A stretch of DNA of 57,879 bases, taken from assembly GCA_015665275.1 (NCBI GenBank), contig JADFAL010000081.1, positions 1 to 57,879 of the forward strand, read 5' to 3'. Positions 1 to 57,879 of the stretch are shown here, piece after piece; the stretch's first letter is position 1; each line of letters begins with the position of its first letter. This stretch comes from Flavobacteriales bacterium (GTDB lineage Bacteria; Bacteroidota; Bacteroidia; Flavobacteriales_D; Crocinitomicaceae). Under the pieces are notes generated by a model. It was not told the DNA's origin. It did no database searches and saw only the letters and a program-made list of their open reading frames with translations. Position numbers and translations under genes: made by a program.

Positions 1-70
1 TGGCGTAATCTCCCTCTGAAAGCCGAACGCACTTGCCGTCGATAATGTCTATTGCCGGAATAATTTTCAT
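1..70 (-). CDS. hisA: HisA, phosphoribosylformimino-AICAR-phosphate isomerase (N-terminal fragment, runs off the window)
   Basis: Only the first 23 codons are inside the window. They read [20 protein letters not shown] and on, the typical first beta-strand and loop of the HisA TIM barrel, with the catalytic Asp of the AIDI motif. HisA performs the Amadori isomerisation of ProFAR in histidine biosynthesis. The ATG overlaps the hisH stop codon by 4 nt (ATGA), so it is translationally coupled as the next gene of the his operon. hisF and hisI/hisIE presumably follow beyond the window edge. Confidence 0.93.
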
Positions 71-645
71 AATTCTATAAAGTTTTGAAGAATTCTTGCG
101 CCAATGTCAGCTGATTTCTCTGGGTGAAACTGCGTCGCATAAAAATTGTCTTTTTGAAGCACCGAACTAAATGCCACTATGTATTGCGAAATCGCTTTGG
201 TTTCATTGGAGATTTCGGCATAATAACTGTGAACGAAGTAAACATCATCGGTTATTTCGACACCTTGACAGAGCGCTCCATCTGCATTGATAAAATTGTT
301 CCATCCCATATGGGGTACAGGCTCATCTGAAGGAAAGGCAACCACTCGATTGTCGAAAATTCCGAGACATTCGGTATCGTTTTCTTCGGAATAGGAACAA
401 AGCAGTTGTAGTCCGAGACAAATGCCCAGTACGGGTTGTTTCAAAGCAACGATAGTTTCATCCAGTCCGGTTTCGCGGAGAAACTGCATGGCGGATCGCG
501 CTTCTCCAACCCCTGGAAAGATGACTTTGTCAGCGGAGGAGATCAAGCTTTTATCACTCGTGATGACAGCTTCATGATTCAATCGTTTCAGCGCATTATA
601 CACCGAACGACTATTTCCTGCGTTGTATTCAATTATTGCGATCAT
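67..645 (-). CDS. hisH: HisH, glutamine amidotransferase subunit of imidazole glycerol phosphate synthase
   Basis: A 192-residue class I glutamine amidotransferase, the usual HisH length. The nucleophile is C76 in the GICLGLQ elbow, and the other triad members are H174 and E176 in FHPEKS near the C-terminus. The enzyme releases ammonia from glutamine for HisF, which makes imidazole glycerol phosphate and AICAR. Its start overlaps the end of hisB by 4 nt and its stop overlaps the start of hisA by 4 nt, so it is an internal gene of the his operon. Confidence 0.96.
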
Positions 646-1733
646 AAGACTCCTTTTGTGCTTGGGATATTGTTGGCATTTGTTTGTTGTACGGCCATCT
701 TCAAGGCTTTTGCAAATGCTTTAAAGATGCTTTCAATTTTGTGGTGTTCGTTTTCTCCTTCTGCCTTGATGTTCAGGTTACACTTTGCTGAATCGCTCAA
801 GGATTTAAAGAAGTGCATGAACATTTCTGTCGGTACGTCACCAATTTTCTCTCGTTTGAATTCAGCCTCCCAAACCAACCAAGGCCTCCCTCCGAAATCA
901 AGCCCAACCTGAGCCAAACAATCATCCATAGGGAGAAGGAATCCGTAGCGTTCAATTCCTTTCTTACTTCCAAGTGCTTCAAGTAAAGTGCTTCCCAAAA
1001 CAATTGCAACGTCCTCCATCGTGTGGTGTTCATCGATTTCTAAATCGCCTTTTACATTCACATCAAGATCGATATTACCATGACGCGCAATTTGTTCCAA
1101 CATATGATCAAAGAAGCCTAAGCCGGTATCGATAGTATTCTTTCCGCTTCCGTCAAGATTCACAGCGACTGAAATCTTCGTCTCATTGGTAATTCGTTCT
1201 TGCGATGCAATTCTAGGTTGCTGTTTTAGAAATTGATAAATCTCCTGCCAATTCGTCGTTTGAAGCGCAGTTACCCGGGAACAACTCTTTCCTATGAATA
1301 TTCCTTTTGTTCCCAGGTTTTCTGCTAACTCAATATCTGTTTCTCTATCTCCAATTACATATGAATTGTTTAAATCATAATTCCCGTAGATGTATGCGTT
1401 CAACAAGCCTGTTCTCGGTTTACGAGTAGGGGCGTTTTCCTCAGGAAAGCTTTTGTCGATGAGAATTTCTGAGAATTGAATGCCTTCATTTTCAAACGCC
1501 TGAATGATTTTGTTTTGAGCCGGCCAAAAAGTAGCCTCTGGAAAAGAATCAGTTCCCAATCCATCTTGATTGGTGACCATCACTAGTTCGAAATCAAGTT
1601 CCTGAACAATGCGTGCTAACCATTGAAATACTCCAGGGAAGTATTCGAGCTTTTCCAAACTATCCAGCTGGTAATCAACAGGTGGTTCGATTACTAGTGT
1701 TCCGTCTCTATCTATAAAAAGGACCTTTTTCAT
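642..1733 (-). CDS. hisB: HisB, bifunctional histidinol-phosphatase / imidazoleglycerol-phosphate dehydratase
   Basis: A 363-residue two-domain enzyme. Residues 1-165 are a HAD phosphatase (histidinol-phosphate phosphatase) with the DxDGT motif at D8/D10. Residues from about 175 onward are IGP dehydratase with the metal-binding motifs [21 protein letters not shown] and [15 protein letters not shown]. It catalyses steps 6 and 8 of the pathway. The zinc-binding Cys/His loop of the E. coli phosphatase domain is not seen here: the equivalent stretch reads [11 protein letters not shown], with no Cys. It overlaps hisC by 4 nt and hisH by 4 nt. Confidence 0.96.
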
Positions 1734-2761
1734 GATGCGATTTCTTTTAGCGCTTTAAGTAATTGTTGATTTTCCTTTGGTGTTCCCACAGTAATTCTCA
1801 GTGTATTTGGAACTTGTTTCGAACGATTTCGGACGATGATGTTTCGTTTTAATAGGGAGTTATAGATGCCGTCCGCGTCTGTCACCTTAACCAATATAAA
1901 ATTTGCGGCCGTTGGGTATATAAATTCAACGAGGTCGTTCTTTGCAAGCTGTTCGATAAGAATCCTTCGTTCTTCGAGAATGGTTGTTCGTTGAACTTCG
2001 AAAATGTCCGTATTCTCTAGTGCTCGAATGGCTTCATTTTGATTGAGAGCACTAATGTTGTAAGGTGGTTTGACTTTATTGAATAGCTGAATAATCTCTT
2101 CATTCGCATAGGCGTACCCAACGCGCGCACCAGCCAATCCTCTTGCTTTGCTCATGGTTCTGGTGACCACCAAATTGTCGTACCTATCTATCAAATTTGC
2201 CATCGACTCTTGCTCACTGAATTCAATGTATGCTTCGTCAACACAAACAATTCCTTGAAAAGATTCAATCAATTCCTTCATTTTGTTCAAATTCAAGTTG
2301 TTCCCAGTCGGATTGTTGGGCGAACAGAGGAAGAGAACTTTGATACGTTCGTCAGAAATTAGTGGCGAAATGTCCGCGTTTAGTATATCGAAACTCTCAT
2401 CCAAGGGAATTTTGATAACCTGCAGGTTGTGAATGGCAGCGGAAACGTCATACATGCCATACGTAGGGGAGAAGGTTCCAATTTTATCGATTCCCGGTTC
2501 ACAAAAGATCCGCAGCAGCATATCGATCACTTCATCACTCCCATTTCCTATGAATATTTGTTTGGATGAAATGTTCGATTGTTTTACAAGTACAGTTTTG
2601 AGTTTTCGCTGCTGCGGATCGGGGTATCTATTGTAGGTTCCAAAGGGGTTTTCGTTGGCATCCAGAAACAAAGCGTCGCTTCCTGAAAATTCATCCTTCG
2701 CGCTCGAATATGGGACCAAAGATCTTATGTTGGGACGTGTCCAACTTTCTATTCTATTCAT
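1730..2761 (-). CDS. hisC: HisC, histidinol-phosphate aminotransferase
   Basis: A 343-residue fold-type I PLP aminotransferase. Visible motifs are the substrate loop DANENPFG (around 34-41), SPNNPTG with N150, the pyridine-binding D175 in VDEAY, and the Schiff-base lysine K205 in [10 protein letters not shown]. It transaminates imidazole acetol phosphate with glutamate. It overlaps hisD by 8 nt and hisB by 4 nt, so it is inside the same transcription unit. Confidence 0.96.
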
Positions 2762-4037
2762 TGTTCAATGCTTTAAGTCTGACGGAAACGGCATTTTTGT
2801 GCGCCTGTAATTCTTCCGCTTCCGCCATTAATTCGATGGAAGGTCCAAGTGATCGTATGCCATCTGCTGTAATTTCTTGATAGGTGATTTTTCTCACAAA
2901 ACTGTCGATGGAAACACCGCTGTAATTTCGGGCGTAACCATTGGTCGGCAAGGTGTGATTGGTTCCACTTGCGTAGTCCCCAGCGCTTTCACAACTATAA
3001 TTTCCAAGGAAAACAGAGCCTGCATTGATCACATTGGAAGCCAGTTTATTGACATTCTCTGTATTAATGATTAAGTGCTCTGGCGCATACGCATTGCTAA
3101 AATCGAGACAGGCTGACAAATTTTCAAGTGAAACGCTTAAACTATTGTTCAATGCCTTCTGAGCGACTTCTTTGCGGGGTAATTCCTTCAATTGGCGTTC
3201 AATCGCGTCTTTCGTACGTTTGATTAGTTCTTCGCTATCAGATACAAGAATTACCTGACTGTCGGCGCCGTGTTCGGCCTGAGATAACAAGTCCGCTGCA
3301 ACAAATTCTGGATCTGCCGAAGCATCCGCAATGATGAGCAATTCACTTGGTCCGGCTGGCATATCGATCCCAACACCTTTTTCCAGCGCCAATTCTTTGG
3401 CTTTGGTCACATATTGATTTCCCGGTCCGAATATTTTGGAGACAGATGGGATAGATTTGGTACCTACAGTCATGGCGCCAATAGCTTGTGCTCCTCCAAC
3501 TTTGAAAATTTTCGTGATTCCAACGCGCTTGGCTGTATAAAGAATGGCAGGATTGATGTTTCCGTTGGTATCAGGAGGGGTGCAAAGAACAATTTCACTG
3601 CATCCAACGATTTTTGCAGGAATTCCCAACATCAAAATAGTAGAGAAGAGTGGGGCCGATCCACCGGGGATGTACAATCCAACCTTTTCTATGGCCACAG
3701 ATTTTCTCCAACAGGTAACTCCTGGTGTTGTTTCAATTTTCGGTTCTTCTACCAGTTGCGAACGGTGAAATTTCTCGATGTTGGCATAAGCCTTGTCAAT
3801 GGCTGAGGCAAGTTCTTCAGAAACAGTTGCATCTTCAAGTTCTTTCTGGGTAACTTCCAAATTATCTAAGGAGCAACCATCGAGAAGCTGTGTATAGCGA
3901 TATAATGCGTTGTCGCTATTTCGTTCAACGTCTTGCATAATTGTGCGAACGCCTTCTTCGAGTATGTTTTGTTCAATCGATGGTCGTTTGGTGAGCTCTG
4001 ACCACGTTGTTCTTTTGGGGTTTTGATACAATTTCAT
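2754..4037 (-). CDS. hisD: HisD, histidinol dehydrogenase
   Basis: Catalyses the two-step NAD-dependent oxidation of histidinol to histidine. The zinc- and substrate-binding stretches are present: LSQAEHGADSQ, and near the C-terminus ESAGDYASGTNHTLPT. The open frame extends upstream to 4094, but that would overlap hisG by 47 nt. The ATG at 4037 (MKLYQNPKRTTW) is the family-typical N-terminus, gives 427 residues, and lies 10 nt after the hisG stop behind an A-rich AAAGAAA. I prefer it. Confidence 0.94.
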   Translation of the reverse strand: MKLYQNPKRTTWSELTKRPSIEQNILEEGVRTIMQDVERNSDNALYRYTQLLDGCSLDNLEVTQKELEDATVSEELASAIDKAYANIEKFHRSQLVEEPKIETTPGVTCWRKSVAIEKVGLYIPGGSAPLFSTILMLGIPAKIVGCSEIVLCTPPDTNGNINPAILYTAKRVGITKIFKVGGAQAIGAMTVGTKSIPSVSKIFGPGNQYVTKAKELALEKGVGIDMPAGPSELLIIADASADPEFVAADLLSQAEHGADSQVILVSDSEELIKRTKDAIERQLKELPRKEVAQKALNNSLSVSLENLSACLDFSNAYAPEHLIINTENVNKLASNVINAGSVFLGNYSCESAGDYASGTNHTLPTNGYARNYSGVSIDSFVRKITYQEITADGIRSLGPSIELMAEAEELQAHKNAVSVRLKALNNE

Positions 4038-4047
4038 TACGATTTCT

Positions 4048-4905
4048 TTAAGCGACCATTTTTTCAATTGGGATGATAAGAATGCCTTCTGCACCTGCAG
4101 CCTTCAAGGAGTCTATAACGTCCCAAAAGGCACCTTCATCGATCACAGAGTGCAATGAACTCCAACCTTTTTCTGCCAATGGCATAACCGTTGGTGACTT
4201 TAAGACCGGAAGTATATTACTCACTTCTTGAATCTTATCGTTCGGGACGTTCATCAATACGTAGCGTGTATTTTTTGCTTTCTGCACGGCATTGATTCTG
4301 AAAATGAATTTGTCGAGTAATACTTGTTTTTCTTTCGAGAGAGAAGGAGATGTAGCAAGTACAGCTTGAGAAGTAAACATCACCTCCGTTTCTTTCAGTC
4401 CATTTTTAAACAATGTGGAGCCTGTACTTACGATATCACAGATGCCATCCGCCAATCCAATATTTGGGGCAATTTCCACGGAGCCTGAAATTTTGTGAAT
4501 TTCCGCAGAAACCTTGTTTTTCTTTAGGTATTGAGCTACCGTGTTCGGGTAGGAGGTAGCAATCTTTTTTCCTTCGAAGTATTGGACACCACTGCCTGTG
4601 GCTTCTTTCGGAATAGCCAATGAAACGCGACATTTGGAGAATCCTAGTTTTGTTACAATGTCGATTTCTTTCTCTTGCTCAATTAGCAAATTTTCTCCTA
4701 CAATGGCGATATCTACAATGCCGTCCTCCAAATATTGAGGGATATCGGAATTTCTGAGAAAGAATACTTCCATTGGGAAATTGGTCGCAGGAGCCTTGAG
4801 TTGATCGCGCCCATTGTCAATTTTGATTCCGCATGATTTAAGGAGTTTGAGGGATTCTTCATTGAGTCTTCCGCTCTTTTGGATGGCAATTTTTAGCTTA
4901 CTCAT
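4048..4905 (-). CDS. hisG: HisG, ATP phosphoribosyltransferase (long form)
   Basis: First and committed step of histidine synthesis, joining ATP and PRPP. The length is about 285 residues, which is the long HisG form with a C-terminal ACT-like domain for feedback inhibition by histidine. That domain corresponds to the last ~75 residues (RYVLMNVPNDKIQEV through to GILIIPIEKMV). The start at 4905 (MSKLKIAIQKSGRLNEES) is family-typical; ten further upstream codons are open but would run into the attenuator tail. It is the first structural gene of the operon, 39 nt after the attenuator U-tract. Confidence 0.95.
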   Translation of the reverse strand: MSKLKIAIQKSGRLNEESLKLLKSCGIKIDNGRDQLKAPATNFPMEVFFLRNSDIPQYLEDGIVDIAIVGENLLIEQEKEIDIVTKLGFSKCRVSLAIPKEATGSGVQYFEGKKIATSYPNTVAQYLKKNKVSAEIHKISGSVEIAPNIGLADGICDIVSTGSTLFKNGLKETEVMFTSQAVLATSPSLSKEKQVLLDKFIFRINAVQKAKNTRYVLMNVPNDKIQEVSNILPVLKSPTVMPLAEKGWSSLHSVIDEGAFWDVIDSLKAAGAEGILIIPIEKMVA

Positions 4906-4943
4906 TTTATTTTTAAAAAAGTCTGAGCAAACCAATGGGCAAG

Positions 4944-4972
4944 AAAAAACCCGTCTGATTTACTCAGACGGG
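4944..4972 (-). terminator. his operon attenuator terminator
   Basis: On the minus strand CCCGTCTGA - GTAAA - TCAGACGGG forms a perfect 9-bp stem with a 5-nt loop followed by TTTTTT, an intrinsic terminator. It sits between the His-rich leader peptide and hisG, so it can only act on the his transcript. Its 5' arm is also the partner of the antiterminator segment at 5013-5021. Confidence 0.9.
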
Positions 4973-5021
4973 TTATATATTTTGTTGAATTACATATATA
5001 TCATTCCACGCTCGCCTGAGT
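4962..5021 (-). promoter_or_regulatory. his operon antiterminator pairing
   Basis: Leader codons 15-17 (ACTCAGGCG, 5013-5021) can pair with CGTCTGAGT (4962-4970), the 5' arm of the terminator: nine contiguous pairs with one G-U. The two structures exclude each other. A ribosome stalled on the His codons at 5034-5045 would leave 5013-5021 free to pair and allow readthrough. A ribosome that reaches the leader stop would cover it and let the terminator form. The pairing is read from the sequence; the mechanism is inferred from classical his/trp attenuation. Confidence 0.8.
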
Positions 5022-5063
5022 GCAAGTATTAGAATGATGATGATGTAATTGCGTTGTTATCAT
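5001..5063 (-). CDS. hisL: HisL, histidine operon leader peptide
   Basis: A 20-codon ORF whose product has H7-H8-H9-H10 encoded by four consecutive CAT codons, ending with TGA 28 nt before the attenuator stem. It begins about 19 nt downstream of a TAAGTTTG promoter box and precedes hisG. The peptide probably has no function of its own: translation of the His run measures charged tRNA-His. No Shine-Dalgarno sequence is visible, only an A-rich stretch, as is normal for this phylum. Confidence 0.88.
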   Translation of the reverse strand: MITTQLHHHHSNTCTQASVE

Positions 5064-5081
5064 TTCGCTTTTCGTTGGGTA

Positions 5082-5113
5082 CAAACTTAAAAAGAAATTT
5101 TCCGGTTCGTCAA
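5082..5113 (-). promoter_or_regulatory. his operon promoter
   Basis: On the minus strand a perfect -7 box TAAGTTTG (5082-5089) is preceded, 21 nt upstream, by TTG (5111-5113). This matches the Bacteroidota housekeeping promoter pattern (TTG or TTTG, 19-21 nt, TAnnTTTG). Initiation would fall about 15 nt before the leader peptide ATG. Confidence 0.7.
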
Positions 5114-5128
5114 GAAAAAGTACATTAA

Positions 5129-5779
5129 TTATTTCACAGACCCTTTAACAAATTGATTATGAGTATTTTTTATTATCGTTTCCGCTTGATTTTTATTCGC
5201 ATAACCTTGCGAAATCATCTTTCCGGGACCTTTATAATTCAAAAACCAATCACGAATAATCGTTAAAACATTAGGGTATAAGGTTTCTAATTCTTCCAAG
5301 GTTTCAACTTTCGCAATGGAACTTTTTAAGTCTACGAGAATCAATTTGTCATCCTGTTCGCCTTGATCAGTCAGTCTTAGAATTCCAATTACTTTACAAG
5401 AAACAACGGTACCACGTGGATTGACTTTTCCGAGGATAATAGCGTCCAACGGGTCTCCATCGCCGCCGGATTCTTTCGATAATAGTGTTTGTGGAACAAA
5501 ACCATAATTTGCCGGATACCCCAAATAGTCGATTGTTCTTGGAAAACCATTTATCGAGTCTCTTTCTATCTTTCCCGTTTTCTTATTAACTTCCCATTTC
5601 TCGTTTGTGCCCGCTGGAATTTCAATAACTGCCTGCAATTCTCCCGCGCTATTATACAGATCAACGTCGCGCACGAGGTGCATGGCAGGTGATGGAGGTT
5701 TTCTGCTGTTTTCTATAGCGTTTCCGCAAGAGTAGAGCAATACCGCGCAAAGAATAATATTGGAGCAAAATTTTGCCAT
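5129..5779 (-). CDS. Inorganic pyrophosphatase, family I, lipoprotein form
   Basis: A 216-residue protein whose residues from ~35 match soluble family I pyrophosphatase. Metal ligands are in DGDPLD (D107, D109, D112), and K61, E63, R73 and the YPANYGFVP motif align with the E. coli active site. Unlike the cytoplasmic enzyme it begins with a hydrophobic segment and a lipobox (LLYSC, C18), so it is probably exported and lipid-anchored. It would hydrolyse periplasmic PPi. It lies upstream of the his leader on the same strand but the his operon has its own promoter. Whether a second, cytoplasmic copy exists cannot be told from this window. Confidence 0.9.
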   Translation of the reverse strand: MAKFCSNIILCAVLLYSCGNAIENSRKPPSPAMHLVRDVDLYNSAGELQAVIEIPAGTNEKWEVNKKTGKIERDSINGFPRTIDYLGYPANYGFVPQTLLSKESGGDGDPLDAIILGKVNPRGTVVSCKVIGILRLTDQGEQDDKLILVDLKSSIAKVETLEELETLYPNVLTIIRDWFLNYKGPGKMISQGYANKNQAETIIKNTHNQFVKGSVK

Positions 5780-5783
5780 AGCT

Positions 5784-5791
5784 CAAAATTA
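5784..5791 (-). promoter_or_regulatory. Promoter -7 box of the pyrophosphatase gene
   Basis: A perfect TAATTTTG on the minus strand ends only 4 nt before the ATG. With the usual -7 geometry, transcription would start at or within a few bases of the start codon, giving a leaderless or nearly leaderless mRNA. The -33 region is weak (TTA, 21 nt upstream). Confidence 0.6.
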
Positions 5792-5945
5792 ATCATTCTT
5801 CCGACCTAGTTCTAAGGCTTTGATATCAGTACTTTACACAAAAACCTTGAAATTTACGCATCATTTCAGGTGAAAAGATTGATTTAATTCGAATAAGGTT
5901 TTATTTAGAGGCTATTATATATAATAATCAAAACACTATTTCACT

Positions 5946-6407
5946 ATGGAAGACTCAGTTCATGAATCGTTCGATCTTATTCTTGACAATGTAAAGCAAG
6001 GATCAACAGACCTTAAAGACCCAGTATGCTCATTTAGCTATACTTGGGATGAGAAGACAAATATGGGAATTGCTAACTTGCAAGCAATTAACGGAACTCC
6101 AGTAAACATTGTATTGCACCCACTTGGAATTGCAGGTCAGTTGGACTTCATGTCAGACATGGCGCCAGCAGGTTATCCAGTTGATGCATTGCCAGGAGAG
6201 GAAACGGAAATTATTACAATCGTAATTTACCGCGTAATCCTTGACGTTGAAGGAGATAATCGTTCCGCTGCAATTATGTTGGGTGAGGAAGGTGAGACAA
6301 TCATTACATCTAGCGGATTCGCTGATAGCAGTTCTTCAAAAGAATTGCCAGAGGTTAAATTCGAAACAGCAGAAGCTCCTGAAGGAGTTGAGCCACCAAC
6401 GGCATAA
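5946..6407 (+). CDS. Small acidic protein of unknown function
   Basis: A 153-residue, acidic protein with no signal peptide or membrane segment, so presumably cytoplasmic. I do not recognise the family. The middle (about 50-115) looks like a beta-rich fold and includes the segment ETEIITIVIYRVILDVEGDN. The C-terminal 35 residues are rich in Ser, Glu and Pro and probably disordered. It is monocistronic: the divergent pyrophosphatase gene lies upstream and a strong terminator follows 24 nt after the stop. Codon use looks like the neighbours. Confidence 0.8.
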   Translation: MEDSVHESFDLILDNVKQGSTDLKDPVCSFSYTWDEKTNMGIANLQAINGTPVNIVLHPLGIAGQLDFMSDMAPAGYPVDALPGEETEIITIVIYRVILDVEGDNRSAAIMLGEEGETIITSSGFADSSSSKELPEVKFETAEAPEGVEPPTA

Positions 6408-6431
6408 CATAACACTAAGAATAAAAAAGAA

Positions 6432-6459
6432 AGCCTGCTCGTTGGAGTGGGCTTTTTTT
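6432..6459 (+). terminator. Intrinsic terminator after the 5946-6407 gene
   Basis: AGCCTGCTC - GTTG - GAGTGGGCT forms a 9-bp stem with two G-U pairs and a 4-nt loop, followed by seven T. It ends the upstream transcript. Confidence 0.85.
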
Positions 6460-6473
6460 ATGACTTATATTTG
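6442..6473 (+). promoter_or_regulatory. Promoter of the interrupted lipoprotein gene
   Basis: A perfect -7 box TATATTTG (6466-6473) has TTG (6442-6444) 21 nt upstream, within the hairpin of the preceding terminator. The start codon of the next gene is 26 nt downstream of the box. Confidence 0.6.
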
Positions 6474-6499
6474 AACTCTCAAAATGTAAGCTGACTAAT

Positions 6500-7213
6500 A
6501 TGAAAGCACTTGTTTCTTTCGGACTCTTGATTTTGCTCTCGGGTTGTTATACTTCGAGTATGATGCAAACGGCCAAAACATTGGATGAAGGTGAGCGCGA
6601 ATTTACTTTTGGAGTGGGGCCTTACACATCATATGGTGATGTTTTGGTGGCTCCTGATTTCATGCTAAGATGAGGGGCTTCGGATAAATCGGATTTTGGT
6701 CTAGGTTATTCCCTGCAATTGAACGGGCACATTCGTGCTGATTGGAAGCGTGAATTATGGACGAATGCTGAAGAGACTCAATATTTAAGTTCTGGTGCAA
6801 TGTTTGAAATGTTCTTTCCGAACGATTTCGCAGGAGATCCAAATTATTTCGGTATCTGCCTTCCTGTTTATTATTCTTTCAATCATGATAAAAAGTGGGT
6901 TCCGTATTTCGGACAGCGATTTAGTTTGGGATTAGGAGGTCTGAATATTGTGCGTTATGCGGGAGTTCAAGAACCCTTGGAGCATAATATCAATCTATAT
7001 CATGACATGTACTATTCAGGTATTGCAGGCATTCGATTTGGGAAAAAGCGGGTGAAATACTTTTTGGAGGCGTCCTACAATGTAAAAATGGGGCACCGAT
7101 TCTTCAACTATCTCTATTCTTATGATAATGTTGAAGAGTGGCGTCTGCAAAGAGGTTATGACGGAAGTGCGGGTCTACAACTTACTCTTGGGATGAATCT
7201 TACAAGAAAGTAA
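6500..7213 (+). pseudogene. Outer-membrane-type lipoprotein gene interrupted by an in-frame TGA
   Basis: Reading from ATG 6500 gives a clear lipoprotein signal (MKALVSFGLLILLSGC, lipobox Cys at residue 16). After 57 residues the frame meets TGA at 6671-6673 and then stays open, in the same frame, to 7213, for a total of about 237 codons. The part beyond the stop is rich in aromatic and Gly residues in an alternating pattern (YYSGIAGIRFGKKRV, LQLTLGMNL near the end), like a beta-barrel protein. Both halves clearly belong to one gene. A Trp, Arg or Cys codon changed by one base is the simplest explanation, either a real nonsense mutation or a sequencing error. Family not recognised. Confidence 0.75.
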
Positions 7214-7222
7214 GGGTAAAGA

Positions 7223-7258
7223 CAAAAAAAAGCCCCGATCCTTAAGATGCAGGGCTTT
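7223..7258 (-). terminator. Intrinsic terminator of the GAPDH gene
   Basis: On the minus strand AAAGCCC and GGGCTTT form a stem around a 16-nt loop followed by a run of T. On the plus strand the hairpin lacks a T-tract, so it serves mainly the minus-strand GAPDH gene. Confidence 0.75.
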
Positions 7259-7281
7259 GAATTTCTAGTGAATTCTACCAA

Positions 7282-8733
7282 TTAATAATAAATCGCGCGA
7301 CGAACATTTGTAATGTATTTCGCCATTCGAATTACCTGCTTTGTATACCCGAATTCGTTATCGTACCAAGCATAGATTACCGCATTTTTACCGTCATTAG
7401 AAACGATAGTAGCGTTTGAATCGAATACCGAACAACAAGTGTTTCCGATAATATCGTTAGAAACCAATTCAGGATCCGTTGCGTAGTAAATTTGATTTAC
7501 CAATTCTCCATTCAATGCAGCATCGCGCATCACATTGTTCAATTCCTCAGCGCTGGTCTCATTTTCGAATTCCAGACTCATGATCGCTAAAGATCCGTTC
7601 GGAGTAGGAACGCGGACCGCATTTGCTGTCAATTTGTTTTCCAATGAAGGAATTACTTTCGTTACTGCTTTACCAGCTCCTGTGGAAGTAATTACCATAT
7701 TGATTGCTGCCGAACGACCACGACGTGGTTTCTTGTGCATGTTATCCAACAAGTTCTGATCATTGGTATATGCATGAACTGTTTCGATGTGTCCTTTCAC
7801 AACACCAAATTTGTCATTCACAACTTTTAAAACAGGGGAGATGGCGTTTGTAGTACAAGAAGCTGCAGAATAAACGCGCTCTTTTTTCAAATCCAGTGAA
7901 CCCTGATTGATTCCGTATACAATGTTGGGAATTTCTTTACCAGGAGCCGTCAACAATACACGAGACGTTCCTTTTGCTTTCAAGTGACGAGACAATGCCT
8001 CACGATCTGTGAAAACGCCTGTATTGTCAATTATAAGCGCGTTGTCGATACCATATTGCGTGTAATCGATATCTTCCGGGTTGTTCGCTGCAATCATTTG
8101 TACAGCGTGCCCATTGATGATCAATAGTTTCTTTTCGCCATCTACGGATACAGTTCCATCGAATGCTCCGTGAACGGAATCATTTTTCAATAATGCTGCA
8201 CGTTTTTCCAACTCAGTTTCCGAGTTTCCGCGCGTCACTATTGCACGTAGACGTAATTGTTGTCCTTTACCCGCTTGTTTGATCAATTCTCGCGCTGCTA
8301 ATCGTCCAATACGACCGAAACCGTACAAGATAACATCACGTGGTTTGAAAGGCTCAGCATTGGTCAGTTCAAAACCTTTTAGTTTGTCTTTTAAGAACTC
8401 GCCTTTGGAGCTATATCCTGACTGTTCGTTAAGCCACTCGCTTGCTAATTTCCCGATGTCCAATTTCGCTGGAGCAAGATCAAGGTGCAATAATGCTTCT
8501 GCAAGTTCAGCACTTGTGAAAATATCTACAGGCTTGTTTACCACGCGCTTTGAATAGACGTGTAGTTTAAGCATTTTTGCTATAGTAACGTCTGTAAGGT
8601 GATTTCTGAAAAACACCAATTCAATTCCTTTGTCGTAGAGTAATTCTCCAACTACGCTTGAAAGTTTTACCGCCGCACGTTCTTGTTTGATGTGCGATTT
8701 CAGTTCCTGTTCGTAACCTAGGGCAGTTTCCAT
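7282..8733 (-). CDS. Glyceraldehyde-3-phosphate dehydrogenase, long form with N-terminal extension
   Basis: A 483-residue protein; ordinary GAPDH has about 335. Residues 1-130 are an extra helical N-terminal region. The Rossmann fold starts near 134 with GFGRIGR, the catalytic cysteine is C293 in SAASCTTNA, and the C-terminus has the typical WYDNEFGYTKQV. Long GAPDHs of this kind are common in Bacteroidota and some gammaproteobacteria, often beside a standard GAPDH. The position after the second beta-strand, where NAD-specific enzymes carry an Asp, reads TRG here, so NADP use and a gluconeogenic role are possible; that is an inference. Monocistronic, with its own terminator. Confidence 0.93.
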   Translation of the reverse strand: METALGYEQELKSHIKQERAAVKLSSVVGELLYDKGIELVFFRNHLTDVTIAKMLKLHVYSKRVVNKPVDIFTSAELAEALLHLDLAPAKLDIGKLASEWLNEQSGYSSKGEFLKDKLKGFELTNAEPFKPRDVILYGFGRIGRLAARELIKQAGKGQQLRLRAIVTRGNSETELEKRAALLKNDSVHGAFDGTVSVDGEKKLLIINGHAVQMIAANNPEDIDYTQYGIDNALIIDNTGVFTDREALSRHLKAKGTSRVLLTAPGKEIPNIVYGINQGSLDLKKERVYSAASCTTNAISPVLKVVNDKFGVVKGHIETVHAYTNDQNLLDNMHKKPRRGRSAAINMVITSTGAGKAVTKVIPSLENKLTANAVRVPTPNGSLAIMSLEFENETSAEELNNVMRDAALNGELVNQIYYATDPELVSNDIIGNTCCSVFDSNATIVSNDGKNAVIYAWYDNEFGYTKQVIRMAKYITNVRRAIYY

Positions 8734-8772
8734 TTGTTAAATTATAGGGTTGAAAATAAAAAGGGGTATTAT

Positions 8773-8805
8773 AAAAAAAAGCTGCCCAGAAATCAGGGCA
8801 GCTTT
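8773..8805 (-). terminator. Intrinsic terminator of the sigma factor gene
   Basis: AAAGCTGCCC and GGGCAGCTTT form a perfect 10-bp stem with an 8-nt loop, followed on the minus strand by a run of T. It lies 4 nt after the sigma factor stop codon. Confidence 0.9.
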
Positions 8806-8809
8806 GATA

Positions 8810-9676
8810 TTATCCTAAATAGGCTTTCAAAAGTTTGTTTCGCGACGTATGTCGGAGTCGACGGATGGCCTTCTCTTTTATCTGACGCACGCGCTCACGC
8901 GTGAGATTGAATTTGGCTCCGATTTCCTCGAGAGTCAAACCGTGATTCATTCCAATTCCGAAGAATAGGCGAATGATTTCACGCTCCTTGTCAGTTAACG
9001 TGCTCAATGAACGTTCGATTTCTTTCTGCAACGACTCTGTCATTAAAGAGTGGTCAGCTTTCGGAGAATCGTTATTGGCCATTACATCCATCAATGTACC
9101 TCCATCCTCAGAAGTGGATAGGGGCGCATCCATAGAGACGTGACGTCCAGATACGTTCAAACTTTCTTTGATTTTGTCCTCAGGAACTTCTAATGCTTCC
9201 GCCAACTCTTCTGCAGAGGGTGGTCGCTCAAATTCCTGCTCAAGACGTGAAAACGCCTTGTTGATTTTGTTTAAAGATCCTACCTGGTTCAATGGTAAGC
9301 GCACAATACGTGCTTGCTCAGCTAGTGCTTGCAAGATTGATTGACGAATCCACCAAACAGCATACGAGATAAATTTGAATCCACGAGTTTCATCAAATTT
9401 CTGCGCAGCCTTGATAAGGCCTAGATTTCCTTCGTTAATTAAATCGGGTAACGTTAACCCTTGGTTTTGGTACTGTTTTGCAACAGAAACAACGAATCGA
9501 AGGTTAGCTCTCGTGAGTTTTTCAAGGGCCTGTTGGTCTCCTTGCTTAATTTTACGAGCTAATTCAACTTCTTGTTCCGCCGTAATTAATTCTTCTTTAC
9601 CGATGTCCTGTAGGTACTTGTCTAATGACTGACTCTCCCTGTTGGTAATCGATTTGGTGATTTTTAGTTGTCTCAT
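8810..9676 (-). CDS. rpoD: Primary sigma factor RpoD/SigA (sigma-70), short Bacteroidota type
   Basis: A 288-residue housekeeping sigma factor. Region 1.2 is at about 17-48; region 2 contains [16 protein letters not shown] and the -10 recognition helix [15 protein letters not shown]; region 3 follows; region 4 ends with the helix-turn-helix [29 protein letters not shown]. Region 1.1 and the large non-conserved insert of the E. coli factor are absent, as in the Bacteroides primary sigma factor. This type recognises the TTTG / TAnnTTTG promoters found throughout the window. Monocistronic. Confidence 0.95.
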
Positions 9677-9715
9677 TCTAATTACGTGCTCTAACTTTTA
9701 AGACTTTAGCGATTG

Positions 9716-9748
9716 CAAAGATACGACGATTCTACCTTGGTTTCCAAA
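9716..9748 (-). promoter_or_regulatory. Promoter of the sigma factor gene
   Basis: On the minus strand TTTG (9745-9748), a 21-nt spacer and TATCTTTG (9716-9723): both boxes match the Bacteroidota consensus fully. The 5' leader would be about 35 nt. Confidence 0.78.
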
Positions 9749-9808
9749 TAAATGGTGATATTTTGTTAACTTTCCCTTTACTCAAAAATCATGCCTGACT
9801 CTCTAGTG

Positions 9809-11299
9809 TCAGAGGCCGAATCCTACGTAGTCTTTCCTTCCGCTTTCTGTCATTACTTCCAACAGGACACCTCCCGAGGAATTATTTAATTTCGATGTGA
9901 GTTGATCGACTGTGGAAATAACCTCATTGTTCATTTTCGTTACGATCATTCCTTCTTTCAGACCGATGGACTTAAGCTTCCCAGCATTTAATGAGGTAAT
10001 CTTTACACCATTCGAGATGTTCAACTCCTTCTTTTCTTTACTCGATAACTCCATAAATGTTGCACCCAAAGCCACATTTTTATCGATTTCTTCCTTAGAG
10101 ACCAATTTTGTGTCTCCATCTGCGTTGCGCAACACTATTTCTTTCACTTCGATTCCTCCTTTCGAATTTCGAATCGTTACAGAAACTTTATCTCCCGGAC
10201 GACGACGACCTACTTCTTCCTGCAACGACGCCACTGAGTTTACTTCTTTAGCACCAATTTTCAGGATTACATCACCTTCTTTAAGGCCTGCTTTGCCAGC
10301 CCCGCCATTTTGATTAACTCCGGCAACATAAACGCCATTCAGATCTTTCAGTTTCTGATCTTCTTTTAATTCCTGTGTAATATCAGCAATTTGAACTCCT
10401 AGATAACCGCGTTGAACTACACCGTAATCCATTAAGTCGGCCATTACCTTTTGAACCAAATTTACCGGTACCGCAAAAGAGTAACCTGCATAGCTTCCTG
10501 TTCTTGAGGCAATAGCAGTGTTGATTCCTACCAATTCTCCGTTCACATTTACCAATGCTCCGCCTGAGTTGCCCGGGTTTACCGCTGCATCTGTTTGGAT
10601 AAAGGATTCGATAGGAACAATATCTTGGCGGTTTCCGTCATTCAATAAATTAATGTTCCGCGCTTTGGCCGAAACAATTCCAGCAGTTACCGTTGACGTA
10701 AGATTGAATGGATTTCCTACAGCCAATACCCACTCTCCAATACGAAGGTCATCACTGTTGCCAAGAGGGAGCGCTTGTAGACCACCTTCTTGAATTTTCA
10801 AAACAGCAATATCCGTCGATGGATCTGTTCCGATAACCTTGGCGGTGTACTTGCGGTTGTCGTTTAAGGTAACTTCAACTTCGCTGGCGTCTTCAATTAC
10901 GTGATTGTTCGTTACGATATATCCGTCCGAAGCTACAATTACCCCAGATCCTGCACCTTGACCATACTGTTTGAACTCTTGACCACCAGCACCTGGGCCA
11001 TGGAAAAATTCAGAGAAAATATCCCGTTGAAACGAGGTTTTTACGACTTTAGTTGTGATGTGCACAACAGAGTTGACAGAACTTTCTGAAGCTCCAACGA
11101 AATTTTCTGTTGATGCTAAAGGTCCTGAGTTAAAAACAGTTTTATAGGCAAAGCGAGAATCGCGTTGACCAACAACTGTGTCCGATTGTGGAGATGTTAC
11201 TTCCTCTGGAGAAGAACTCATTGCAAAGAATAAAACCAAAGGCAACATTCCGCCCGCCAGTCCCAATCCGAAGTGTTTTAAATTTTGATTCATAGTCAA
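9809..11299 (-). CDS. degP: HtrA/DegP-type periplasmic serine protease
   Basis: A 496-residue protein with an N-terminal hydrophobic segment (about 8-28: signal peptide or anchor), then a trypsin-like domain with H133 (TNNHVIED), D163 (STDIAVLKI) and S245 (NPGNSGGALV). PDZ1 spans about 280-390. A second PDZ, about 400-496, begins around FMELSSKEKKELN. The domain order matches DegP/DegQ. It degrades or refolds misfolded envelope proteins. The second Met (residue 3) is an equally good start. It is divergent from dapF with a 167-nt gap. Confidence 0.93.
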   Translation of the reverse strand: MTMNQNLKHFGLGLAGGMLPLVLFFAMSSSPEEVTSPQSDTVVGQRDSRFAYKTVFNSGPLASTENFVGASESSVNSVVHITTKVVKTSFQRDIFSEFFHGPGAGGQEFKQYGQGAGSGVIVASDGYIVTNNHVIEDASEVEVTLNDNRKYTAKVIGTDPSTDIAVLKIQEGGLQALPLGNSDDLRIGEWVLAVGNPFNLTSTVTAGIVSAKARNINLLNDGNRQDIVPIESFIQTDAAVNPGNSGGALVNVNGELVGINTAIASRTGSYAGYSFAVPVNLVQKVMADLMDYGVVQRGYLGVQIADITQELKEDQKLKDLNGVYVAGVNQNGGAGKAGLKEGDVILKIGAKEVNSVASLQEEVGRRRPGDKVSVTIRNSKGGIEVKEIVLRNADGDTKLVSKEEIDKNVALGATFMELSSKEKKELNISNGVKITSLNAGKLKSIGLKEGMIVTKMNNEVISTVDQLTSKLNNSSGGVLLEVMTESGRKDYVGFGL

Positions 11300-11451
11300 T
11301 TTAATTTTCTGTGATTTAAAATTCCTAATGCAATTAGCGTTTTAATAATATGCTAAGGCAACAACAATAATAACGCCAATCATCCCGATGTCATACGCTT
11401 TTCGCTGTTAAAGATTGTTAAGCATCTGTAGGTGGTTTTAACGATTAAAAT

Positions 11452-11459
11452 TACCTTTG
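11452..11459 (+). promoter_or_regulatory. Promoter -7 box of dapF
   Basis: Perfect TACCTTTG, ending 7 nt before the dapF ATG, which implies a very short 5' leader (a few nt). No convincing -33 box is seen. Confidence 0.55.
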
Positions 11460-11466
11460 TTTTCGC

Positions 11467-12258
11467 ATGAATATTTCATTCTCCAAATATCAGGGAACAG
11501 GCAACGATTTCATTATGCTGGACAATTTGTCAGGTAATTATGATGCATTGACTTTGGATCAAATCCGATTTCTGTGTGATCGTAAATTAGGGGTTGGGGC
11601 CGACGGCTTGATTAAAATCTCAAAAGATGAAAATTTCGATTTTAATGTGGAGTATTATAATTCGGATGGATCACAGAGTTTTTGTGGGAACGGAGCGCGT
11701 TGCAGTGTGGCTTTCGCGAAAACGTTAGGTGAACTAGTTGATGCTACGAAGTTCAATGCTATTGATGGTGTTCACGAAGCTAAAATTACGGTTGACGGAC
11801 GTGTTCATTTGGAAATGCTTCCTGTTTCAAATGTCGAGCGTCTGAGAGACGAGGAGAATCAAGAAGTGTTTGTCATGGACACCGGGTCTCCACATTATGT
11901 GAAATTTGTAGACGCTTCCAACGCGCCTGACATTGTGGATTTTGGTAAGAGAATTCGATATTCGGACCGTTTCAAAGAAGAAGGAATTAATGTGAATACT
12001 GTTGTAGAATTAGGCCCAAATACGATTCATGTAGCAACGTATGAGCGTGGAGTGGAAGATGAAACCTTGTCTTGCGGAACAGGAGTTACGGCGTGCGCTT
12101 TGGCGTATATGCTTACAAATAGTTCGAATAATGAGGTAAGCGTCTCTACGAAAGGAGGTAAGCTTTCCGTGAAAGCAATAGCTTCGGACAAAGGTTTTCA
12201 GAATATTTGGTTGATTGGACCAGCAAAAAAAGTGTTTGATGGAAGTATTGAAGTCTGA
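11467..12258 (+). CDS. dapF: DapF, diaminopimelate epimerase
   Basis: A 263-residue PLP-independent epimerase that converts LL-DAP to meso-DAP for lysine and peptidoglycan synthesis. The two catalytic cysteines are C73 (FCGNGARC) and C203 (LSCGTGVTAC), and the N-terminal KYQGTGNDFI motif is typical. The next gene overlaps its end by 20 nt, so dapF heads a unit that includes the 12239 gene, the acetyltransferase and mltG, all with overlapping ends. Confidence 0.96.
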   Translation: MNISFSKYQGTGNDFIMLDNLSGNYDALTLDQIRFLCDRKLGVGADGLIKISKDENFDFNVEYYNSDGSQSFCGNGARCSVAFAKTLGELVDATKFNAIDGVHEAKITVDGRVHLEMLPVSNVERLRDEENQEVFVMDTGSPHYVKFVDASNAPDIVDFGKRIRYSDRFKEEGINVNTVVELGPNTIHVATYERGVEDETLSCGTGVTACALAYMLTNSSNNEVSVSTKGGKLSVKAIASDKGFQNIWLIGPAKKVFDGSIEV

Positions 12259-12754
12259 ACGAACACTTGCGCGAATTGAAGACCCTTCGGTTCTGTCTTT
12301 TTCAGACGAACAAATCTATCTATGGGTAATTCACGCCAACAAAATACCACCGCATTTAGGGATTTCCCGAGGAAATGAATTTTTCAGTTTGAAAGCAAAT
12401 GGTAAGGATGACGGGTTGCAAGTTACCAAGATTCTACAGGTTTTGAGAAAGAAGAAAATTGCTACGGCATTTTATGAGATTAATCCAGATGGTGTATCAA
12501 ACAATCCTAAAAGCGTTTTCGCTCAATTTGAGTGCACTGTTCCTGGTGAAGTTACTTGTTTGGAGCCTTTGAAACAGATTTTCAATGATTCTGATGCTAC
12601 TTGGCTCAAAGGACTATTGCAAAGGTTAGAAGCGAGAGAAATAATTAAGAGTGCATTTGGTTGGCAACTTCCCGTGGACTTCCTGCACATTCCGGATTAT
12701 AATCCTACAGATATACACCGTAGATTGAAGCATTTGCAGGATGTACAATCGTGA
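12239..12754 (+). CDS. Conserved-looking protein of unknown function
   Basis: About 171 residues, no signal or membrane segment. The ATG at 12239 overlaps dapF by 20 nt; the frame is open further upstream to 12215, but that overlap would be larger. The end overlaps the acetyltransferase by 14 nt, so the gene is coupled on both sides. I do not recognise a family. The C-terminal half carries an amphipathic helical stretch (LKGLLQRLEAREIIKSAF) and the end is basic. Context with dapF and mltG only weakly hints at the cell envelope. Confidence 0.8.
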   Translation: MEVLKSERTLARIEDPSVLSFSDEQIYLWVIHANKIPPHLGISRGNEFFSLKANGKDDGLQVTKILQVLRKKKIATAFYEINPDGVSNNPKSVFAQFECTVPGEVTCLEPLKQIFNDSDATWLKGLLQRLEAREIIKSAFGWQLPVDFLHIPDYNPTDIHRRLKHLQDVQS

Positions 12755-13265
12755 TGAAATACAACTTCGCGAATGTAGAGGTGAGGACGCTTCTATTTTA
12801 CTCGAGTGGGAGAATAATAAAGACAATTGGCGTGTTAGCGATCGATCAGAAGTGTTGAGTTTGAAAGACCTCGAATCACTCATTGAGACGCAACAGAATG
12901 CAGAAAACAGCTACGATCTAGACCAATATCGATACTTGATTTGCGAATCCAAAGCTGGAAGGCCTATAGGTACCATTGATTTCTATGAAACGGATTGGGA
13001 GAAGGATACGGCTTATGTTGGGATTTTGATTGCGAAACGGGAGGATCGTGGCAAAGGTGCAGGGGCAATTGCGTTAGAGTTGATATTGGGTCGAATGAGC
13101 CAAGAGTTAGAGCTTGAAAAGGCTTTTGCGCGCATCCTGCCTGACAACGAGGCTAGTGTCCGATTGTTTGAAAAAGCAGGCTTTAAGAAAAATTTAGAAG
13201 AAAATCAACGGGGCGAACAAGATGCTGATTATATTGAGTTCGTCTGTGAATTAGAGAAGAAATGA
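12741..13265 (+). CDS. GNAT N-acetyltransferase, RimJ/RimL-like
   Basis: A 174-residue single GNAT domain. The acetyl-CoA pyrophosphate-binding loop is seen in REDRGKGAGAIAL (around 94-106), followed by the typical ARILPDNEASVRLFEKAGF segment of the RimJ/RimL subfamily that acetylates protein N-termini or small amines. The substrate cannot be told. It overlaps the preceding gene by 14 nt and mltG by 4 nt (ATGA). Confidence 0.88.
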   Translation: MYNRDEIQLRECRGEDASILLEWENNKDNWRVSDRSEVLSLKDLESLIETQQNAENSYDLDQYRYLICESKAGRPIGTIDFYETDWEKDTAYVGILIAKREDRGKGAGAIALELILGRMSQELELEKAFARILPDNEASVRLFEKAGFKKNLEENQRGEQDADYIEFVCELEKK

Positions 13266-14323
13266 TAAAGAAAATTGGTATTGTACTTTTTATCCTAGCC
13301 CTTGTCCTAGCGGCAGTGAATTACGAATTCATTCTAAATGCATTGGGTGGTGAAAAGCCAACACGAACAATTAATACAGTAGAAGCCAGAATGTTGTTTC
13401 GTGAGGATCCAACTTTAGACGAACTGGTGACTGCTTTGCACGCCAAAAAAGTGATTGCGAGTATGGATGAGGCCCGTGCCATGGCGAAAGAGCTAAAGCT
13501 CACAGATGATCAGTTAGAAGGAGGAAAGTATGTTGTGCTTCCCGGAACAACTCTCGAGAACTTATTACTCGGATTCAAGCGAGGCGAAGATGGTCGTGGA
13601 AAGAGCGAGGTTTTGGTGAATGTAATATTCAATAACTGTCGTGATTTAAATGATGTTGCAAAGAATGTAAGTATTTGCATTGCAGCAGATAGTGCTTCGT
13701 TATCTGAATCTCTGCTTTCGGTTGAGACTTTGACGAAATATGGGTTCGCCAAAGCGCAAATGCCAGCGATGATTTTGCCGAAGAAATACGAGATGGAATT
13801 CGATACAAATGCAGAAGAATTCGTTGCATTTATGGCGTCAAAGTTTAAGGAATTCTGGACTCCAGAACGCATGCAAAAACTGAATGCTGTCGGTTTGAGA
13901 TCACAATCTCAAGCAGTAACCGTAGCGAGTATTGTTTATTCTGAACAGGGAAGAATTAAAGAGGAGTGGCCAATAATATCCGCCTTGTATCTCAACAGGA
14001 TGAAAAAAGGGATGAAATTGCAATCCGATCCAACCTTTAAATATTGTTGGGGGCATGAATTGGACGACGTTCAAATTTTGACGGCAAAACATCGCGATAT
14101 CGATTGTGCGTATAATACTTATAAAATCAACGGATTACCTCCCGGACCTATTTGTATAACTCCTGCGAAAGTGGTAGATGCCGTTCTAAATCGTGCAGAT
14201 GTTGATTATATTTACATGTGTGCGAAACCGGACTTTTCAGGAGAACACAACTTTACTGCAAGCGATAAGCAGCACATAAATAATGCGAATGCTTATCAAA
14301 AGTGGATTCGCACACAGATCTAA
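13262..14323 (+). CDS. mltG: MltG, endolytic murein transglycosylase (YceG-like)
   Basis: A 353-residue protein with an N-terminal membrane anchor (about 4-26) and a periplasmic YceG domain. Family motifs are ASIVYSEQG, where the conserved catalytic Glu is E228, then YLNRMKKGMKLQSDPTF and YNTYKINGLPPGPI. MltG cleaves nascent glycan strands and helps set their length. Grouping with dapF fits peptidoglycan metabolism. The start overlaps the acetyltransferase stop by 4 nt. Confidence 0.94.
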   Translation: MIKKIGIVLFILALVLAAVNYEFILNALGGEKPTRTINTVEARMLFREDPTLDELVTALHAKKVIASMDEARAMAKELKLTDDQLEGGKYVVLPGTTLENLLLGFKRGEDGRGKSEVLVNVIFNNCRDLNDVAKNVSICIAADSASLSESLLSVETLTKYGFAKAQMPAMILPKKYEMEFDTNAEEFVAFMASKFKEFWTPERMQKLNAVGLRSQSQAVTVASIVYSEQGRIKEEWPIISALYLNRMKKGMKLQSDPTFKYCWGHELDDVQILTAKHRDIDCAYNTYKINGLPPGPICITPAKVVDAVLNRADVDYIYMCAKPDFSGEHNFTASDKQHINNANAYQKWIRTQI

Positions 14324-14334
14324 CAAACGAAAAC

Positions 14335-15342
14335 ATGTCAGAACTAAAACGGAGAGCCTTTTTCAAATTAGGGGTAGCGGGTGCATTATTGGCGGCATTC
14401 AAACCATCCAAGGCAGCAGCAATGATAGAGGAGGGCGTACATTCTTCCAAGTTTCGAATAGCGGTGCAGCCTATGGTAGTATCTACATGGAATCATGGTC
14501 TTGCAGCGAATGAAGCGGCTTGGGAAACCTTGTCTTCCGGAGGGAATGCTTTAACAGCCGTTGAGAACGGAGTAAAGGTAACCGAAGCGGATATCACAAA
14601 TCGAAGCGTAGGAATTGGTGGATTGCCAGATAGTAGCGGTCACGTTACATTAGATGCTTGTATTATGGACGAAAACTCCAGGTGTGGTGCAGTAGCTTGC
14701 CTGGAGGGAATTGATCATCCGATTTCCGTAGCTCGCGCCGTTATGGAGAAGACTCCACATGTGATGCTAGTTGGAAAAGGAGCGCGTGAGTTCGCATTGG
14801 ATCAGGGCTTTGATAAAATTAAGACACCCATTAAAGAGGCGAAAAAGTCTTGGAAGGAGTGGAAGAAAGAAGAGAAGCGTAAAGAGCCGGTGATTAATCA
14901 TGAAAATCACGATACCATTGGGATGTTAGCGATCGATCAATTTGGAAACCTGAGTGGCGCGTGTACAACAAGTGGTTGGGCCTATAAAATGCCTGGACGC
15001 GTTGGTGATTCGCCAATTATTGGTGCTGGATTGTTTGTTGATAATGAAATTGGTGCAGCGTGTGCCACTGGAATGGGAGAGGCTATCGTTCGCATTGCCG
15101 GAAGTCATACAGTGGTTGAATTGATGCGTCAAGGGCATTCCCCTCAGAAAGCGTGTGAAATGGCGGTGAATCGCATTATTCGAAAGCACGACAATTTGGA
15201 CAACCTTCAAGTGGGGTTTGTGGCTCTCAACAAATTTGGAGAATACGGTTCTTATTCGGTTTATGCGGGGTTCAATGTTGCTGTGAAAACCAACAAGAAA
15301 GCGGAATTGGAAGACGCTCCGTATTTGATGGAATGGGAATAG
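14335..15342 (+). CDS. N4-(beta-N-acetylglucosaminyl)-L-asparaginase (glycosylasparaginase), Tat-exported
   Basis: A 335-residue Ntn-hydrolase of the asparaginase 2 family. The autocleavage nucleophile T194 lies in NHDTIGML, the hallmark of glycosylasparaginase, preceded by a Lys/Glu-rich linker that ends the alpha chain. The N-terminus MSELKRRAFFKLGVAGALLAA is a twin-arginine signal, so it is exported folded. It would remove Asn from N-linked glycopeptides, which fits the beta-mannosidase two genes downstream. I chose ATG 14335 over upstream 14302 because it puts RR near the N-terminus and is 11 nt after mltG. Confidence 0.94.
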   Translation: MSELKRRAFFKLGVAGALLAAFKPSKAAAMIEEGVHSSKFRIAVQPMVVSTWNHGLAANEAAWETLSSGGNALTAVENGVKVTEADITNRSVGIGGLPDSSGHVTLDACIMDENSRCGAVACLEGIDHPISVARAVMEKTPHVMLVGKGAREFALDQGFDKIKTPIKEAKKSWKEWKKEEKRKEPVINHENHDTIGMLAIDQFGNLSGACTTSGWAYKMPGRVGDSPIIGAGLFVDNEIGAACATGMGEAIVRIAGSHTVVELMRQGHSPQKACEMAVNRIIRKHDNLDNLQVGFVALNKFGEYGSYSVYAGFNVAVKTNKKAELEDAPYLMEWE

Positions 15343-15863
15343 TCAACCCAGGAAAAGTACTATTTACGGTTGTAGGGGCGCTTTTCATGACTCTATTTGC
15401 TATCGAATGGAACCCAGTGTTCTTCGAATTCGTGCACAATTTCATAGCTCCAACAGATGAATCGCTCCTTTTTAGAACTGTACTTGTTTGGTCTTCTGGT
15501 GCGTTGATTCTAGCCATAATTTATGTTTTTTTTAAAGGAGATTGGAAACAGTTGCTACTTGTTATTGTCGTTTACTTTCTGGCGTACTATATTGATGGAT
15601 TCCTATGGTTTAGACAAGAGCAGCAGCTTTACGAGCTAGGTTTATATGTTTACGACAAGAGTTTTATCGATGAATTTCATGTATCTCATTTTTCGAACTT
15701 CTTGGAATACGATATATGCCATGTTACCGGAAGTAATTTGCACTATCTATTTCATAAATCTCTTTGCTTTTCAATTTTGTTTGCAATACCCTTTTTTATA
15801 GGGCGTTTAATAGGTAGGTCCAGAAGAAAGAGTGTCACCGAGGTGGAAGTGATCGATGATTAA
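15333..15863 (+). CDS. Four-helix membrane protein of unknown function
   Basis: A 176-residue protein with hydrophobic helices at roughly 8-27, 45-66, 72-88 and 142-162, and a basic then acidic tail (GRSRRKSVTEVEVIDD). The family is not recognised. It overlaps the end of the glycosylasparaginase by 10 nt and so is probably co-transcribed with it. Confidence 0.8.
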   Translation: MGIVNPGKVLFTVVGALFMTLFAIEWNPVFFEFVHNFIAPTDESLLFRTVLVWSSGALILAIIYVFFKGDWKQLLLVIVVYFLAYYIDGFLWFRQEQQLYELGLYVYDKSFIDEFHVSHFSNFLEYDICHVTGSNLHYLFHKSLCFSILFAIPFFIGRLIGRSRRKSVTEVEVIDD

Positions 15864-15897
15864 AAGCTATTTTTAATTATTGATATAAAATCGATGT

Positions 15898-18399
15898 ATG
15901 ATCAAATCAATTTTAGTTGTCTGCGCAATGATGTCAGTTTTAACAAGTAACGCACAAGAATTCATTGAGTTAAGTTGGGATTTCTTCCATCCAGTTAAAA
16001 AGGAATGGATTCCCTTAGGGGCGAAAGGGTCTGTTCAAGAGGCTTTAATTGCTACCGGAGAAATGCCCGATCCTTATTATGGGAAGAACGAAGAGAAATT
16101 TGGATGGTTTGAGCAATATACTTGGGAGTTCAAGTCAATCGTAGTGTTGGATTCAGCACAATTGAAGAAAGAGTTCCTGGAATTGGAATTCGGCAATATT
16201 GATACCTACGGAACCGTGTACATTAATGGAATAGAGTTGATGAAAACAGCCAATGCCTTTATTCCGCACCGAAAGCAGGCCAAACACATCTTTAAGCAAG
16301 GAGTCAACGAAGTTAAGGTTGTTATCACGCCTCCTGTGATCTATCATGAGAAAATGTGGGAGGATGCCGATTATCATCTTCCGGCGCCAAACGATATTCA
16401 TCCGGTGGCAATTGCTCCATATACACGAAAGCCGCAGTATCAATTCGGATGGGATTGGGCTCTCCGAATGAACACGATTGGATTCAACAAGCCAGCCCGT
16501 TTATACGCTTACAATCACAACAGAATTATTAACAAAACTGTAAATATTGCTGGCATTCAAAAGGTTGGAGAGCAGAACGAAGAGGCGATTGTTGATTTCA
16601 CCGTTTTTCTAGCCGTCCCAACAAACGACACCTATGTATGGGCAGGCGATCATTCTAAGGAAAAAGCGGTTGCGGATTCTGGAATCGTTCGATTTAGAAA
16701 GACCATTGGTAATCCTCAATATTGGTGGCCTAAAGGACAAGGTGAGGCGTATTTGTATACCGATGAATTTGCGCTTTTTCATGAAGCTACGGAATCCACC
16801 ATGAATGTTTCCTTCCAATATGGAGTGAAAACGGTGGAATTGGTCCAAGAGCAAGATGAATGGGGGACTAGCTATTTCTTCAAAATCAACGGGCGTAAGA
16901 TCTTTGCAAAAGGAGGGGATTATATTCCGCAGGACATCTTTCCGGCGCGTGTGAAGGATGAGGATATTGAGGCCATGGTAGAAATGATGGCAGCGTCTAA
17001 TTTCAACATGGTTCGCGTTTGGGGTGGTGGTTACTATCCCGATGAAATTTTCTTCGAAACGTGCGATAAACTTGGAATTATGGTCTGGCAAGATTTGATG
17101 TTTGCTTGTGCTATGTATCCAGGAGATGACAGATTCGTGAATAATATTTCAGAAGAGTTTCGCTACCAAGTCCCTAGAATTGCGGGGCATGCCAGTGTGG
17201 TTCAATTCAATGGGAACAATGAAGTGGAAGTTGCATGGGGGAACTGGGGGTTTCAGATCAAATACGGATTGTACGGCAAGAGTGCTCGAGAAATAGAAGA
17301 TGCGTACGATCGCGTTTTTAAGAATGTCGCACCATCAATAATCAATGAATACACAGGAATTCCTTACATCCATACGAGTCCATTAAGTAACTGGGGAAAA
17401 ATGGACCTCTACAATCATGGTTCTCAGCATTATTGGGGAGTATGGCATGGAAATGATCCTATTCAAGACTTCGGGAAGAAAATTGGTAGATTCAATGCTG
17501 AGTATGGGTTCCAGAGTTTCCCGGAATATAGCACACTTTTAACGTTTTCCGACACTTCCCAATGGCAGCTGAATTCAGACGTGATGAAGCACCACCAGAA
17601 AAGTTATGTCGGAAACGATATGATTGCCAAGCATGCGAAGAAGTTGTATGGGAGCCCCAAGGACTTTGGAACCTTTGTGTATTACTCTCAATTAACCCAA
17701 GCAATGGCCGTAAGTATGGCCGTGGCAGGGCATCGTGTAGATTTCCCGCGCTGCGGTGGAACGCTGTATTGGCAAATTAATGATTGTTGGCCAGCACCTA
17801 CTTGGTCTAGTTTGGATTACTACAACAATTGGAAGGCACTGCAGTATCGAATTCGAGATGATTATCGGGAAGTTGCAGTAGTGGAGAAGTATCAAAACCT
17901 TGATGTTGTTGATTATTATTTGGTTTCTGGGATTGCAGATACATTTGAGTGCAAGATCAAATGTCATATAATTGGTGAGAAAGGAAAGTGGATTGCGACA
18001 ATAGATCGAAGAGCTGATTTAAAAGGAATGCAGCATGTAAACTTGCTCGGAAGCGATATTCTGAAGAAATATTGGAACAAAAACATTCGTCTCGAATTTA
18101 CTTGGAATGACGCTAGTGGGAAAACCTACACACGTAGTTTTGATCGCTTTGGGCGAGAAAGAGAGATTCCGACATGCGATGATGTCAACTATACCATCTC
18201 TGAGTTTGATCCTGTATCGGGGGAGATGGAGGTTACGGTAGAGGTGAAGAAATACCTTCGAGACTTCTGGCTGTATTGTGATGTTCCGGGAGTTATTTTT
18301 GACAGAAACTTCGAAAGCCTTCCAATAGGAACGCACACTTTTCAATTGCAATCCAAAAAGCTTTCTAAAGACACCAGATTTGAAATGCGCTGGAGATAA
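15898..18399 (+). CDS. Beta-mannosidase, glycoside hydrolase family 2
   Basis: An 833-residue secreted GH2 enzyme with a signal peptide ending near SNAQ (residue 19). An N-terminal jelly-roll sugar-binding domain is followed by an immunoglobulin-like domain and a TIM barrel from about 340. The acid/base is E442 in FNGNNE and the nucleophile is E535 in FNAEYGFQSFP, matching beta-mannosidases (WNGNNE, SEFGFQS). It removes terminal beta-mannose, for example from N-glycan cores. With the glycosylasparaginase upstream it suggests glycoprotein breakdown. Confidence 0.94.
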   Translation: MIKSILVVCAMMSVLTSNAQEFIELSWDFFHPVKKEWIPLGAKGSVQEALIATGEMPDPYYGKNEEKFGWFEQYTWEFKSIVVLDSAQLKKEFLELEFGNIDTYGTVYINGIELMKTANAFIPHRKQAKHIFKQGVNEVKVVITPPVIYHEKMWEDADYHLPAPNDIHPVAIAPYTRKPQYQFGWDWALRMNTIGFNKPARLYAYNHNRIINKTVNIAGIQKVGEQNEEAIVDFTVFLAVPTNDTYVWAGDHSKEKAVADSGIVRFRKTIGNPQYWWPKGQGEAYLYTDEFALFHEATESTMNVSFQYGVKTVELVQEQDEWGTSYFFKINGRKIFAKGGDYIPQDIFPARVKDEDIEAMVEMMAASNFNMVRVWGGGYYPDEIFFETCDKLGIMVWQDLMFACAMYPGDDRFVNNISEEFRYQVPRIAGHASVVQFNGNNEVEVAWGNWGFQIKYGLYGKSAREIEDAYDRVFKNVAPSIINEYTGIPYIHTSPLSNWGKMDLYNHGSQHYWGVWHGNDPIQDFGKKIGRFNAEYGFQSFPEYSTLLTFSDTSQWQLNSDVMKHHQKSYVGNDMIAKHAKKLYGSPKDFGTFVYYSQLTQAMAVSMAVAGHRVDFPRCGGTLYWQINDCWPAPTWSSLDYYNNWKALQYRIRDDYREVAVVEKYQNLDVVDYYLVSGIADTFECKIKCHIIGEKGKWIATIDRRADLKGMQHVNLLGSDILKKYWNKNIRLEFTWNDASGKTYTRSFDRFGREREIPTCDDVNYTISEFDPVSGEMEVTVEVKKYLRDFWLYCDVPGVIFDRNFESLPIGTHTFQLQSKKLSKDTRFEMRWR

Positions 18400-18415
18400 C
18401 GGTCTGTTGGTTGCA

Positions 18416-18949
18416 TTACTTTCTTGCGAAGTTCACAGAAAATGTAAGCCCCTTATACTTGTCGTAATCGCTATCAAGCCCCATAAAATCTTTGATATCT
18501 TCCTTGGTTGATCGAATCCGACGGATAATTTCTTCTCCTGTAATAGCTGCTGTCATTAGGTGTCCATCCATTTCAATTTGCGTTGTAATTTCAAGAGGGG
18601 TATCCAAGAACTCAACTGAAACGGTCAAATTTTCATCCCTTAACTTCCATTTACCATCAAAGGAATAATCATCTGTGCCTATTGACAATTTGCCACCTTT
18701 CTCAAATGTAAAGGACATAGATTCCAGTTCCTTTGATTTGGAACTGCTCTCAAAATTAGCTTTCACAATCATGAGAGCCAATTGCTCTTCACTAGAAGCG
18801 TTGTCCCCGAATTCAATATCGATAGATGAAACGTCAATGCTCCAATCTCCAATAAGGTCATTTTCCGATACGCCTCCACATCCTGAAATAACCAATAAAA
18901 GGGATAAAGCAGCCACTGCCGCAATTGTTTTCTTTACCTTAATAAGCAT
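18416..18949 (-). CDS. Lipoprotein of unknown function
   Basis: About 177 residues from ATG 18949; the frame is open slightly upstream via TTG. The N-terminus MLIKVKKTIAAVAALSLLLVISGC is a clear lipoprotein signal. The body starts with LIGDWSIDVSSI and contains alternating beta-strand patterns such as FDGKWKLRDENLTVSVEFL, similar to small lipocalin-like lipoproteins of Bacteroidota. That resemblance is by pattern only. It is convergent with the beta-mannosidase, 16 nt apart. Confidence 0.83.
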   Translation of the reverse strand: MLIKVKKTIAAVAALSLLLVISGCGGVSENDLIGDWSIDVSSIDIEFGDNASSEEQLALMIVKANFESSSKSKELESMSFTFEKGGKLSIGTDDYSFDGKWKLRDENLTVSVEFLDTPLEITTQIEMDGHLMTAAITGEEIIRRIRSTKEDIKDFMGLDSDYDKYKGLTFSVNFARK

Positions 18950-19043
18950 GATCAATGTTCTCTGAGCCGTCGAATTTACTCAATTTGGAATCATATAAAA
19001 AGGTTATTAACAGGTAGTTTTGATAAAATTTTAGTGTTTGTAG

Positions 19044-19074
19044 TTGGAAAATAATACCATGGTATCTATTTTTG
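19044..19074 (+). promoter_or_regulatory. marR-osmC promoter with palindromic operator in the spacer
   Basis: TTG (19044-19046), a 20-nt spacer and a perfect -7 box TATTTTTG (19067-19074). Inside the spacer is the 12-bp perfect palindrome ATACCATGGTAT (19054-19065). A palindrome between the promoter boxes of a MarR gene is the expected place for autorepression. The ATG follows the -7 box by only 4 nt, so the mRNA should be leaderless. Confidence 0.7.
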
Positions 19075-19078
19075 TGAT

Positions 19079-19540
19079 ATGAAAATCGAAGATGCAATAC
19101 AATCGAAGTTTCCTTCACCTCAAGTGAAGGCTATTGTGAACCTAAGGTATACGGCGAATTACGTCGGTACAATTCAGAATTCGTTTATGTCAAGTTTCGG
19201 TTTGACAATGCCCCAATTCAATATACTAAGAATCCTTCGTGGGGCGGGAACGGAGATTACTGTAAATACGGTGAAGGATCGAATGATTGAAAAGTCTCCC
19301 AATACGACACGATTGATGGATAAACTCATCGATAAAGGAATGATTTCCAGAACCAGATGCAGTGATGACCGTCGAGTAGTATTTGTTCAAATCACGAAGG
19401 ATGGTCTAGATCTATTGTCTCAAATAGATGTCAAATTTGAAGACGAAGGAGAAAAATTTGTACCAAGACAGTTGTCTGATGAAGACGCGAATAAGCTGAG
19501 TGAATTACTTGACAAATTAAGAGACTGTGTTGAACTCTGA
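19079..19540 (+). CDS. MarR-family transcriptional regulator
   Basis: A 153-residue winged-helix protein. The DNA-binding core runs from about 42 to 115: LTMPQFNILRILRGAG, the recognition helix NTTRLMDKLIDKGMI, and the wing RTRCSDDRRVVFVQIT with the conserved D-x-R-R. It heads a two-gene unit with an OsmC-family gene, an arrangement like ohrR-ohr. Unlike peroxide-sensing OhrR it has no Cys in the first 30 residues; its cysteines are in the wing and at the C-terminus, so the signal is unclear. It probably represses its own promoter through the palindrome. Confidence 0.92.
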   Translation: MKIEDAIQSKFPSPQVKAIVNLRYTANYVGTIQNSFMSSFGLTMPQFNILRILRGAGTEITVNTVKDRMIEKSPNTTRLMDKLIDKGMISRTRCSDDRRVVFVQITKDGLDLLSQIDVKFEDEGEKFVPRQLSDEDANKLSELLDKLRDCVEL

Positions 19541-19910
19541 GCTAGATGCCGTTAATAATAACGGATTCACAGTAAACATGACTATACGTGGTCATGAAGT
19601 TGTTGCGGATGAACCTTCGGATGTTGGCGGAACGAATTTAGGAGCGAAACCAGGTGAGTTATTGTTGTCGTCTTTGGCAGGATGTAAGCTTATCACAATG
19701 CGGATGTATGCAGAAAGAAAAGGGTGGGAGCTAGGTGAAGCTTCTATTTCTATGCGTTATCTAGAAAAAGGGGAGCCAACGCTAGTTGAGAAGAAAATTC
19801 GATTCTCAGGAGATTTAGATGAAGATCAAGTAAAAAGATTGATTGACATTTCGGGTCGCTGTCCAGTTGCAAAAATGCTAAAGAACTCGATTGCCTTCGA
19901 AATCGTCTGA
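19527..19910 (+). CDS. OsmC/Ohr-family protein, probable peroxidase
   Basis: A 127-residue protein with the two redox cysteines of the family, C53 (LAGCKLIT) and C112 (SGRCPVAKM). OsmC/Ohr proteins reduce organic hydroperoxides with a Cys pair. The GTG start at 19527 overlaps marR by 14 nt; TTG at 19530 is an alternative. It is co-transcribed with the MarR gene, so it is probably the regulated target. The short size and lack of Ohr-specific motifs place it in the general OsmC branch. Confidence 0.88.
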   Translation: MLNSELDAVNNNGFTVNMTIRGHEVVADEPSDVGGTNLGAKPGELLLSSLAGCKLITMRMYAERKGWELGEASISMRYLEKGEPTLVEKKIRFSGDLDEDQVKRLIDISGRCPVAKMLKNSIAFEIV

Positions 19911-20051
19911 TTACTTAAAATATTTCGGTTTTTTCTTATTGTTTTTCAATGCAATGCCCAATCCGAGCAAAGCGGTATCAAAACCTTGCTTTTGTTCTTT
20001 ACGTTTCTGTTGTTTCTTCAACAGTCTTGCTATTTCGATAGAAGTTAACAT
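19911..20051 (-). CDS. Possible small, Lys-rich protein
   Basis: An ORF of 46 codons whose stop directly abuts the osmC stop. The product starts MLTSIEIARLLKKQQKRK and ends in a run of lysines; about a third of residues are Lys or Arg. The sequence looks more protein-like than random (a TALLGLGIALK stretch). There is no clear promoter, so this is a plausible but unproven gene. Confidence 0.45.
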   Translation of the reverse strand: MLTSIEIARLLKKQQKRKEQKQGFDTALLGLGIALKNNKKKPKYFK

Positions 20052-20308
20052 ACCTGTTATTATTTGAGTTCTTATCTCAATATAAGCAAAGGGTGTACCA
20101 ATTCCGGGACGAAATCCTGAACGGTAGTATTTGTAGAGTGTGTGGGGAGTCCTTTATGTTGATTTCTGCTCACTTGAGACTTATGATTACAGGTTAAGAT
20201 ACTGTATATCAACGGTGTTTAATAAGTAAATACACGTAATTATTGATAGTGTCTATAATTCCTGCTTCGTTTTTTTCTGGCTTAATAGGAAACACAATTC
20301 TACTAATT

Positions 20309-21895
20309 ATGAAAAAGACTACGATTCTATTCGCAGCGATGCTCTGTGCCTCCCAAGTTGATGCACAATATCTACCCGCTACTGCACCAGAAACCAATTA
20401 TGGACCATTGGTGACGGCAACCTGTTTTGATAATGACGTTGGAACGGATACACGATCGGCCGGAGGTTCCGCAATATTCGGATTTGGAAGTTCGTATTAC
20501 TTGAACTACACGAATGTTACTGTCAATAGTTGTTCTAGCACTACGTTTGGTGCTCCAACCTTTTATTGGGAAAATAGCGCGGGTCTGACAGGAAGTAGCC
20601 CACTTGCTTCAGATGCTGTAGATCCTGATGTAGTAATGGTTTCCAGTCCAACATCTAATGATATTTGGGCCATTGCCGTGTATTATTCACCATCAGCTGG
20701 AGCTTATATCATGAATACTGCCAGCTTTACACCCGGAACAGGATTCTCACAAATGTCAGGTTCCGTTTGGGCCTATCCGTTTGTGGCGACTGCTGCTTCG
20801 CCTGCGCATATCAATATTGACTCTGATAACATGGGGAATTACGCCATTGTGCTTCAGTTAGGGGGAGTGCAGATCCGAAGTTTTACGGCAGGTACAGTTG
20901 CTACTGGACCTCTGGCACCAACTAATATGTGCGTTGATTTCAATATTATTGAGCCCGATGTGGCATTCCTAGGGAATTCTGCAAACGAAGTGAATATTGT
21001 AGGGCTTCGACCTTCTAGAAATCGTTATGGAGCATTCACACGAAATTTCTTGGGGACGTTATCATACAGCCCATATATTTCACCAGTTTTGCCAAGTTTG
21101 TACGAGCCAAGAATTGCAGCGCCTTCGTCTGGAGTCGCCAATGAATATGCTGTTACAGTCAAGCGCCAATACACCGTAGGAACCAATACGTTGACAGACA
21201 TTATTTATGAAATAAACGAAGCGGGTATTAATGTGGCGAATGATGGATCAACGGCTTTTTTGCCGCCAATTAATAGTAATAACCCCAATGTTTTACCTGT
21301 ATTGACTTATTCTTATGCAGGACTTGGATCAGGCGAACGTATTAACCTAGGCTGGTGGGTACGTGTTCTTGGGCCCGGACCTAGTAGCGTGCCGAATCAA
21401 CCAACATCCTTCATTGGAATCGACTTAGATGTTGCCGGTGCGGTACTCAGTGATCCGAATTACTATTTGGATATCACCAATTTAAATGGATTGAATAACG
21501 AGTCTTCAATTGCTTTATCCGGAAGATATATGGACTGGGGCAAAAGCGCTGCGTTTACTTATGAGGACGGCTTTACATTTTGTTTTGGCGCTGAAATGAT
21601 GTGGAAAATCAACGGAACAGGAGCAGGGTGGAAGCCGGCAGAGTTAGCTGAATTAGCAGGATCTCAATTTGAGTTAATGCCGAATCCGGCGACTACGGAA
21701 GTTGTATTGAAAACGGATACAAACGCTTCTGATGCAGCCTATACAATATTCAATCAGCTAGGTAAAACAGTTGCCTTTGGTTCTATCGAAAATGGAGAGG
21801 CGACTATACCAGTGTCCGATTGGAGTAGCGGGGTGTACATTGTCCAAATGCAAAACAATTCGGAACTGCACACAATGCGCTTCGTGAAAGAGTAA
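20309..21895 (+). CDS. Secreted T9SS cargo protein, function unknown
   Basis: 528 residues from ATG 20309 (MKKTTILFAAMLCASQVDAQ signal peptide; the frame upstream is open but would bury the signal). The body is rich in Ser, Gly, Asn and aromatic residues and low in charge, like a surface beta-propeller or adhesin; I do not recognise it. The last ~75 residues are a type A T9SS sorting domain: FELMPNPATTEVVLK, then LGKTVAFG, then WSSGVYIVQM and a final MRFVKE. It is exported by Sec, then carried to the cell surface by the type IX system. Confidence 0.9.
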   Translation: MKKTTILFAAMLCASQVDAQYLPATAPETNYGPLVTATCFDNDVGTDTRSAGGSAIFGFGSSYYLNYTNVTVNSCSSTTFGAPTFYWENSAGLTGSSPLASDAVDPDVVMVSSPTSNDIWAIAVYYSPSAGAYIMNTASFTPGTGFSQMSGSVWAYPFVATAASPAHINIDSDNMGNYAIVLQLGGVQIRSFTAGTVATGPLAPTNMCVDFNIIEPDVAFLGNSANEVNIVGLRPSRNRYGAFTRNFLGTLSYSPYISPVLPSLYEPRIAAPSSGVANEYAVTVKRQYTVGTNTLTDIIYEINEAGINVANDGSTAFLPPINSNNPNVLPVLTYSYAGLGSGERINLGWWVRVLGPGPSSVPNQPTSFIGIDLDVAGAVLSDPNYYLDITNLNGLNNESSIALSGRYMDWGKSAAFTYEDGFTFCFGAEMMWKINGTGAGWKPAELAELAGSQFELMPNPATTEVVLKTDTNASDAAYTIFNQLGKTVAFGSIENGEATIPVSDWSSGVYIVQMQNNSELHTMRFVKE

Positions 21896-21915
21896 TGTGA
21901 ATCACATATATAGAG

Positions 21916-21948
21916 AAGGTGCTGCTAAGAAATTGGTGGCACCTTTTT
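21916..21948 (+). terminator. Intrinsic terminator of the T9SS cargo gene
   Basis: AAGGTGCTGCTAA - GAAA - TTGGTGGCACCTT forms a 13-bp stem with three G-U pairs and a GAAA tetraloop, followed by T's. It overlaps the last 2 nt of the convergent methyltransferase gene. Confidence 0.88.
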
Positions 21949-22498
21949 ATTTACTGCAAGTATACACGAATGCTGGAGGTAAGTTTCTGATGGTGAACTG
22001 AATATTTACATCCTTGAAAATCCCTTCTAAATAGCGTTTCGATTGCAACGAATATTGGAATTGAATGTACTTCCCTTTGCTATGCAGTGATTTGTGTGCA
22101 GCATTGACAACATTTGAACGTAATTCTTCAGGAAACACCATAAGTGGCAAGGAAGACACGACCGCATCAGCAGTACCGGCCTCCTTTACGTAATTCCCAA
22201 TGTTTTCGGCTGAGTCGTGAATGATTTGAGACCTAGGGTCGTTTATGCGTGCTGCTACCTGTTCGTAGAATTCATTGTTTAATTCGAATACAAAAAGCTT
22301 CGCATCGGGAGCCATTCGTTCCAGCATGAGTTCTGTAAAAACGCCGTTACCAGGCCCTAGTTCTATGATCACCTTAGAATTCTCGAAGTCGATATTTTTC
22401 AACATTTTTTCAGCCAGAAAGCGTGTACTTGGCGCAACAGCACCAACCATTTGGCGGTCTTTAAAGAATTGTCGTAAGAATTTGGTTTTGGTACCCAT
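21947..22498 (-). CDS. Class I SAM-dependent methyltransferase, rRNA-adenine/phospholipid N-methyltransferase-like
   Basis: A 183-residue protein. The SAM-binding motif I is VIIELGPGNGVFTE (about 43-56), motif II has FVFELNNEF, and the DAVVSSLPLMVFP segment is in the motif IV position. The start QMVGAVAPSTRFLAEKML resembles bacterial phospholipid N-methyltransferases of the PmtA kind, in which GAVAPSS is typical. The substrate is not certain. It follows the dihydroorotase-like gene with a 3-nt gap, so it is probably in the same operon. Confidence 0.82.
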   Translation of the reverse strand: MGTKTKFLRQFFKDRQMVGAVAPSTRFLAEKMLKNIDFENSKVIIELGPGNGVFTELMLERMAPDAKLFVFELNNEFYEQVAARINDPRSQIIHDSAENIGNYVKEAGTADAVVSSLPLMVFPEELRSNVVNAAHKSLHSKGKYIQFQYSLQSKRYLEGIFKDVNIQFTIRNLPPAFVYTCSK

Positions 22499-22501
22499 GC
22501 C

Positions 22502-23761
22502 TTATTCTTTGATGACTAATTTACCGTTATTCACTACTCCTAGTACCTTTCCCTTCAATTCTTTATCCAAATAAGGGGTATTGAAGGCCATTCCGTAGAT
22601 GTCCGATTTTTCCAGGGTCCAAGAAGTATTGGGTTGGAACAAGGTCAAATCTGCAGTAGCGCCTTCTTCCAGCGTCAAAGCTTCAGACTTTAATAGTTTT
22701 CGTGCATTGACCGTAAGTGCGTTGATTACCACCTCCAAATCGAACTCTTCGCATTGTTGTAACGCTCCCAAGCTTGATTGCAGAGCAATGTTTCCGTACT
22801 CGGCCAAATCGAACTCTAAATCCTTTTCTTCCTTATCCTGAGGTCTATGATCGGAAACAATACAATCGATTGTTCCGTCTTTCAATCCAGCCCAAAGTGC
22901 TTTCCTGTCCGATTCAAAACGTAAGGGCGGCATCACTTTGAAATTGGAATCGAATCCAAGCACTGCTTCTTCATTATGAGTAAGGTTGGCAATATGAACA
23001 TCGGCTGAGAGCTTCAATCCTTTTGCTTTCGCCTCCTTAACCAATCGAACCCCTTCGGCCGTGGAAACTCCCGATAAATGAAGATTTCCTTGTGTGTACT
23101 CTAGTAATCGTAAGTTGCGTTCTATTTGAATGATTTCACCAATGGATGGATCGGCTTTTAATCCAGTTTGCGTTGAGGCCATCCCTTCATTTACCATTCC
23201 CTTTCCCGAAATGTGCGGATCACGTGAGAAAGTGACAATCGTTCCTCCGAAATTTCTTGCGTAGAGAAGTCCACGATACATAATTCCAGCATGAACCGGA
23301 AGGAGATCGTCTGTGAACAATTGCACTCCGAATTGGTGCATATCATACATTTCTGAAAGATTCTCACCTTTCATGCCCACTGTGAGCGTTCCCATTGGGT
23401 GCAGGCTACAGGTATGGTGCTCTGCACGACGCTGCATGTATTGGATTTGTGATTTGCCATCTACTACTGGAGTAGTCCCGGGTAATACGGCTACGTGTGT
23501 GTATCCGCCATAAACGGCAGCATCCAATAATTGTTCAATGGTTTGTTTGTGTTCTTGGCCTGGGTCGCACGTTTCCGATTTCAAGTCTACCCATCCAGCA
23601 GAAACGTGTAAATCTTCTCCTTCAATTACCTGCGCATCATCGGAGTCTATGTTCTCTGCGATTTTTACAATGCGATCATCTTCAATTTGAATAGCAACGG
23701 TTTTTCCATGGAAAGAGGATTGCGCGTCGACAACCTTTGCGTTTTTGATCACTATTTTCAT
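22502..23761 (-). CDS. Dihydroorotase-like amidohydrolase, probably catalytically dead
   Basis: A 419-residue protein of the dihydroorotase type I fold, with NAKVVDAQSSFHG at the start and SDHRPQDKEEK near the end of the barrel. In active enzymes the first metal site reads DxHxHxREPG; here it is VDLKSETCDPGQE, so both His ligands of HxH are missing. Such pseudo-dihydroorotases occur in many Flavobacteria beside a true pyrC, and in Pseudomonas the equivalent (PyrC'/PyrX) holds aspartate transcarbamoylase together. A structural role is my inference. It precedes the methyltransferase and follows batA by 12 nt. Confidence 0.85.
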   Translation of the reverse strand: MKIVIKNAKVVDAQSSFHGKTVAIQIEDDRIVKIAENIDSDDAQVIEGEDLHVSAGWVDLKSETCDPGQEHKQTIEQLLDAAVYGGYTHVAVLPGTTPVVDGKSQIQYMQRRAEHHTCSLHPMGTLTVGMKGENLSEMYDMHQFGVQLFTDDLLPVHAGIMYRGLLYARNFGGTIVTFSRDPHISGKGMVNEGMASTQTGLKADPSIGEIIQIERNLRLLEYTQGNLHLSGVSTAEGVRLVKEAKAKGLKLSADVHIANLTHNEEAVLGFDSNFKVMPPLRFESDRKALWAGLKDGTIDCIVSDHRPQDKEEKDLEFDLAEYGNIALQSSLGALQQCEEFDLEVVINALTVNARKLLKSEALTLEEGATADLTLFQPNTSWTLEKSDIYGMAFNTPYLDKELKGKVLGVVNNGKLVIKE

Positions 23762-23773
23762 GCAGTTCAGGTT

Positions 23774-25804
23774 CTATTTTAAGATGCGTACCAGGAGCAT
23801 TTCGCTCGTCACAAAAATAATCGTTAAAATGATACAAATTTTCCAGTAGCTAAACGGTTTGTTAATATCGTTTGTTGATAATTCGCTGGTGCTACTAATC
23901 TCGTTGTATTGATACTGGTTTTCACCAAAAATACGTTCTACGTCCGATTGTTCGTAATATTTCAATTTTGATTCAGCTCTGTTGAAGTTCAAACTTAATT
24001 TCCCTACAGGAGACTTTGTTTTGATGGAATAGTTGCCTGCCAGTAACTGCGTAAAGTTGTCTAACTTACTTAATGAGAGGTAATGTACCCCTGAAATTTC
24101 TTCGTGCTGTGGTATTACATCGATGTTGTTTCCAGTAATATGAAATACTTCATCTCCCTTAATTTCTTTGTAAACTGGATATCTGGTAGCATTTCCAATG
24201 GTCAGTGCAATTGGCTGGGTTCGCTTCGACAATTCTCCCATACGAAGTAAGATGGTCGTAAATAGCACATCATCCGTAATGGAACCGAAATCTTCATGTG
24301 CAGAACTGTAAAACATAAAGGCATAACCATTTCCTTTGGTGTAAGAGAGGAGTGGGAGTCCATTTTGCATGGTTATCAAGTCCGAAGCACGCGAATTGTT
24401 TTTAATCGCTTGGAATGCTTTGCTAACTCCGGGAAGGTTGATGTCAGATGTTTTCTCATCAAAGACACCGTTGTAGAAAGGATCGGAATCGGCGACCGTT
24501 TTAATTCGGGTTCCACTACTAACCGCATTGCCCAGGGAAGGCAATTTGTTTTTCTGCAAAAGTTGATTCCAATTTCCACGGTTTGGGTTTCTTCCGGGAA
24601 ATAAAGAGATGGATGCACCTGTTTCTCGGAATGCCTCCAAAAAGCTTATAATTCCTGAAGGAAGTTGATTAGCGCCGTTGATCACAACAAGGTCTTTCTG
24701 ATCAAAATCATCTTTGGTTACGGACGTAATTTCCTTTGTGACACAGCGGTACGCGTCGTTGATCTCGTAAATGACATGTGCTCCTCTCACAGCATCTTCT
24801 CCGTTAATGACAAGAATATTTGTGAATTTCTGTACCTCATACGAGATGTAATAACTGTCATCAAAAAAGACGCTTTGGTCCGCAACATTTATTCGGCCTT
24901 CATTCCATCCCGATTCTTTATCGGTGTGGGTAAAAGACGTAATTGTTGATTTCCCAGCAGGAACATTCACAAAGATGGTTTTGTCCAATCCTTTCAATTG
25001 GATTGTCGTTTCCAAGTTTTCAATATCCGCTTCGGTATCGTTTTGAATTTTGATATTGAGCGTATTGCTTTGATTCACCTTGTGTGTTGGGCTGCTGAAC
25101 CAAGCGGAGTCCACATAAACGTTTGTTGTTTTCTCAGGAACGAGACGCGTAGGATAGTAAGTGATATTTTCATCTGCCTTTGGAAGAACTCCGGATTTGT
25201 CCTTCTGGAAATCACTAAATATGAAGGAATTGACGCGCGTTTTTGATTCCTCGTCCAAAAGCTTATTCAGTACTTCTTGCTGCCACTGCGTTGTTTGTTC
25301 TAGTGTACGCGTCAAGGGGCTTAATTCGATTGCATCTAGCTTTTCCATGGCTTCCCGACGGTTCAGGATGCGTTCTTCCCGTCCAGACATCTCGTTAGTT
25401 CCGATAATAAAACGTGCGTCCGCTGGGGATTTTTCAACGATTTCTTTAGCTTTTTCACGCGCTTCGGATAACAATTCTCCTTCGGGTCCGCGTGCTTGCA
25501 TAGAGAAGCTATTATCTAAGTAGAACATGTAAATCGGTGATTTCGAATTCACCTTATCTTCCGTTGTCGAAAAATATGGCTGCGCGAAAGCGAATACGAG
25601 GAAAAGAAATGCCAACAATCTACTGGCAAGAATCAGCCAATGCTTCAGTCGTTGTGTTGACTTTGTTTGCTGATCAACGTGTTTGATGAAATTAAGGCTG
25701 GAGAAATAGAGTGTTTTGTACCGTTTAAAATTGAAAAGGTGAATCACTATTGGGATAGCTAGCACGGTCAGGGCCCAAAGGAATTCAGGGTACAAAAACT
25801 TCAT
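23774..25804 (-). CDS. BatA-like membrane protein with VWA-like domain
   Basis: A 676-residue protein beginning with the BatA N-terminal domain: FLYPEFLWALTVLAIPIVIHLFNFKRYK and a second helix around 57-75. A VWA-like domain follows with the metal-site pattern DNSFSM (about 96). The central region is a beta-rich periplasmic domain, and the C-terminus has one more transmembrane helix (WKICIILTIIFVTSEMLLV). BatA-type proteins are linked to aerotolerance or MoxR-associated complexes, though no MoxR gene is near. A -7-like box TATCTTTA (25810-25817) ends 5 nt before the ATG. Confidence 0.87.
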   Translation of the reverse strand: MKFLYPEFLWALTVLAIPIVIHLFNFKRYKTLYFSSLNFIKHVDQQTKSTQRLKHWLILASRLLAFLFLVFAFAQPYFSTTEDKVNSKSPIYMFYLDNSFSMQARGPEGELLSEAREKAKEIVEKSPADARFIIGTNEMSGREERILNRREAMEKLDAIELSPLTRTLEQTTQWQQEVLNKLLDEESKTRVNSFIFSDFQKDKSGVLPKADENITYYPTRLVPEKTTNVYVDSAWFSSPTHKVNQSNTLNIKIQNDTEADIENLETTIQLKGLDKTIFVNVPAGKSTITSFTHTDKESGWNEGRINVADQSVFFDDSYYISYEVQKFTNILVINGEDAVRGAHVIYEINDAYRCVTKEITSVTKDDFDQKDLVVINGANQLPSGIISFLEAFRETGASISLFPGRNPNRGNWNQLLQKNKLPSLGNAVSSGTRIKTVADSDPFYNGVFDEKTSDINLPGVSKAFQAIKNNSRASDLITMQNGLPLLSYTKGNGYAFMFYSSAHEDFGSITDDVLFTTILLRMGELSKRTQPIALTIGNATRYPVYKEIKGDEVFHITGNNIDVIPQHEEISGVHYLSLSKLDNFTQLLAGNYSIKTKSPVGKLSLNFNRAESKLKYYEQSDVERIFGENQYQYNEISSTSELSTNDINKPFSYWKICIILTIIFVTSEMLLVRILK

Positions 25805-25904
25805 GAATGTAAAGATAAAATTTCGACTGAATAGTAGGCTAGGAGTGCGGAGGGAAGTTCCTAAAAATGGTTAATTGATTTTTGTGATGATTTATGCTGA
25901 AAGC

Positions 25905-25932
25905 GACCGCAAAGGCGCAAAGAACGCAAGAG
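25905..25932. repeat. Short CGCAAAG-type tandem motif
   Basis: Within the 207-nt gap between batA and the TIGR02757 gene lies a degenerate 8-9 nt repeat: CCGCAAAGG, CGCAAAGAA, CGCAAGAG. Runs built on C-GCAAAG units are a familiar dispersed intergenic repeat in many bacterial genomes, Bacteroidota included. This would be a three-unit remnant. Nothing else was seen in the gap. Confidence 0.4.
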
Positions 25933-26011
25933 TGTATTCGGATGTTTTGACTTTTAGGGGCTTGGTGATAAAATTTAAACTGGAAATTGAGATGATCATT
26001 TTCAATACTGA

Positions 26012-26764
26012 TCATCCTTCAAACGCTCCAATGCCAAACAAGGAGAAGTCATACTTCCCGGGGTCATTGGCATCAAATTTTCTAAAAACAGACATGATTT
26101 CCTCTAATGCTTTCCAGTCGTTTTGTTTGCGCTTGAGGATTTTCAAATCTCTTGCTACGCGGGCCGTATGCACATCCAATGGGATCATCAATTCTGATGT
26201 TGGGATATTTTTCCAGATCCCGAAATCCACACCGGAATTGTCGTCCCGAACCATCCAACGCAAATACATGTTCAAGCGTTTAGCGGCAGATCCTCGAGAT
26301 GGATCGGAGACGTGCTTTTCTGAACGTTTTTCATGTTCCACTTTGAACATTTCATTTCTAAAAGAAACAATGCGTCCTTTCACGCCCGGAAGTTCTTCAT
26401 TTTCTGCGAAAGCTGTTTCAAGCGATCCGAATCGTTGGTATATGGATTGCAATCCTCGGAAGAAAAAATCAAGATCTTGCCCATTAAATGTCCGGTGGAC
26501 GAAGTCGGGTAGGGCGTTTGCAGAATAGTTGGAAACAAATTCAAAGGGCTGATCGCCCATGATTGCTAACATCCGTTCGCCACTTTTGATAATCATTTCG
26601 CGTTTTCCCCAAGCGATGGTGGAGACAAGCAATCCAACAATTTCAATGTCTTCCTTGCGCTCAAAGCGATGGACCAATTGAATAGGATCGGTTTCGATAA
26701 AACTTCGGTGATTGTATTGCTCGAATTTCTCGTCGAGGTATTCTTTGAGTTCGGAGCGCTTCAT
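26012..26764 (-). CDS. TIGR02757 family (DUF2400) protein
   Basis: A 250-residue protein with the family signature near the C-terminus: YLRWMVRDD, DFGIW, PLDVHTARVAR, RKQNDWKALEE and YDFSLFGIGAF. The function is unknown. The LDVHTARVAR segment recalls the helix-hairpin-helix DNA glycosylase superfamily, so a nucleic-acid role is possible but unproven. It lies 7 nt after lolD, so it is in the same operon. Confidence 0.92.
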   Translation of the reverse strand: MKRSELKEYLDEKFEQYNHRSFIETDPIQLVHRFERKEDIEIVGLLVSTIAWGKREMIIKSGERMLAIMGDQPFEFVSNYSANALPDFVHRTFNGQDLDFFFRGLQSIYQRFGSLETAFAENEELPGVKGRIVSFRNEMFKVEHEKRSEKHVSDPSRGSAAKRLNMYLRWMVRDDNSGVDFGIWKNIPTSELMIPLDVHTARVARDLKILKRKQNDWKALEEIMSVFRKFDANDPGKYDFSLFGIGAFEG

Positions 26765-26771
26765 GTTGGAA

Positions 26772-27425
26772 TTAACTCACGATATTTCCATCAGACATTA
26801 CCAACTTACGATCCGTCATGTCGGCCAGTTCATTGTTGTGTGTGACAATGATAAAGGTTTGTCCAAATTGATCGCGAAGATCGAAGAACAGTTGATGCAA
26901 TTCCTGTGAGTTCTTGCTATCTAGGTTTCCAGAAGGCTCGTCAGCAAAGATAACGCTGGGCTTGTTGATAAGAGAGCGTGCTACGGCAATTCGCTGCTGT
27001 TCTCCGCCCGAAAGTTCGTTGGGCTTGTGCTCAGCTCGCCCCGTTAATCCAAGGACTTCCAATAGTTGCATGCCATCGGCTTTCGCCTTTTTCATACTTT
27101 CCCCTTTGATCAAGGCTGGGAGCGCAATGTTTTCAATCGCAGTAAACTCAGGAAGTAATTGATGGAATTGGAAGATAAATCCTACAGACGTATTTCGAAA
27201 CGCTGACATTTGGCGCGAAGACAATTCAAATGGGCGCACACCATCAATCTCTAAAGAACCCTCGTCAGGTTTGTCCAATGTTCCTAAGATTTGAAGCAAT
27301 GTAGTCTTTCCAGCACCTGAAGAACCTACGATTGAGACGATTTCACCAGAAGCAATTTCCAAGTCAATTCCCTTCAGAATCTTTAGATCGTCGTATGATT
27401 TCGTAATTCCTCTCGCTGTAAGCAT
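26772..27425 (-). CDS. lolD: LolD-like ABC transporter ATPase
   Basis: A 217-residue ATPase with Walker [10 protein letters not shown] (34-42), the Q-loop at [14 protein letters not shown], signature LSGGEQQR, Walker [13 protein letters not shown] and switch His in VTHNNE. It belongs to the LolD/FtsE/MacB group, and NLD after Walker B is typical of LolD. LolCDE releases lipoproteins from the inner membrane; the permease is not next to it, so the assignment rests on sequence. It is 1 nt from ribBA. Confidence 0.9.
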
Positions 27426-27426
27426 C

Positions 27427-28641
27427 TTACATGTCTTGTTTTAGGGAGTGTCCCATTTTGTCTCGCTTCGTCTTCAAGTATAACTCATTGTGCCTATTGC
27501 TCTTGATTTCCAATTCTACGTTCTCAATAATTTCGATTCCGTATCCGATCAATCCGGTACGCTTCTTGGGGTTGTTGGACATCAATCGCATCTTCTTAAC
27601 GCCTAAATCACGAATGATCTGTGCGCCGATGCCGTAATCGCGTTCATCGCCTTTGAATCCAAGCTTAATATTTGCTTCTAAAGTATCGTATCCTTCCTCC
27701 TGAAGTTTGTATGCTTTCAATTTATTGAATAGCCCAATTCCACGTCCTTCTTGGTTCATGTATACGATAACACCTTTTCCGGCTTCTTCAATCATTTGCA
27801 TAGAACGTTGCAATTGTGGTCCACAATCACATCGGCACGATCCGAAAATATCACCTGTCATACATGACGAGTGTACACGCACTAGAACAGGCTCGTTTTC
27901 CTCCCATTCTCCCTTTTTTAGAGCAAGATGTTGCTTTTCAGAGTTTGTTTCTTCGTATAGATACATGTCGAAATCACCCTCCGTAGTTGGTAGTTTGATA
28001 TCGATTTTTTTCTCAATTAACGATTCGTGCTTTATTCTGTATTCGATCAAGTCTTCAATCGAAACAATCTTCATATCAAAACGCTTCGCAATCTCAATCA
28101 ATTGAGGCAAACGCGCCATGGTACCATCTTCGTTTAGAATTTCAACGATAACTCCAGCGGGTTCAAATCCTGCCAATCGAGAAAGGTCGATAGCTGCTTC
28201 TGTGTGGCCTGCACGACGTAAAACTCCGCCTTTCTTTGCTCTTAACGGGAAGATGTGTCCTGGTTTCCCTAGTTCTTCTGGTCGAATTTCTGGGTCGATC
28301 AATGCTTTGATTGTTTTAGCACGATCGCTTGCACTTATTCCAGTGGTACAGCCGTGTCCATTTAGATCAACGGATACTGTAAAGGGGGTTTCGTATGCCG
28401 CAGAGTTCGATTGAACCATTAAATCCAATCCTAAGGCATCACAACGATCTTCAACCAACGGAGCGCAGACCAATCCGCGGCCGTGTGTTACCATGAAATT
28501 GATGATCTCAGGTGTAATGTTTCGAGCTGCGGTTAAGAAATCTCCCTCATTCTCTCGATCTTCATCATCTACAACTATGACAACCTTTCCATTCTTGATC
28601 TCTTCAATCGCCTCTTCAATGGTGTTCAACTCGAATTCCAT
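27427..28641 (-). CDS. ribBA: RibBA, bifunctional 3,4-dihydroxy-2-butanone-4-phosphate synthase / GTP cyclohydrolase II
   Basis: 404 residues. Domain 1 (1-200) is RibB, with the acidic loop [13 protein letters not shown] and the T-G-I-S-A-S-D-R and H-x-x-x motifs. Domain 2 (about 210-390) is RibA, with zinc ligands in [15 protein letters not shown] and the catalytic NQEGRGIGL. It supplies both early precursors of riboflavin. A 16-nt leader follows a perfect -7 box. No FMN riboswitch is visible: there is only 35 nt between it and the upstream gene. Confidence 0.96.
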
Positions 28642-28657
28642 GTATTCTAATTTTGTG

Positions 28658-28665
28658 CAAAATTA
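28658..28665 (-). promoter_or_regulatory. Promoter -7 box of ribBA
   Basis: Perfect TAATTTTG on the minus strand, 16 nt before the ribBA ATG and inside the short gap after the glycosyltransferase gene. It suggests ribBA-lolD-TIGR02757 is an independent unit. Confidence 0.6.
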
Positions 28666-28676
28666 CGCCAAAAATC

Positions 28677-29882
28677 TCAGTTTGCTATTGTTTCGGAAGC
28701 TTTTTGGCGCATGAGTTTGATAAGTTCATCCGTTGTATGTTCCCAGCTGTATTTGTCCTGAACAAAAGATTGTGCCGCACTGGCGATTTCTTGTCGTTTT
28801 TCCTCCGATTCTAATAAGATACGAATATTCGAAATGATTTCCTCAGGGCTGTTTCCTACAAGAATATGTTTGTTATTCGAAGCGCCAATAGCATTGTTGG
28901 CAAGATCCGTAGTTACACAAGGCGTCTTTAAAGCCATGGCTTCTAGTAACTTATTTTGCATTCCGGTTCCAATGGTCATCGGAGCGAGGAATATTTTTCC
29001 ATCCAAATAAGAATCCCGTATGTCATCCACCCAACCTGTCATTTCAATTTGTGGATTCCCGTTTACCATCTTCTTTAATGATGCGTGCGGCGTAGCTCCT
29101 GAAACAAGTAGTGTTGATTCTGGAAACTTCGGCAGGATTTGATCTGCGATATAGTTAACCGCATCGATATTGGGCGGGTAGGACATGTTACCTACAAAAA
29201 CGAAGTCATGCGTTTCTTTTCGCTCCAAATCTTCAAAGAAAGAGGGCGCAATTCCATTGGGGATCGCAACAATCTTATGCTTGTCTGGATGCGAGATCAA
29301 ATCTCTGTCTTGCTCACTGATAATTGTATGGTGCTCAAAGAAGTCAAAGATTTTTCGTTCGTACTTCTTCAATCGTTTCGATTCCATTTTAAACAACCAG
29401 CGATCGTACCAAGGACGTTTGGAGATCCGTCGTTCAATTCCGGCGCTGAATGCGTCCATGTAGTCAATCGTTTTTGGAATGTGATGGATGTCTTTAACGT
29501 ATTCAGAAGAGCGAATGAGTTGACAATAAATGTGCTGGAAATCATTCTCCAAAACGGCCGTCTTGACTCTATTTTTACCCGATAAAGAGTTGAAATAATG
29601 TACTTGAAATGGAAGGTCTGAAAGCAAACCTAAGAGAAGACTGAACATTCGTTTACCACGGGGTAAATAATGAATCAATATATCTTCACACAACTTGCTA
29701 ACATTTTCAATATCAGTATTTGATGCAGGTTTATCTGAAGTAGTAAATAAAGTAACACGATAAGTTTTGGAAAGCTCTTTGATCTGATAATAAGCACGTA
29801 ATTTATCTCCTTTCTCAAGAGGGTAAGGGAACCTGGACAATACGACCAGAATCTGCGGTTTATTTTCTTTTGATGAACTCAA
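28677..29882 (-). CDS. Glycosyltransferase, GT4-like (GT-B fold)
   Basis: A 401-residue cytoplasmic GT-B enzyme. The N-terminal Rossmann half begins [22 protein letters not shown]. The C-terminal donor-binding half has [16 protein letters not shown], then [26 protein letters not shown] with the usual E of the EX7E motif. It resembles the Stp1-like glycosyltransferases of exopolysaccharide clusters. The sugar donor is not known. Its start overlaps the preceding glycosyltransferase by 23 nt; an internal start is possible. Confidence 0.9.
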
Positions 29883-31038
29883 GAATCTTCTTGCTTATCG
29901 TTTCCGAATTATGGTACAAAGTAATAATGCTTTTGGCCTTTTCTCCCAATTCTTTGCGTTTCTTTTCATTATTTCGAAGTGCATAAACTGATTCTGTTAA
30001 GGATTCGTGGTTATCCGCGAGGATTACGGCAGATGTGTCTGCAATTCCCTGAGCTCCTAAAGTCGTTGTTATTATGGGAATACCAAGGGCCATTATTTCT
30101 AATATTTTGATGCGAACACCGGATCCCGATTGGATGGGGGCCACTAGTATTCCTTGTGTATGCACGAAATCGGCAATATCCGGTACAAATCCCAAGACGG
30201 AAATGGATGTATCTTCTAAGTGATCATAGCGCTCCTCTGATTGCAGCCCGGCAATGGTAAAATGAATGTCTGAATCCTTTTCCAGCCAGCTTGGAAGGTA
30301 CTTCAGTACTGTATCCACTGCCTCTACATTCGGGCGCCAATTCATTGCGCCTAAATGAAACAATCCAATTTGAGAGTAGTCATGTGTGTAATCTGAAATG
30401 GGTACGCTAACCGCAGCATGTGCAACTGGGCTTGTTACTCCTAGTTTCTTTAGTTCGTCTTTATCATCTTCCGTAATGGTGAGAACCCCTTGAGAATCAT
30501 TGTAAGCTTTGATTTCGAATCGTTTCAAGTCTTTGGCCAATTTCTTCAAGTATCTGCGAACTATTGCGTTTCGAGTGCCTTCTGCCAGTCCTTCCCAAAT
30601 TTCGAACTCAACGTTGTGCGAACGAATATAGCAGGGGAGGTCTGGATAGGATTTTTTCAATCCTGCTTGATATCGTGCTGAAAAAACGTTGTCAAAGATG
30701 ATGGTCTCAATGGAGGCGTCCTTCACCAACTGAACTAATTGATCCTCGAAATTCTTGTCGTAGAAACGCTCCACGTTAAAAGAAGCACTGCTAAATAAGT
30801 GCTTGAAGGCGTCTGATTTCTTAACGCTTGTATCTACATACGCAGAACTTAAATGTACGTCGTTCTTCAAATAATCGGGAAATGCATCCTCTTGATATGG
30901 ATGTTTGTCCGTGTGTAGAAATGAATAATGCACTTCACAACCAGCAGAAATTAGATCATTGAGAAATGCTGCGCTGGCAACACAGCCTCCATCTACTTTG
31001 GGATACGCGGGTTTGTTTCCTATTAAAAGAACTTTCAT
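29860..31038 (-). CDS. Glycosyltransferase, GT4-like (GT-B fold)
   Basis: A 392-residue GT-B glycosyltransferase starting MKVLLIGNKPAYPKVDGGCVASAAFL, with the acceptor-side glycine loop. The C-terminal half contains FHLGAMNWRPNVEAVD and APIQSGSGVRIKILEIMALGIPIITT, with the conserved Glu pair that binds the nucleotide sugar. It is similar in plan to the next gene, and the two probably act in one surface-glycan pathway. It starts 4 nt inside the end of the LptF-like gene, so the three are coupled. Confidence 0.9.
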   Translation of the reverse strand: MKVLLIGNKPAYPKVDGGCVASAAFLNDLISAGCEVHYSFLHTDKHPYQEDAFPDYLKNDVHLSSAYVDTSVKKSDAFKHLFSSASFNVERFYDKNFEDQLVQLVKDASIETIIFDNVFSARYQAGLKKSYPDLPCYIRSHNVEFEIWEGLAEGTRNAIVRRYLKKLAKDLKRFEIKAYNDSQGVLTITEDDKDELKKLGVTSPVAHAAVSVPISDYTHDYSQIGLFHLGAMNWRPNVEAVDTVLKYLPSWLEKDSDIHFTIAGLQSEERYDHLEDTSISVLGFVPDIADFVHTQGILVAPIQSGSGVRIKILEIMALGIPIITTTLGAQGIADTSAVILADNHESLTESVYALRNNEKKRKELGEKAKSIITLYHNSETISKKILEFIKRK

Positions 31039-32522
31039 GAGCGACTTCTTCGGAATAATTTACGCCAGAATTCGCCGCTGTTGATGGGGATATCTTGGGC
31101 GGCGGCTCTTGTTACAAAGAATGCGATGGGCGCTAAAACAAAGGCAGAGAACCACATTCCAAGCCATGGAGGAACAGTTCTGGCCTGTGCCATGCTGTCT
31201 CCCACGGAAATTAGTACATAATAAAGCATGAAGAGCAACGCGGCTATGATCACCGGGGCGCCAAACCCTCCACGGCCCACAATGGCTCCCAAAGGTGCAC
31301 CAATGAAAAATAAGATGATTATGGATACGGTTAAAGCAAACTTTCGGTTGAACTCAACCATGTAACCTTCCATATCATTTTCGATGTTATCAATAAATAC
31401 TTTTTGGTCCTTTAGATTTCGATTTATCGAGCGTAAATTGGATCGTGCTTTGTTTATCGCTGCCTTTTTTTGAGTAAACGTCAAGTCAGCGAATTTGATG
31501 GCGCGAGCAGGAGTAATCATCGGATTGTCTTCCTCATCATCGTTTTTCACACTGGTAACGCTTCCCTTTACCTTAACCGGTCCGTTTTGACTATAGTCCA
31601 AGGCGTTGAAATAGGCGTGTTTCGATTTAATACTCTTCGTAAAATTATTCAGAAAATAGCGACTTTTCCCACGGATGGAGTCCGTTGCATGACTAATTTG
31701 AAACACGTTCAACATTTCATGCTTATTCTTAAGGAAGTCATCCGTTGTTTTCTGCATTTCAAATCCATCCAGATTGATCTTGTATTGGGCGAATTTAAAC
31801 TTAGACTTTCTGGCTGGGTGATTTCCCTTGGATCGATGCACGGTTCCATTGGGGAGTTTTTTCGGTGTTACGGGTTCCAATTCTTCAGTCACGTAGCCAT
31901 CTTTCAGTTCAAAGAATAATACTTTCCCGTTTACCGCCTTGTACAACTTCCCTGATTTCGCCCGAATCGTTTTGATTTCATTAGGCAATGTATGGTCGTG
32001 AATGAGAATTCCTTTGAACTTGTTGTCTTGACCTTCATCCACTTTGATCGCATATCCCGTAAATTCATGATTGTACACACCGGGCGTAATTACGGCAGAA
32101 ATTTTGGTGTTTTGAATGTCCCAAATAATGGTGTGCCATTTCAAATTGGCCACCGGTATCACGTAGTTCGAAAAGTAAAAAGTAAATAGCGCAATGACCA
32201 GCACGAGCATAAATAATGGCTGGATAATTCGATATAAAGACAATCCAGAGGACTTCAGTGCGGTGAGTTCGTTGTTTTCAGAGAGATTTCCGAAAGTCAT
32301 TACCGAAGAAAGTAGGATGGCAAGGGGGAGAGCAAGAGGAATCAGTCCTGCAGAAGCATAGAAAATCAATTCTATGACAACGCTCAATTCAATACCTTTT
32401 CCCATTAAGTCGTCGATGTACTTCCAAAAGAACTGCATGATAAGCATGAACATGGAAATAGTGAACGTAGCCAGAAAAGGACCGGCAAATGATCGAATGC
32501 TAAAAAAGTACAGACGTTTCAC
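31035..32522 (-). CDS. LptF/LptG-family permease (YjgP/YjgQ)
   Basis: A 495-residue inner-membrane protein. Three transmembrane helices lie at about 12-35, 50-75 and 98-118, followed by a large periplasmic domain (about 120-390) and three more helices at the C-terminus ending near AFFVTRAAA. The motif SSVMTFGNLSENNELTALKSSGLSLYRI is diagnostic of the family. It forms the LPS-extracting transporter with LptB. The periplasmic part is longer than in E. coli LptF. Coupling with two glycosyltransferases fits LPS assembly. Confidence 0.92.
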   Translation of the reverse strand: MKRLYFFSIRSFAGPFLATFTISMFMLIMQFFWKYIDDLMGKGIELSVVIELIFYASAGLIPLALPLAILLSSVMTFGNLSENNELTALKSSGLSLYRIIQPLFMLVLVIALFTFYFSNYVIPVANLKWHTIIWDIQNTKISAVITPGVYNHEFTGYAIKVDEGQDNKFKGILIHDHTLPNEIKTIRAKSGKLYKAVNGKVLFFELKDGYVTEELEPVTPKKLPNGTVHRSKGNHPARKSKFKFAQYKINLDGFEMQKTTDDFLKNKHEMLNVFQISHATDSIRGKSRYFLNNFTKSIKSKHAYFNALDYSQNGPVKVKGSVTSVKNDDEEDNPMITPARAIKFADLTFTQKKAAINKARSNLRSINRNLKDQKVFIDNIENDMEGYMVEFNRKFALTVSIIILFFIGAPLGAIVGRGGFGAPVIIAALLFMLYYVLISVGDSMAQARTVPPWLGMWFSAFVLAPIAFFVTRAAAQDIPINSGEFWRKLFRRSRS

Positions 32523-32604
32523 GGTTGTTGTATTTCTTTCACCGAATGCTTGCGCAATAGCTGAAGCACAGGAACATTAACGTGAAGGATGCTCAATTAT
32601 TGGC

Positions 32605-32991
32605 TTATGCGCCAATCACATTTCGTAAGTTGTTGATCTGCGAATCCCAAAGGCGTTTTGCTTCTTCCATTTCATCTGGCTCGGCAAAATCAGTAATCGT
32701 AAGAATTACAGACTTCGTCATGGGATCTACTTCGTAGAATAATTCAAAGTAGGAATCTTCTCCTTCTTCCTCATCCTCTAGCCATTGCCAGCGAATTTTA
32801 GCGCCATTTTTGCGTGACAAACGACGTGCTTCCTCTTCGGAACCATCCCAAAAGAAAGTAAATACATCATCTTTGATGTTTACATCGTCAGCGAACCATT
32901 CGCTAAGTCCACTAGGTGTGGCAACCATGTTATCCAGAACTTTGATGGATGTTTTTAGTAGGTATTCAAGTTCGTATTTCTCTTTATCCAT
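32605..32991 (-). CDS. START-like (SRPBCC) domain protein
   Basis: A 128-residue acidic protein with a Bet v1/START-like fold, of the kind found in nearly all Bacteroidota: LEYLLKTSIKVLDNMVATPSGLSEWFADDVN at the start, the strand pattern FTFFWDGSEEEARRL and a long C-terminal helix. The ligand and role are unknown. Separated by 82 nt from lptF with no recognisable terminator. Confidence 0.85.
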   Translation of the reverse strand: MDKEKYELEYLLKTSIKVLDNMVATPSGLSEWFADDVNIKDDVFTFFWDGSEEEARRLSRKNGAKIRWQWLEDEEEGEDSYFELFYEVDPMTKSVILTITDFAEPDEMEEAKRLWDSQINNLRNVIGA

Positions 32992-33109
32992 ATGGGAAAT
33001 TCGCTTGTGGTCTCAAAAGTTCGCAATATACGGATTCTTTTGGGCATGAGTGCCTCTCTTTGAATAAGATCGCTTTGTTGTTGAAAACTTTCGAACCGCT
33101 GATTATTAT

Positions 33110-34276
33110 TTAAATACAGGCTTCTAAAATGTCTTTTACATCTTTCGGGTTAATCGCCTGATGTTCGCCTAGGGCCGTCCAATCTCTTTCTTCGAAAATA
33201 GCGGAAACGTACTGCGGGAATTCTGCCGTTTCTTCAGAGTATTTAGAAAGTTTGGTTGAAACCCCCAATTCTTGGAAGAACTCCTCCGTTTTCTTAATGG
33301 CTTCGAGCGCCACTTCTCCTGCTTCGCCTTTCAGTCCCCAAACGCGTTCGCCGTATTGCGCCAATTTGTTTTTCTTACGTTCAAATTGGTTTTCAAACAA
33401 GCGTGGTCCCACAATGGCTAAAGTTCTTGCATGATCGATTCCGTACTTCGCCGTTAGTTCATGACCGATCATGTGAGTTGTCCAGTCTGTTTTTACACCA
33501 CAGCGAAGATTTCCGTTTAGTGCATGGGATGCACACAGCATGAAGTTCGCTGCCAAATCGTAATCGGAAGGATTGTCCACGACACCTTTGACTTCGATCA
33601 GCGTGGATAGGATTGCCTCAGCTTGTCTTTCTTGCAATAAGTTGTCTCCGGTAACTGTTACATACTGCTCCAGTACGTGCATGTATGCATCAATGATTCC
33701 ATTGGCCAATTGGCGTTTTGGTAAGGTAGCAACAACAGTTGGATCGCAAAAAGAAAAAACGGGGAAGAAGAGTGGACCGCCCATTGTTCGCTTGGCTCCA
33801 ATTTCACTTCTGGAAATTACTCCGCCCGAATTTACTTCGGATCCAGTGGCAGGAATCGTCAAAATTGTTCCGAAAGGCACTGCGGTATCAAATACGCAAC
33901 CTTCTTTTCGTTCTAAAACATCCCATGGCTCACCTTTGTATCCAATGGCGCCACTGATGAATTTCACACCGTCAATAACAGAACCTCCACCAAGAGCAAT
34001 AATAAAATCAATGGATTCTTTTCGCGCCAATTCAACGGCTTCCATCAATTTAGTATACTCGGGATTGGCAGGGATACCGCCAAACTCCACAATTTCGAAA
34101 TCATCTTTAATCGCATCCATTACGGTATCGAACAATCCGATTTTCTTTACCGACCCACCTCCATACGCTACCATTATTTTTTTCGCATTTTGAGCTTTTA
34201 GTAACTCTGGCAATCTGCTCCACTGCTCCTTTCCAAACACCACTCGAACTGGGTTGATAATTTCAAAATTTTCCAT
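33110..34276 (-). CDS. Iron-containing alcohol dehydrogenase (group III, YqhD/BDH-like)
   Basis: A 388-residue protein. The coenzyme-binding GGGSVIDGVKF is at 97-107. Metal ligands by alignment to FucO are D196, H200, H268 and H282 (DAYMH, THMIGHELTAKYGIDHA). The GGGS at 39-42 and the overall length fit the butanol-dehydrogenase/YqhD group, usually NADPH-dependent aldehyde reductases. Substrate not known. The -7-like box TATTTTTA is 4 nt before the ATG, and the gene is divergent from the 34310 gene across 33 nt. Confidence 0.92.
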   Translation of the reverse strand: MENFEIINPVRVVFGKEQWSRLPELLKAQNAKKIMVAYGGGSVKKIGLFDTVMDAIKDDFEIVEFGGIPANPEYTKLMEAVELARKESIDFIIALGGGSVIDGVKFISGAIGYKGEPWDVLERKEGCVFDTAVPFGTILTIPATGSEVNSGGVISRSEIGAKRTMGGPLFFPVFSFCDPTVVATLPKRQLANGIIDAYMHVLEQYVTVTGDNLLQERQAEAILSTLIEVKGVVDNPSDYDLAANFMLCASHALNGNLRCGVKTDWTTHMIGHELTAKYGIDHARTLAIVGPRLFENQFERKKNKLAQYGERVWGLKGEAGEVALEAIKKTEEFFQELGVSTKLSKYSEETAEFPQYVSAIFEERDWTALGEHQAINPKDVKDILEACI

Positions 34277-34280
34277 ATTC

Positions 34281-34306
34281 TAAAAATACGGAATTGTCTA
34301 ATTTTG
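34281..34306. promoter_or_regulatory. Back-to-back promoter boxes of the divergent pair 34276/34310
   Basis: The 33-nt gap holds a minus-strand TATTTTTA (34281-34288, 7/8 match) serving the alcohol dehydrogenase and a plus-strand TAATTTTG (34299-34306, perfect) serving the lipoprotein gene. Each box ends 3-4 nt before its start codon. Their upstream elements must overlap the opposite gene's start. Confidence 0.5.
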
Positions 34307-34309
34307 AGT

Positions 34310-35452
34310 ATGGGTAAATCAGCACTAAATTTTGTTAATGCAATTTTTGTTTTCGGTCTGCTTATTGTCAGTTGTTCTGGGAAGAAGATGCCAGAGGAGA
34401 AAAAAATGGCTGAGCCTGAAGTGCAGCAAGTTCTGGAGGATGAATCGGCAGAGGATACTATCTGGCAGGAAGAAGCTCGTTATGAATTCTATGAAAGCCC
34501 TGATTTTGATTTTAGTTTTAATGATACTATCGATGGAGCATTGTATTCACTTCGCGTTAACTCGAAAACGGATGGTAACGAATACATGGGGATAAGTGCA
34601 TACACAAAGGATGGAAAAGTCCATGCTCAAAAACATATTGGAGTGAATTCAGTCTTCACATTTAGGTTGTACGATGCTTCTGCTAATCTCATTGCTGAAA
34701 ATAGCATGGATCGCTATGACTTAGAAGCGTATGTGGCGGTCGATTTGTTAGCTGGAAGTAGAGGCGATTATTGGAACTTTAAAGGATACTTTGATGAGTT
34801 CGGAAGCTACTTTCTATACACGTATTGGATGTTTGAGGATTCCGATTTAGGCGAAGATTATATTGTTTTCTTAAATAGAGATTTGAAAGTCAAAGACTTT
34901 TTCTACAATTCATTTACCGGAGGAGATGGATGCCATTGCGATATCGAATCTTCTCAAGATGGAAAAACATTCGCTTTTTGTTCACGCATCTACCGTTCTA
35001 ACGGAAAGCACAACGAGAATTTCAAGAAGGATTTACAAGTCACTGGTAGTTTTGTTTTGAATAACGATTATTGTTTGGTCGTGTACAACTTTGAAGGGAA
35101 ACCACCGTACACCAATGCACATATCATCGATAATCGTGGTGTAGCAGTGAAGAAGTTTGATTACACCGGGATTTCTGGGGCGTTAGGATACATTATTCCT
35201 CGTTTCAAGGTCGATGACCAAGAAGCATTGTTTCTATTAGATCATGAAAAGCGAAGTCTTTACAGAATCGATTTGAATAACCCATTGAAAATCGACTTGA
35301 TCAAGATTGACGATTTGGAGAAGATGCAGGAGGGAGAAGTCTTAAATGAGAATGATCCGGCATATATACAAATTAGCGCCGAAACCAAGGATTTTACTTT
35401 TGAATACAAAGACGGGAAGTTCAGATATTACAGCGAGTCTAAAGATTATTGA
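34310..35452 (+). CDS. Large lipoprotein of unknown function
   Basis: 380 residues from ATG 34310; an upstream TTG at 34304 is in frame but lies inside the -7 box. The signal is MGKSALNFVNAIFVFGLLIVSC, with lipobox Cys at about 22. A Glu-rich stretch follows, then a beta-rich body with the motifs NDTIDGALYSLRV, GGDGCHCDIESSQDGKTF and LFLLDHEKRSLYRIDL. The latter look like blades of a beta-propeller. I do not recognise the family. Monocistronic. Confidence 0.83.
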   Translation: MGKSALNFVNAIFVFGLLIVSCSGKKMPEEKKMAEPEVQQVLEDESAEDTIWQEEARYEFYESPDFDFSFNDTIDGALYSLRVNSKTDGNEYMGISAYTKDGKVHAQKHIGVNSVFTFRLYDASANLIAENSMDRYDLEAYVAVDLLAGSRGDYWNFKGYFDEFGSYFLYTYWMFEDSDLGEDYIVFLNRDLKVKDFFYNSFTGGDGCHCDIESSQDGKTFAFCSRIYRSNGKHNENFKKDLQVTGSFVLNNDYCLVVYNFEGKPPYTNAHIIDNRGVAVKKFDYTGISGALGYIIPRFKVDDQEALFLLDHEKRSLYRIDLNNPLKIDLIKIDDLEKMQEGEVLNENDPAYIQISAETKDFTFEYKDGKFRYYSESKDY

Positions 35453-35487
35453 ATAAAAAACCCTGACAATCTTACGATGCCAGGGTT
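35453..35487 (-). terminator. Intrinsic terminator of the 35514-36668 T9SS gene
   Basis: AACCCTG and CAGGGTT form a stem around a 15-nt loop, followed on the minus strand by six T. On the plus strand there is no T-run, so it mostly serves the minus-strand gene. It starts directly after the stop codon of the convergent lipoprotein gene. Confidence 0.75.
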
Positions 35488-35513
35488 CATTCTCTCTCTT
35501 TTCTATAATGGGT

Positions 35514-36668
35514 TTAGCGTGCAATCACGAATTTCTCAGTTCCTTTCATCTCATCATTTTCAATGAGAAGGAAATAGGTTCCGTTCGATAGCGTAGCAAT
35601 GTTTATAGAATTGTCCATAAAATTAACCAATGTTTCGACATTCCGACCACGTATATCCTTGATTTTTATGTCTTGCGGTGAAAAGTTAAAATCTGAGTTG
35701 ATTTGAATGATGTCGTTCGCTGGATTTGGATAAACCGTGAACAGTGATTTTTCATTTTCTTCCAAACCAACCGTACTTACCACGTGAAAGTCAATGTCTG
35801 AGTGATCTACGTAGTTGAAGTAAGCAATTCCAGGATAATACGAACCATTCCAGTTTTGTGTATTCTCGTTGTAACGAATACTAGAAGGGATCAACCATCC
35901 ATGATTGTAGAAGCCAGTGTAAAACTGATCGTTGTTATCACGGAAGTTATACATGATGAATGCATTTATCTGATTCGTAGGTGGAGTAGTTATATACTGA
36001 TCAATTGTGTCGGCAAAATTGTAAGGATTTCCCGGGAAATAATCTACAACAACTCCTATTACCTCATCAGCATTGACCAATTGATTGATTTCTAAATCCA
36101 AAGTAGTTTGGGAAACCGTAGAGGTGTCATCATCATCGATAAGGATATTGAATACTTGCGATGCGTTCTGCCCTGAGTGGGTTGTGTAATCGTAAGGGGT
36201 GGATGCATACGACTGTCCATTTGCCCATGGATCTTCAAATAATGACATATTGGCTTCCGTAAACACCTGTACACGAATCGTATCAGGGTATTGTGTTTGG
36301 TTACGGAAGTAACGATACCAGATTCGAATAGAATCCACGGTGTAGGAATCTGTCAAATCAATGGGGACAATGCCTCCGATGGCCCAATTGTCATCTGCCG
36401 GATCAAATACTTGCCCCATGGAATGCTTCCAAACATGTCCAAAACCATTACTAAATTCAACTTGTACCGAAGAATCTGGGAATAAGTGGTTTCTGAAGTA
36501 ATCTACGCCCCCAAGGTTGTCGTAAACCATTCCACCGAAATTGTACCAACCTCCATAAACATCTTTATTTTGAGTCTGAGTGCGAGAGTACTTCTCCTTG
36601 GCTTCATCTTGCGCAGTTGCTGTAAATGTAAGCGACACAAGCACCGTAAGTAGTAATAAATGTTTCAT
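35514..36668 (-). CDS. Secreted T9SS cargo protein, function unknown
   Basis: 384 residues with signal peptide MKHLLLLTVLVSLTFTATAQ. The body is acidic and rich in Asn, Tyr and Asp; the family is not recognised. The C-terminal ~75 residues are a T9SS sorting domain: LFTVYPNPANDIIQINSD, IKIKDIRGRNVETLV, LSNGTYFLLIEN and the terminal TEKFVIAR. It is expected at the surface or in the medium. Confidence 0.9.
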   Translation of the reverse strand: MKHLLLLTVLVSLTFTATAQDEAKEKYSRTQTQNKDVYGGWYNFGGMVYDNLGGVDYFRNHLFPDSSVQVEFSNGFGHVWKHSMGQVFDPADDNWAIGGIVPIDLTDSYTVDSIRIWYRYFRNQTQYPDTIRVQVFTEANMSLFEDPWANGQSYASTPYDYTTHSGQNASQVFNILIDDDDTSTVSQTTLDLEINQLVNADEVIGVVVDYFPGNPYNFADTIDQYITTPPTNQINAFIMYNFRDNNDQFYTGFYNHGWLIPSSIRYNENTQNWNGSYYPGIAYFNYVDHSDIDFHVVSTVGLEENEKSLFTVYPNPANDIIQINSDFNFSPQDIKIKDIRGRNVETLVNFMDNSINIATLSNGTYFLLIENDEMKGTEKFVIAR

Positions 36669-36772
36669 AATGCTTTACTCATATTGTGGAAGCAATGTAC
36701 GAAAAAATCCTTCCAACTAGCATTTGATTAGCACTGGATTTGAACTATTTATACACCTCTAACGAAACTCAA

Positions 36773-38884
36773 TTAGAATGTTAAATCCACGTTGAATAGC
36801 GCCTGACGGATTCGAATGCGTTCTCCCGTGGATATGGGATTCCCTTGTAAATTCAATTTTTTGAGGTTTTGGTAGGGGACCAAATCATCCGGTAGCTGAG
36901 AGATATTGTTGAAAGATACGTCCAACTCCTTTAGTTTTTTAGTTCTGATCCGCTCTGGGAATGCTGTAAGGTTGTTGTGAGAAGCATTAAAGAAATTGAG
37001 TTCTTTTTGTCTTGACAAAGATGGAAGTTTCGACAAGTTATTGTGACTTACATCAATAGATTCCAGAGTTCGCGCATCAAATTTCCCCAGTTCATTTAAC
37101 TCGTTATGTGCAACGCTGAATTGCCATAAGAACTTCAATTCATAAACCTGATCAATTATGGTTTCAAATTGATTGCTGTCAAGGATAAGGTGCTCTAGAA
37201 ACTTGTTGTATTTCATTTGTTTCGGAAGCGTATCCAAACGATTGTTACTAAGGTTTAGGTGGTTCAATCGTGTCATCTCTGCAATACTTGGATCAATTTC
37301 AGAGATGTAGTTTCCGCTTACATCCAAGCGCTGCATTTTTTTCATTTTGTAGACATAATTGGGAATCGCATTCAATTCCATTTGTGAAGCGTTTAGATTG
37401 TAGACCTTCTTTTTACGCCATCTAGCTTTCTTAAGCGTAAATTCACGACCCACTTGGAGGCATTGCGTTGTGGCAATCTTAAACCGATCATCATCTACAT
37501 AATTTAACACGCCATTTTCGTCGAGATTAGCATTGAGTTGCTCTAAATCCTCTTCAATTGTGTAAATCCCTCCTCCGGCAGCCGATGCCAAGTACACATA
37601 ATCTGGGTTTACGCCTTCGCTTGGTTTGTATCCACAGAGGATCACGCGCACTGGCCTGTCAATTTGATCGGCTAATGAAATATCTCTTACACAAGCGCTG
37701 TTATCAGCAATTAGGATGACTTCACCATTAGGCGAATTTTCAATAGCTTCAAGAATTGCTTCAATATCATTCTCAGGTCCGTCACCGCCGCCGCCAGCCG
37801 ACATTACCGAATTGAACAAATCCAGAACATCCTTGGGGCTGTTGGCATCTGCAGAATAAATACCTCCTGTTTTACCAATTTTCTTTTGACTTGTAGATTT
37901 GTTGTCTCCGTCGTTGAATAGGGTGAGTGTGGTGATTCCCGAACGTTCCAAATTCATCAAATGCCAAAGCACTACTTGCGATCCATAACCATACATGCTT
38001 CCAGTCCAGTCGTTGATGACAATTTTTTCTTCCCATTCTGGATGCCTTGTCAGAACAGCACTCACTGCGCTATCAGGACTTGGGAACTGACGTGCAAATT
38101 TTTCCAACTCGAACATATAGTTCAGTTGCACCATGGGATCGGTGATTGGTCCATCCAAGGATGAGGCAGATCGATTTTGAAAGTATTCAAGCACTTCTTC
38201 TTCGGCTTCATCCGGTGGCAAATTGCTTACTCGCTTCTTTAATGTTTCCGGTGTGCTTGGATGATTCAGCATGTATTCCACGATTGGAGACATTTTTTGT
38301 TCTTCATTCACCGTTGGAATTTCGTTGACAGGGTCTTTTGGTTTAACGATTTGTTCTACGATAGGTCCAGTTTCCTGTTTGATTTTCGGTGTTTTCTTTG
38401 GTGTAATGTGGTGAATCACGACACCATGATAGATCTCGTTTACTTGGTCGTTGTTTTCACAGTGTGTTTGCCAAACTCGTTCCCAGACAATATCATCTCT
38501 GTTCAAATTAGGGTCCAAGTTAATAGTCGCCTTAATTCGATTGAAAAGCAGTGGATAAATTTCATTGTATACTCCGTTCCGAATTGGATATTTTGAGAAA
38601 ACAATCTGTACTTTTTCTATATGGACGCTGTCTTTTATTTTCAGCCATTCATTGGCATTCTCAAATCCATGTTTTCGAAAACCGTTATTTAGAACGATCG
38701 CGTTTTCAGTTGGAAGGTCATATTCGTATACTTCTGTAGTTACAAACTTTTTGGCAACGGCATCGCCATTTTTAATAGGAGCATTTAGGCTAGATGGATC
38801 GAATTTTTGTTGACCAAAACTATTGAACGTCAAGAAAATAACCGCCAGTAGTAAAGCGGAACAGTGCACGTACTTTAGAATCAT
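36773..38884 (-). CDS. Secreted protein with a VWA-like domain and leucine-rich repeats
   Basis: About 703 residues from ATG 38884, which gives a good signal peptide (MILKYVHCSALLLAVIF, ending near SFGQ); an upstream ATG at 38917 is open too. A Lys/Pro-rich linker (about 160-210) is followed by a VWA-like domain at about 285-450 with the metal-site pattern DWTGSM and GGGGDGPEND. About eight leucine-rich repeats of 22-23 residues fill the C-terminus (LDVSGNYISEI, LNLSNNRLDTLP, IDVSHNNLSKLP and so on). There is no T9SS tail, so it is likely periplasmic or secreted otherwise. Order and domains suggest protein-protein binding; function unknown. Confidence 0.87.
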   Translation of the reverse strand: MILKYVHCSALLLAVIFLTFNSFGQQKFDPSSLNAPIKNGDAVAKKFVTTEVYEYDLPTENAIVLNNGFRKHGFENANEWLKIKDSVHIEKVQIVFSKYPIRNGVYNEIYPLLFNRIKATINLDPNLNRDDIVWERVWQTHCENNDQVNEIYHGVVIHHITPKKTPKIKQETGPIVEQIVKPKDPVNEIPTVNEEQKMSPIVEYMLNHPSTPETLKKRVSNLPPDEAEEEVLEYFQNRSASSLDGPITDPMVQLNYMFELEKFARQFPSPDSAVSAVLTRHPEWEEKIVINDWTGSMYGYGSQVVLWHLMNLERSGITTLTLFNDGDNKSTSQKKIGKTGGIYSADANSPKDVLDLFNSVMSAGGGGDGPENDIEAILEAIENSPNGEVILIADNSACVRDISLADQIDRPVRVILCGYKPSEGVNPDYVYLASAAGGGIYTIEEDLEQLNANLDENGVLNYVDDDRFKIATTQCLQVGREFTLKKARWRKKKVYNLNASQMELNAIPNYVYKMKKMQRLDVSGNYISEIDPSIAEMTRLNHLNLSNNRLDTLPKQMKYNKFLEHLILDSNQFETIIDQVYELKFLWQFSVAHNELNELGKFDARTLESIDVSHNNLSKLPSLSRQKELNFFNASHNNLTAFPERIRTKKLKELDVSFNNISQLPDDLVPYQNLKKLNLQGNPISTGERIRIRQALFNVDLTF

Positions 38885-38961
38885 ATCCTTAAAGAAACAA
38901 ATTGTTTTCCAATTCATTGTGAAATTTGAGAGAACATTGCATCTTGTTAAAAAAGCAACTC

Positions 38962-39894
38962 ATGTATCGATTATTCAGTGCTATTATACTTCTCATTTTG
39001 TTCGTTGGATGCCAGACTTCAGACAACATCATAAAAAATAAAGATTTTGAATATGTCAACTATGGGGACAATGCTAATGGTGCCCTAAAAGGAACGATCA
39101 TAGATCCTCATTCGGAAGAAGGTGCCCCTTTTGTAAATATTAGGATAGAAGGTACAACTATTGGAGTTGCTTCAGATATTGATGGACGCTTTGAATTAAA
39201 GGATATTCCTCCGGGGGCATATAATTTACAGATCAGTTCGCCAGGGTCAAGTATGACGAGTATTGGAATTGAAATTAAAGCAGGAAAAATGCTTTGGATT
39301 AAAGAAGATATTCCTTTGGAAATTCAAGAAGAAATGCTGGAAAAGCCCATGATTTATGTGTACCCCGAAGAAACTACGGAAGTAACAGTATCGTTGGAGT
39401 ATAATGGTGAATTGACACATACGTATCCGAAGTCGGAGGGGGATTGGACTGTTACTGCTGCTCCTGACGGACGATTGACAGATAATAACGGACGTAATTA
39501 CTACGGCTTGTACTGGGAGGGAATTGCGGAAAAGCCAATTGTACCTAATTGTGGAGCTGTGGTATCTCGTGATTCAATAATTTCCTTTCTAGAGTCTTCC
39601 TTAGATCAACTCGGATTGAATTACAAAGAAGCGAATGAATTTATAGTGTATTGGTTGCCGCGCTTGGAACAAAGCGAATATAATCTGATCTATTTCGCAG
39701 AAGAAGATTATACGGAACAAGCAGAACTTAAGATTTCTCCCCAACCTGAAACGGTCATCCGAGTAATGATGAGTTTCGTTCCATTGAAATCTCCCATTGA
39801 AATTACTCCTCAAGTTTTGCCAATACAACCTGAACGAAAAGGATTTACAGTTGTAGAATGGGGTGGTACTGAATGCTCCGCGTTCGAAATTTAA
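38962..39894 (+). CDS. Lipoprotein with carboxypeptidase-regulatory-like domain (first of a tandem pair)
   Basis: 310 residues from ATG 38962; the open frame to 38926 adds a poor N-terminus. Signal MYRLFSAIILLILFVGC is a lipobox. Residues ~40-115 form a CarboxypepD_reg-like (Ig-type) domain: GTIIDPHSEEGAPFVNIRI, DIDGRFELKDIPPG. From ~135 comes a domain starting EKPMIYVYPE and containing YPKSEGDWTV, NNGRNYYGLYWEG and VPNCGAVV. The KP-x-IYLYPE opening is known to me from several bacterial phyla without an assigned function. It is followed 12 nt later by its paralogue. Confidence 0.85.
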   Translation: MYRLFSAIILLILFVGCQTSDNIIKNKDFEYVNYGDNANGALKGTIIDPHSEEGAPFVNIRIEGTTIGVASDIDGRFELKDIPPGAYNLQISSPGSSMTSIGIEIKAGKMLWIKEDIPLEIQEEMLEKPMIYVYPEETTEVTVSLEYNGELTHTYPKSEGDWTVTAAPDGRLTDNNGRNYYGLYWEGIAEKPIVPNCGAVVSRDSIISFLESSLDQLGLNYKEANEFIVYWLPRLEQSEYNLIYFAEEDYTEQAELKISPQPETVIRVMMSFVPLKSPIEITPQVLPIQPERKGFTVVEWGGTECSAFEI

Positions 39895-39906
39895 AATAAT
39901 AATACG

Positions 39907-40842
39907 ATGTTCCGATATTCTTTTTTATTGACAGTAATTCTCCTCATTGCTGGATGTCAAACCACTGAGCCAACTGTTTCTACAGCCCAAATGAAATATA
40001 CAGCTAGTGAGAATCAAAACGGAGGTAGCATTCGAGGTAAGATTCTCGATCCCGAAACAGGAGAGGGCGTGGCCTTTGCAACTGTGAAGTTGATGTTGAA
40101 TGAAGAAGTTAAAGCGGGAAGTTATACAGATGAAGAGGGCATGTTTCAAATAAAAAATATTGAACCTGGCATGTATGACGTATTGGTAGAGTACCTCGGC
40201 TACAGTTCGTTGAGACTTAAAAATATTGAAGTTCAGGCAGGCAAGATTTTGGACCTTGAAGGACAGCTCGGAATACAGGAAGTGGAATTGAAACCGATGA
40301 TTTACCTTTATCCTACTGAAAACATTGAAGTTGAAGTCAACTTAATCTACGATGGTAAATTGACGCATACCTATCCAAAGTCAGAAGGGAATTGGTCTGT
40401 GAATGCCACAACTGACGGTAACTTAACAGACGCCAATGGGCGCAGGTATTATGGATTGTTCTGGGAAGGCATTCCTAATGAGCGGATTGTACCGAATTGT
40501 GGAACTATAGTTTCGAAAGACTCCTTGATTCCATTCTTAGAATCTTCCTTGGATCAATTGGGATTGAATTACAAAGAAGCGAATGAATTTATTGTTTTCT
40601 GGTTGCCCATTCTAGAGCAGCATCCTTACCATCTCATCTATTTTGCTGGGAATGATTACACGGATCATGCTGAATTGAACATTTCTCCGAAGCCCGATAA
40701 TCTAATCCGTGTAATGATGGGATATGTTCCGTTGAAAACCCCTGTTGAAATAGAACAACAAGTTCTTCCTATCAAACCCGTTCGAGAGGGGTTCACCGTT
40801 GAAGAGTGGGGAGGAACCAAGTGCAGCCTGCCCAATAGTTGA
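39907..40842 (+). CDS. Lipoprotein with carboxypeptidase-regulatory-like domain (second of a tandem pair)
   Basis: A 311-residue paralogue of the preceding gene, colinear over the full length. It has lipobox LLIAGC, then the CarboxypepD_reg-like domain (GKILDPETGEGVAFATVKL), then the ELKPMIYLYPTE domain with YPKSEGNWSV, NGRRYYGLFWEG and VPNCGTIV. Identity is low in the N-terminal half and high in the C-terminal domain. The pair is probably one operon. The products may form a heteromeric outer-membrane complex; that is inference. Confidence 0.85.
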   Translation: MFRYSFLLTVILLIAGCQTTEPTVSTAQMKYTASENQNGGSIRGKILDPETGEGVAFATVKLMLNEEVKAGSYTDEEGMFQIKNIEPGMYDVLVEYLGYSSLRLKNIEVQAGKILDLEGQLGIQEVELKPMIYLYPTENIEVEVNLIYDGKLTHTYPKSEGNWSVNATTDGNLTDANGRRYYGLFWEGIPNERIVPNCGTIVSKDSLIPFLESSLDQLGLNYKEANEFIVFWLPILEQHPYHLIYFAGNDYTDHAELNISPKPDNLIRVMMGYVPLKTPVEIEQQVLPIKPVREGFTVEEWGGTKCSLPNS

Positions 40843-40871
40843 GTTAATGAAACTATGATTATCTTGAGCGC

Positions 40872-41432
40872 ATGAAGTTAATTGTAGCCATTTTAGCCTT
40901 CCTGAGTATTTCAATTTGCGGGTTGGCCCAACGAAACGATACTGTTTTTGTTCGGTATATGGACCTTCACGGAGACGGCGAAAATTACAGAATTGACACT
41001 TTGTTTTCAGGAAGGCCTACGGAAAATCATTACTTGGTGGGGACAACCATGCTTCCTAACTCTAGTAGTTCATATATGACGTACTCTTACGGACTTCGGC
41101 TCACAGGCTTTAGCGGAAGTGATTGTAATAGTCATTCTGAATCGGAAGCCTATGGCTCGAGTAAGGTTTTGGATGTGCAACGCACGGATTCTACGCTGAT
41201 CATTAATTGCCAAGTCGGAGAGAATTGTTGTTATGATTTTCTGGGTGACGTTGCCGCAGATGATCATGGCGTATTGGATCTAATTTATCATGGCTATGGT
41301 GAGAATTGTGCATGCAATTGTTGTTTCGGATTGACATATACGTTCTCGTTTGAGAATCTCTATGGGGAAGAAAAGAAAGAACTTACAGGAATCATGATTA
41401 ACGGAGAGGAAGCGACGCTTTTTAAGCTGTAA
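40872..41432 (+). CDS. Small secreted Cys-rich protein of unknown function
   Basis: 186 residues with signal peptide MKLIVAILAFLSISICGLAQ. Cysteines cluster in NCCYDFLG and ENCACNCCFGL, six in one 30-residue stretch with Asp-rich surroundings, suggesting disulfides or a metal site in the periplasm or outside. The family is not recognised. A -7-like box TATCTTGA (40860-40867, 7/8) ends 4 nt before the ATG, so it has its own promoter despite sitting 29 nt after the lipoprotein pair. Confidence 0.82.
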   Translation: MKLIVAILAFLSISICGLAQRNDTVFVRYMDLHGDGENYRIDTLFSGRPTENHYLVGTTMLPNSSSSYMTYSYGLRLTGFSGSDCNSHSESEAYGSSKVLDVQRTDSTLIINCQVGENCCYDFLGDVAADDHGVLDLIYHGYGENCACNCCFGLTYTFSFENLYGEEKKELTGIMINGEEATLFKL

Positions 41433-41443
41433 TTTGGCGATTG

Positions 41444-41851
41444 ATGCAAGAAAACAAACTTTACGAGATAATGTCATCAAAGTCGACGTACGAATTGGTC
41501 GATATTTTAACGCATAGAAAAGATCATTATCGTTCGGAGGCGATTCTTGTAATCGAGCAAGTCTTAAAGGAGCGGAATGTTTCCGAAGAGGAAATGAGCA
41601 GCCTTGCAGAAAGAAGCGAAGCGGAACATGTCGAAAAGCAAAATGCAAGGGCCAAAAACCGCAGTTTATTACAGGGACCGGGAATCATCGTTACTGTTCT
41701 GATATTACTCGCATTCTTTCTGCTTGTTCCCGAAAGAGATTGGATTCAATCTGCAGTCTTTGCTGTAATTGGTTTTGGAGGCGGGCATGCGGTTAACTAT
41801 TTCTATTTCAGATCGAAATCATCGAACGAAGATGAGAAATCAGAATTGTAA
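41444..41851 (+). CDS. Small membrane protein of unknown function
   Basis: 135 residues. The first ~75 are a charged helical segment (ELVDILTHRKDHYRSEAILVIEQVLKERN), followed by two transmembrane helices (about 77-94 and 102-118) and a charged tail. The N-terminal helix resembles short cytosolic segments found before membrane anchors in other Bacteroidota proteins. No family assigned. It lies 11 nt after the Cys-rich protein gene, so is likely co-transcribed. Confidence 0.78.
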   Translation: MQENKLYEIMSSKSTYELVDILTHRKDHYRSEAILVIEQVLKERNVSEEEMSSLAERSEAEHVEKQNARAKNRSLLQGPGIIVTVLILLAFFLLVPERDWIQSAVFAVIGFGGGHAVNYFYFRSKSSNEDEKSEL

Positions 41852-41885
41852 CCGAGGGAATGATTCATTTTTCGTAATTTGATCT

Positions 41886-42569
41886 ATGCTTTGGCGTATA
41901 CTTTCCAAAACAGGCTTGATCTATTGTGCAGGTGCTTTTGAAGCATTTTCCGCTGCGGCATTTACCTTTGTTTTAATCGCTTTTTATGGTGAGGCAATCC
42001 CAATGGGAGAGGTTCCAAAAGACGGTGATCATTACATTTACGTGCGATCTAACGGAATTCATACAGAGCTTATTCTTCCTACCGATAATGGAACGGTTGA
42101 TTGGACCGAAACGATTGCTACAGAGAATTTTGGCGATAACATTTCAAAGGAATATATGGTCTTCGGTTGGGGAGACAAGGGGTTTTATATGAATACTCCG
42201 GAGTGGAGCGATCTTACCGCGAAAACTGCTGGGAGTGCCTTGTTATTGCCAACTTCCACAGCAATGCATGTTGGATTTGAACCACCACCTCAAGAAAATA
42301 AGGATTGCGTTAAAATTCAAGTGAGTAAGAAGCAATATTTGAAAATTGTAGAATATATCAACAATTCCTTCTTGGAAAGAAACGACGAAGTACAATTGAT
42401 TCCAGGAAAAGGATACGGTCCAAATGATAATTTTTACGAGGCTCAACGGTCGTATCACTTATTCAGAACGTGCAATACCTGGACGAGTAACGCCTTAAAA
42501 GAGGCAGGAATACGGACTTCTCTATTTGCTATATTTCCGAATGCAGTGATGGGGCATTTCAGGAAATGA
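41886..42569 (+). CDS. TIGR02117 / DUF2459 family protein
   Basis: A 227-residue protein with an N-terminal transmembrane helix (about 12-35). Family motifs are YVRSNGIHTELILP, FGWGDKGFYMNTPEWSDL, AMHVGF, GYGPNDNFYEAQRSYH and FRTCNTWTSNALKEAG. The TCNTW/His pattern is reminiscent of NlpC/P60-like papain-fold hydrolases, and the family is often called a urease-associated or polymer-linked gene; function is not proven. A -7-like box TAATTTGA ends 3 nt before the ATG. Confidence 0.88.
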   Translation: MLWRILSKTGLIYCAGAFEAFSAAAFTFVLIAFYGEAIPMGEVPKDGDHYIYVRSNGIHTELILPTDNGTVDWTETIATENFGDNISKEYMVFGWGDKGFYMNTPEWSDLTAKTAGSALLLPTSTAMHVGFEPPPQENKDCVKIQVSKKQYLKIVEYINNSFLERNDEVQLIPGKGYGPNDNFYEAQRSYHLFRTCNTWTSNALKEAGIRTSLFAIFPNAVMGHFRK

Positions 42570-42601
42570 ATAACATACGAAACACTTCCATCCTAATTGA
42601 A

Positions 42602-42632
42602 TTTGAATCCGACTTCGAAAGTCTTAAATTTG
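42602..42632 (+). promoter_or_regulatory. Promoter of the DUF4476 gene
   Basis: TTTG (42602-42605), a 19-nt spacer and TAAATTTG (42625-42632): both boxes perfect, the best-matching promoter in the window. The 5' leader would be about 55 nt. Confidence 0.78.
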
Positions 42633-42690
42633 TTGGAACAATGAGTCTGGCACGGATTTCGTAGGGAGGTCGGAAAATTAAATCAAAAAA

Positions 42691-43836
42691 ATGAAAAATA
42701 TTACTTTACTACTTGCATTGCTTCTATCCTTAACTGGTTTCTCGCAACAATCAGGAGAGGTGGCCATTTTTGATAATTCCGGCTATCAATTTCATGTTAT
42801 TCTAAATGGAATTATGCAAAATGAAAAGGCGGAAAGTAACGTCCGAATTCAAGGGCTTCGAGCAGCATTCTATAGCTGTAAAGTTATGGCTGACGATAAT
42901 ACCTTTGCGCTAGACAAGAATATCATCGTGAAGCAGGACACCTTGATTACGTATCGAATTGTAAATAAAAGAGGTAAGTTCAAACTGCGTTTTTTTTCGG
43001 AGGTACCGTTGAATGCTGCACCAGCACCTGTAAGTACTCAGTCGATAGTAGCGTATCATGCCGAGGAAGCCACAAATACTGAAGTTGTTAACTCAACAAA
43101 CACTACTACAGCTACACAATCGACGACAACGACAATCAATACCACCGACCAATCACAAAGCCCAACAAGTACGTCAATAGAGGCAGATCTGTCGGTGAGC
43201 GGATCACAAGGTTCTCAAAATGAAACAATCAACACTACAACTACTACGACGGAAACACGAGATGGTGTGAATTCAAATACAACCGTTGGTACAGGTGAAG
43301 AAAGTATTTCGATATCCATGAGCGTAGGAGAAAATGGAGCAAATGTCAACGTTCAAGGGACAGGACTTGAAGGGCAGGAGGGAGTTATAATGAACACCGA
43401 GATTACAGGTTCTGAATCGGTTACGCATTCGGAACAAACGATTACAACAAGTACTACCACTACAACATCAGGTTCAGGAACTTGGGACGAGGAAGAAGTT
43501 GAAATATCAAACTACATTGAGACAGATGACAGCAGAGATTACACGGATTGTTTTGTTGGAGAGGAAGATTTTGAGCTTTTCCTCAACAAGGTGACCAATG
43601 AAACTTTTGAGGATGACAGAACCAACTTGACAACTGATTTTGTGGATCGCAAATGCTTGAGTGTAGAACAAGTTGGTCAACTCATGGATCAATTTGATTT
43701 TTCTGATAATCGCATGACAGTTGCGAAAGCAGCGTATAATTTGTGTTACGAAACATCTGATTACTTCTTGCTACAGGAGAAGTTTACATTCGACGACGAT
43801 AAAGAAGAGTTCCGCAATTTCATTAACAATCAATAA
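42691..43836 (+). CDS. Secreted DUF4476 protein with a Thr-rich linker
   Basis: 381 residues. Signal peptide MKNITLLLALLLSLTGFSQ, then a ~90-residue globular domain (VAIFDNSGYQFHVILNG onward). Residues ~125-275 are low complexity, rich in Thr, Ser, Asn and Gln, and probably a flexible linker. The C-terminal ~95 residues are DUF4476: DEDFELFLNKVTNETFEDD-like start, then CLSVEQVGQLMDQFDFSDNRMTVAKAAYNLC, a helical bundle common in Bacteroidota surface proteins. The role is unknown. Confidence 0.87.
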   Translation: MKNITLLLALLLSLTGFSQQSGEVAIFDNSGYQFHVILNGIMQNEKAESNVRIQGLRAAFYSCKVMADDNTFALDKNIIVKQDTLITYRIVNKRGKFKLRFFSEVPLNAAPAPVSTQSIVAYHAEEATNTEVVNSTNTTTATQSTTTTINTTDQSQSPTSTSIEADLSVSGSQGSQNETINTTTTTTETRDGVNSNTTVGTGEESISISMSVGENGANVNVQGTGLEGQEGVIMNTEITGSESVTHSEQTITTSTTTTTSGSGTWDEEEVEISNYIETDDSRDYTDCFVGEEDFELFLNKVTNETFEDDRTNLTTDFVDRKCLSVEQVGQLMDQFDFSDNRMTVAKAAYNLCYETSDYFLLQEKFTFDDDKEEFRNFINNQ

Positions 43837-43847
43837 AAGCGATATTT

Positions 43848-43884
43848 CCTCGGAGAAGTTTGGGATCAACGATAATCTCCGGGG
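43848..43884 (+). terminator. Probable terminator of the DUF4476 gene
   Basis: CCTCGGAGA and TCTCCGGGG form a 9-bp stem with one G-U and a 19-nt loop; a short T-rich stretch (TGTTTTATCTTT) follows. The T-run is broken, so it is a weaker terminator. It overlaps the promoter box for the next gene. Confidence 0.55.
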
Positions 43885-43902
43885 ATGTTTTATCTTTACC
43901 AC

Positions 43903-44919
43903 GTGAATAAACTGTTTGCAACGCTATGCGCCCTCTCCATCATGGTGACTGTCTACGGACAGCAATTGCCTCAGTATACTCAGTTCCAGAAGAATCCTTA
44001 TCTCGTAAATCCCGCAGCAACAGGGGCTCATGATATGTTCAACATGAGTCTTGGTGGACGGCTTCAATGGGTAGGACTGAGCAATGCACCAAGTACTACC
44101 TACCTTTATTTGTCTACGCCAGCTAGTAAGTTTCGTAGTGCATTTATGAATCGTACCTACGGAAAGGTGACGCGCAACAACAAGTCGGTCAAGCATCCTA
44201 AAATGCGCATCGGTGGACTGGTTCATGGGTTTGGAGTACAGCTATTGGTAGATCAGTTTGGCGCTTTTCGAACACTGAAGTTTGCCGGAAGTTATGCGGT
44301 GCATCTTCCAATTAATCGTACGTATACCATGTCTTTCGGGACAAATGCTGGATTGAGTTCTCATACTTTTCTAAGCGATAAAGCTCAAGTGTTGAGCACC
44401 CTGACTGGTACAGGAGTGAATGACGCTGTTTACAACGCTCAGGTAAATACTGGCGCACAGTACGTGATGGATATCGATGCCGGAATGTATTTCTATGGAA
44501 ATGGTTTCTACGCTGGATTTGCCGCTATGAACCTAACGAAAGATCTTGTAAGGTTTGGAAACCTTAACACCAATTTCTCACCGGTAATGCATTTCTTCGG
44601 CTCTGTAGGATACAAGTTCATGGTAAATACACGAATGGATGTAACGCCGGGACTTTTGGTGAAATATGTTGGAAATGCTCCGATTTCGGTAGAAGCGAAT
44701 GTTTTGATGGATTTTAGAGATGTTTTCTGGACAGGAATTACGTATCGTCACTTAGATGCTGTCGCATTTCTTGCCGGAACCACAATCAACGAAAAGTTCA
44801 GAATTGGTTATTCTTTTGATTTGAGCATCTCGCGCTTAATCAAATACAACAGTGGAGGACATGAATTGGTTTTGTCGTATGTCTTTGGAAATAGAAGACG
44901 TTCTTTTTCTAGGATTTAA
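43903..44919 (+). CDS. PorP/SprF family type IX secretion-associated outer-membrane protein
   Basis: 338 residues from GTG 43903. Signal peptide (NKLFATLCALSIMVTVYGQ), then the family start LPQYTQFQKNPYLVNPAATG and a beta-barrel body ending HELVLSYVFG. PorP/SprF proteins anchor or pair with cell-surface T9SS substrates. The ATG 43885 (344 residues) is open but abuts the upstream hairpin; GTG 43903 follows a -7-like TATCTTTA by 4 nt, as in other genes here. The pair with DUF4476 and T9SS cargo genes fits a surface-export theme, but sprE/gldM-type components are not present. Confidence 0.9.
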   Translation: MNKLFATLCALSIMVTVYGQQLPQYTQFQKNPYLVNPAATGAHDMFNMSLGGRLQWVGLSNAPSTTYLYLSTPASKFRSAFMNRTYGKVTRNNKSVKHPKMRIGGLVHGFGVQLLVDQFGAFRTLKFAGSYAVHLPINRTYTMSFGTNAGLSSHTFLSDKAQVLSTLTGTGVNDAVYNAQVNTGAQYVMDIDAGMYFYGNGFYAGFAAMNLTKDLVRFGNLNTNFSPVMHFFGSVGYKFMVNTRMDVTPGLLVKYVGNAPISVEANVLMDFRDVFWTGITYRHLDAVAFLAGTTINEKFRIGYSFDLSISRLIKYNSGGHELVLSYVFGNRRRSFSRI

Positions 44920-45323
44920 TATTCCAACAAAGTGTAATGCCCGAATACTTTATTTAATTTTTCCTCTACCAATTCTGGGTTACTGGATTTGTCGATTTCT
45001 TTATGATAATGAGTAGAAATTATAAGCCCTTCATCTCTAAATTGAAATCTCATAGATGCTATTAAAAGGTCTTCATGATAGACACACTACTTATAATCAC
45101 CTTCGCATTTAGGTTCAATTGCTTGAAATCGAAAATCATCCAAGAATTGTATTTCAACTATGGGTGAATTCAAAGTGTCTGATTCCTTAATGATAATAGT
45201 CACTTCAATAGGGTAGCCGATGTCCATTGATCTAACATATGTCTGACTCAATCCCTGTTTTCCCGAGAGAAAGAGCAGAATAATAAGAGAATACTTTATC
45301 CAAGCGAAAGCTAATTTATTCAT
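44916..45323 (-). pseudogene. Small secreted protein gene interrupted by an in-frame TAG
   Basis: From ATG 45323 the frame reads a signal peptide (FAWIKYSLIILLFLSGKQGLSQ) and 78 codons, then hits TAG at 45087-45089. The same frame continues open for another 56 codons to TAA at 44916-44918, giving a ~134-residue protein if read through. The post-stop sequence has a convincing protein pattern (IASMRFQFRDEGLIIS, ending VFGHYTLLEY). One changed base would explain it; a second, independent start at ATG 45056 is the alternative. The end overlaps the convergent porP gene by 4 nt. Confidence 0.6.
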
Positions 45324-45516
45324 GATTCAATATTGTCCTAAGACGCTCTGCTATGACCGTAACTAATAACTGAAAAATTCATAGTTCATAACTTTAAATC
45401 TCCGATTTCGAGAATTCGCAAGTTCAACCTTTCGGAGTCTCAGTCATCGTTATTCATTATTATCGACTTATCCATCGGCTATCTCGCCCGCCTGGCTCGG
45501 CCTCTGTCTTCAAAAG

Positions 45517-48500
45517 CTATTGCTTTTTCTTCTTCTCGTTTTTGTCCTTTCCAATCGAGAATTTATAACTGTCGTAATCGCCAGTGATTTTCACGTTGAC
45601 GTATTTGGTCTTTTCATCCCCATACTGAATTTCGTCAAGTCCATCATTGGGTTCGTCGTCGTCCTTTTTCTTCCCGAACAATCTGGATTTAGCCGTACTA
45701 CTCACCATCTTCCATGGGATTCTGATATAATACTCCATCTTACCTTCAAGTGACTGATTTCCAGATATTTGCATATGTCCAAGGGAGGAGTTTACCGTCA
45801 TGTTTGGAATGGTAATAACTCCATCAACGATATCGACATTGTTGTTTAGTGTATCGAATAGAACGCTGCTCAAATTCTTGTCTTTGAAATAATCAGACAT
45901 ATATTGAAGCATTGCGTAATTCTCCAATCGTCCTTTTACAACATCCAAATCCATGTGGATTTCAGAATCGTCAATTTTCGGGATCAAGTCTGGGTGTACG
46001 TGAATTTTACCGCTAATGGTTCCGGTGAATTTACCGTGGAGATTTTCCGACACAATGTAGTCCTGTCCGAAGTTTTCAAATCGAAGAAGCAGCTGATCTA
46101 AATCCACGTTTTTCGCTTTAATTGTCGGATTGAAGTAAATCATTTTAGGATCTGATCCATTGAAATAACCGGAAACATCAAAATGTCCTCCAGCCATATT
46201 CATATTGAGATTGTCAACATGGATATAGTGATTTGGGGTGGTGCGCAATTCACCTTTAAAGTTGGTGATTCTGTACGTGTGATAATCCAATAAGCCGATA
46301 TCCAGATGATACGTCATGTCGGTGAATGGAAGTTCGTAAATATTGAATCCTTCTTCGTGTTCTACGTGCACGCCTGTGTTTCCTGGTTTTACCGGACCTG
46401 GATTGTAATTACTCAATTCATCAATATCCAGCCTTGGTGCTACAATGGAGAAATGATTGTCTCGCTTCCTCACAGAAGGATCATCGCCTAAGTAATAGTG
46501 TAGGGTAGAGGTGAAGTTCGAATGCCCCATTTTTCCATGAAAATCTTCCACCACTAAATGATCATTTTCGTAATGAACCCTTCCTTGGAAATCTCTTAAT
46601 CGAAGCGGATGTACTTTCATTTTTGCTTCCAGTTTGTCTAAGGTCAAGTCGATAGATTTCAACTCGTCTTCGTAATGCAGATACGTGAACCCGTGAATAT
46701 GCAAATCGTCGAACTCCTCGTGGCGGTAATCCTCCGGAACAAAGTTCTCTCCCTTGTACGAAAAGAGGGACTCCAGAAGCAAACGATCAGAAGCCAGATC
46801 GAATTCAATTTTCGAATCTCCGCCAGAATGCTCATCCATCCACTTTTCGTAATGTTCTAGCATACCGGAGAAGTGAAAGTCGCTTTTGTCAATCATTCCT
46901 GAGAAGTCAACAATACGAAGATCTTCCTCCTCTACGAAGATGTCTGCATGAAAGTCGTGCAGTGTATGCGGATAGTGTTTCAATTTTCCATAAAGGTTTT
47001 CAATGAAAAACTCGCCTTTCGGTAAGTATTTTGATTCTGTGAACGATCGAGCGGATGCCTTGAAATCAAAATCCATGGAAAGATCTGAAATTTGTTCATC
47101 CACAGCATTTTCATCACCTCCTGTAAGCTCGTAAATGTCTAAAAACGTACTGGCAATAGTTAATCGCGTATCTACCTCTTTATTAGAATGATGAATAATT
47201 GCGGGCAAATCTTCAATGATTCCTGTGATGTGTACATCTGATTTCCCTGCTTTCAAGTCACACTTCAAAATGGCCGCTTCATGACCCTTAACTTTCGCAT
47301 TCAAGTCGAAGTCCTTGATGGCAACAGGCAGATCATCGTGTTCAAATCGAACATTGTTTAGGTTGACATTCAATTTATAGTTCTGATTGAGTTCGGATAA
47401 GGTTTTTTCTGGATTCTCAAGATCAATTACATCGTGATAGTTCAAATTGACTTTAGCTGTTCCTTTTAGATGGTGCAATTCCTTCATGTTAAGGAACTTG
47501 GAGAAGAAACTCAAATTCAAATCAGCGTTTGCATCGAGAAGAATGTTTGGTGCATGTAAATTTTGCATTTGGATGTTTCCACCGAAACTTCCAGCCCCAG
47601 GTTTTCCTTTGATATCAGTCAACTTCACAAAGATATGATCGATGTCGTGGGCGTCTCCGTTGGTAAAATATCCGTTGAAGGCAATCCCTTTAAGAGTTTT
47701 ACCGTTTTTCTTGTTCTTGAAATATCCGTTTTTACAACCAAACGAAGCTCTCACAGCAGGATTATGGCCGTTAATCGATCTTCCCTTTATAGTGGTTTTA
47801 AGGTAGATGTTCCCTTTGTTCTCGTAGGTCTGCATCATCTTCATGGTTTCTTCAGGAAGGACAGCAATGAATAAATCGAAATTGTTCTTATTCATACCAA
47901 AATCGAGATCGAGCAACATGTCTTTAAGGAAATCTACCGATCCTTTCATCTTAAAATCAGCACCTTCTAACTTAACCGTGGTTGGCTCGATGGTCATGAT
48001 ATCCACACCTTTCCTAAAGTCTACTTTGGTAGAGAGGTCTACATGCTTGTGCTTGAAGAAAGTTGTATCTCCATCTTGAATGATATTCATGATGAATTTG
48101 GCATCTAACGTGGCATACACATGATCCTTAGCCGTTCTAAACTGAGAACTGGCCTCACTCACGAATGCTTCGACTTTCAAGCCATTCGCTTCATTTAGTT
48201 TGGTGATATCAATGTCCTCCAAATCAATTTTTTGCAAATCCAGATGGAATTCTTCCTCGGCACTTTCAATCTCTTTCTCTGGCGATAGGGCATTGGCGAT
48301 ATTAAAACTACCGTCCTCGTGCTGGATCAAATCCACATGTCCTCCCTTGAGTTTGATCTTTTTCACCTCCATGTCCCCAGAGACAATAGTCCACATATCA
48401 AATCCAATGTATGCGTCTTTGACATTTACCAAAGGTTTTGATGATTTGTCCTTTGTTTCGTAGACCTTAAAGCCTTCCAAATCGATAGAGATGTAAGGGA

Positions 48501-48714
48501 AATTTTCAAAAAGTGAAATGTGCGAACCTTTGATTTCCGCAGAACCTTTGAAGTCCTTGTTCATATCGGCAAGCATTTCTTGCACGATCTCATCTTGCTT
48601 GACATATACGACTGTGACACCAATAGCAAAGAGTAGGATTGGTGATACAAGCAGGGTAATGATGAATCGTTTCCAGAACCTTCTCGTTCGGAACCAATTT
48701 TTAAAGAACTTCAT
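45517..48714 (-). CDS. Giant AsmA-like / TamB-like envelope protein
   Basis: 1065 residues. A basic N-terminus and a transmembrane helix (about 17-37: RFIITLLVSPILLFAIGVTVVYV), then a very long periplasmic region. It opens with the AsmA N-terminal domain (ISLFENFPYISIDLEGFKV, MEVKKIKLKGGHVDLIQHEDGSFNI) and ends with the AsmA C-terminal repeat (GVITIPNMTVNSSLGHMQISGNQSLEGKMEYYIRIP). Many strands of alternating polar and hydrophobic residues fit a beta-groove of the AsmA/TamB/YhdP lipid-transport family. The length is typical of the Bacteroidota branch. A -7-like TATTTTGA lies 18 nt upstream of the ATG. Confidence 0.9.
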   Translation of the reverse strand: MKFFKNWFRTRRFWKRFIITLLVSPILLFAIGVTVVYVKQDEIVQEMLADMNKDFKGSAEIKGSHISLFENFPYISIDLEGFKVYETKDKSSKPLVNVKDAYIGFDMWTIVSGDMEVKKIKLKGGHVDLIQHEDGSFNIANALSPEKEIESAEEEFHLDLQKIDLEDIDITKLNEANGLKVEAFVSEASSQFRTAKDHVYATLDAKFIMNIIQDGDTTFFKHKHVDLSTKVDFRKGVDIMTIEPTTVKLEGADFKMKGSVDFLKDMLLDLDFGMNKNNFDLFIAVLPEETMKMMQTYENKGNIYLKTTIKGRSINGHNPAVRASFGCKNGYFKNKKNGKTLKGIAFNGYFTNGDAHDIDHIFVKLTDIKGKPGAGSFGGNIQMQNLHAPNILLDANADLNLSFFSKFLNMKELHHLKGTAKVNLNYHDVIDLENPEKTLSELNQNYKLNVNLNNVRFEHDDLPVAIKDFDLNAKVKGHEAAILKCDLKAGKSDVHITGIIEDLPAIIHHSNKEVDTRLTIASTFLDIYELTGGDENAVDEQISDLSMDFDFKASARSFTESKYLPKGEFFIENLYGKLKHYPHTLHDFHADIFVEEEDLRIVDFSGMIDKSDFHFSGMLEHYEKWMDEHSGGDSKIEFDLASDRLLLESLFSYKGENFVPEDYRHEEFDDLHIHGFTYLHYEDELKSIDLTLDKLEAKMKVHPLRLRDFQGRVHYENDHLVVEDFHGKMGHSNFTSTLHYYLGDDPSVRKRDNHFSIVAPRLDIDELSNYNPGPVKPGNTGVHVEHEEGFNIYELPFTDMTYHLDIGLLDYHTYRITNFKGELRTTPNHYIHVDNLNMNMAGGHFDVSGYFNGSDPKMIYFNPTIKAKNVDLDQLLLRFENFGQDYIVSENLHGKFTGTISGKIHVHPDLIPKIDDSEIHMDLDVVKGRLENYAMLQYMSDYFKDKNLSSVLFDTLNNNVDIVDGVITIPNMTVNSSLGHMQISGNQSLEGKMEYYIRIPWKMVSSTAKSRLFGKKKDDDEPNDGLDEIQYGDEKTKYVNVKITGDYDSYKFSIGKDKNEKKKKQ

Positions 48715-48799
48715 AAACGTTTATTAGACCGTTCAAAATACAACGATTTCAATTCACCACAAAGCGAATGCCAAAAAGAGTTTTGAACTATTCTTACAC

Positions 48800-49162
48800 C
48801 TAGTTATCGTTGGCGTCGAATAATCCCCGTACTTCTGGTTTTTGCAGTTCAATCACGGTAAAGATACACAATAGAATTCCCAGAATACCAGTAATACAAT
48901 TAATGGCTGCAGCAACTATTATGAACGTTCGGCCTCGGCGCTGTTGGAATCTAGAACTTGCCATAAGTGCCGGGATGCCTGTTCCCAAGGCGATAATTAA
49001 CATGACAACACCGAAAATCACAAACAAATTCGCTGGGTTAAAAGGAATTTCCTCTCCACTTCTGTAGGCCGCTTCTTCAAAGGCGGAGCTAGCAAAAGAA
49101 CCTATGGCAATGTAAATGAGTCCTATTAAGGAGATCAATAAATCCAAGATGCCCTTAATCAA
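48800..49162 (-). CDS. Small integral membrane protein of unknown function
   Basis: 120 residues with three transmembrane helices at about 5-24, 47-66 and 82-105. The first is followed by a Glu-rich loop (SSAFEEAAYRSGEEIPFNPANL) and the ends are polar. The family is not recognised. It is followed by 85 nt before the end of the AsmA gene's start region. Confidence 0.78.
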   Translation of the reverse strand: MIKGILDLLISLIGLIYIAIGSFASSAFEEAAYRSGEEIPFNPANLFVIFGVVMLIIALGTGIPALMASSRFQQRRGRTFIIVAAAINCITGILGILLCIFTVIELQKPEVRGLFDANDN

Positions 49163-49221
49163 GAATAGGATTTTATAGGTGTTGAGATTTTTCTCTCCGG
49201 GATGCTGTCCGTTTATAGTCT

Positions 49222-49509
49222 TTAGTTTTCTTCAATAGTTACTCCTTTCCAAAATGCTACGTATCCTTTAATCGATTTTGCTAGTTCTTTCGTTTCTGGA
49301 TAAAACCAAGCGGCATCTTGATTTGTTTTGCCATCCACTTCAATGGAGTAGTAGGAGGCGGTTCCTTTCCAAGGGCAGACGGTATGTGTTTCGCTTTCCC
49401 TGAAGAGGTCAATTTTCAAGGTTTCAGGCGGAAAGTAATGATTCCCTTCAATGATGATGGTTTTTTCACTTTCTGCGATAACCTGTCCGTTCCACGTAGC
49501 TTTTTTCAT
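49222..49509 (-). CDS. DUF427 domain protein
   Basis: 95 residues from ATG 49509 (the frame opens further upstream only through TTG). The family pattern is KATWNGQVIAES, EGNHYFPPE, CPWKGTASYYSI and AAWFYPETKE. DUF427 is a small beta-rich protein of unknown function, common in bacteria and fungi. It lies just upstream of the tmRNA on the opposite strand. Confidence 0.9.
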   Translation of the reverse strand: MKKATWNGQVIAESEKTIIIEGNHYFPPETLKIDLFRESETHTVCPWKGTASYYSIEVDGKTNQDAAWFYPETKELAKSIKGYVAFWKGVTIEEN

Positions 49510-49586
49510 TTGGATCAATTGAGTACTTAAAAATAAAGAAAAGGGCGAAACTTAGCGGATTTACGGGTGAAAACTAATTTTCTACC

Positions 49587-49594
49587 TATCTTTG
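49587..49594 (+). promoter_or_regulatory. Promoter -7 box of ssrA
   Basis: A perfect TATCTTTG ends 18 nt before the mature tmRNA 5' end; a few leading nucleotides would be removed by RNase P. No strong -33 box is seen. Confidence 0.6.
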
Positions 49595-49612
49595 TTCTCT
49601 GTTCTTTTTTTC

Positions 49613-50014
49613 GGGGCCGTATTGGATTTGACAGCGATAGCAGTTGTCGGGTGCAAGCATGTCGAGCCATGTGATGAGTCTCGTTAATCTCTGATCACAA
49701 ACCATAATTGACAATACGTCATACCAACTTGCTGCCTAATTTACGGAATGTAAATTAAGCTTTATCTAGTGGAATAATAGTACACAGACGAGTTCCTTCT
49801 CCCTCAATTCCGCCTGATAATTAAGGGACTCAGAAGGACCAATTCTTTCAGGATAGCGATTGTGATACTCCTAAGCAGTCGTGAAACTCAGGAGATAAGC
49901 GTATTACTTGGGTGTCTTTGTCCGATGATACGTCGAAAACCGAATCGAAGAATAAGCATGTAGAAAGCCAGGTAATTCGTCGTTTGGACGAGGGTTCGAT
50001 CCCCTCCGGCTCCA
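49613..50014 (+). ncRNA. ssrA: tmRNA (ssrA)
   Basis: 402 nt. The 5' GGGGCCG pairs with 3' CGGCTCC to form the acceptor stem with the diagnostic G3-U pair recognised by alanyl-tRNA synthetase, followed by the discriminator A. CCA is not encoded and must be added. The T-arm GAGGG-TTCGATC-CCCTC is present near the 3' end. The tag reading frame is GAC at 49710 to TAA at 49737-49739, encoding DNTSYQLAA after the tRNA-borne Ala; the U-A at positions -5/-4 of the resume codon is conserved. SmpB, its partner, is encoded 4.3 kb downstream. Confidence 0.95.
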
Positions 50015-50015
50015 C

Positions 50016-50067
50016 AAAGCAGTGTGAAGATTCAGAGCGAGAGTGATGAAATTCACACTGCTTTTTT
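50016..50067 (+). terminator. Terminator of ssrA
   Basis: AAAGCAGTGTGAA (50016-50028) pairs with TTCACACTGC and the following T's (50052-50067) in a 13-bp stem with six T at the end. A strong intrinsic terminator directly after the tmRNA. Confidence 0.88.
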
Positions 50068-50411
50068 CTTTGCTCAAACTGACCATTTAATTTTAATACA
50101 CCCCCAATTATATTCATGGATCTATTTAAATCAAAAAACAATGTTCCTCATTTCGTCTACATACTAAGATGATCCCTGGGTAACTTCTGTGTTGGTTGTG
50201 TCAATGATTCCAGGAGAGGATTGAACAAACATGTTTCTGGAAAAGTCAAATCGACTAACTACCGATAGTCCATCTCTAGTTTCTTTAAAGAGATTTCCAT
50301 TTTGAAAATAGTTTCCGTCAAATTGATGAAATCCACGTTGCTAAAAAAATAAAATTCACCTGTTAATCAATGTGTTAAGGTGCATGGCATTGAATTCGTG
50401 TTAGGGTACGC
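50068..50411. other. 344-nt gap without a confident gene
   Basis: No gene is supported here. On the minus strand one frame stays open for 58 codons (50164-50340) and reads like protein (NGNLFKETRDGLSVVSRFDF) but has no start and is preceded by a stop, so it could be a gene remnant or chance. Another open run partly overlaps it. No promoter box or terminator stands out besides the ssrA terminator at the left edge. Confidence 0.5.
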
Positions 50412-50855
50412 ATGCATACATCTCTATATATTCTCGACGACGATCTTTATTACGGAAGATGTTTGAAAAAGCAATTTGAATCTACTGTTGATGAAGTGAA
50501 ACACTTTAAGACGGAACGAAACTTCCGAAAAGCACTGCAATCTCCTCCGAACATTATCATTTTGGATTACAATCTCGAACAATCTACAGGGTTGGATGTC
50601 ATTGATGAAATACAAGAACTTGGATTGAGTTCAGAGCTTTTACTAGTTTCATCACAAGATAATGTCAACGTTGTATTGAACGCCTACAAAAAAGTGGTGC
50701 TGGGCTACTTTGAAAAAAGCACCGCCACTTTTTGTGATGTTCAGAAATGCATTGAATGGATGCTATTCATGAGCAACGATTTTCATTATCCGTTGAATCG
50801 TAACCAATTCCGAGAAATGTGGCTTAAGAGCAGGAAGAAATATGGTTTCGCTTGA
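50412..50855 (+). CDS. Stand-alone response regulator (receiver-domain) protein
   Basis: 147 residues, a receiver domain with no DNA-binding output. The acidic pocket is D9-D11, the phosphoacceptor D52 (IILDYNLEQ), the switch Ser is S80 (LLVSSQDN) and K102 is the conserved Lys (YFEKST). A short basic C-terminal segment (FREMWLKSRKKYGFA) follows. It would be phosphorylated by a histidine kinase not in the window and relay by protein contact. Monocistronic with a terminator. Confidence 0.9.
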   Translation: MHTSLYILDDDLYYGRCLKKQFESTVDEVKHFKTERNFRKALQSPPNIIILDYNLEQSTGLDVIDEIQELGLSSELLLVSSQDNVNVVLNAYKKVVLGYFEKSTATFCDVQKCIEWMLFMSNDFHYPLNRNQFREMWLKSRKKYGFA

Positions 50856-50875
50856 TTTTTTAAGTCATTAAATAG

Positions 50876-50908
50876 AAAAGGGAGTTTGGTTCAACCAAGC
50901 TCCCTTTT
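50876..50908. terminator. Bidirectional terminator between the receiver gene and the protease gene
   Basis: AAAAGGGAG and CTCCCTTTT form the outer 9-bp stem, extended inward by TTGG/CCAA around a TTCA loop. A-rich on the left and T-rich on the right, so it can stop transcripts from both convergent genes. Confidence 0.8.
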
Positions 50909-50928
50909 CAGTATGAATCAATGCATGA

Positions 50929-52125
50929 TTAATTTTTCATACAATAGTAAGTAGTAGTCCAAGTACCACCTCCATGATAAGCTCCAGGATAAGAATTGTA
51001 GTTAATTCGCGTAGTTCCGTAAATCGAATCTTGGATGGTTAATTTATTCGAACTATCTATTCCGGTAATTGCCATGAAATGAGCTCCTCCGCCGTTCCAA
51101 GCTACTCTTGTACAAACAGAGTTCCCATTGTTTAATTGTGCACGAACAGTATTCGGAGGGCACGTTCCATCTGCAGTGTGATTGAAAGATCTTGTATATG
51201 TTAAGGCTTTGTTCAGATATCCATAAACATTACAAGACCCAGCATTTGCACAACAATTTTGCCCAGGCAAACATCCTGTAGCTGTGTCGCATTGGGTCCA
51301 ATTCCCTGTGCCGTAGAACAATCCAACGGAAGTGCCACAAGCAGCCCAACACCAATTCGCTTCTAGCTGATGTTGCATCGTGAATGAAAGTTGAACAGTT
51401 GAAGCTCCTCCTGCCGGTGCTCCTCCTGCCGCTTTGAGTAAAGAAGAAACATTATTTACTGCAAGAAGTGACGGAATTCCTGTTTTACCACTTATTGATT
51501 GTCCAAATGGTGCAGCAATACTTCCCGAACCAGCCGAATCGCCCGGATTCTTCTTGATTTGATCATGCATGTTGTTAAACGCATTTGTAATGTGTTCGCC
51601 AAGTTGATCTAAAGAAATTGGTTTTAAATGCTCTAGTTGAGAAAAGGAATGTGGCGGGATTGGAAGCACAACATCTTTGGTGGTGTCGTTCTCTGTGTGA
51701 GATAACCATAATCCTGTAAAGTGAACAGACGGAATTACAATCAGTCGTGGTTCGAAAGAGTCATCTGTGTCTTTAGAAAATGCCTCTGCACCATGCAACC
51801 CTTCAAGCACCCCTTCTACCAGTGTGCCATAGGACTTCGCGTGTACGCCTTCCTGAGATGAATCAGCAAGATAGGAGGCAGAAATAACTTCGTCTTTGTC
51901 GAAAACGAGATATTGCCAGTGACCTGGAGTAAACGCTTCATGAATGGGCTTTTTATAGTCATCAGCGTTGATAGTCCATAATTGAATAGCGTTACCAACG
52001 CTAATGTTGTCGCTTTCGCGGGCTTCTAATAATCCTCTTTTTGATTGGATTTCGTGCTGAGCCATATGCTGGGCAACTAGATCCGTTCCATTGGACGGAG
52101 CATTTTTCGAAAAAATAATCGACAT
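50929..52125 (-). CDS. Papain-like cysteine protease (C70/AvrRpt2-like) without signal peptide
   Basis: 398 residues. The C-terminal ~155 hold the protease: QHQLEANWCWAACG with nucleophile C259 followed by Trp, H349 in GGAHFMAITGI and D366 in IQDSIYG, plus paired cysteines (GQNCCANAGSCN) that could form disulfides. The motif matches the bacterial papain-like family that includes AvrRpt2. Residues 1-240 are a separate mixed helix/strand domain of unknown family joined by an Ala/Gly-rich stretch (KAAGGAPAGGAS). No signal peptide is present, so either it acts in the cytosol or another export route is used. No immunity partner is visible. Confidence 0.85.
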   Translation of the reverse strand: MSIIFSKNAPSNGTDLVAQHMAQHEIQSKRGLLEARESDNISVGNAIQLWTINADDYKKPIHEAFTPGHWQYLVFDKDEVISASYLADSSQEGVHAKSYGTLVEGVLEGLHGAEAFSKDTDDSFEPRLIVIPSVHFTGLWLSHTENDTTKDVVLPIPPHSFSQLEHLKPISLDQLGEHITNAFNNMHDQIKKNPGDSAGSGSIAAPFGQSISGKTGIPSLLAVNNVSSLLKAAGGAPAGGASTVQLSFTMQHQLEANWCWAACGTSVGLFYGTGNWTQCDTATGCLPGQNCCANAGSCNVYGYLNKALTYTRSFNHTADGTCPPNTVRAQLNNGNSVCTRVAWNGGGAHFMAITGIDSSNKLTIQDSIYGTTRINYNSYPGAYHGGGTWTTTYYCMKN

Positions 52126-52297
52126 AGTTTACATTTTGAGTGAATAGTGGATGGAAATTTTCAGTGGAATTTCCAAGTATGTAAATATGTCGAAATAAAT
52201 GAATAAAAAGAATACGCACAAATACCTGAAATATCAGTTAGTAAACTGCACTAGGCACGCATGTTACTTGCAATTATTAAGAGGGAAGGGGACTAAG

Positions 52298-52357
52298 ACG
52301 TTGAGTGGCGTAACCCGAATTTTCATTCAATGCCCTAAAAAGTTACGCCACCAACGT
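52298..52357. repeat. Long inverted repeat in an intergenic gap
   Basis: ACGTTG-A-GTGGCGTAAC (52298-52314) pairs with GTTACGCCAC-CAACGT (52342-52357): 16 bp with one bulged A, around a 27-nt loop, in the 290-nt gap between the protease and RRM genes. No T-run follows on either strand, so it is not an intrinsic terminator. It could be a small mobile-element remnant, a protein-binding site or an RNA structure. No gene is supported in the rest of the gap. Confidence 0.7.
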
Positions 52358-52415
52358 ACAGGAAGTATAGGTACTTATAAAAGTCCTACGCATATAATCC
52401 CATCCGTTGGATTGG

Positions 52416-53012
52416 TTACATTTCGTCGTCGTCTTCCGTCCAGCCACGACGTTTTTGCTTGAGAAGTTCTAATTCCCAATCATCGTCGTCTTCGAACTCT
52501 ACACGGGGCTTTTTACCACTTTTCTTATATGCAGACATCTTGAATTCGCGATTATCTGCTGCTTTCTCTCCAGATTTTTTCTTTTTGCCTTTTCCTCGTT
52601 TGGTAGTCTTGTCTCCAGATTGACTGGAAGAAGAATCATCATCTTTTGGGGCAATAGGTGCTCTGAAATCGTCTGTTTTGGGAGGTCGAGAATCGGAGCT
52701 GTCTTGTCGAGGTGGTCGAGAATCACGTCCTGCAGGCGGGCCTGAAGAGCGTGGTTTATTACCACTACTGCGGTCTTCTGCCAACTTAACTACCATGTTC
52801 CGGCCGTTAATTTCATAATCGTCTAGGGAACGAATAGCTTCTTGTGCTTCTTCAGCTGTTCCCATTTCCACAAAGGCAAAACCTCTAGGCTTACCCGTTT
52901 CGCGATCCTTGGCAATGTGGCACTTAACTACTGTTCCGAATTCTTCGAATAGGGATTTTAACGCTTCGTCGCTTACACCAAAGTCGAGTTTCGCTACAAA
53001 GATATTGGTCAT
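52416..53012 (-). CDS. RNA-binding protein with one RRM domain
   Basis: 198 residues. The RRM is at 3-80: RNP2 IFVAKLDF near residue 4 and RNP1 KPRGFAFVEM near 42. The remaining ~115 residues are low complexity (Arg, Asp, Ser, Pro, Lys) like the tails of plant-type glycine-rich or bacterial cold-inducible RRM proteins; the end is acidic (EFEDDDDWELELL then KRRGWTEDDDEM). It probably binds mRNA. Related RRM proteins are multi-copy in Bacteroidota and cyanobacteria. Confidence 0.92.
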   Translation of the reverse strand: MTNIFVAKLDFGVSDEALKSLFEEFGTVVKCHIAKDRETGKPRGFAFVEMGTAEEAQEAIRSLDDYEINGRNMVVKLAEDRSSGNKPRSSGPPAGRDSRPPRQDSSDSRPPKTDDFRAPIAPKDDDSSSSQSGDKTTKRGKGKKKKSGEKAADNREFKMSAYKKSGKKPRVEFEDDDDWELELLKQKRRGWTEDDDEM

Positions 53013-53082
53013 ATCAGATTGAGAGAGAATGTATTAATAATAGCAATATACTTAAAAAATAGTATGCCCCAAATCTAGGTAC

Positions 53083-53113
53083 AAAAAAAAGAACCGAGCC
53101 ACCCCGGTTCTTT
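53083..53113 (-). terminator. Intrinsic terminator of mscL
   Basis: On the minus strand AAAGAACCG and CGGTTCTTT form a 9-bp stem with an 8-nt loop, followed by seven to eight T. It lies 20 nt past the mscL stop and also insulates the RRM gene. Confidence 0.85.
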
Positions 53114-53133
53114 ATTTTTATGTTTCGAAACTG

Positions 53134-53502
53134 TTATTTCTTTAGTAAGTCGCGAATTTCAGTCAACAACTCTTGGTCCATAGTTGGGCCAGCTGGTGCT
53201 GCAGGCTCTTCTTCCTTCTTCTTTTTCATTTTGTTTATTGATCGTACAATCAGGAAAATTACAAACGCAATAATCAAGAAATTTACAATTGCCTGTATGA
53301 ACAATCCGTACATAACGTCTACACCATTAATATTTTTAGATAGGCTAGCGAAAGACTCTCCAATAAAGGATCCGATCACCGGCATAATAATATCGTTGAC
53401 TAAAGACTTAACAATTAGTCCGAAAGCTCCCGCTAAAATTACAGCAACTGCTAGGTCAATTACGTTTCCTCTTGAGATGAACTCTTTAAATTCTTTAAAC
53501 AT
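53134..53502 (-). CDS. mscL: MscL, large-conductance mechanosensitive channel
   Basis: 122 residues, a normal MscL length. N-terminal amphipathic [24 protein letters not shown] leads into TM1; TM2 is around 65-86 ([21 protein letters not shown]); the C-terminal helix carries a charged bundle (KKKEEE) and a coiled-coil end ([12 protein letters not shown]). It opens under membrane tension to release solutes on osmotic downshift. Confidence 0.95.
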
Positions 53503-53604
53503 TTCGTATTAGTTTTTGATTGATTAAGTGCCAAAATAACATTAGTGATAACAGAATAATAGAATAGCATTGCAATGTTATTCACATTCCGTTATGGAAA
53601 CGAA

Positions 53605-54210
53605 TTAAATTTGAAAGGGCTGACGATGTAACAACGATCGGCTCAAAGTCACTTCATCCGCGTATTGTAGCTCAGATCCAACGGAAACGCCACGCGACAA
53701 CGTTGAAACTGTAATTTCATAATCACGGATCTTTTTGTAGATGTAATAATTGGTCGTGTCTCCCTCCATAGTTGGACTCAACGCGAAAATTACTTCATGA
53801 ATGTCTCCTGTTGAAACGCGATCTATCAGTGATTGGATATTCAAATCGGAAGGTCCAACGCCATCCATTGGAGAAATTATACCACCAAGAACATGATACC
53901 TTCCTTTGTAGGATTCTGTGGCTTCAATCGCAAGAATGTCACGAATATCTTCCACAACACAAATAGTCGTTCCGTCTCTTCTCGCATCCAAACAAATAGA
54001 GCATTCTTCCTGATCAGCAATATTTCCGCAGCTTTTGCATCGGTGTACGTTTGCTTTCATTTCCGTAAAAGCATCCGAAAAGGACTGAACATCTTCATCG
54101 GAACGTTGCAATAGATTCAGAACCAGCCGTAATGCAGTTCTGCGACCGATTCCTGGAAGAGACGCAATTTGGTCAACAGCAGCCTCGATGTGTTTGGAAG
54201 GAACTTTCAC
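53605..54210 (-). CDS. recR: RecR, recombination mediator protein
   Basis: 201 residues. Helix-hairpin-helix at the start (ASLPGIGRRTALRLVLNLL), a four-Cys zinc finger (CKSCGNIADQEECSIC), then a Toprim domain with the acidic VVEDIRD and the LGGIISPMDGVGP motif. RecR works with RecF/RecO to load RecA at gaps. The start is GTG at 54208-54210, only 4 nt after a perfect TACTTTTG promoter box (54215-54222), so the mRNA should be leaderless. Divergent from smpB. Confidence 0.95.
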   Translation of the reverse strand: MKVPSKHIEAAVDQIASLPGIGRRTALRLVLNLLQRSDEDVQSFSDAFTEMKANVHRCKSCGNIADQEECSICLDARRDGTTICVVEDIRDILAIEATESYKGRYHVLGGIISPMDGVGPSDLNIQSLIDRVSTGDIHEVIFALSPTMEGDTTNYYIYKKIRDYEITVSTLSRGVSVGSELQYADEVTLSRSLLHRQPFQI

Positions 54211-54214
54211 AATT

Positions 54215-54222
54215 CAAAAGTA
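54215..54222 (-). promoter_or_regulatory. Promoter -7 box of recR
   Basis: Perfect TACTTTTG on the minus strand, 4 nt from the GTG start codon. Confidence 0.6.
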
Positions 54223-54257
54223 CCGATAAAAGAAAGATGCTAATCGGTGCGATTGAT

Positions 54258-54265
54258 TACTTTTG
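54258..54265 (+). promoter_or_regulatory. Promoter -7 box of smpB
   Basis: Perfect TACTTTTG, 18 nt before the smpB ATG. Confidence 0.55.
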
Positions 54266-54283
54266 CACAGTACGTTCGTGAAC

Positions 54284-54739
54284 ATGAAGAACCAAATCAA
54301 CATACAAAACAAGAGGGCGCGCTTTGAATATCATTTGATTGACAAATTCGTGGCCGGAATGCAACTTAGTGGAACCGAGATTAAGAGTATTCGTAGCGGT
54401 AAGGCTAGTATTGTTGAGGCGTATTGCGTTTTTCAGGATGGAGAAGTATTTATCCGAAACATGCATATAAATGCGTACGAAAATGGATCTTTCTACAACC
54501 ACAAGCCTCGAGGTGACCGGAAATTATTGTTGAACCGTAAAGAGATTAACAAGATTGAGAAGTTCCTGAAAGTCACAGGGAATACTTTAATTCCGCTTCG
54601 AATGTTTATTTCGGAGAAGGGGTGGGCGAAGCTTGAAATTGCTACTGCTCAGGGTAAAAAATTGCACGACAAGCGTCAAGATCTGAAAGAAAAGGATGAC
54701 AAACGAGCCATGGATCGTGCAATGAAGAAGTACAAGTAA
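54284..54739 (+). CDS. smpB: SmpB, SsrA-binding protein
   Basis: 151 residues from ATG 54284; the frame opens upstream at TTG but that lies inside the promoter box. Typical motifs: RARFEYHLIDKFVAGMQLSGTEIKSIRSGKAS at the start, then NGSFYNHKPRGDRKLLLNRKEI and a basic tail (LKEKDDKRAMDRAMKKYK) that enters the ribosome decoding center. It carries tmRNA to stalled ribosomes. ssrA is 4.3 kb upstream. The stop codon directly abuts the stop of the convergent DUF4293 gene with no intergenic bases. Confidence 0.96.
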   Translation: MKNQINIQNKRARFEYHLIDKFVAGMQLSGTEIKSIRSGKASIVEAYCVFQDGEVFIRNMHINAYENGSFYNHKPRGDRKLLLNRKEINKIEKFLKVTGNTLIPLRMFISEKGWAKLEIATAQGKKLHDKRQDLKEKDDKRAMDRAMKKYK

Positions 54740-55366
54740 TTAACGCAATCGATCTAGACTTTTAACAAGATTGTCATCACGTCGCACGAAAATCACTCCA
54801 AGAAGCAAGAAAATAGCGATCACAGGCAAGAGGAAGAATCCATATCCATATCCAATTTCCCAATCCAATTCTGCCACGCGCATTGGAATCAAATCCAATT
54901 CAGCAAACACACGAAGTGCCACTTGAGAAGCAATAAAAACTCCTGTAGTAACTGCTAATGTTGTCAAGAATAAGGCAATACCCAATCGAATTTGAGCCTT
55001 GCGATTTTTGTAGAGAAAAACAAGGATTCCCATACAGACAGCCATAATCAAACAACCGATTAATCCGAGGTCAAAAAGAACACCAATGCCACGTTTATCT
55101 ACTTCGGTATCCATTGAATCATTTGCCTTTTTTAGCCCCTCTTCATATTTCTTCTTAGTGGCATGTATGTCTTTCACATAATTCATGTGAAAATCAAGGT
55201 CTGAGGCTTTGATAATAATTTCAGGGTGCCCTTCTTTCAATTGACGCTTAATATCGCTAGGTGCATCTTTGAAACTGGGGCTATAATAAGCTAGAGGAGC
55301 AAATGCTACTAATAGCATTAGAATGGCAGCTCCGAGAAAAAATAAGGTTTGTCGTCTTTGTAACAT
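54740..55366 (-). CDS. DUF4293 membrane protein
   Basis: 208 residues from ATG 55366 (MLQRRQTLFFLGAAIL, the family-typical start); the upstream frame to 55438 is not needed. Four transmembrane helices: about 8-26, then 103-123, 131-153 and 175-197. The large loop between the first two is charged and helical (KKKYEEGLKKANDS). Bacteroidota-specific, function unknown. Confidence 0.86.
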   Translation of the reverse strand: MLQRRQTLFFLGAAILMLLVAFAPLAYYSPSFKDAPSDIKRQLKEGHPEIIIKASDLDFHMNYVKDIHATKKKYEEGLKKANDSMDTEVDKRGIGVLFDLGLIGCLIMAVCMGILVFLYKNRKAQIRLGIALFLTTLAVTTGVFIASQVALRVFAELDLIPMRVAELDWEIGYGYGFFLLPVIAIFLLLGVIFVRRDDNLVKSLDRLR

Positions 55367-55404
55367 ATGACTCGTACTATTGAGGCCAAATATACATAAT
55401 CCGA

Positions 55405-56283
55405 TCAGAGAAATCCGAACGTTAACAAATGTGCCCAACGATCTCCAGAGATTAGCATATACAGCATCAAGCCATTAATTCCATACATACAAAGCTGATA
55501 CAGAACGGTAAAAGCTATTTTCCTTCGCTTGTAGAAAAGTGTAAATGCTGGGAGTGAAAAAAGAGGAATAAGAAGGAAACTTAATCGATAAAAATTAAAG
55601 TTTACTGGATATCCAAACGTTGCTGTCTTATCGCATCGCTGAACTCGAATGGGGTTGTGAAAAAGCCAACTGGACTCAATGAGAATTTCATGATCGCCGT
55701 AGTAAAGTTGGGAGTTAAAATATTCAATCCATATTTTCCCATGATCTCCTGTTTCTATTAAACTCACTCGCTTACCACCAATTCCGAAGGCAGCATTGGA
55801 ATTAAATCCTGTAACGACATCGTCGGTGTAGTGATGCGGGAGGAGTAAGTCGATAGATATCGTAAAGGCCAAGATAAATCCAACAATTGCCGACGTTTTC
55901 ATGAGTTTCCAGCGCCAACCACTTGTTAATTTCCGGAAGTAGAGCTCATTTTCAAGGTATTCGCGCAATTTCTGCTCCTCATAACGTTTTTGCGCTTCTT
56001 TGGCCCGTTGTTCTTGTTTAGCTCTATTTTCTTCTTTGTTCGGAGAAGTACTTCGCGTTTGCCTTTTTGGAGCAGTTCGTTGAGACGGAGCGGATTTCTT
56101 TCCCGTTAAAATTTCATAGGCCTCTTTTATTTCGATGAACTTTCGCTCTGCAGTGGGAGATGGGTTCTTGTCCGGATGGTATTGCATCACAAGCTTGCGG
56201 TATTGCTTGCGTACGTCCGAAATAGGAGCATTGTCGGGCAGACCTAATATTCTATAATAATGACTTCTCATCTCGCATTTCAT
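55405..56283 (-). CDS. Membrane-anchored J-domain protein
   Basis: 292 residues. J domain at about 8-60 with the HPD motif (MQYHPDKNP). A basic, Ser/Thr-rich linker and a coiled coil (AKQEQRAKEAQKRYEEQKLREYLE) follow, then transmembrane helices at about 128-148, 230-252 and near the C-terminus around 258-280. It lacks the zinc-finger and client domains of DnaJ, so it probably recruits DnaK to the membrane. The start may be the Met at residue 5. Overlaps menE by 32 nt. Confidence 0.87.
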   Translation of the reverse strand: MKCEMRSHYYRILGLPDNAPISDVRKQYRKLVMQYHPDKNPSPTAERKFIEIKEAYEILTGKKSAPSQRTAPKRQTRSTSPNKEENRAKQEQRAKEAQKRYEEQKLREYLENELYFRKLTSGWRWKLMKTSAIVGFILAFTISIDLLLPHHYTDDVVTGFNSNAAFGIGGKRVSLIETGDHGKIWIEYFNSQLYYGDHEILIESSWLFHNPIRVQRCDKTATFGYPVNFNFYRLSFLLIPLFSLPAFTLFYKRRKIAFTVLYQLCMYGINGLMLYMLISGDRWAHLLTFGFL

Positions 56284-57259
56284 TCGCTATAGTAGCCAAT
56301 CGGTTGATTTTATCGCTTTTTGTATAGGTAAATTCAGAATAGAAATACACCTTTCCAGGAACATGATACTTTGGTAAAATAGCTTCGAGATCCTGCTTCT
56401 TAATGGGGAAGGGATCAGATTCCATACAAAGTATGAGACGTTCTCCGAGTTGCTCGTCAGGAATTCCAATGACAAAGAAATTAGCATTGAATAAAGGCGC
56501 CAAAAGCTTCTCTACTTCTTCCGGATGAATTTTAACACCTCCGCTATTTACAACGAAGTCTAATCGCCCTAACCATATGAAATCGCGATCACCAAAGAAC
56601 TCAACGCAATCGTTTGTAACAAGATTATCAACACCCAAATGAGGTGCGGAAATTTGTAGTTTTCCATCTTTGATATTCGCTGAAACACCGTTTAATAAGC
56701 GAAACCTTTTACTTTTTTTGGTAATATTCCTCAGGGCTATATGCGAAATGGTTTCTGACATCCCAAAGGTATGATAGGCATTACAGGGCAGTTTTTGAAT
56801 TTGTTTCTCAAGAGGCAAGGAGATAGGACCGCCGCCAATGATCAATTGCATCCGATCGTGAAAAGCATCTGGAGATTCCTTAATGGACCGTTGTACCTGA
56901 TAGGGCACCATTGCAACAAATTCCATGGTTTTCGTTACATCTTTGAAAGGGTTGGCAGAAGGAAGTGTTACGTGAAGGTTTAAATTCCACTCCATTGCTC
57001 GAATGATCATCATTTTGCAGGCAATAGTGTCCGGTGAAAGACACAATAGTGCATTCATACCAGAATAGAATCCCAAAAAAGCTCCTGTCATTCTAGCCGA
57101 AGACCTCGCATGTGCCTTTAAAATATGGATGGTTTTTGGCGCTCCTGTAGATCCAGAAGTCTTGACTTGAAAGAAATCATCGGGACTATTCCATTGTGCC
57201 ACAAAGGAATCTACGGATTCCTGAATGGATGGGTCATCTGTATGAAAATACAACTGCAT
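56252..57259 (-). CDS. menE: AMP-dependent synthetase, O-succinylbenzoate-CoA ligase-like (MenE)
   Basis: 335 residues, short for an ANL enzyme but typical of Bacteroidota MenE. Motifs: the P-loop KTSGSTGAPKTI near residue 33, TFGMSETISHIALR (A5), the core D/G motif FIWLGRLDFVVNSGGVKIHPEEVE (A8) and the C-terminal Lys in YTKSDKINR (A10). It adenylates and thioesterifies o-succinylbenzoate in menaquinone synthesis. No other men gene is near, so a related carboxylate-CoA ligase role cannot be excluded. Confidence 0.82.
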   Translation of the reverse strand: MQLYFHTDDPSIQESVDSFVAQWNSPDDFFQVKTSGSTGAPKTIHILKAHARSSARMTGAFLGFYSGMNALLCLSPDTIACKMMIIRAMEWNLNLHVTLPSANPFKDVTKTMEFVAMVPYQVQRSIKESPDAFHDRMQLIIGGGPISLPLEKQIQKLPCNAYHTFGMSETISHIALRNITKKSKRFRLLNGVSANIKDGKLQISAPHLGVDNLVTNDCVEFFGDRDFIWLGRLDFVVNSGGVKIHPEEVEKLLAPLFNANFFVIGIPDEQLGERLILCMESDPFPIKKQDLEAILPKYHVPGKVYFYSEFTYTKSDKINRLATIANEMRDEKSLL

Positions 57260-57395
57260 GCTTTTGGAATGGAATTTGATTTAAAGGTAACAACAATTGC
57301 ATTACAAGTTTGTAAGACAGTTCGTCTTGTGGGATTGTAAGGTAATGTTTACTTTAACGAACGAAAGTTCATACGTAGAACGAAAAACAACACAA

Positions 57396-57863
57396 ATGAA
57401 AAAAATAGTTGCATTGGTAGGTGTAGGAGTCTTGTCGCTTGCTTTTATAAGTTCAACTTGCTCGTCGCATGCAGGTGAGTCGATAAGTAGCAATACGGAG
57501 AAATTAGCACCGGCGCAAGGAATTACTTTCAAGAAAAAGTCGTTCGAAGAGGCGAAGAAAGAAGCAAAGAAATCTGGGAAGCTAATCTTTATTGATGCTT
57601 ACACAGATTGGTGTGGACCGTGTAAGCGCATGGCAGCAACTTCATTTAAAGACGCGAAGGTGGGAGAGATGTTCAACAAGAACTTTGTGAACATGAAAGT
57701 TGAGATGGAAAAAGATGCTGACGGACCGGAATTGGCCCGCAAATACAGAGTAGTTGCATATCCAACTTTGTTAATCGTTGATGGTAACGGAAAACTAGTA
57801 AAGCAGGCTGTTGGAATGAAATCCAGCGATCAACTTATCGCATTAGCGAAATCAGTGTTATAA
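57396..57863 (+). CDS. Thioredoxin-like exported protein
   Basis: 155 residues from ATG 57396. The N-terminus MKKIVALVGVGVLSLAFISSTC is a signal sequence; the Cys could be a lipid anchor but STC is a poor lipobox. From ~45 it is a thioredoxin fold of the thioredoxin_7/DUF255-like type: TFKKKSFEEAKKEAKKSGKLIFIDAYTDWCGPCKRM with redox pair C73/C76, then YRVVAYPTLLIVDGNG with the cis-Pro. It probably reduces or isomerises envelope disulfides. The region before it (57260-57395) holds no gene. Confidence 0.9.
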   Translation: MKKIVALVGVGVLSLAFISSTCSSHAGESISSNTEKLAPAQGITFKKKSFEEAKKEAKKSGKLIFIDAYTDWCGPCKRMAATSFKDAKVGEMFNKNFVNMKVEMEKDADGPELARKYRVVAYPTLLIVDGNGKLVKQAVGMKSSDQLIALAKSVL

Positions 57864-57879
57864 AAAAAAAACATTGAAT

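Follow-up and report, generated by a model that had tools for sequence, protein, structure and literature searches.

Probable promoter boxes set immediately before start codons predict leaderless mRNAs in a Crocinitomicaceae bacterium

Promoters of the sigma-ABfr type have been described in Flavobacterium johnsoniae (PMC6847099) and Flavobacterium psychrophilum (PMC9723704), with the same box as the one studied here and no G at its free positions. The box revised from mapped F. johnsoniae promoters reads TAHHTTTG, and the start sites reported in that study lie 4-5 nt past it (PMC6847099). In both species, as predicted here, leaderless transcripts form a minority, and the published shares speak against a high leaderless use: 5.5% in F. 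psychrophilum, 13% with leaders of at most 10 nt reported for F. johnsoniae, and about 3.7% with leaders shorter than 10 nt reported for B. thetaiotaomicron. Leaderless mRNAs are a known minority in the phylum, and therefore the kind itself is known.

Mycobacteria and Streptomyces also use Shine-Dalgarno leaders. Their leaderless genes are described as starting with AUG and GUG, as here, but the promoter is unrelated and the hosts have a high G+C content, unlike here (PMC9031893). In Deinococcus, a -10 motif adjoining open reading frames is reported to give leaderless mRNA from a few bp away, with a spacing that matters, and to correct start annotations, GTG included (PMC12340547); both features have predicted counterparts here. 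The Deinococcus motif is TANNNT and concerns about one third of genes according to that report, whereas here the Bacteroidota box would serve about one tenth of the genes with an upstream gap (48/444 have a close box, before background subtraction).

The window analysed is a stretch of 57,879 nt (contig JADFAL010000081.1, assembly GCA_015665275.1) from a Fluviicola-like Flavobacteriales bacterium of the Crocinitomicaceae. The original prediction placed a perfect TAnnTTTG box at four genes and a near match at five more. A letter-by-letter check found all four perfect boxes, at gap 4 (nt between box end and start codon) for pyrophosphatase, marR and recR and at gap 3 for the 34310 gene. The near matches were only partly borne out: batA, alcohol dehydrogenase and porP have one-letter-off boxes, defined as 5/6 fixed letters of TAnnTTTG, whereas at 40872 and 41886 the best 8-mers across gaps 2-7 reach only 4/6. 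In total, 7/9 named genes carry a real box (four perfect, three one letter off). An SM5-type box (TAnnTTGY, PMC9723704) was considered for the two remaining genes and rejected, boxes of this type having no gap 3-5 excess here.

Table 1. Boxes at the named genes, with their coordinates in the window.
Gene	Product or family	Box	Position	Strand	Match	Distance to start
pyrophosphatase	inorganic pyrophosphatase (PF00719)	TAATTTTG	5784..5791	-	perfect	gap 4 to ATG 5779
marR	MarR family	TATTTTTG	19067..19074	+	perfect	gap 4 to ATG 19079
batA	BatA	TATCTTTA	25810..25817	-	one letter off	gap 5 to ATG 25804
alcohol dehydrogenase	iron-containing alcohol dehydrogenase	TATTTTTA	34281..34288	-	one letter off	gap 4 to ATG 34276
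34310 gene	no Pfam match	TAATTTTG	34299..34306	+	perfect	gap 3 to ATG 34310
porP	PorP/SprF	TATCTTTA	43891..43898	+	one letter off	gap 4 to GTG 43903
recR	RecR	TACTTTTG	54215..54222	-	perfect	gap 4 to GTG 54210
smpB (leadered control)	divergent from recR	TACTTTTG	54258..54265	+		18 nt before ATG 54284
40872 (claimed, not counted)		TATCTTGA	40860..40867	+	4/6 fixed letters only	
41886 (claimed, not counted)	DUF2459	TAATTTGA	41875..41882	+	4/6 fixed letters only	

Within the window the box itself is not over-represented (47 found, 54 expected); its position is. A perfect box lies 3-5 nt before an in-frame ATG or GTG at 4/56 called genes, compared with a mean of 0.23 and a maximum of 3 such genes in 500 shuffles of the 60-nt upstream stretches. 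The gap histogram was then computed on an 858-kb sample (the window together with 40 stretches, each 20 kb long, making up 24% of the genome), any in-frame ATG or GTG up to 90 nt beyond the coding-core start being accepted. It has a sharp in-frame peak, which confirms the claim that the narrow spacing is hard to ascribe to chance: a perfect box is followed at gap 4-5 by 24 in-frame starts (18 ATG, 6 GTG) versus 3 out of frame (binomial P ~3e-9 against one third). None of 29 other arrangements of the box letters exceeded 3 in-frame ATG in this sample, where the peak gives way to a trough and then to a leadered peak at 15-24 nt. Over the whole genome, the loose pattern TANNTTTG with a gap of 3-5 before ATG is only slightly more frequent than its reversed control (237 vs 195), and TAHHTTTG at gap 4-5 counts 153 versus 76. 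Of the three spacings for which genome-wide counts were made, gap 4-5 is also the most frequent (153, versus 57 at gap 10-11 and 93 at gap 19-20); in F. johnsoniae and F. psychrophilum most transcripts are leadered, but the shares are not directly comparable because the methods differ.

Several properties of the close boxes are those of a promoter. In-frame starts at gap 4-5 were found for 19/184 genes with a divergent neighbour, 5/260 co-directional genes with at least 50 nt upstream and 2/213 operon-internal genes (19/184 versus 7/473 for all other contexts, P ~1e-6). Close boxes are thus found where transcription units begin, the genes predicted to be leaderless being first genes. G is absent from both free positions (0/24 and 0/24, versus 22% and 20% among the 644 boxes overall; 8/58 and 3/58 in leadered boxes), as in sigma-ABfr promoters and in agreement with TAHHTTTG. 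Of 18 variants that differ by one letter, a clear enrichment at gap 4-5 is confined to those ending in TTTA (14 in frame, 1 out of frame) and TTCG (10 and 1); these two also lead the in-frame counts at 15-24 nt (28 vs 22 and 14 vs 3). In the -33 region, TTG occurs in 33% of the 24 close-gap boxes and 28% of the 58 leadered ones, and TTTG in 8% and 12%; this element is described as likewise faint in F. johnsoniae (PMC6847099). Two observations weigh against the leaderless reading. The 49 leadered promoters have no purine peak for +1 at 4-5 nt past the box (0.45, 0.53) and an A-rich stretch at 7-9 nt, and at 5/24 close-box genes a further box lies upstream, so that a leadered mRNA is also possible there.

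Related genomes share the gap length even though the rest of their upstream DNA, spacer letters included, has diverged. For recR, gap 4-5 was found in 51/80 loci, among them all of the best 26, of which 22 start with GTG. Class-wide, it is present in 41/90 genomes, while 8 have a gap of 6-7 and 7 a gap of 8-14; the trough is therefore not empty for recR (15/90 loci at gaps 6-14), which also counts against the leaderless reading. The divergent smpB is mostly leadered across loci. batA has gap 4-5 in 25/30 family loci, its own included (21 perfect boxes, 4 one letter off). Among same-genus relatives, marR has a perfect box, again at gap 4, in each of the two examined, alcohol dehydrogenase an identical box and gap in one, and the 34310 gene has TACTTTTA, again at gap 3, in one. 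Conservation for pyrophosphatase was not established and is not used, since the family matches are mostly distant and the upstream region does not align through the start. More widely, boxes at gap 4-5 outnumber those at 10-11 in Bacteroidia (5471 vs 3461 in total, and in every one of 39 genomes). Five families outside the class that lack a leadered peak have a slight gap 4-5 excess (f21 1.13, f16 1.14, f32 1.18, f19 1.25, f10 1.39); the ratio in family f14 is flat (1.02).

From the observed box, spacing, in-frame excess, trough, unit-start placement and conserved spacing, we propose that each of these boxes is the -7 element in a housekeeping promoter of the sigma-ABfr type and that the genes are transcribed leaderless, with translation starting at a 5'-terminal AUG or GUG, a reading to which we give a probability of roughly 0.87. 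The promoter-to-start spacing here equals the promoter-to-transcription-start spacing mapped in F. johnsoniae; hence the start codon should fall on +1, RNA polymerase presumably starting 4-5 nt past the box, at the first base of the codon. A gap beyond chance, placement at unit starts and free positions without G point the same way, so the 5' end of these mRNAs is expected at the start codon. The prediction that transcription begins at or next to that codon is thereby supported, by spacing and by analogy, with the 34310 gene (gap 3) and the boxless 40872 and 41886 as exceptions. Translation from the 5' end would probably follow a 70S-type initiation, as described in other bacteria. The missing Shine-Dalgarno sequences had also been offered as support; they are no argument for a leaderless state, because leadered genes lack them as well (an SD-like tetramer at 0/58 leadered starts). 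A 16S rRNA pattern search for the anti-Shine-Dalgarno sequence gave no match in the incomplete assembly.

The same 0/58, together with reports that Bacteroidota do without Shine-Dalgarno use and that initiation is tuned by the bases just 5' of the start (PMC6847099), would suit a close box that is no promoter but an unstructured, T-rich ribosome site. Such a translation signal would be expected at operon-internal genes, where close boxes are rare compared with those behind divergent neighbours; moreover, the free positions avoid G like a promoter element and the variants are shared with leadered distances, which makes this account very unlikely. Marginally less improbable, though still improbable, is that the assigned starts are wrong and that leadered mRNAs are translated from a downstream codon. 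The permissive scan means that some of the 24 starts may be wrong, and the porP start, which the spacing had been said to decide, is not settled because a same-genus relative, with a perfect box, has ATG one codon later (gap 6). Against this stand BatA, whose match to the Pfam model begins at residue 1, and RecR, for which the first 42 loci align from residue 1; the next in-frame ATG of recR is codon 51, and a protein begun there would lose the helix-hairpin-helix domain (residues 8-50).

Least probable of all, we judge, is coincidence, an AT-rich box in AT-rich upstream DNA combined with a choice of fitting starts. The window-wide box count, the 2/9 false cases, the small margin of the loose pattern and the slight excess in outside-class families (ratios 1.13-1.39) lean that way. 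The in-frame contrast, the letter-permutation controls, the flat ratio in f14 and a gap conserved while spacer letters vary contradict it for the gene set; it may hold for an individual gene, the 34310 gene for example.

The 24 close-box genes (23/24 covered by a Pfam scan, all but L018:19366-19779) include recR, a RecF-like gene, a DNA polymerase III delta-subunit-type (HolB-like) gene and one for a MutS-domain protein. A leaderless RecFOR/repair group was rejected because gap 4-5 holds class-wide in only 5/30 recF and 11/30 holB loci.

Judged from sequence, the leaderless layout would be used at a fair number of genes, be widespread in the class and have been kept for long at some, such as recR; the deep recR conservation and the GTG excess appear new within the literature searched. 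We also favour, with less assurance than the promoter assignment, a wider picture in which certain Bacteroidia genes have been leaderless since early times and under selection. On this view recR has been leaderless, often with GUG, over a large part of the class, orthologues alternate between a leaderless state at gap 4-5 and a leadered one at gap 15 or more (as in the recR/smpB pair), and about 1/10 of Crocinitomicaceae genes with an upstream gap would be leaderless. A large survey that sought only Pribnow-like boxes is reported to have found 1/37 Bacteroidetes/Chlorobi genomes positive; it noted a possible underestimate there and judged high hidden percentages unlikely (PMC3160421). The phylum's own box reveals the signal in 39/39 Bacteroidia genomes examined. 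The spacing also helps to place start codons, the recR GTG being one example. Bacteroidota ribosomes are described as concealing their anti-Shine-Dalgarno tail (PMC9976891), and conserved, predicted leaderless genes, some with GUG, offer a direct test bed for start choice in this phylum.

Nine genes in the window had been predicted to carry a -7 element (TAnnTTTG, six fixed and two free letters) 3-5 nt before the start codon. At the sequence level, seven of these boxes stand, four perfect and three with 5/6 fixed letters, and the two upstream of 40872 and 41886 are ruled out. The latter sites have a TA-to-TTG distance one base shorter and resemble SM5, an alternative promoter in F. psychrophilum; sites of this TAnnTTG type showed no enrichment in the own-genome sample. 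Pfam matches confirmed six of the gene identities, and the 34310 and 40872 products had no Pfam match. The start codons of the divergent alcohol dehydrogenase and 34310 genes lie 33 nt apart with both -7 boxes in between, so that the upstream part of each promoter would fall in or at the opposite gene. This divergent layout is also present in one same-genus relative.

Predicted close boxes and neighbouring sites (window positions; gap, nt between box and start codon)
Feature	Position	Start codon	Box	Gap	Pfam
Pyrophosphatase	5779		perfect	4	pyrophosphatase
marR	19079		perfect	4	MarR
batA	25804		5/6 fixed letters	5	BatA
Alcohol dehydrogenase	34276		5/6 fixed letters	4	iron alcohol dehydrogenase
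Shared intergenic region	34277-34309
34310 gene	34310		perfect	3	no match
40872 gene	40872		4/6 fixed letters		no match
Site before 40872	40860-40867		TAnnTTG
41886 gene	41886		4/6 fixed letters		DUF2459
Site before 41886	41875-41882		TAnnTTG
porP	43903	GTG	5/6 fixed letters	4	PorP/SprF
recR	54210	GTG	perfect	4	RecR

The original prediction held that so narrow a spacing is hard to ascribe to chance, and within the window this is borne out: 4 of 56 genes have a perfect box at gap 3-5, versus 0.23 in shuffles. We extended the count to 858 kb of the same genome (the window and 40 stretches of 20 kb), in which a simple coding-potential caller yielded 726 genes, 444 of them with at least 50 nt upstream. 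The source assembly comprises 115 contigs and 3.64 Mb (completeness 96%). Among 148 perfect boxes upstream of genes, in-frame ATG occurred 12 times at gap 4 and 6 times at gap 5, and in-frame GTG 5 times and once, respectively; out of frame, gaps 4-5 held 3 ATG and 0 GTG. This out-of-frame control matters because the core-start estimate is crude and in-frame starts were accepted up to 90 nt into the core. Elsewhere, in-frame ATG was found twice at gaps 9-14 and 45 times at gaps 15-24, and the 29 other arrangements of the box letters gave 0-3 in-frame ATG at gaps 4-5. Over the whole genome, the loose pattern TANNTTTG (gap 3-5, ATG) showed little excess (237 versus 195 for the reversed control), and a stricter one gave 153 versus 76.

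On the question of promoter versus translation signal, in-frame gap 4-5 starts occur in 19 of 184 genes with a divergent neighbour, 5 of 260 co-directional genes having ≥50 nt upstream and 2 of 213 operon-internal genes. G is absent from both free positions in all 24 close boxes; over the full set of 644 boxes it occupies them in 22% and 20%, and among leadered boxes, which lie farther upstream, in 8/58 and 3/58. Two of 18 one-letter variants examined, TAnnTTTA (14 versus 1) and TAnnTTCG (10 versus 1), are clearly enriched at gap 4-5. This fits the promoter mapped in F. johnsoniae, in which the start site lies 4 or 5 nt beyond a TAHHTTTG box (PMC6847099). With both variants added, 48 gap 4-5 starts were counted in the 444 genes, or about 1 in 10, background not subtracted. 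Set against 144 in-frame ATG/GTG at 15-45 nt, where background is higher, they suggest that perhaps 15-25% of box-linked starts would be leaderless. This estimate cannot be compared directly with the shares from mapping, which are 5.5% in F. psychrophilum, about 3.7% in B. thetaiotaomicron (leaders under 10 nt) and 13% in F. johnsoniae (10 nt or less). Two observations count against a leaderless reading: no purine peak was seen 4-5 nt after the box in 49 leadered promoters of the own genome, and 5 of 24 close-box genes have an extra upstream box. Positions 7-9 nt past the box in the same leadered promoters are A-rich (53-63% of 49).

GTG is over-represented among close starts, with 10 GTG versus 38 ATG at gap 4-5 and 4 versus 85 at 15-24 (Fisher P = 0.006). 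GUG on leaderless mRNAs works poorly in E. coli and better in some actinobacteria (PMC9031893).

Conservation of the gap in relatives, which the original prediction had named as a check, is found for recR. The window's RecR is 92% identical to that of the MAG Fluviicola sp. XM-24bin1, followed by MAGs titled mostly Fluviicola, Crocinitomicaceae or Flavobacteriales. The 26 best loci (64-92% identity) all have gap 4-5 with varying spacer letters, and 22 of them start with GTG. Among the best 80 of 421 loci, gap 4-5 is found with 34 perfect and 17 TTTA/TTCG boxes (30 GTG, 21 ATG); the others have the box at 15-30 (12), more than 30 (7) or 6-14 nt (1), or lack it (9). None of 14 loci titled Bacteroidales, Bacteroides, Prevotella(ceae), Xylanibacter or Paludibacteraceae has gap 4-5; the nearest box is 17-51 nt away in 10 and absent in 4. 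The divergent smpB served as an internal control in 33 loci holding both genes. There, the recR gap is 4 (29 loci), 5 (2), 16 (1) or 17 (1), and that of smpB 15-20 (24), 4 (3), 6 (1), 7 (2), 11 (1) or none (2). Two loci, L068 and L070, have exchanged states, recR being leadered by its box (gap 16 and 17) and smpB having gap 4. Over 90 genomes drawn evenly from the class, own included, recR has gap 4-5 in 41 (34 perfect, 7 variant; 32 ATG, 9 GTG); the gap is 6-7 in 8, 8-14 in 7, 15-30 in 8 and more than 30 in 6, with the box absent in 15 and the start not found in 5. Among the 30 best class-wide matches, gap 4-5 occurs in 21 for recR, 8 for smpB, 11 for holB and 5 for recF, so recR is prominent, yet not the sole such gene. 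In the family, batA has gap 4-5 with 21 perfect and 4 one-letter-off boxes, and 5 loci lack it (30 loci, the best matches of 40 genomes, own included). Gap 4 of marR recurs in both same-genus relatives, and a relative of the 34310 gene also has gap 3, its box one letter off.

Leaderless mRNAs are a known minority in Bacteroidota, where leaderless and/or S1-dependent initiation had already been proposed by a comparative study (PMC5397173) and gene-finder work assumes AT-rich non-canonical ribosome sites (PMC9581028). Deinococcus offers a direct analogue (PMC12340547). We found no paper on leaderless recR in Flavobacterium or on leaderless mRNAs and start sites in Flavobacteriales; apart from the cited papers, none among the titles listed in broader searches addresses the point.

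TAHHTTTG followed by ATG was counted at gaps 4-5, 10-11 and 19-20 in 158 genomes. The 39 Bacteroidia genomes, own included, total 5471, 3461 and 4868, and gap 4-5 exceeds gap 10-11 in 39/39 (z >2 in 34). The own genome gives 153, 57 and 93, and its two closest sampled relatives 163, 59, 78 and 148, 55, 79. Its 4-5/10-11 ratio ranks sixth in this set of 39, and ratios as high as 3.6-4.5 occur in other families, in genomes G072, G033 and G115. Outside the class, f22, a G+C-richer family of 8 genomes (e.g. G144, G101; L216-L229), has a very strong excess at gap 4-5 with 337, 72 and 94, and small samples from two of its genomes hold 5 and 3 in-frame gap 4-5 starts and 0 out of frame. Six further families outside the class show no leadered peak and gap 4-5 ratios of 1.02 to 1.39; among these, f14, at 1.02, is a clean negative, and f21, f32, f19 and f10 show a slight excess (z 2.4-3.4). 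For the 19 genomes behind named loci, counts were divided by a reversed-pattern control. Lower ratios were obtained for Cryomorpha (1.3), three Paenimyroides (1.0-1.3), Marinifilum (1.0) and Myroides (0.9), and eight Fluviicola, Crocinitomicaceae, Lishizhenia and close MAGs reached 1.9-2.5. The remaining values are 2.8 for Xylanibacter muris, 2.1 for Bacteroidales SW299, 1.8 for Aequorivita and Galbibacter and 1.6 for Bacteroides sp. 224; hence, strong use of the close box extends beyond the organism's own family, Crocinitomicaceae.
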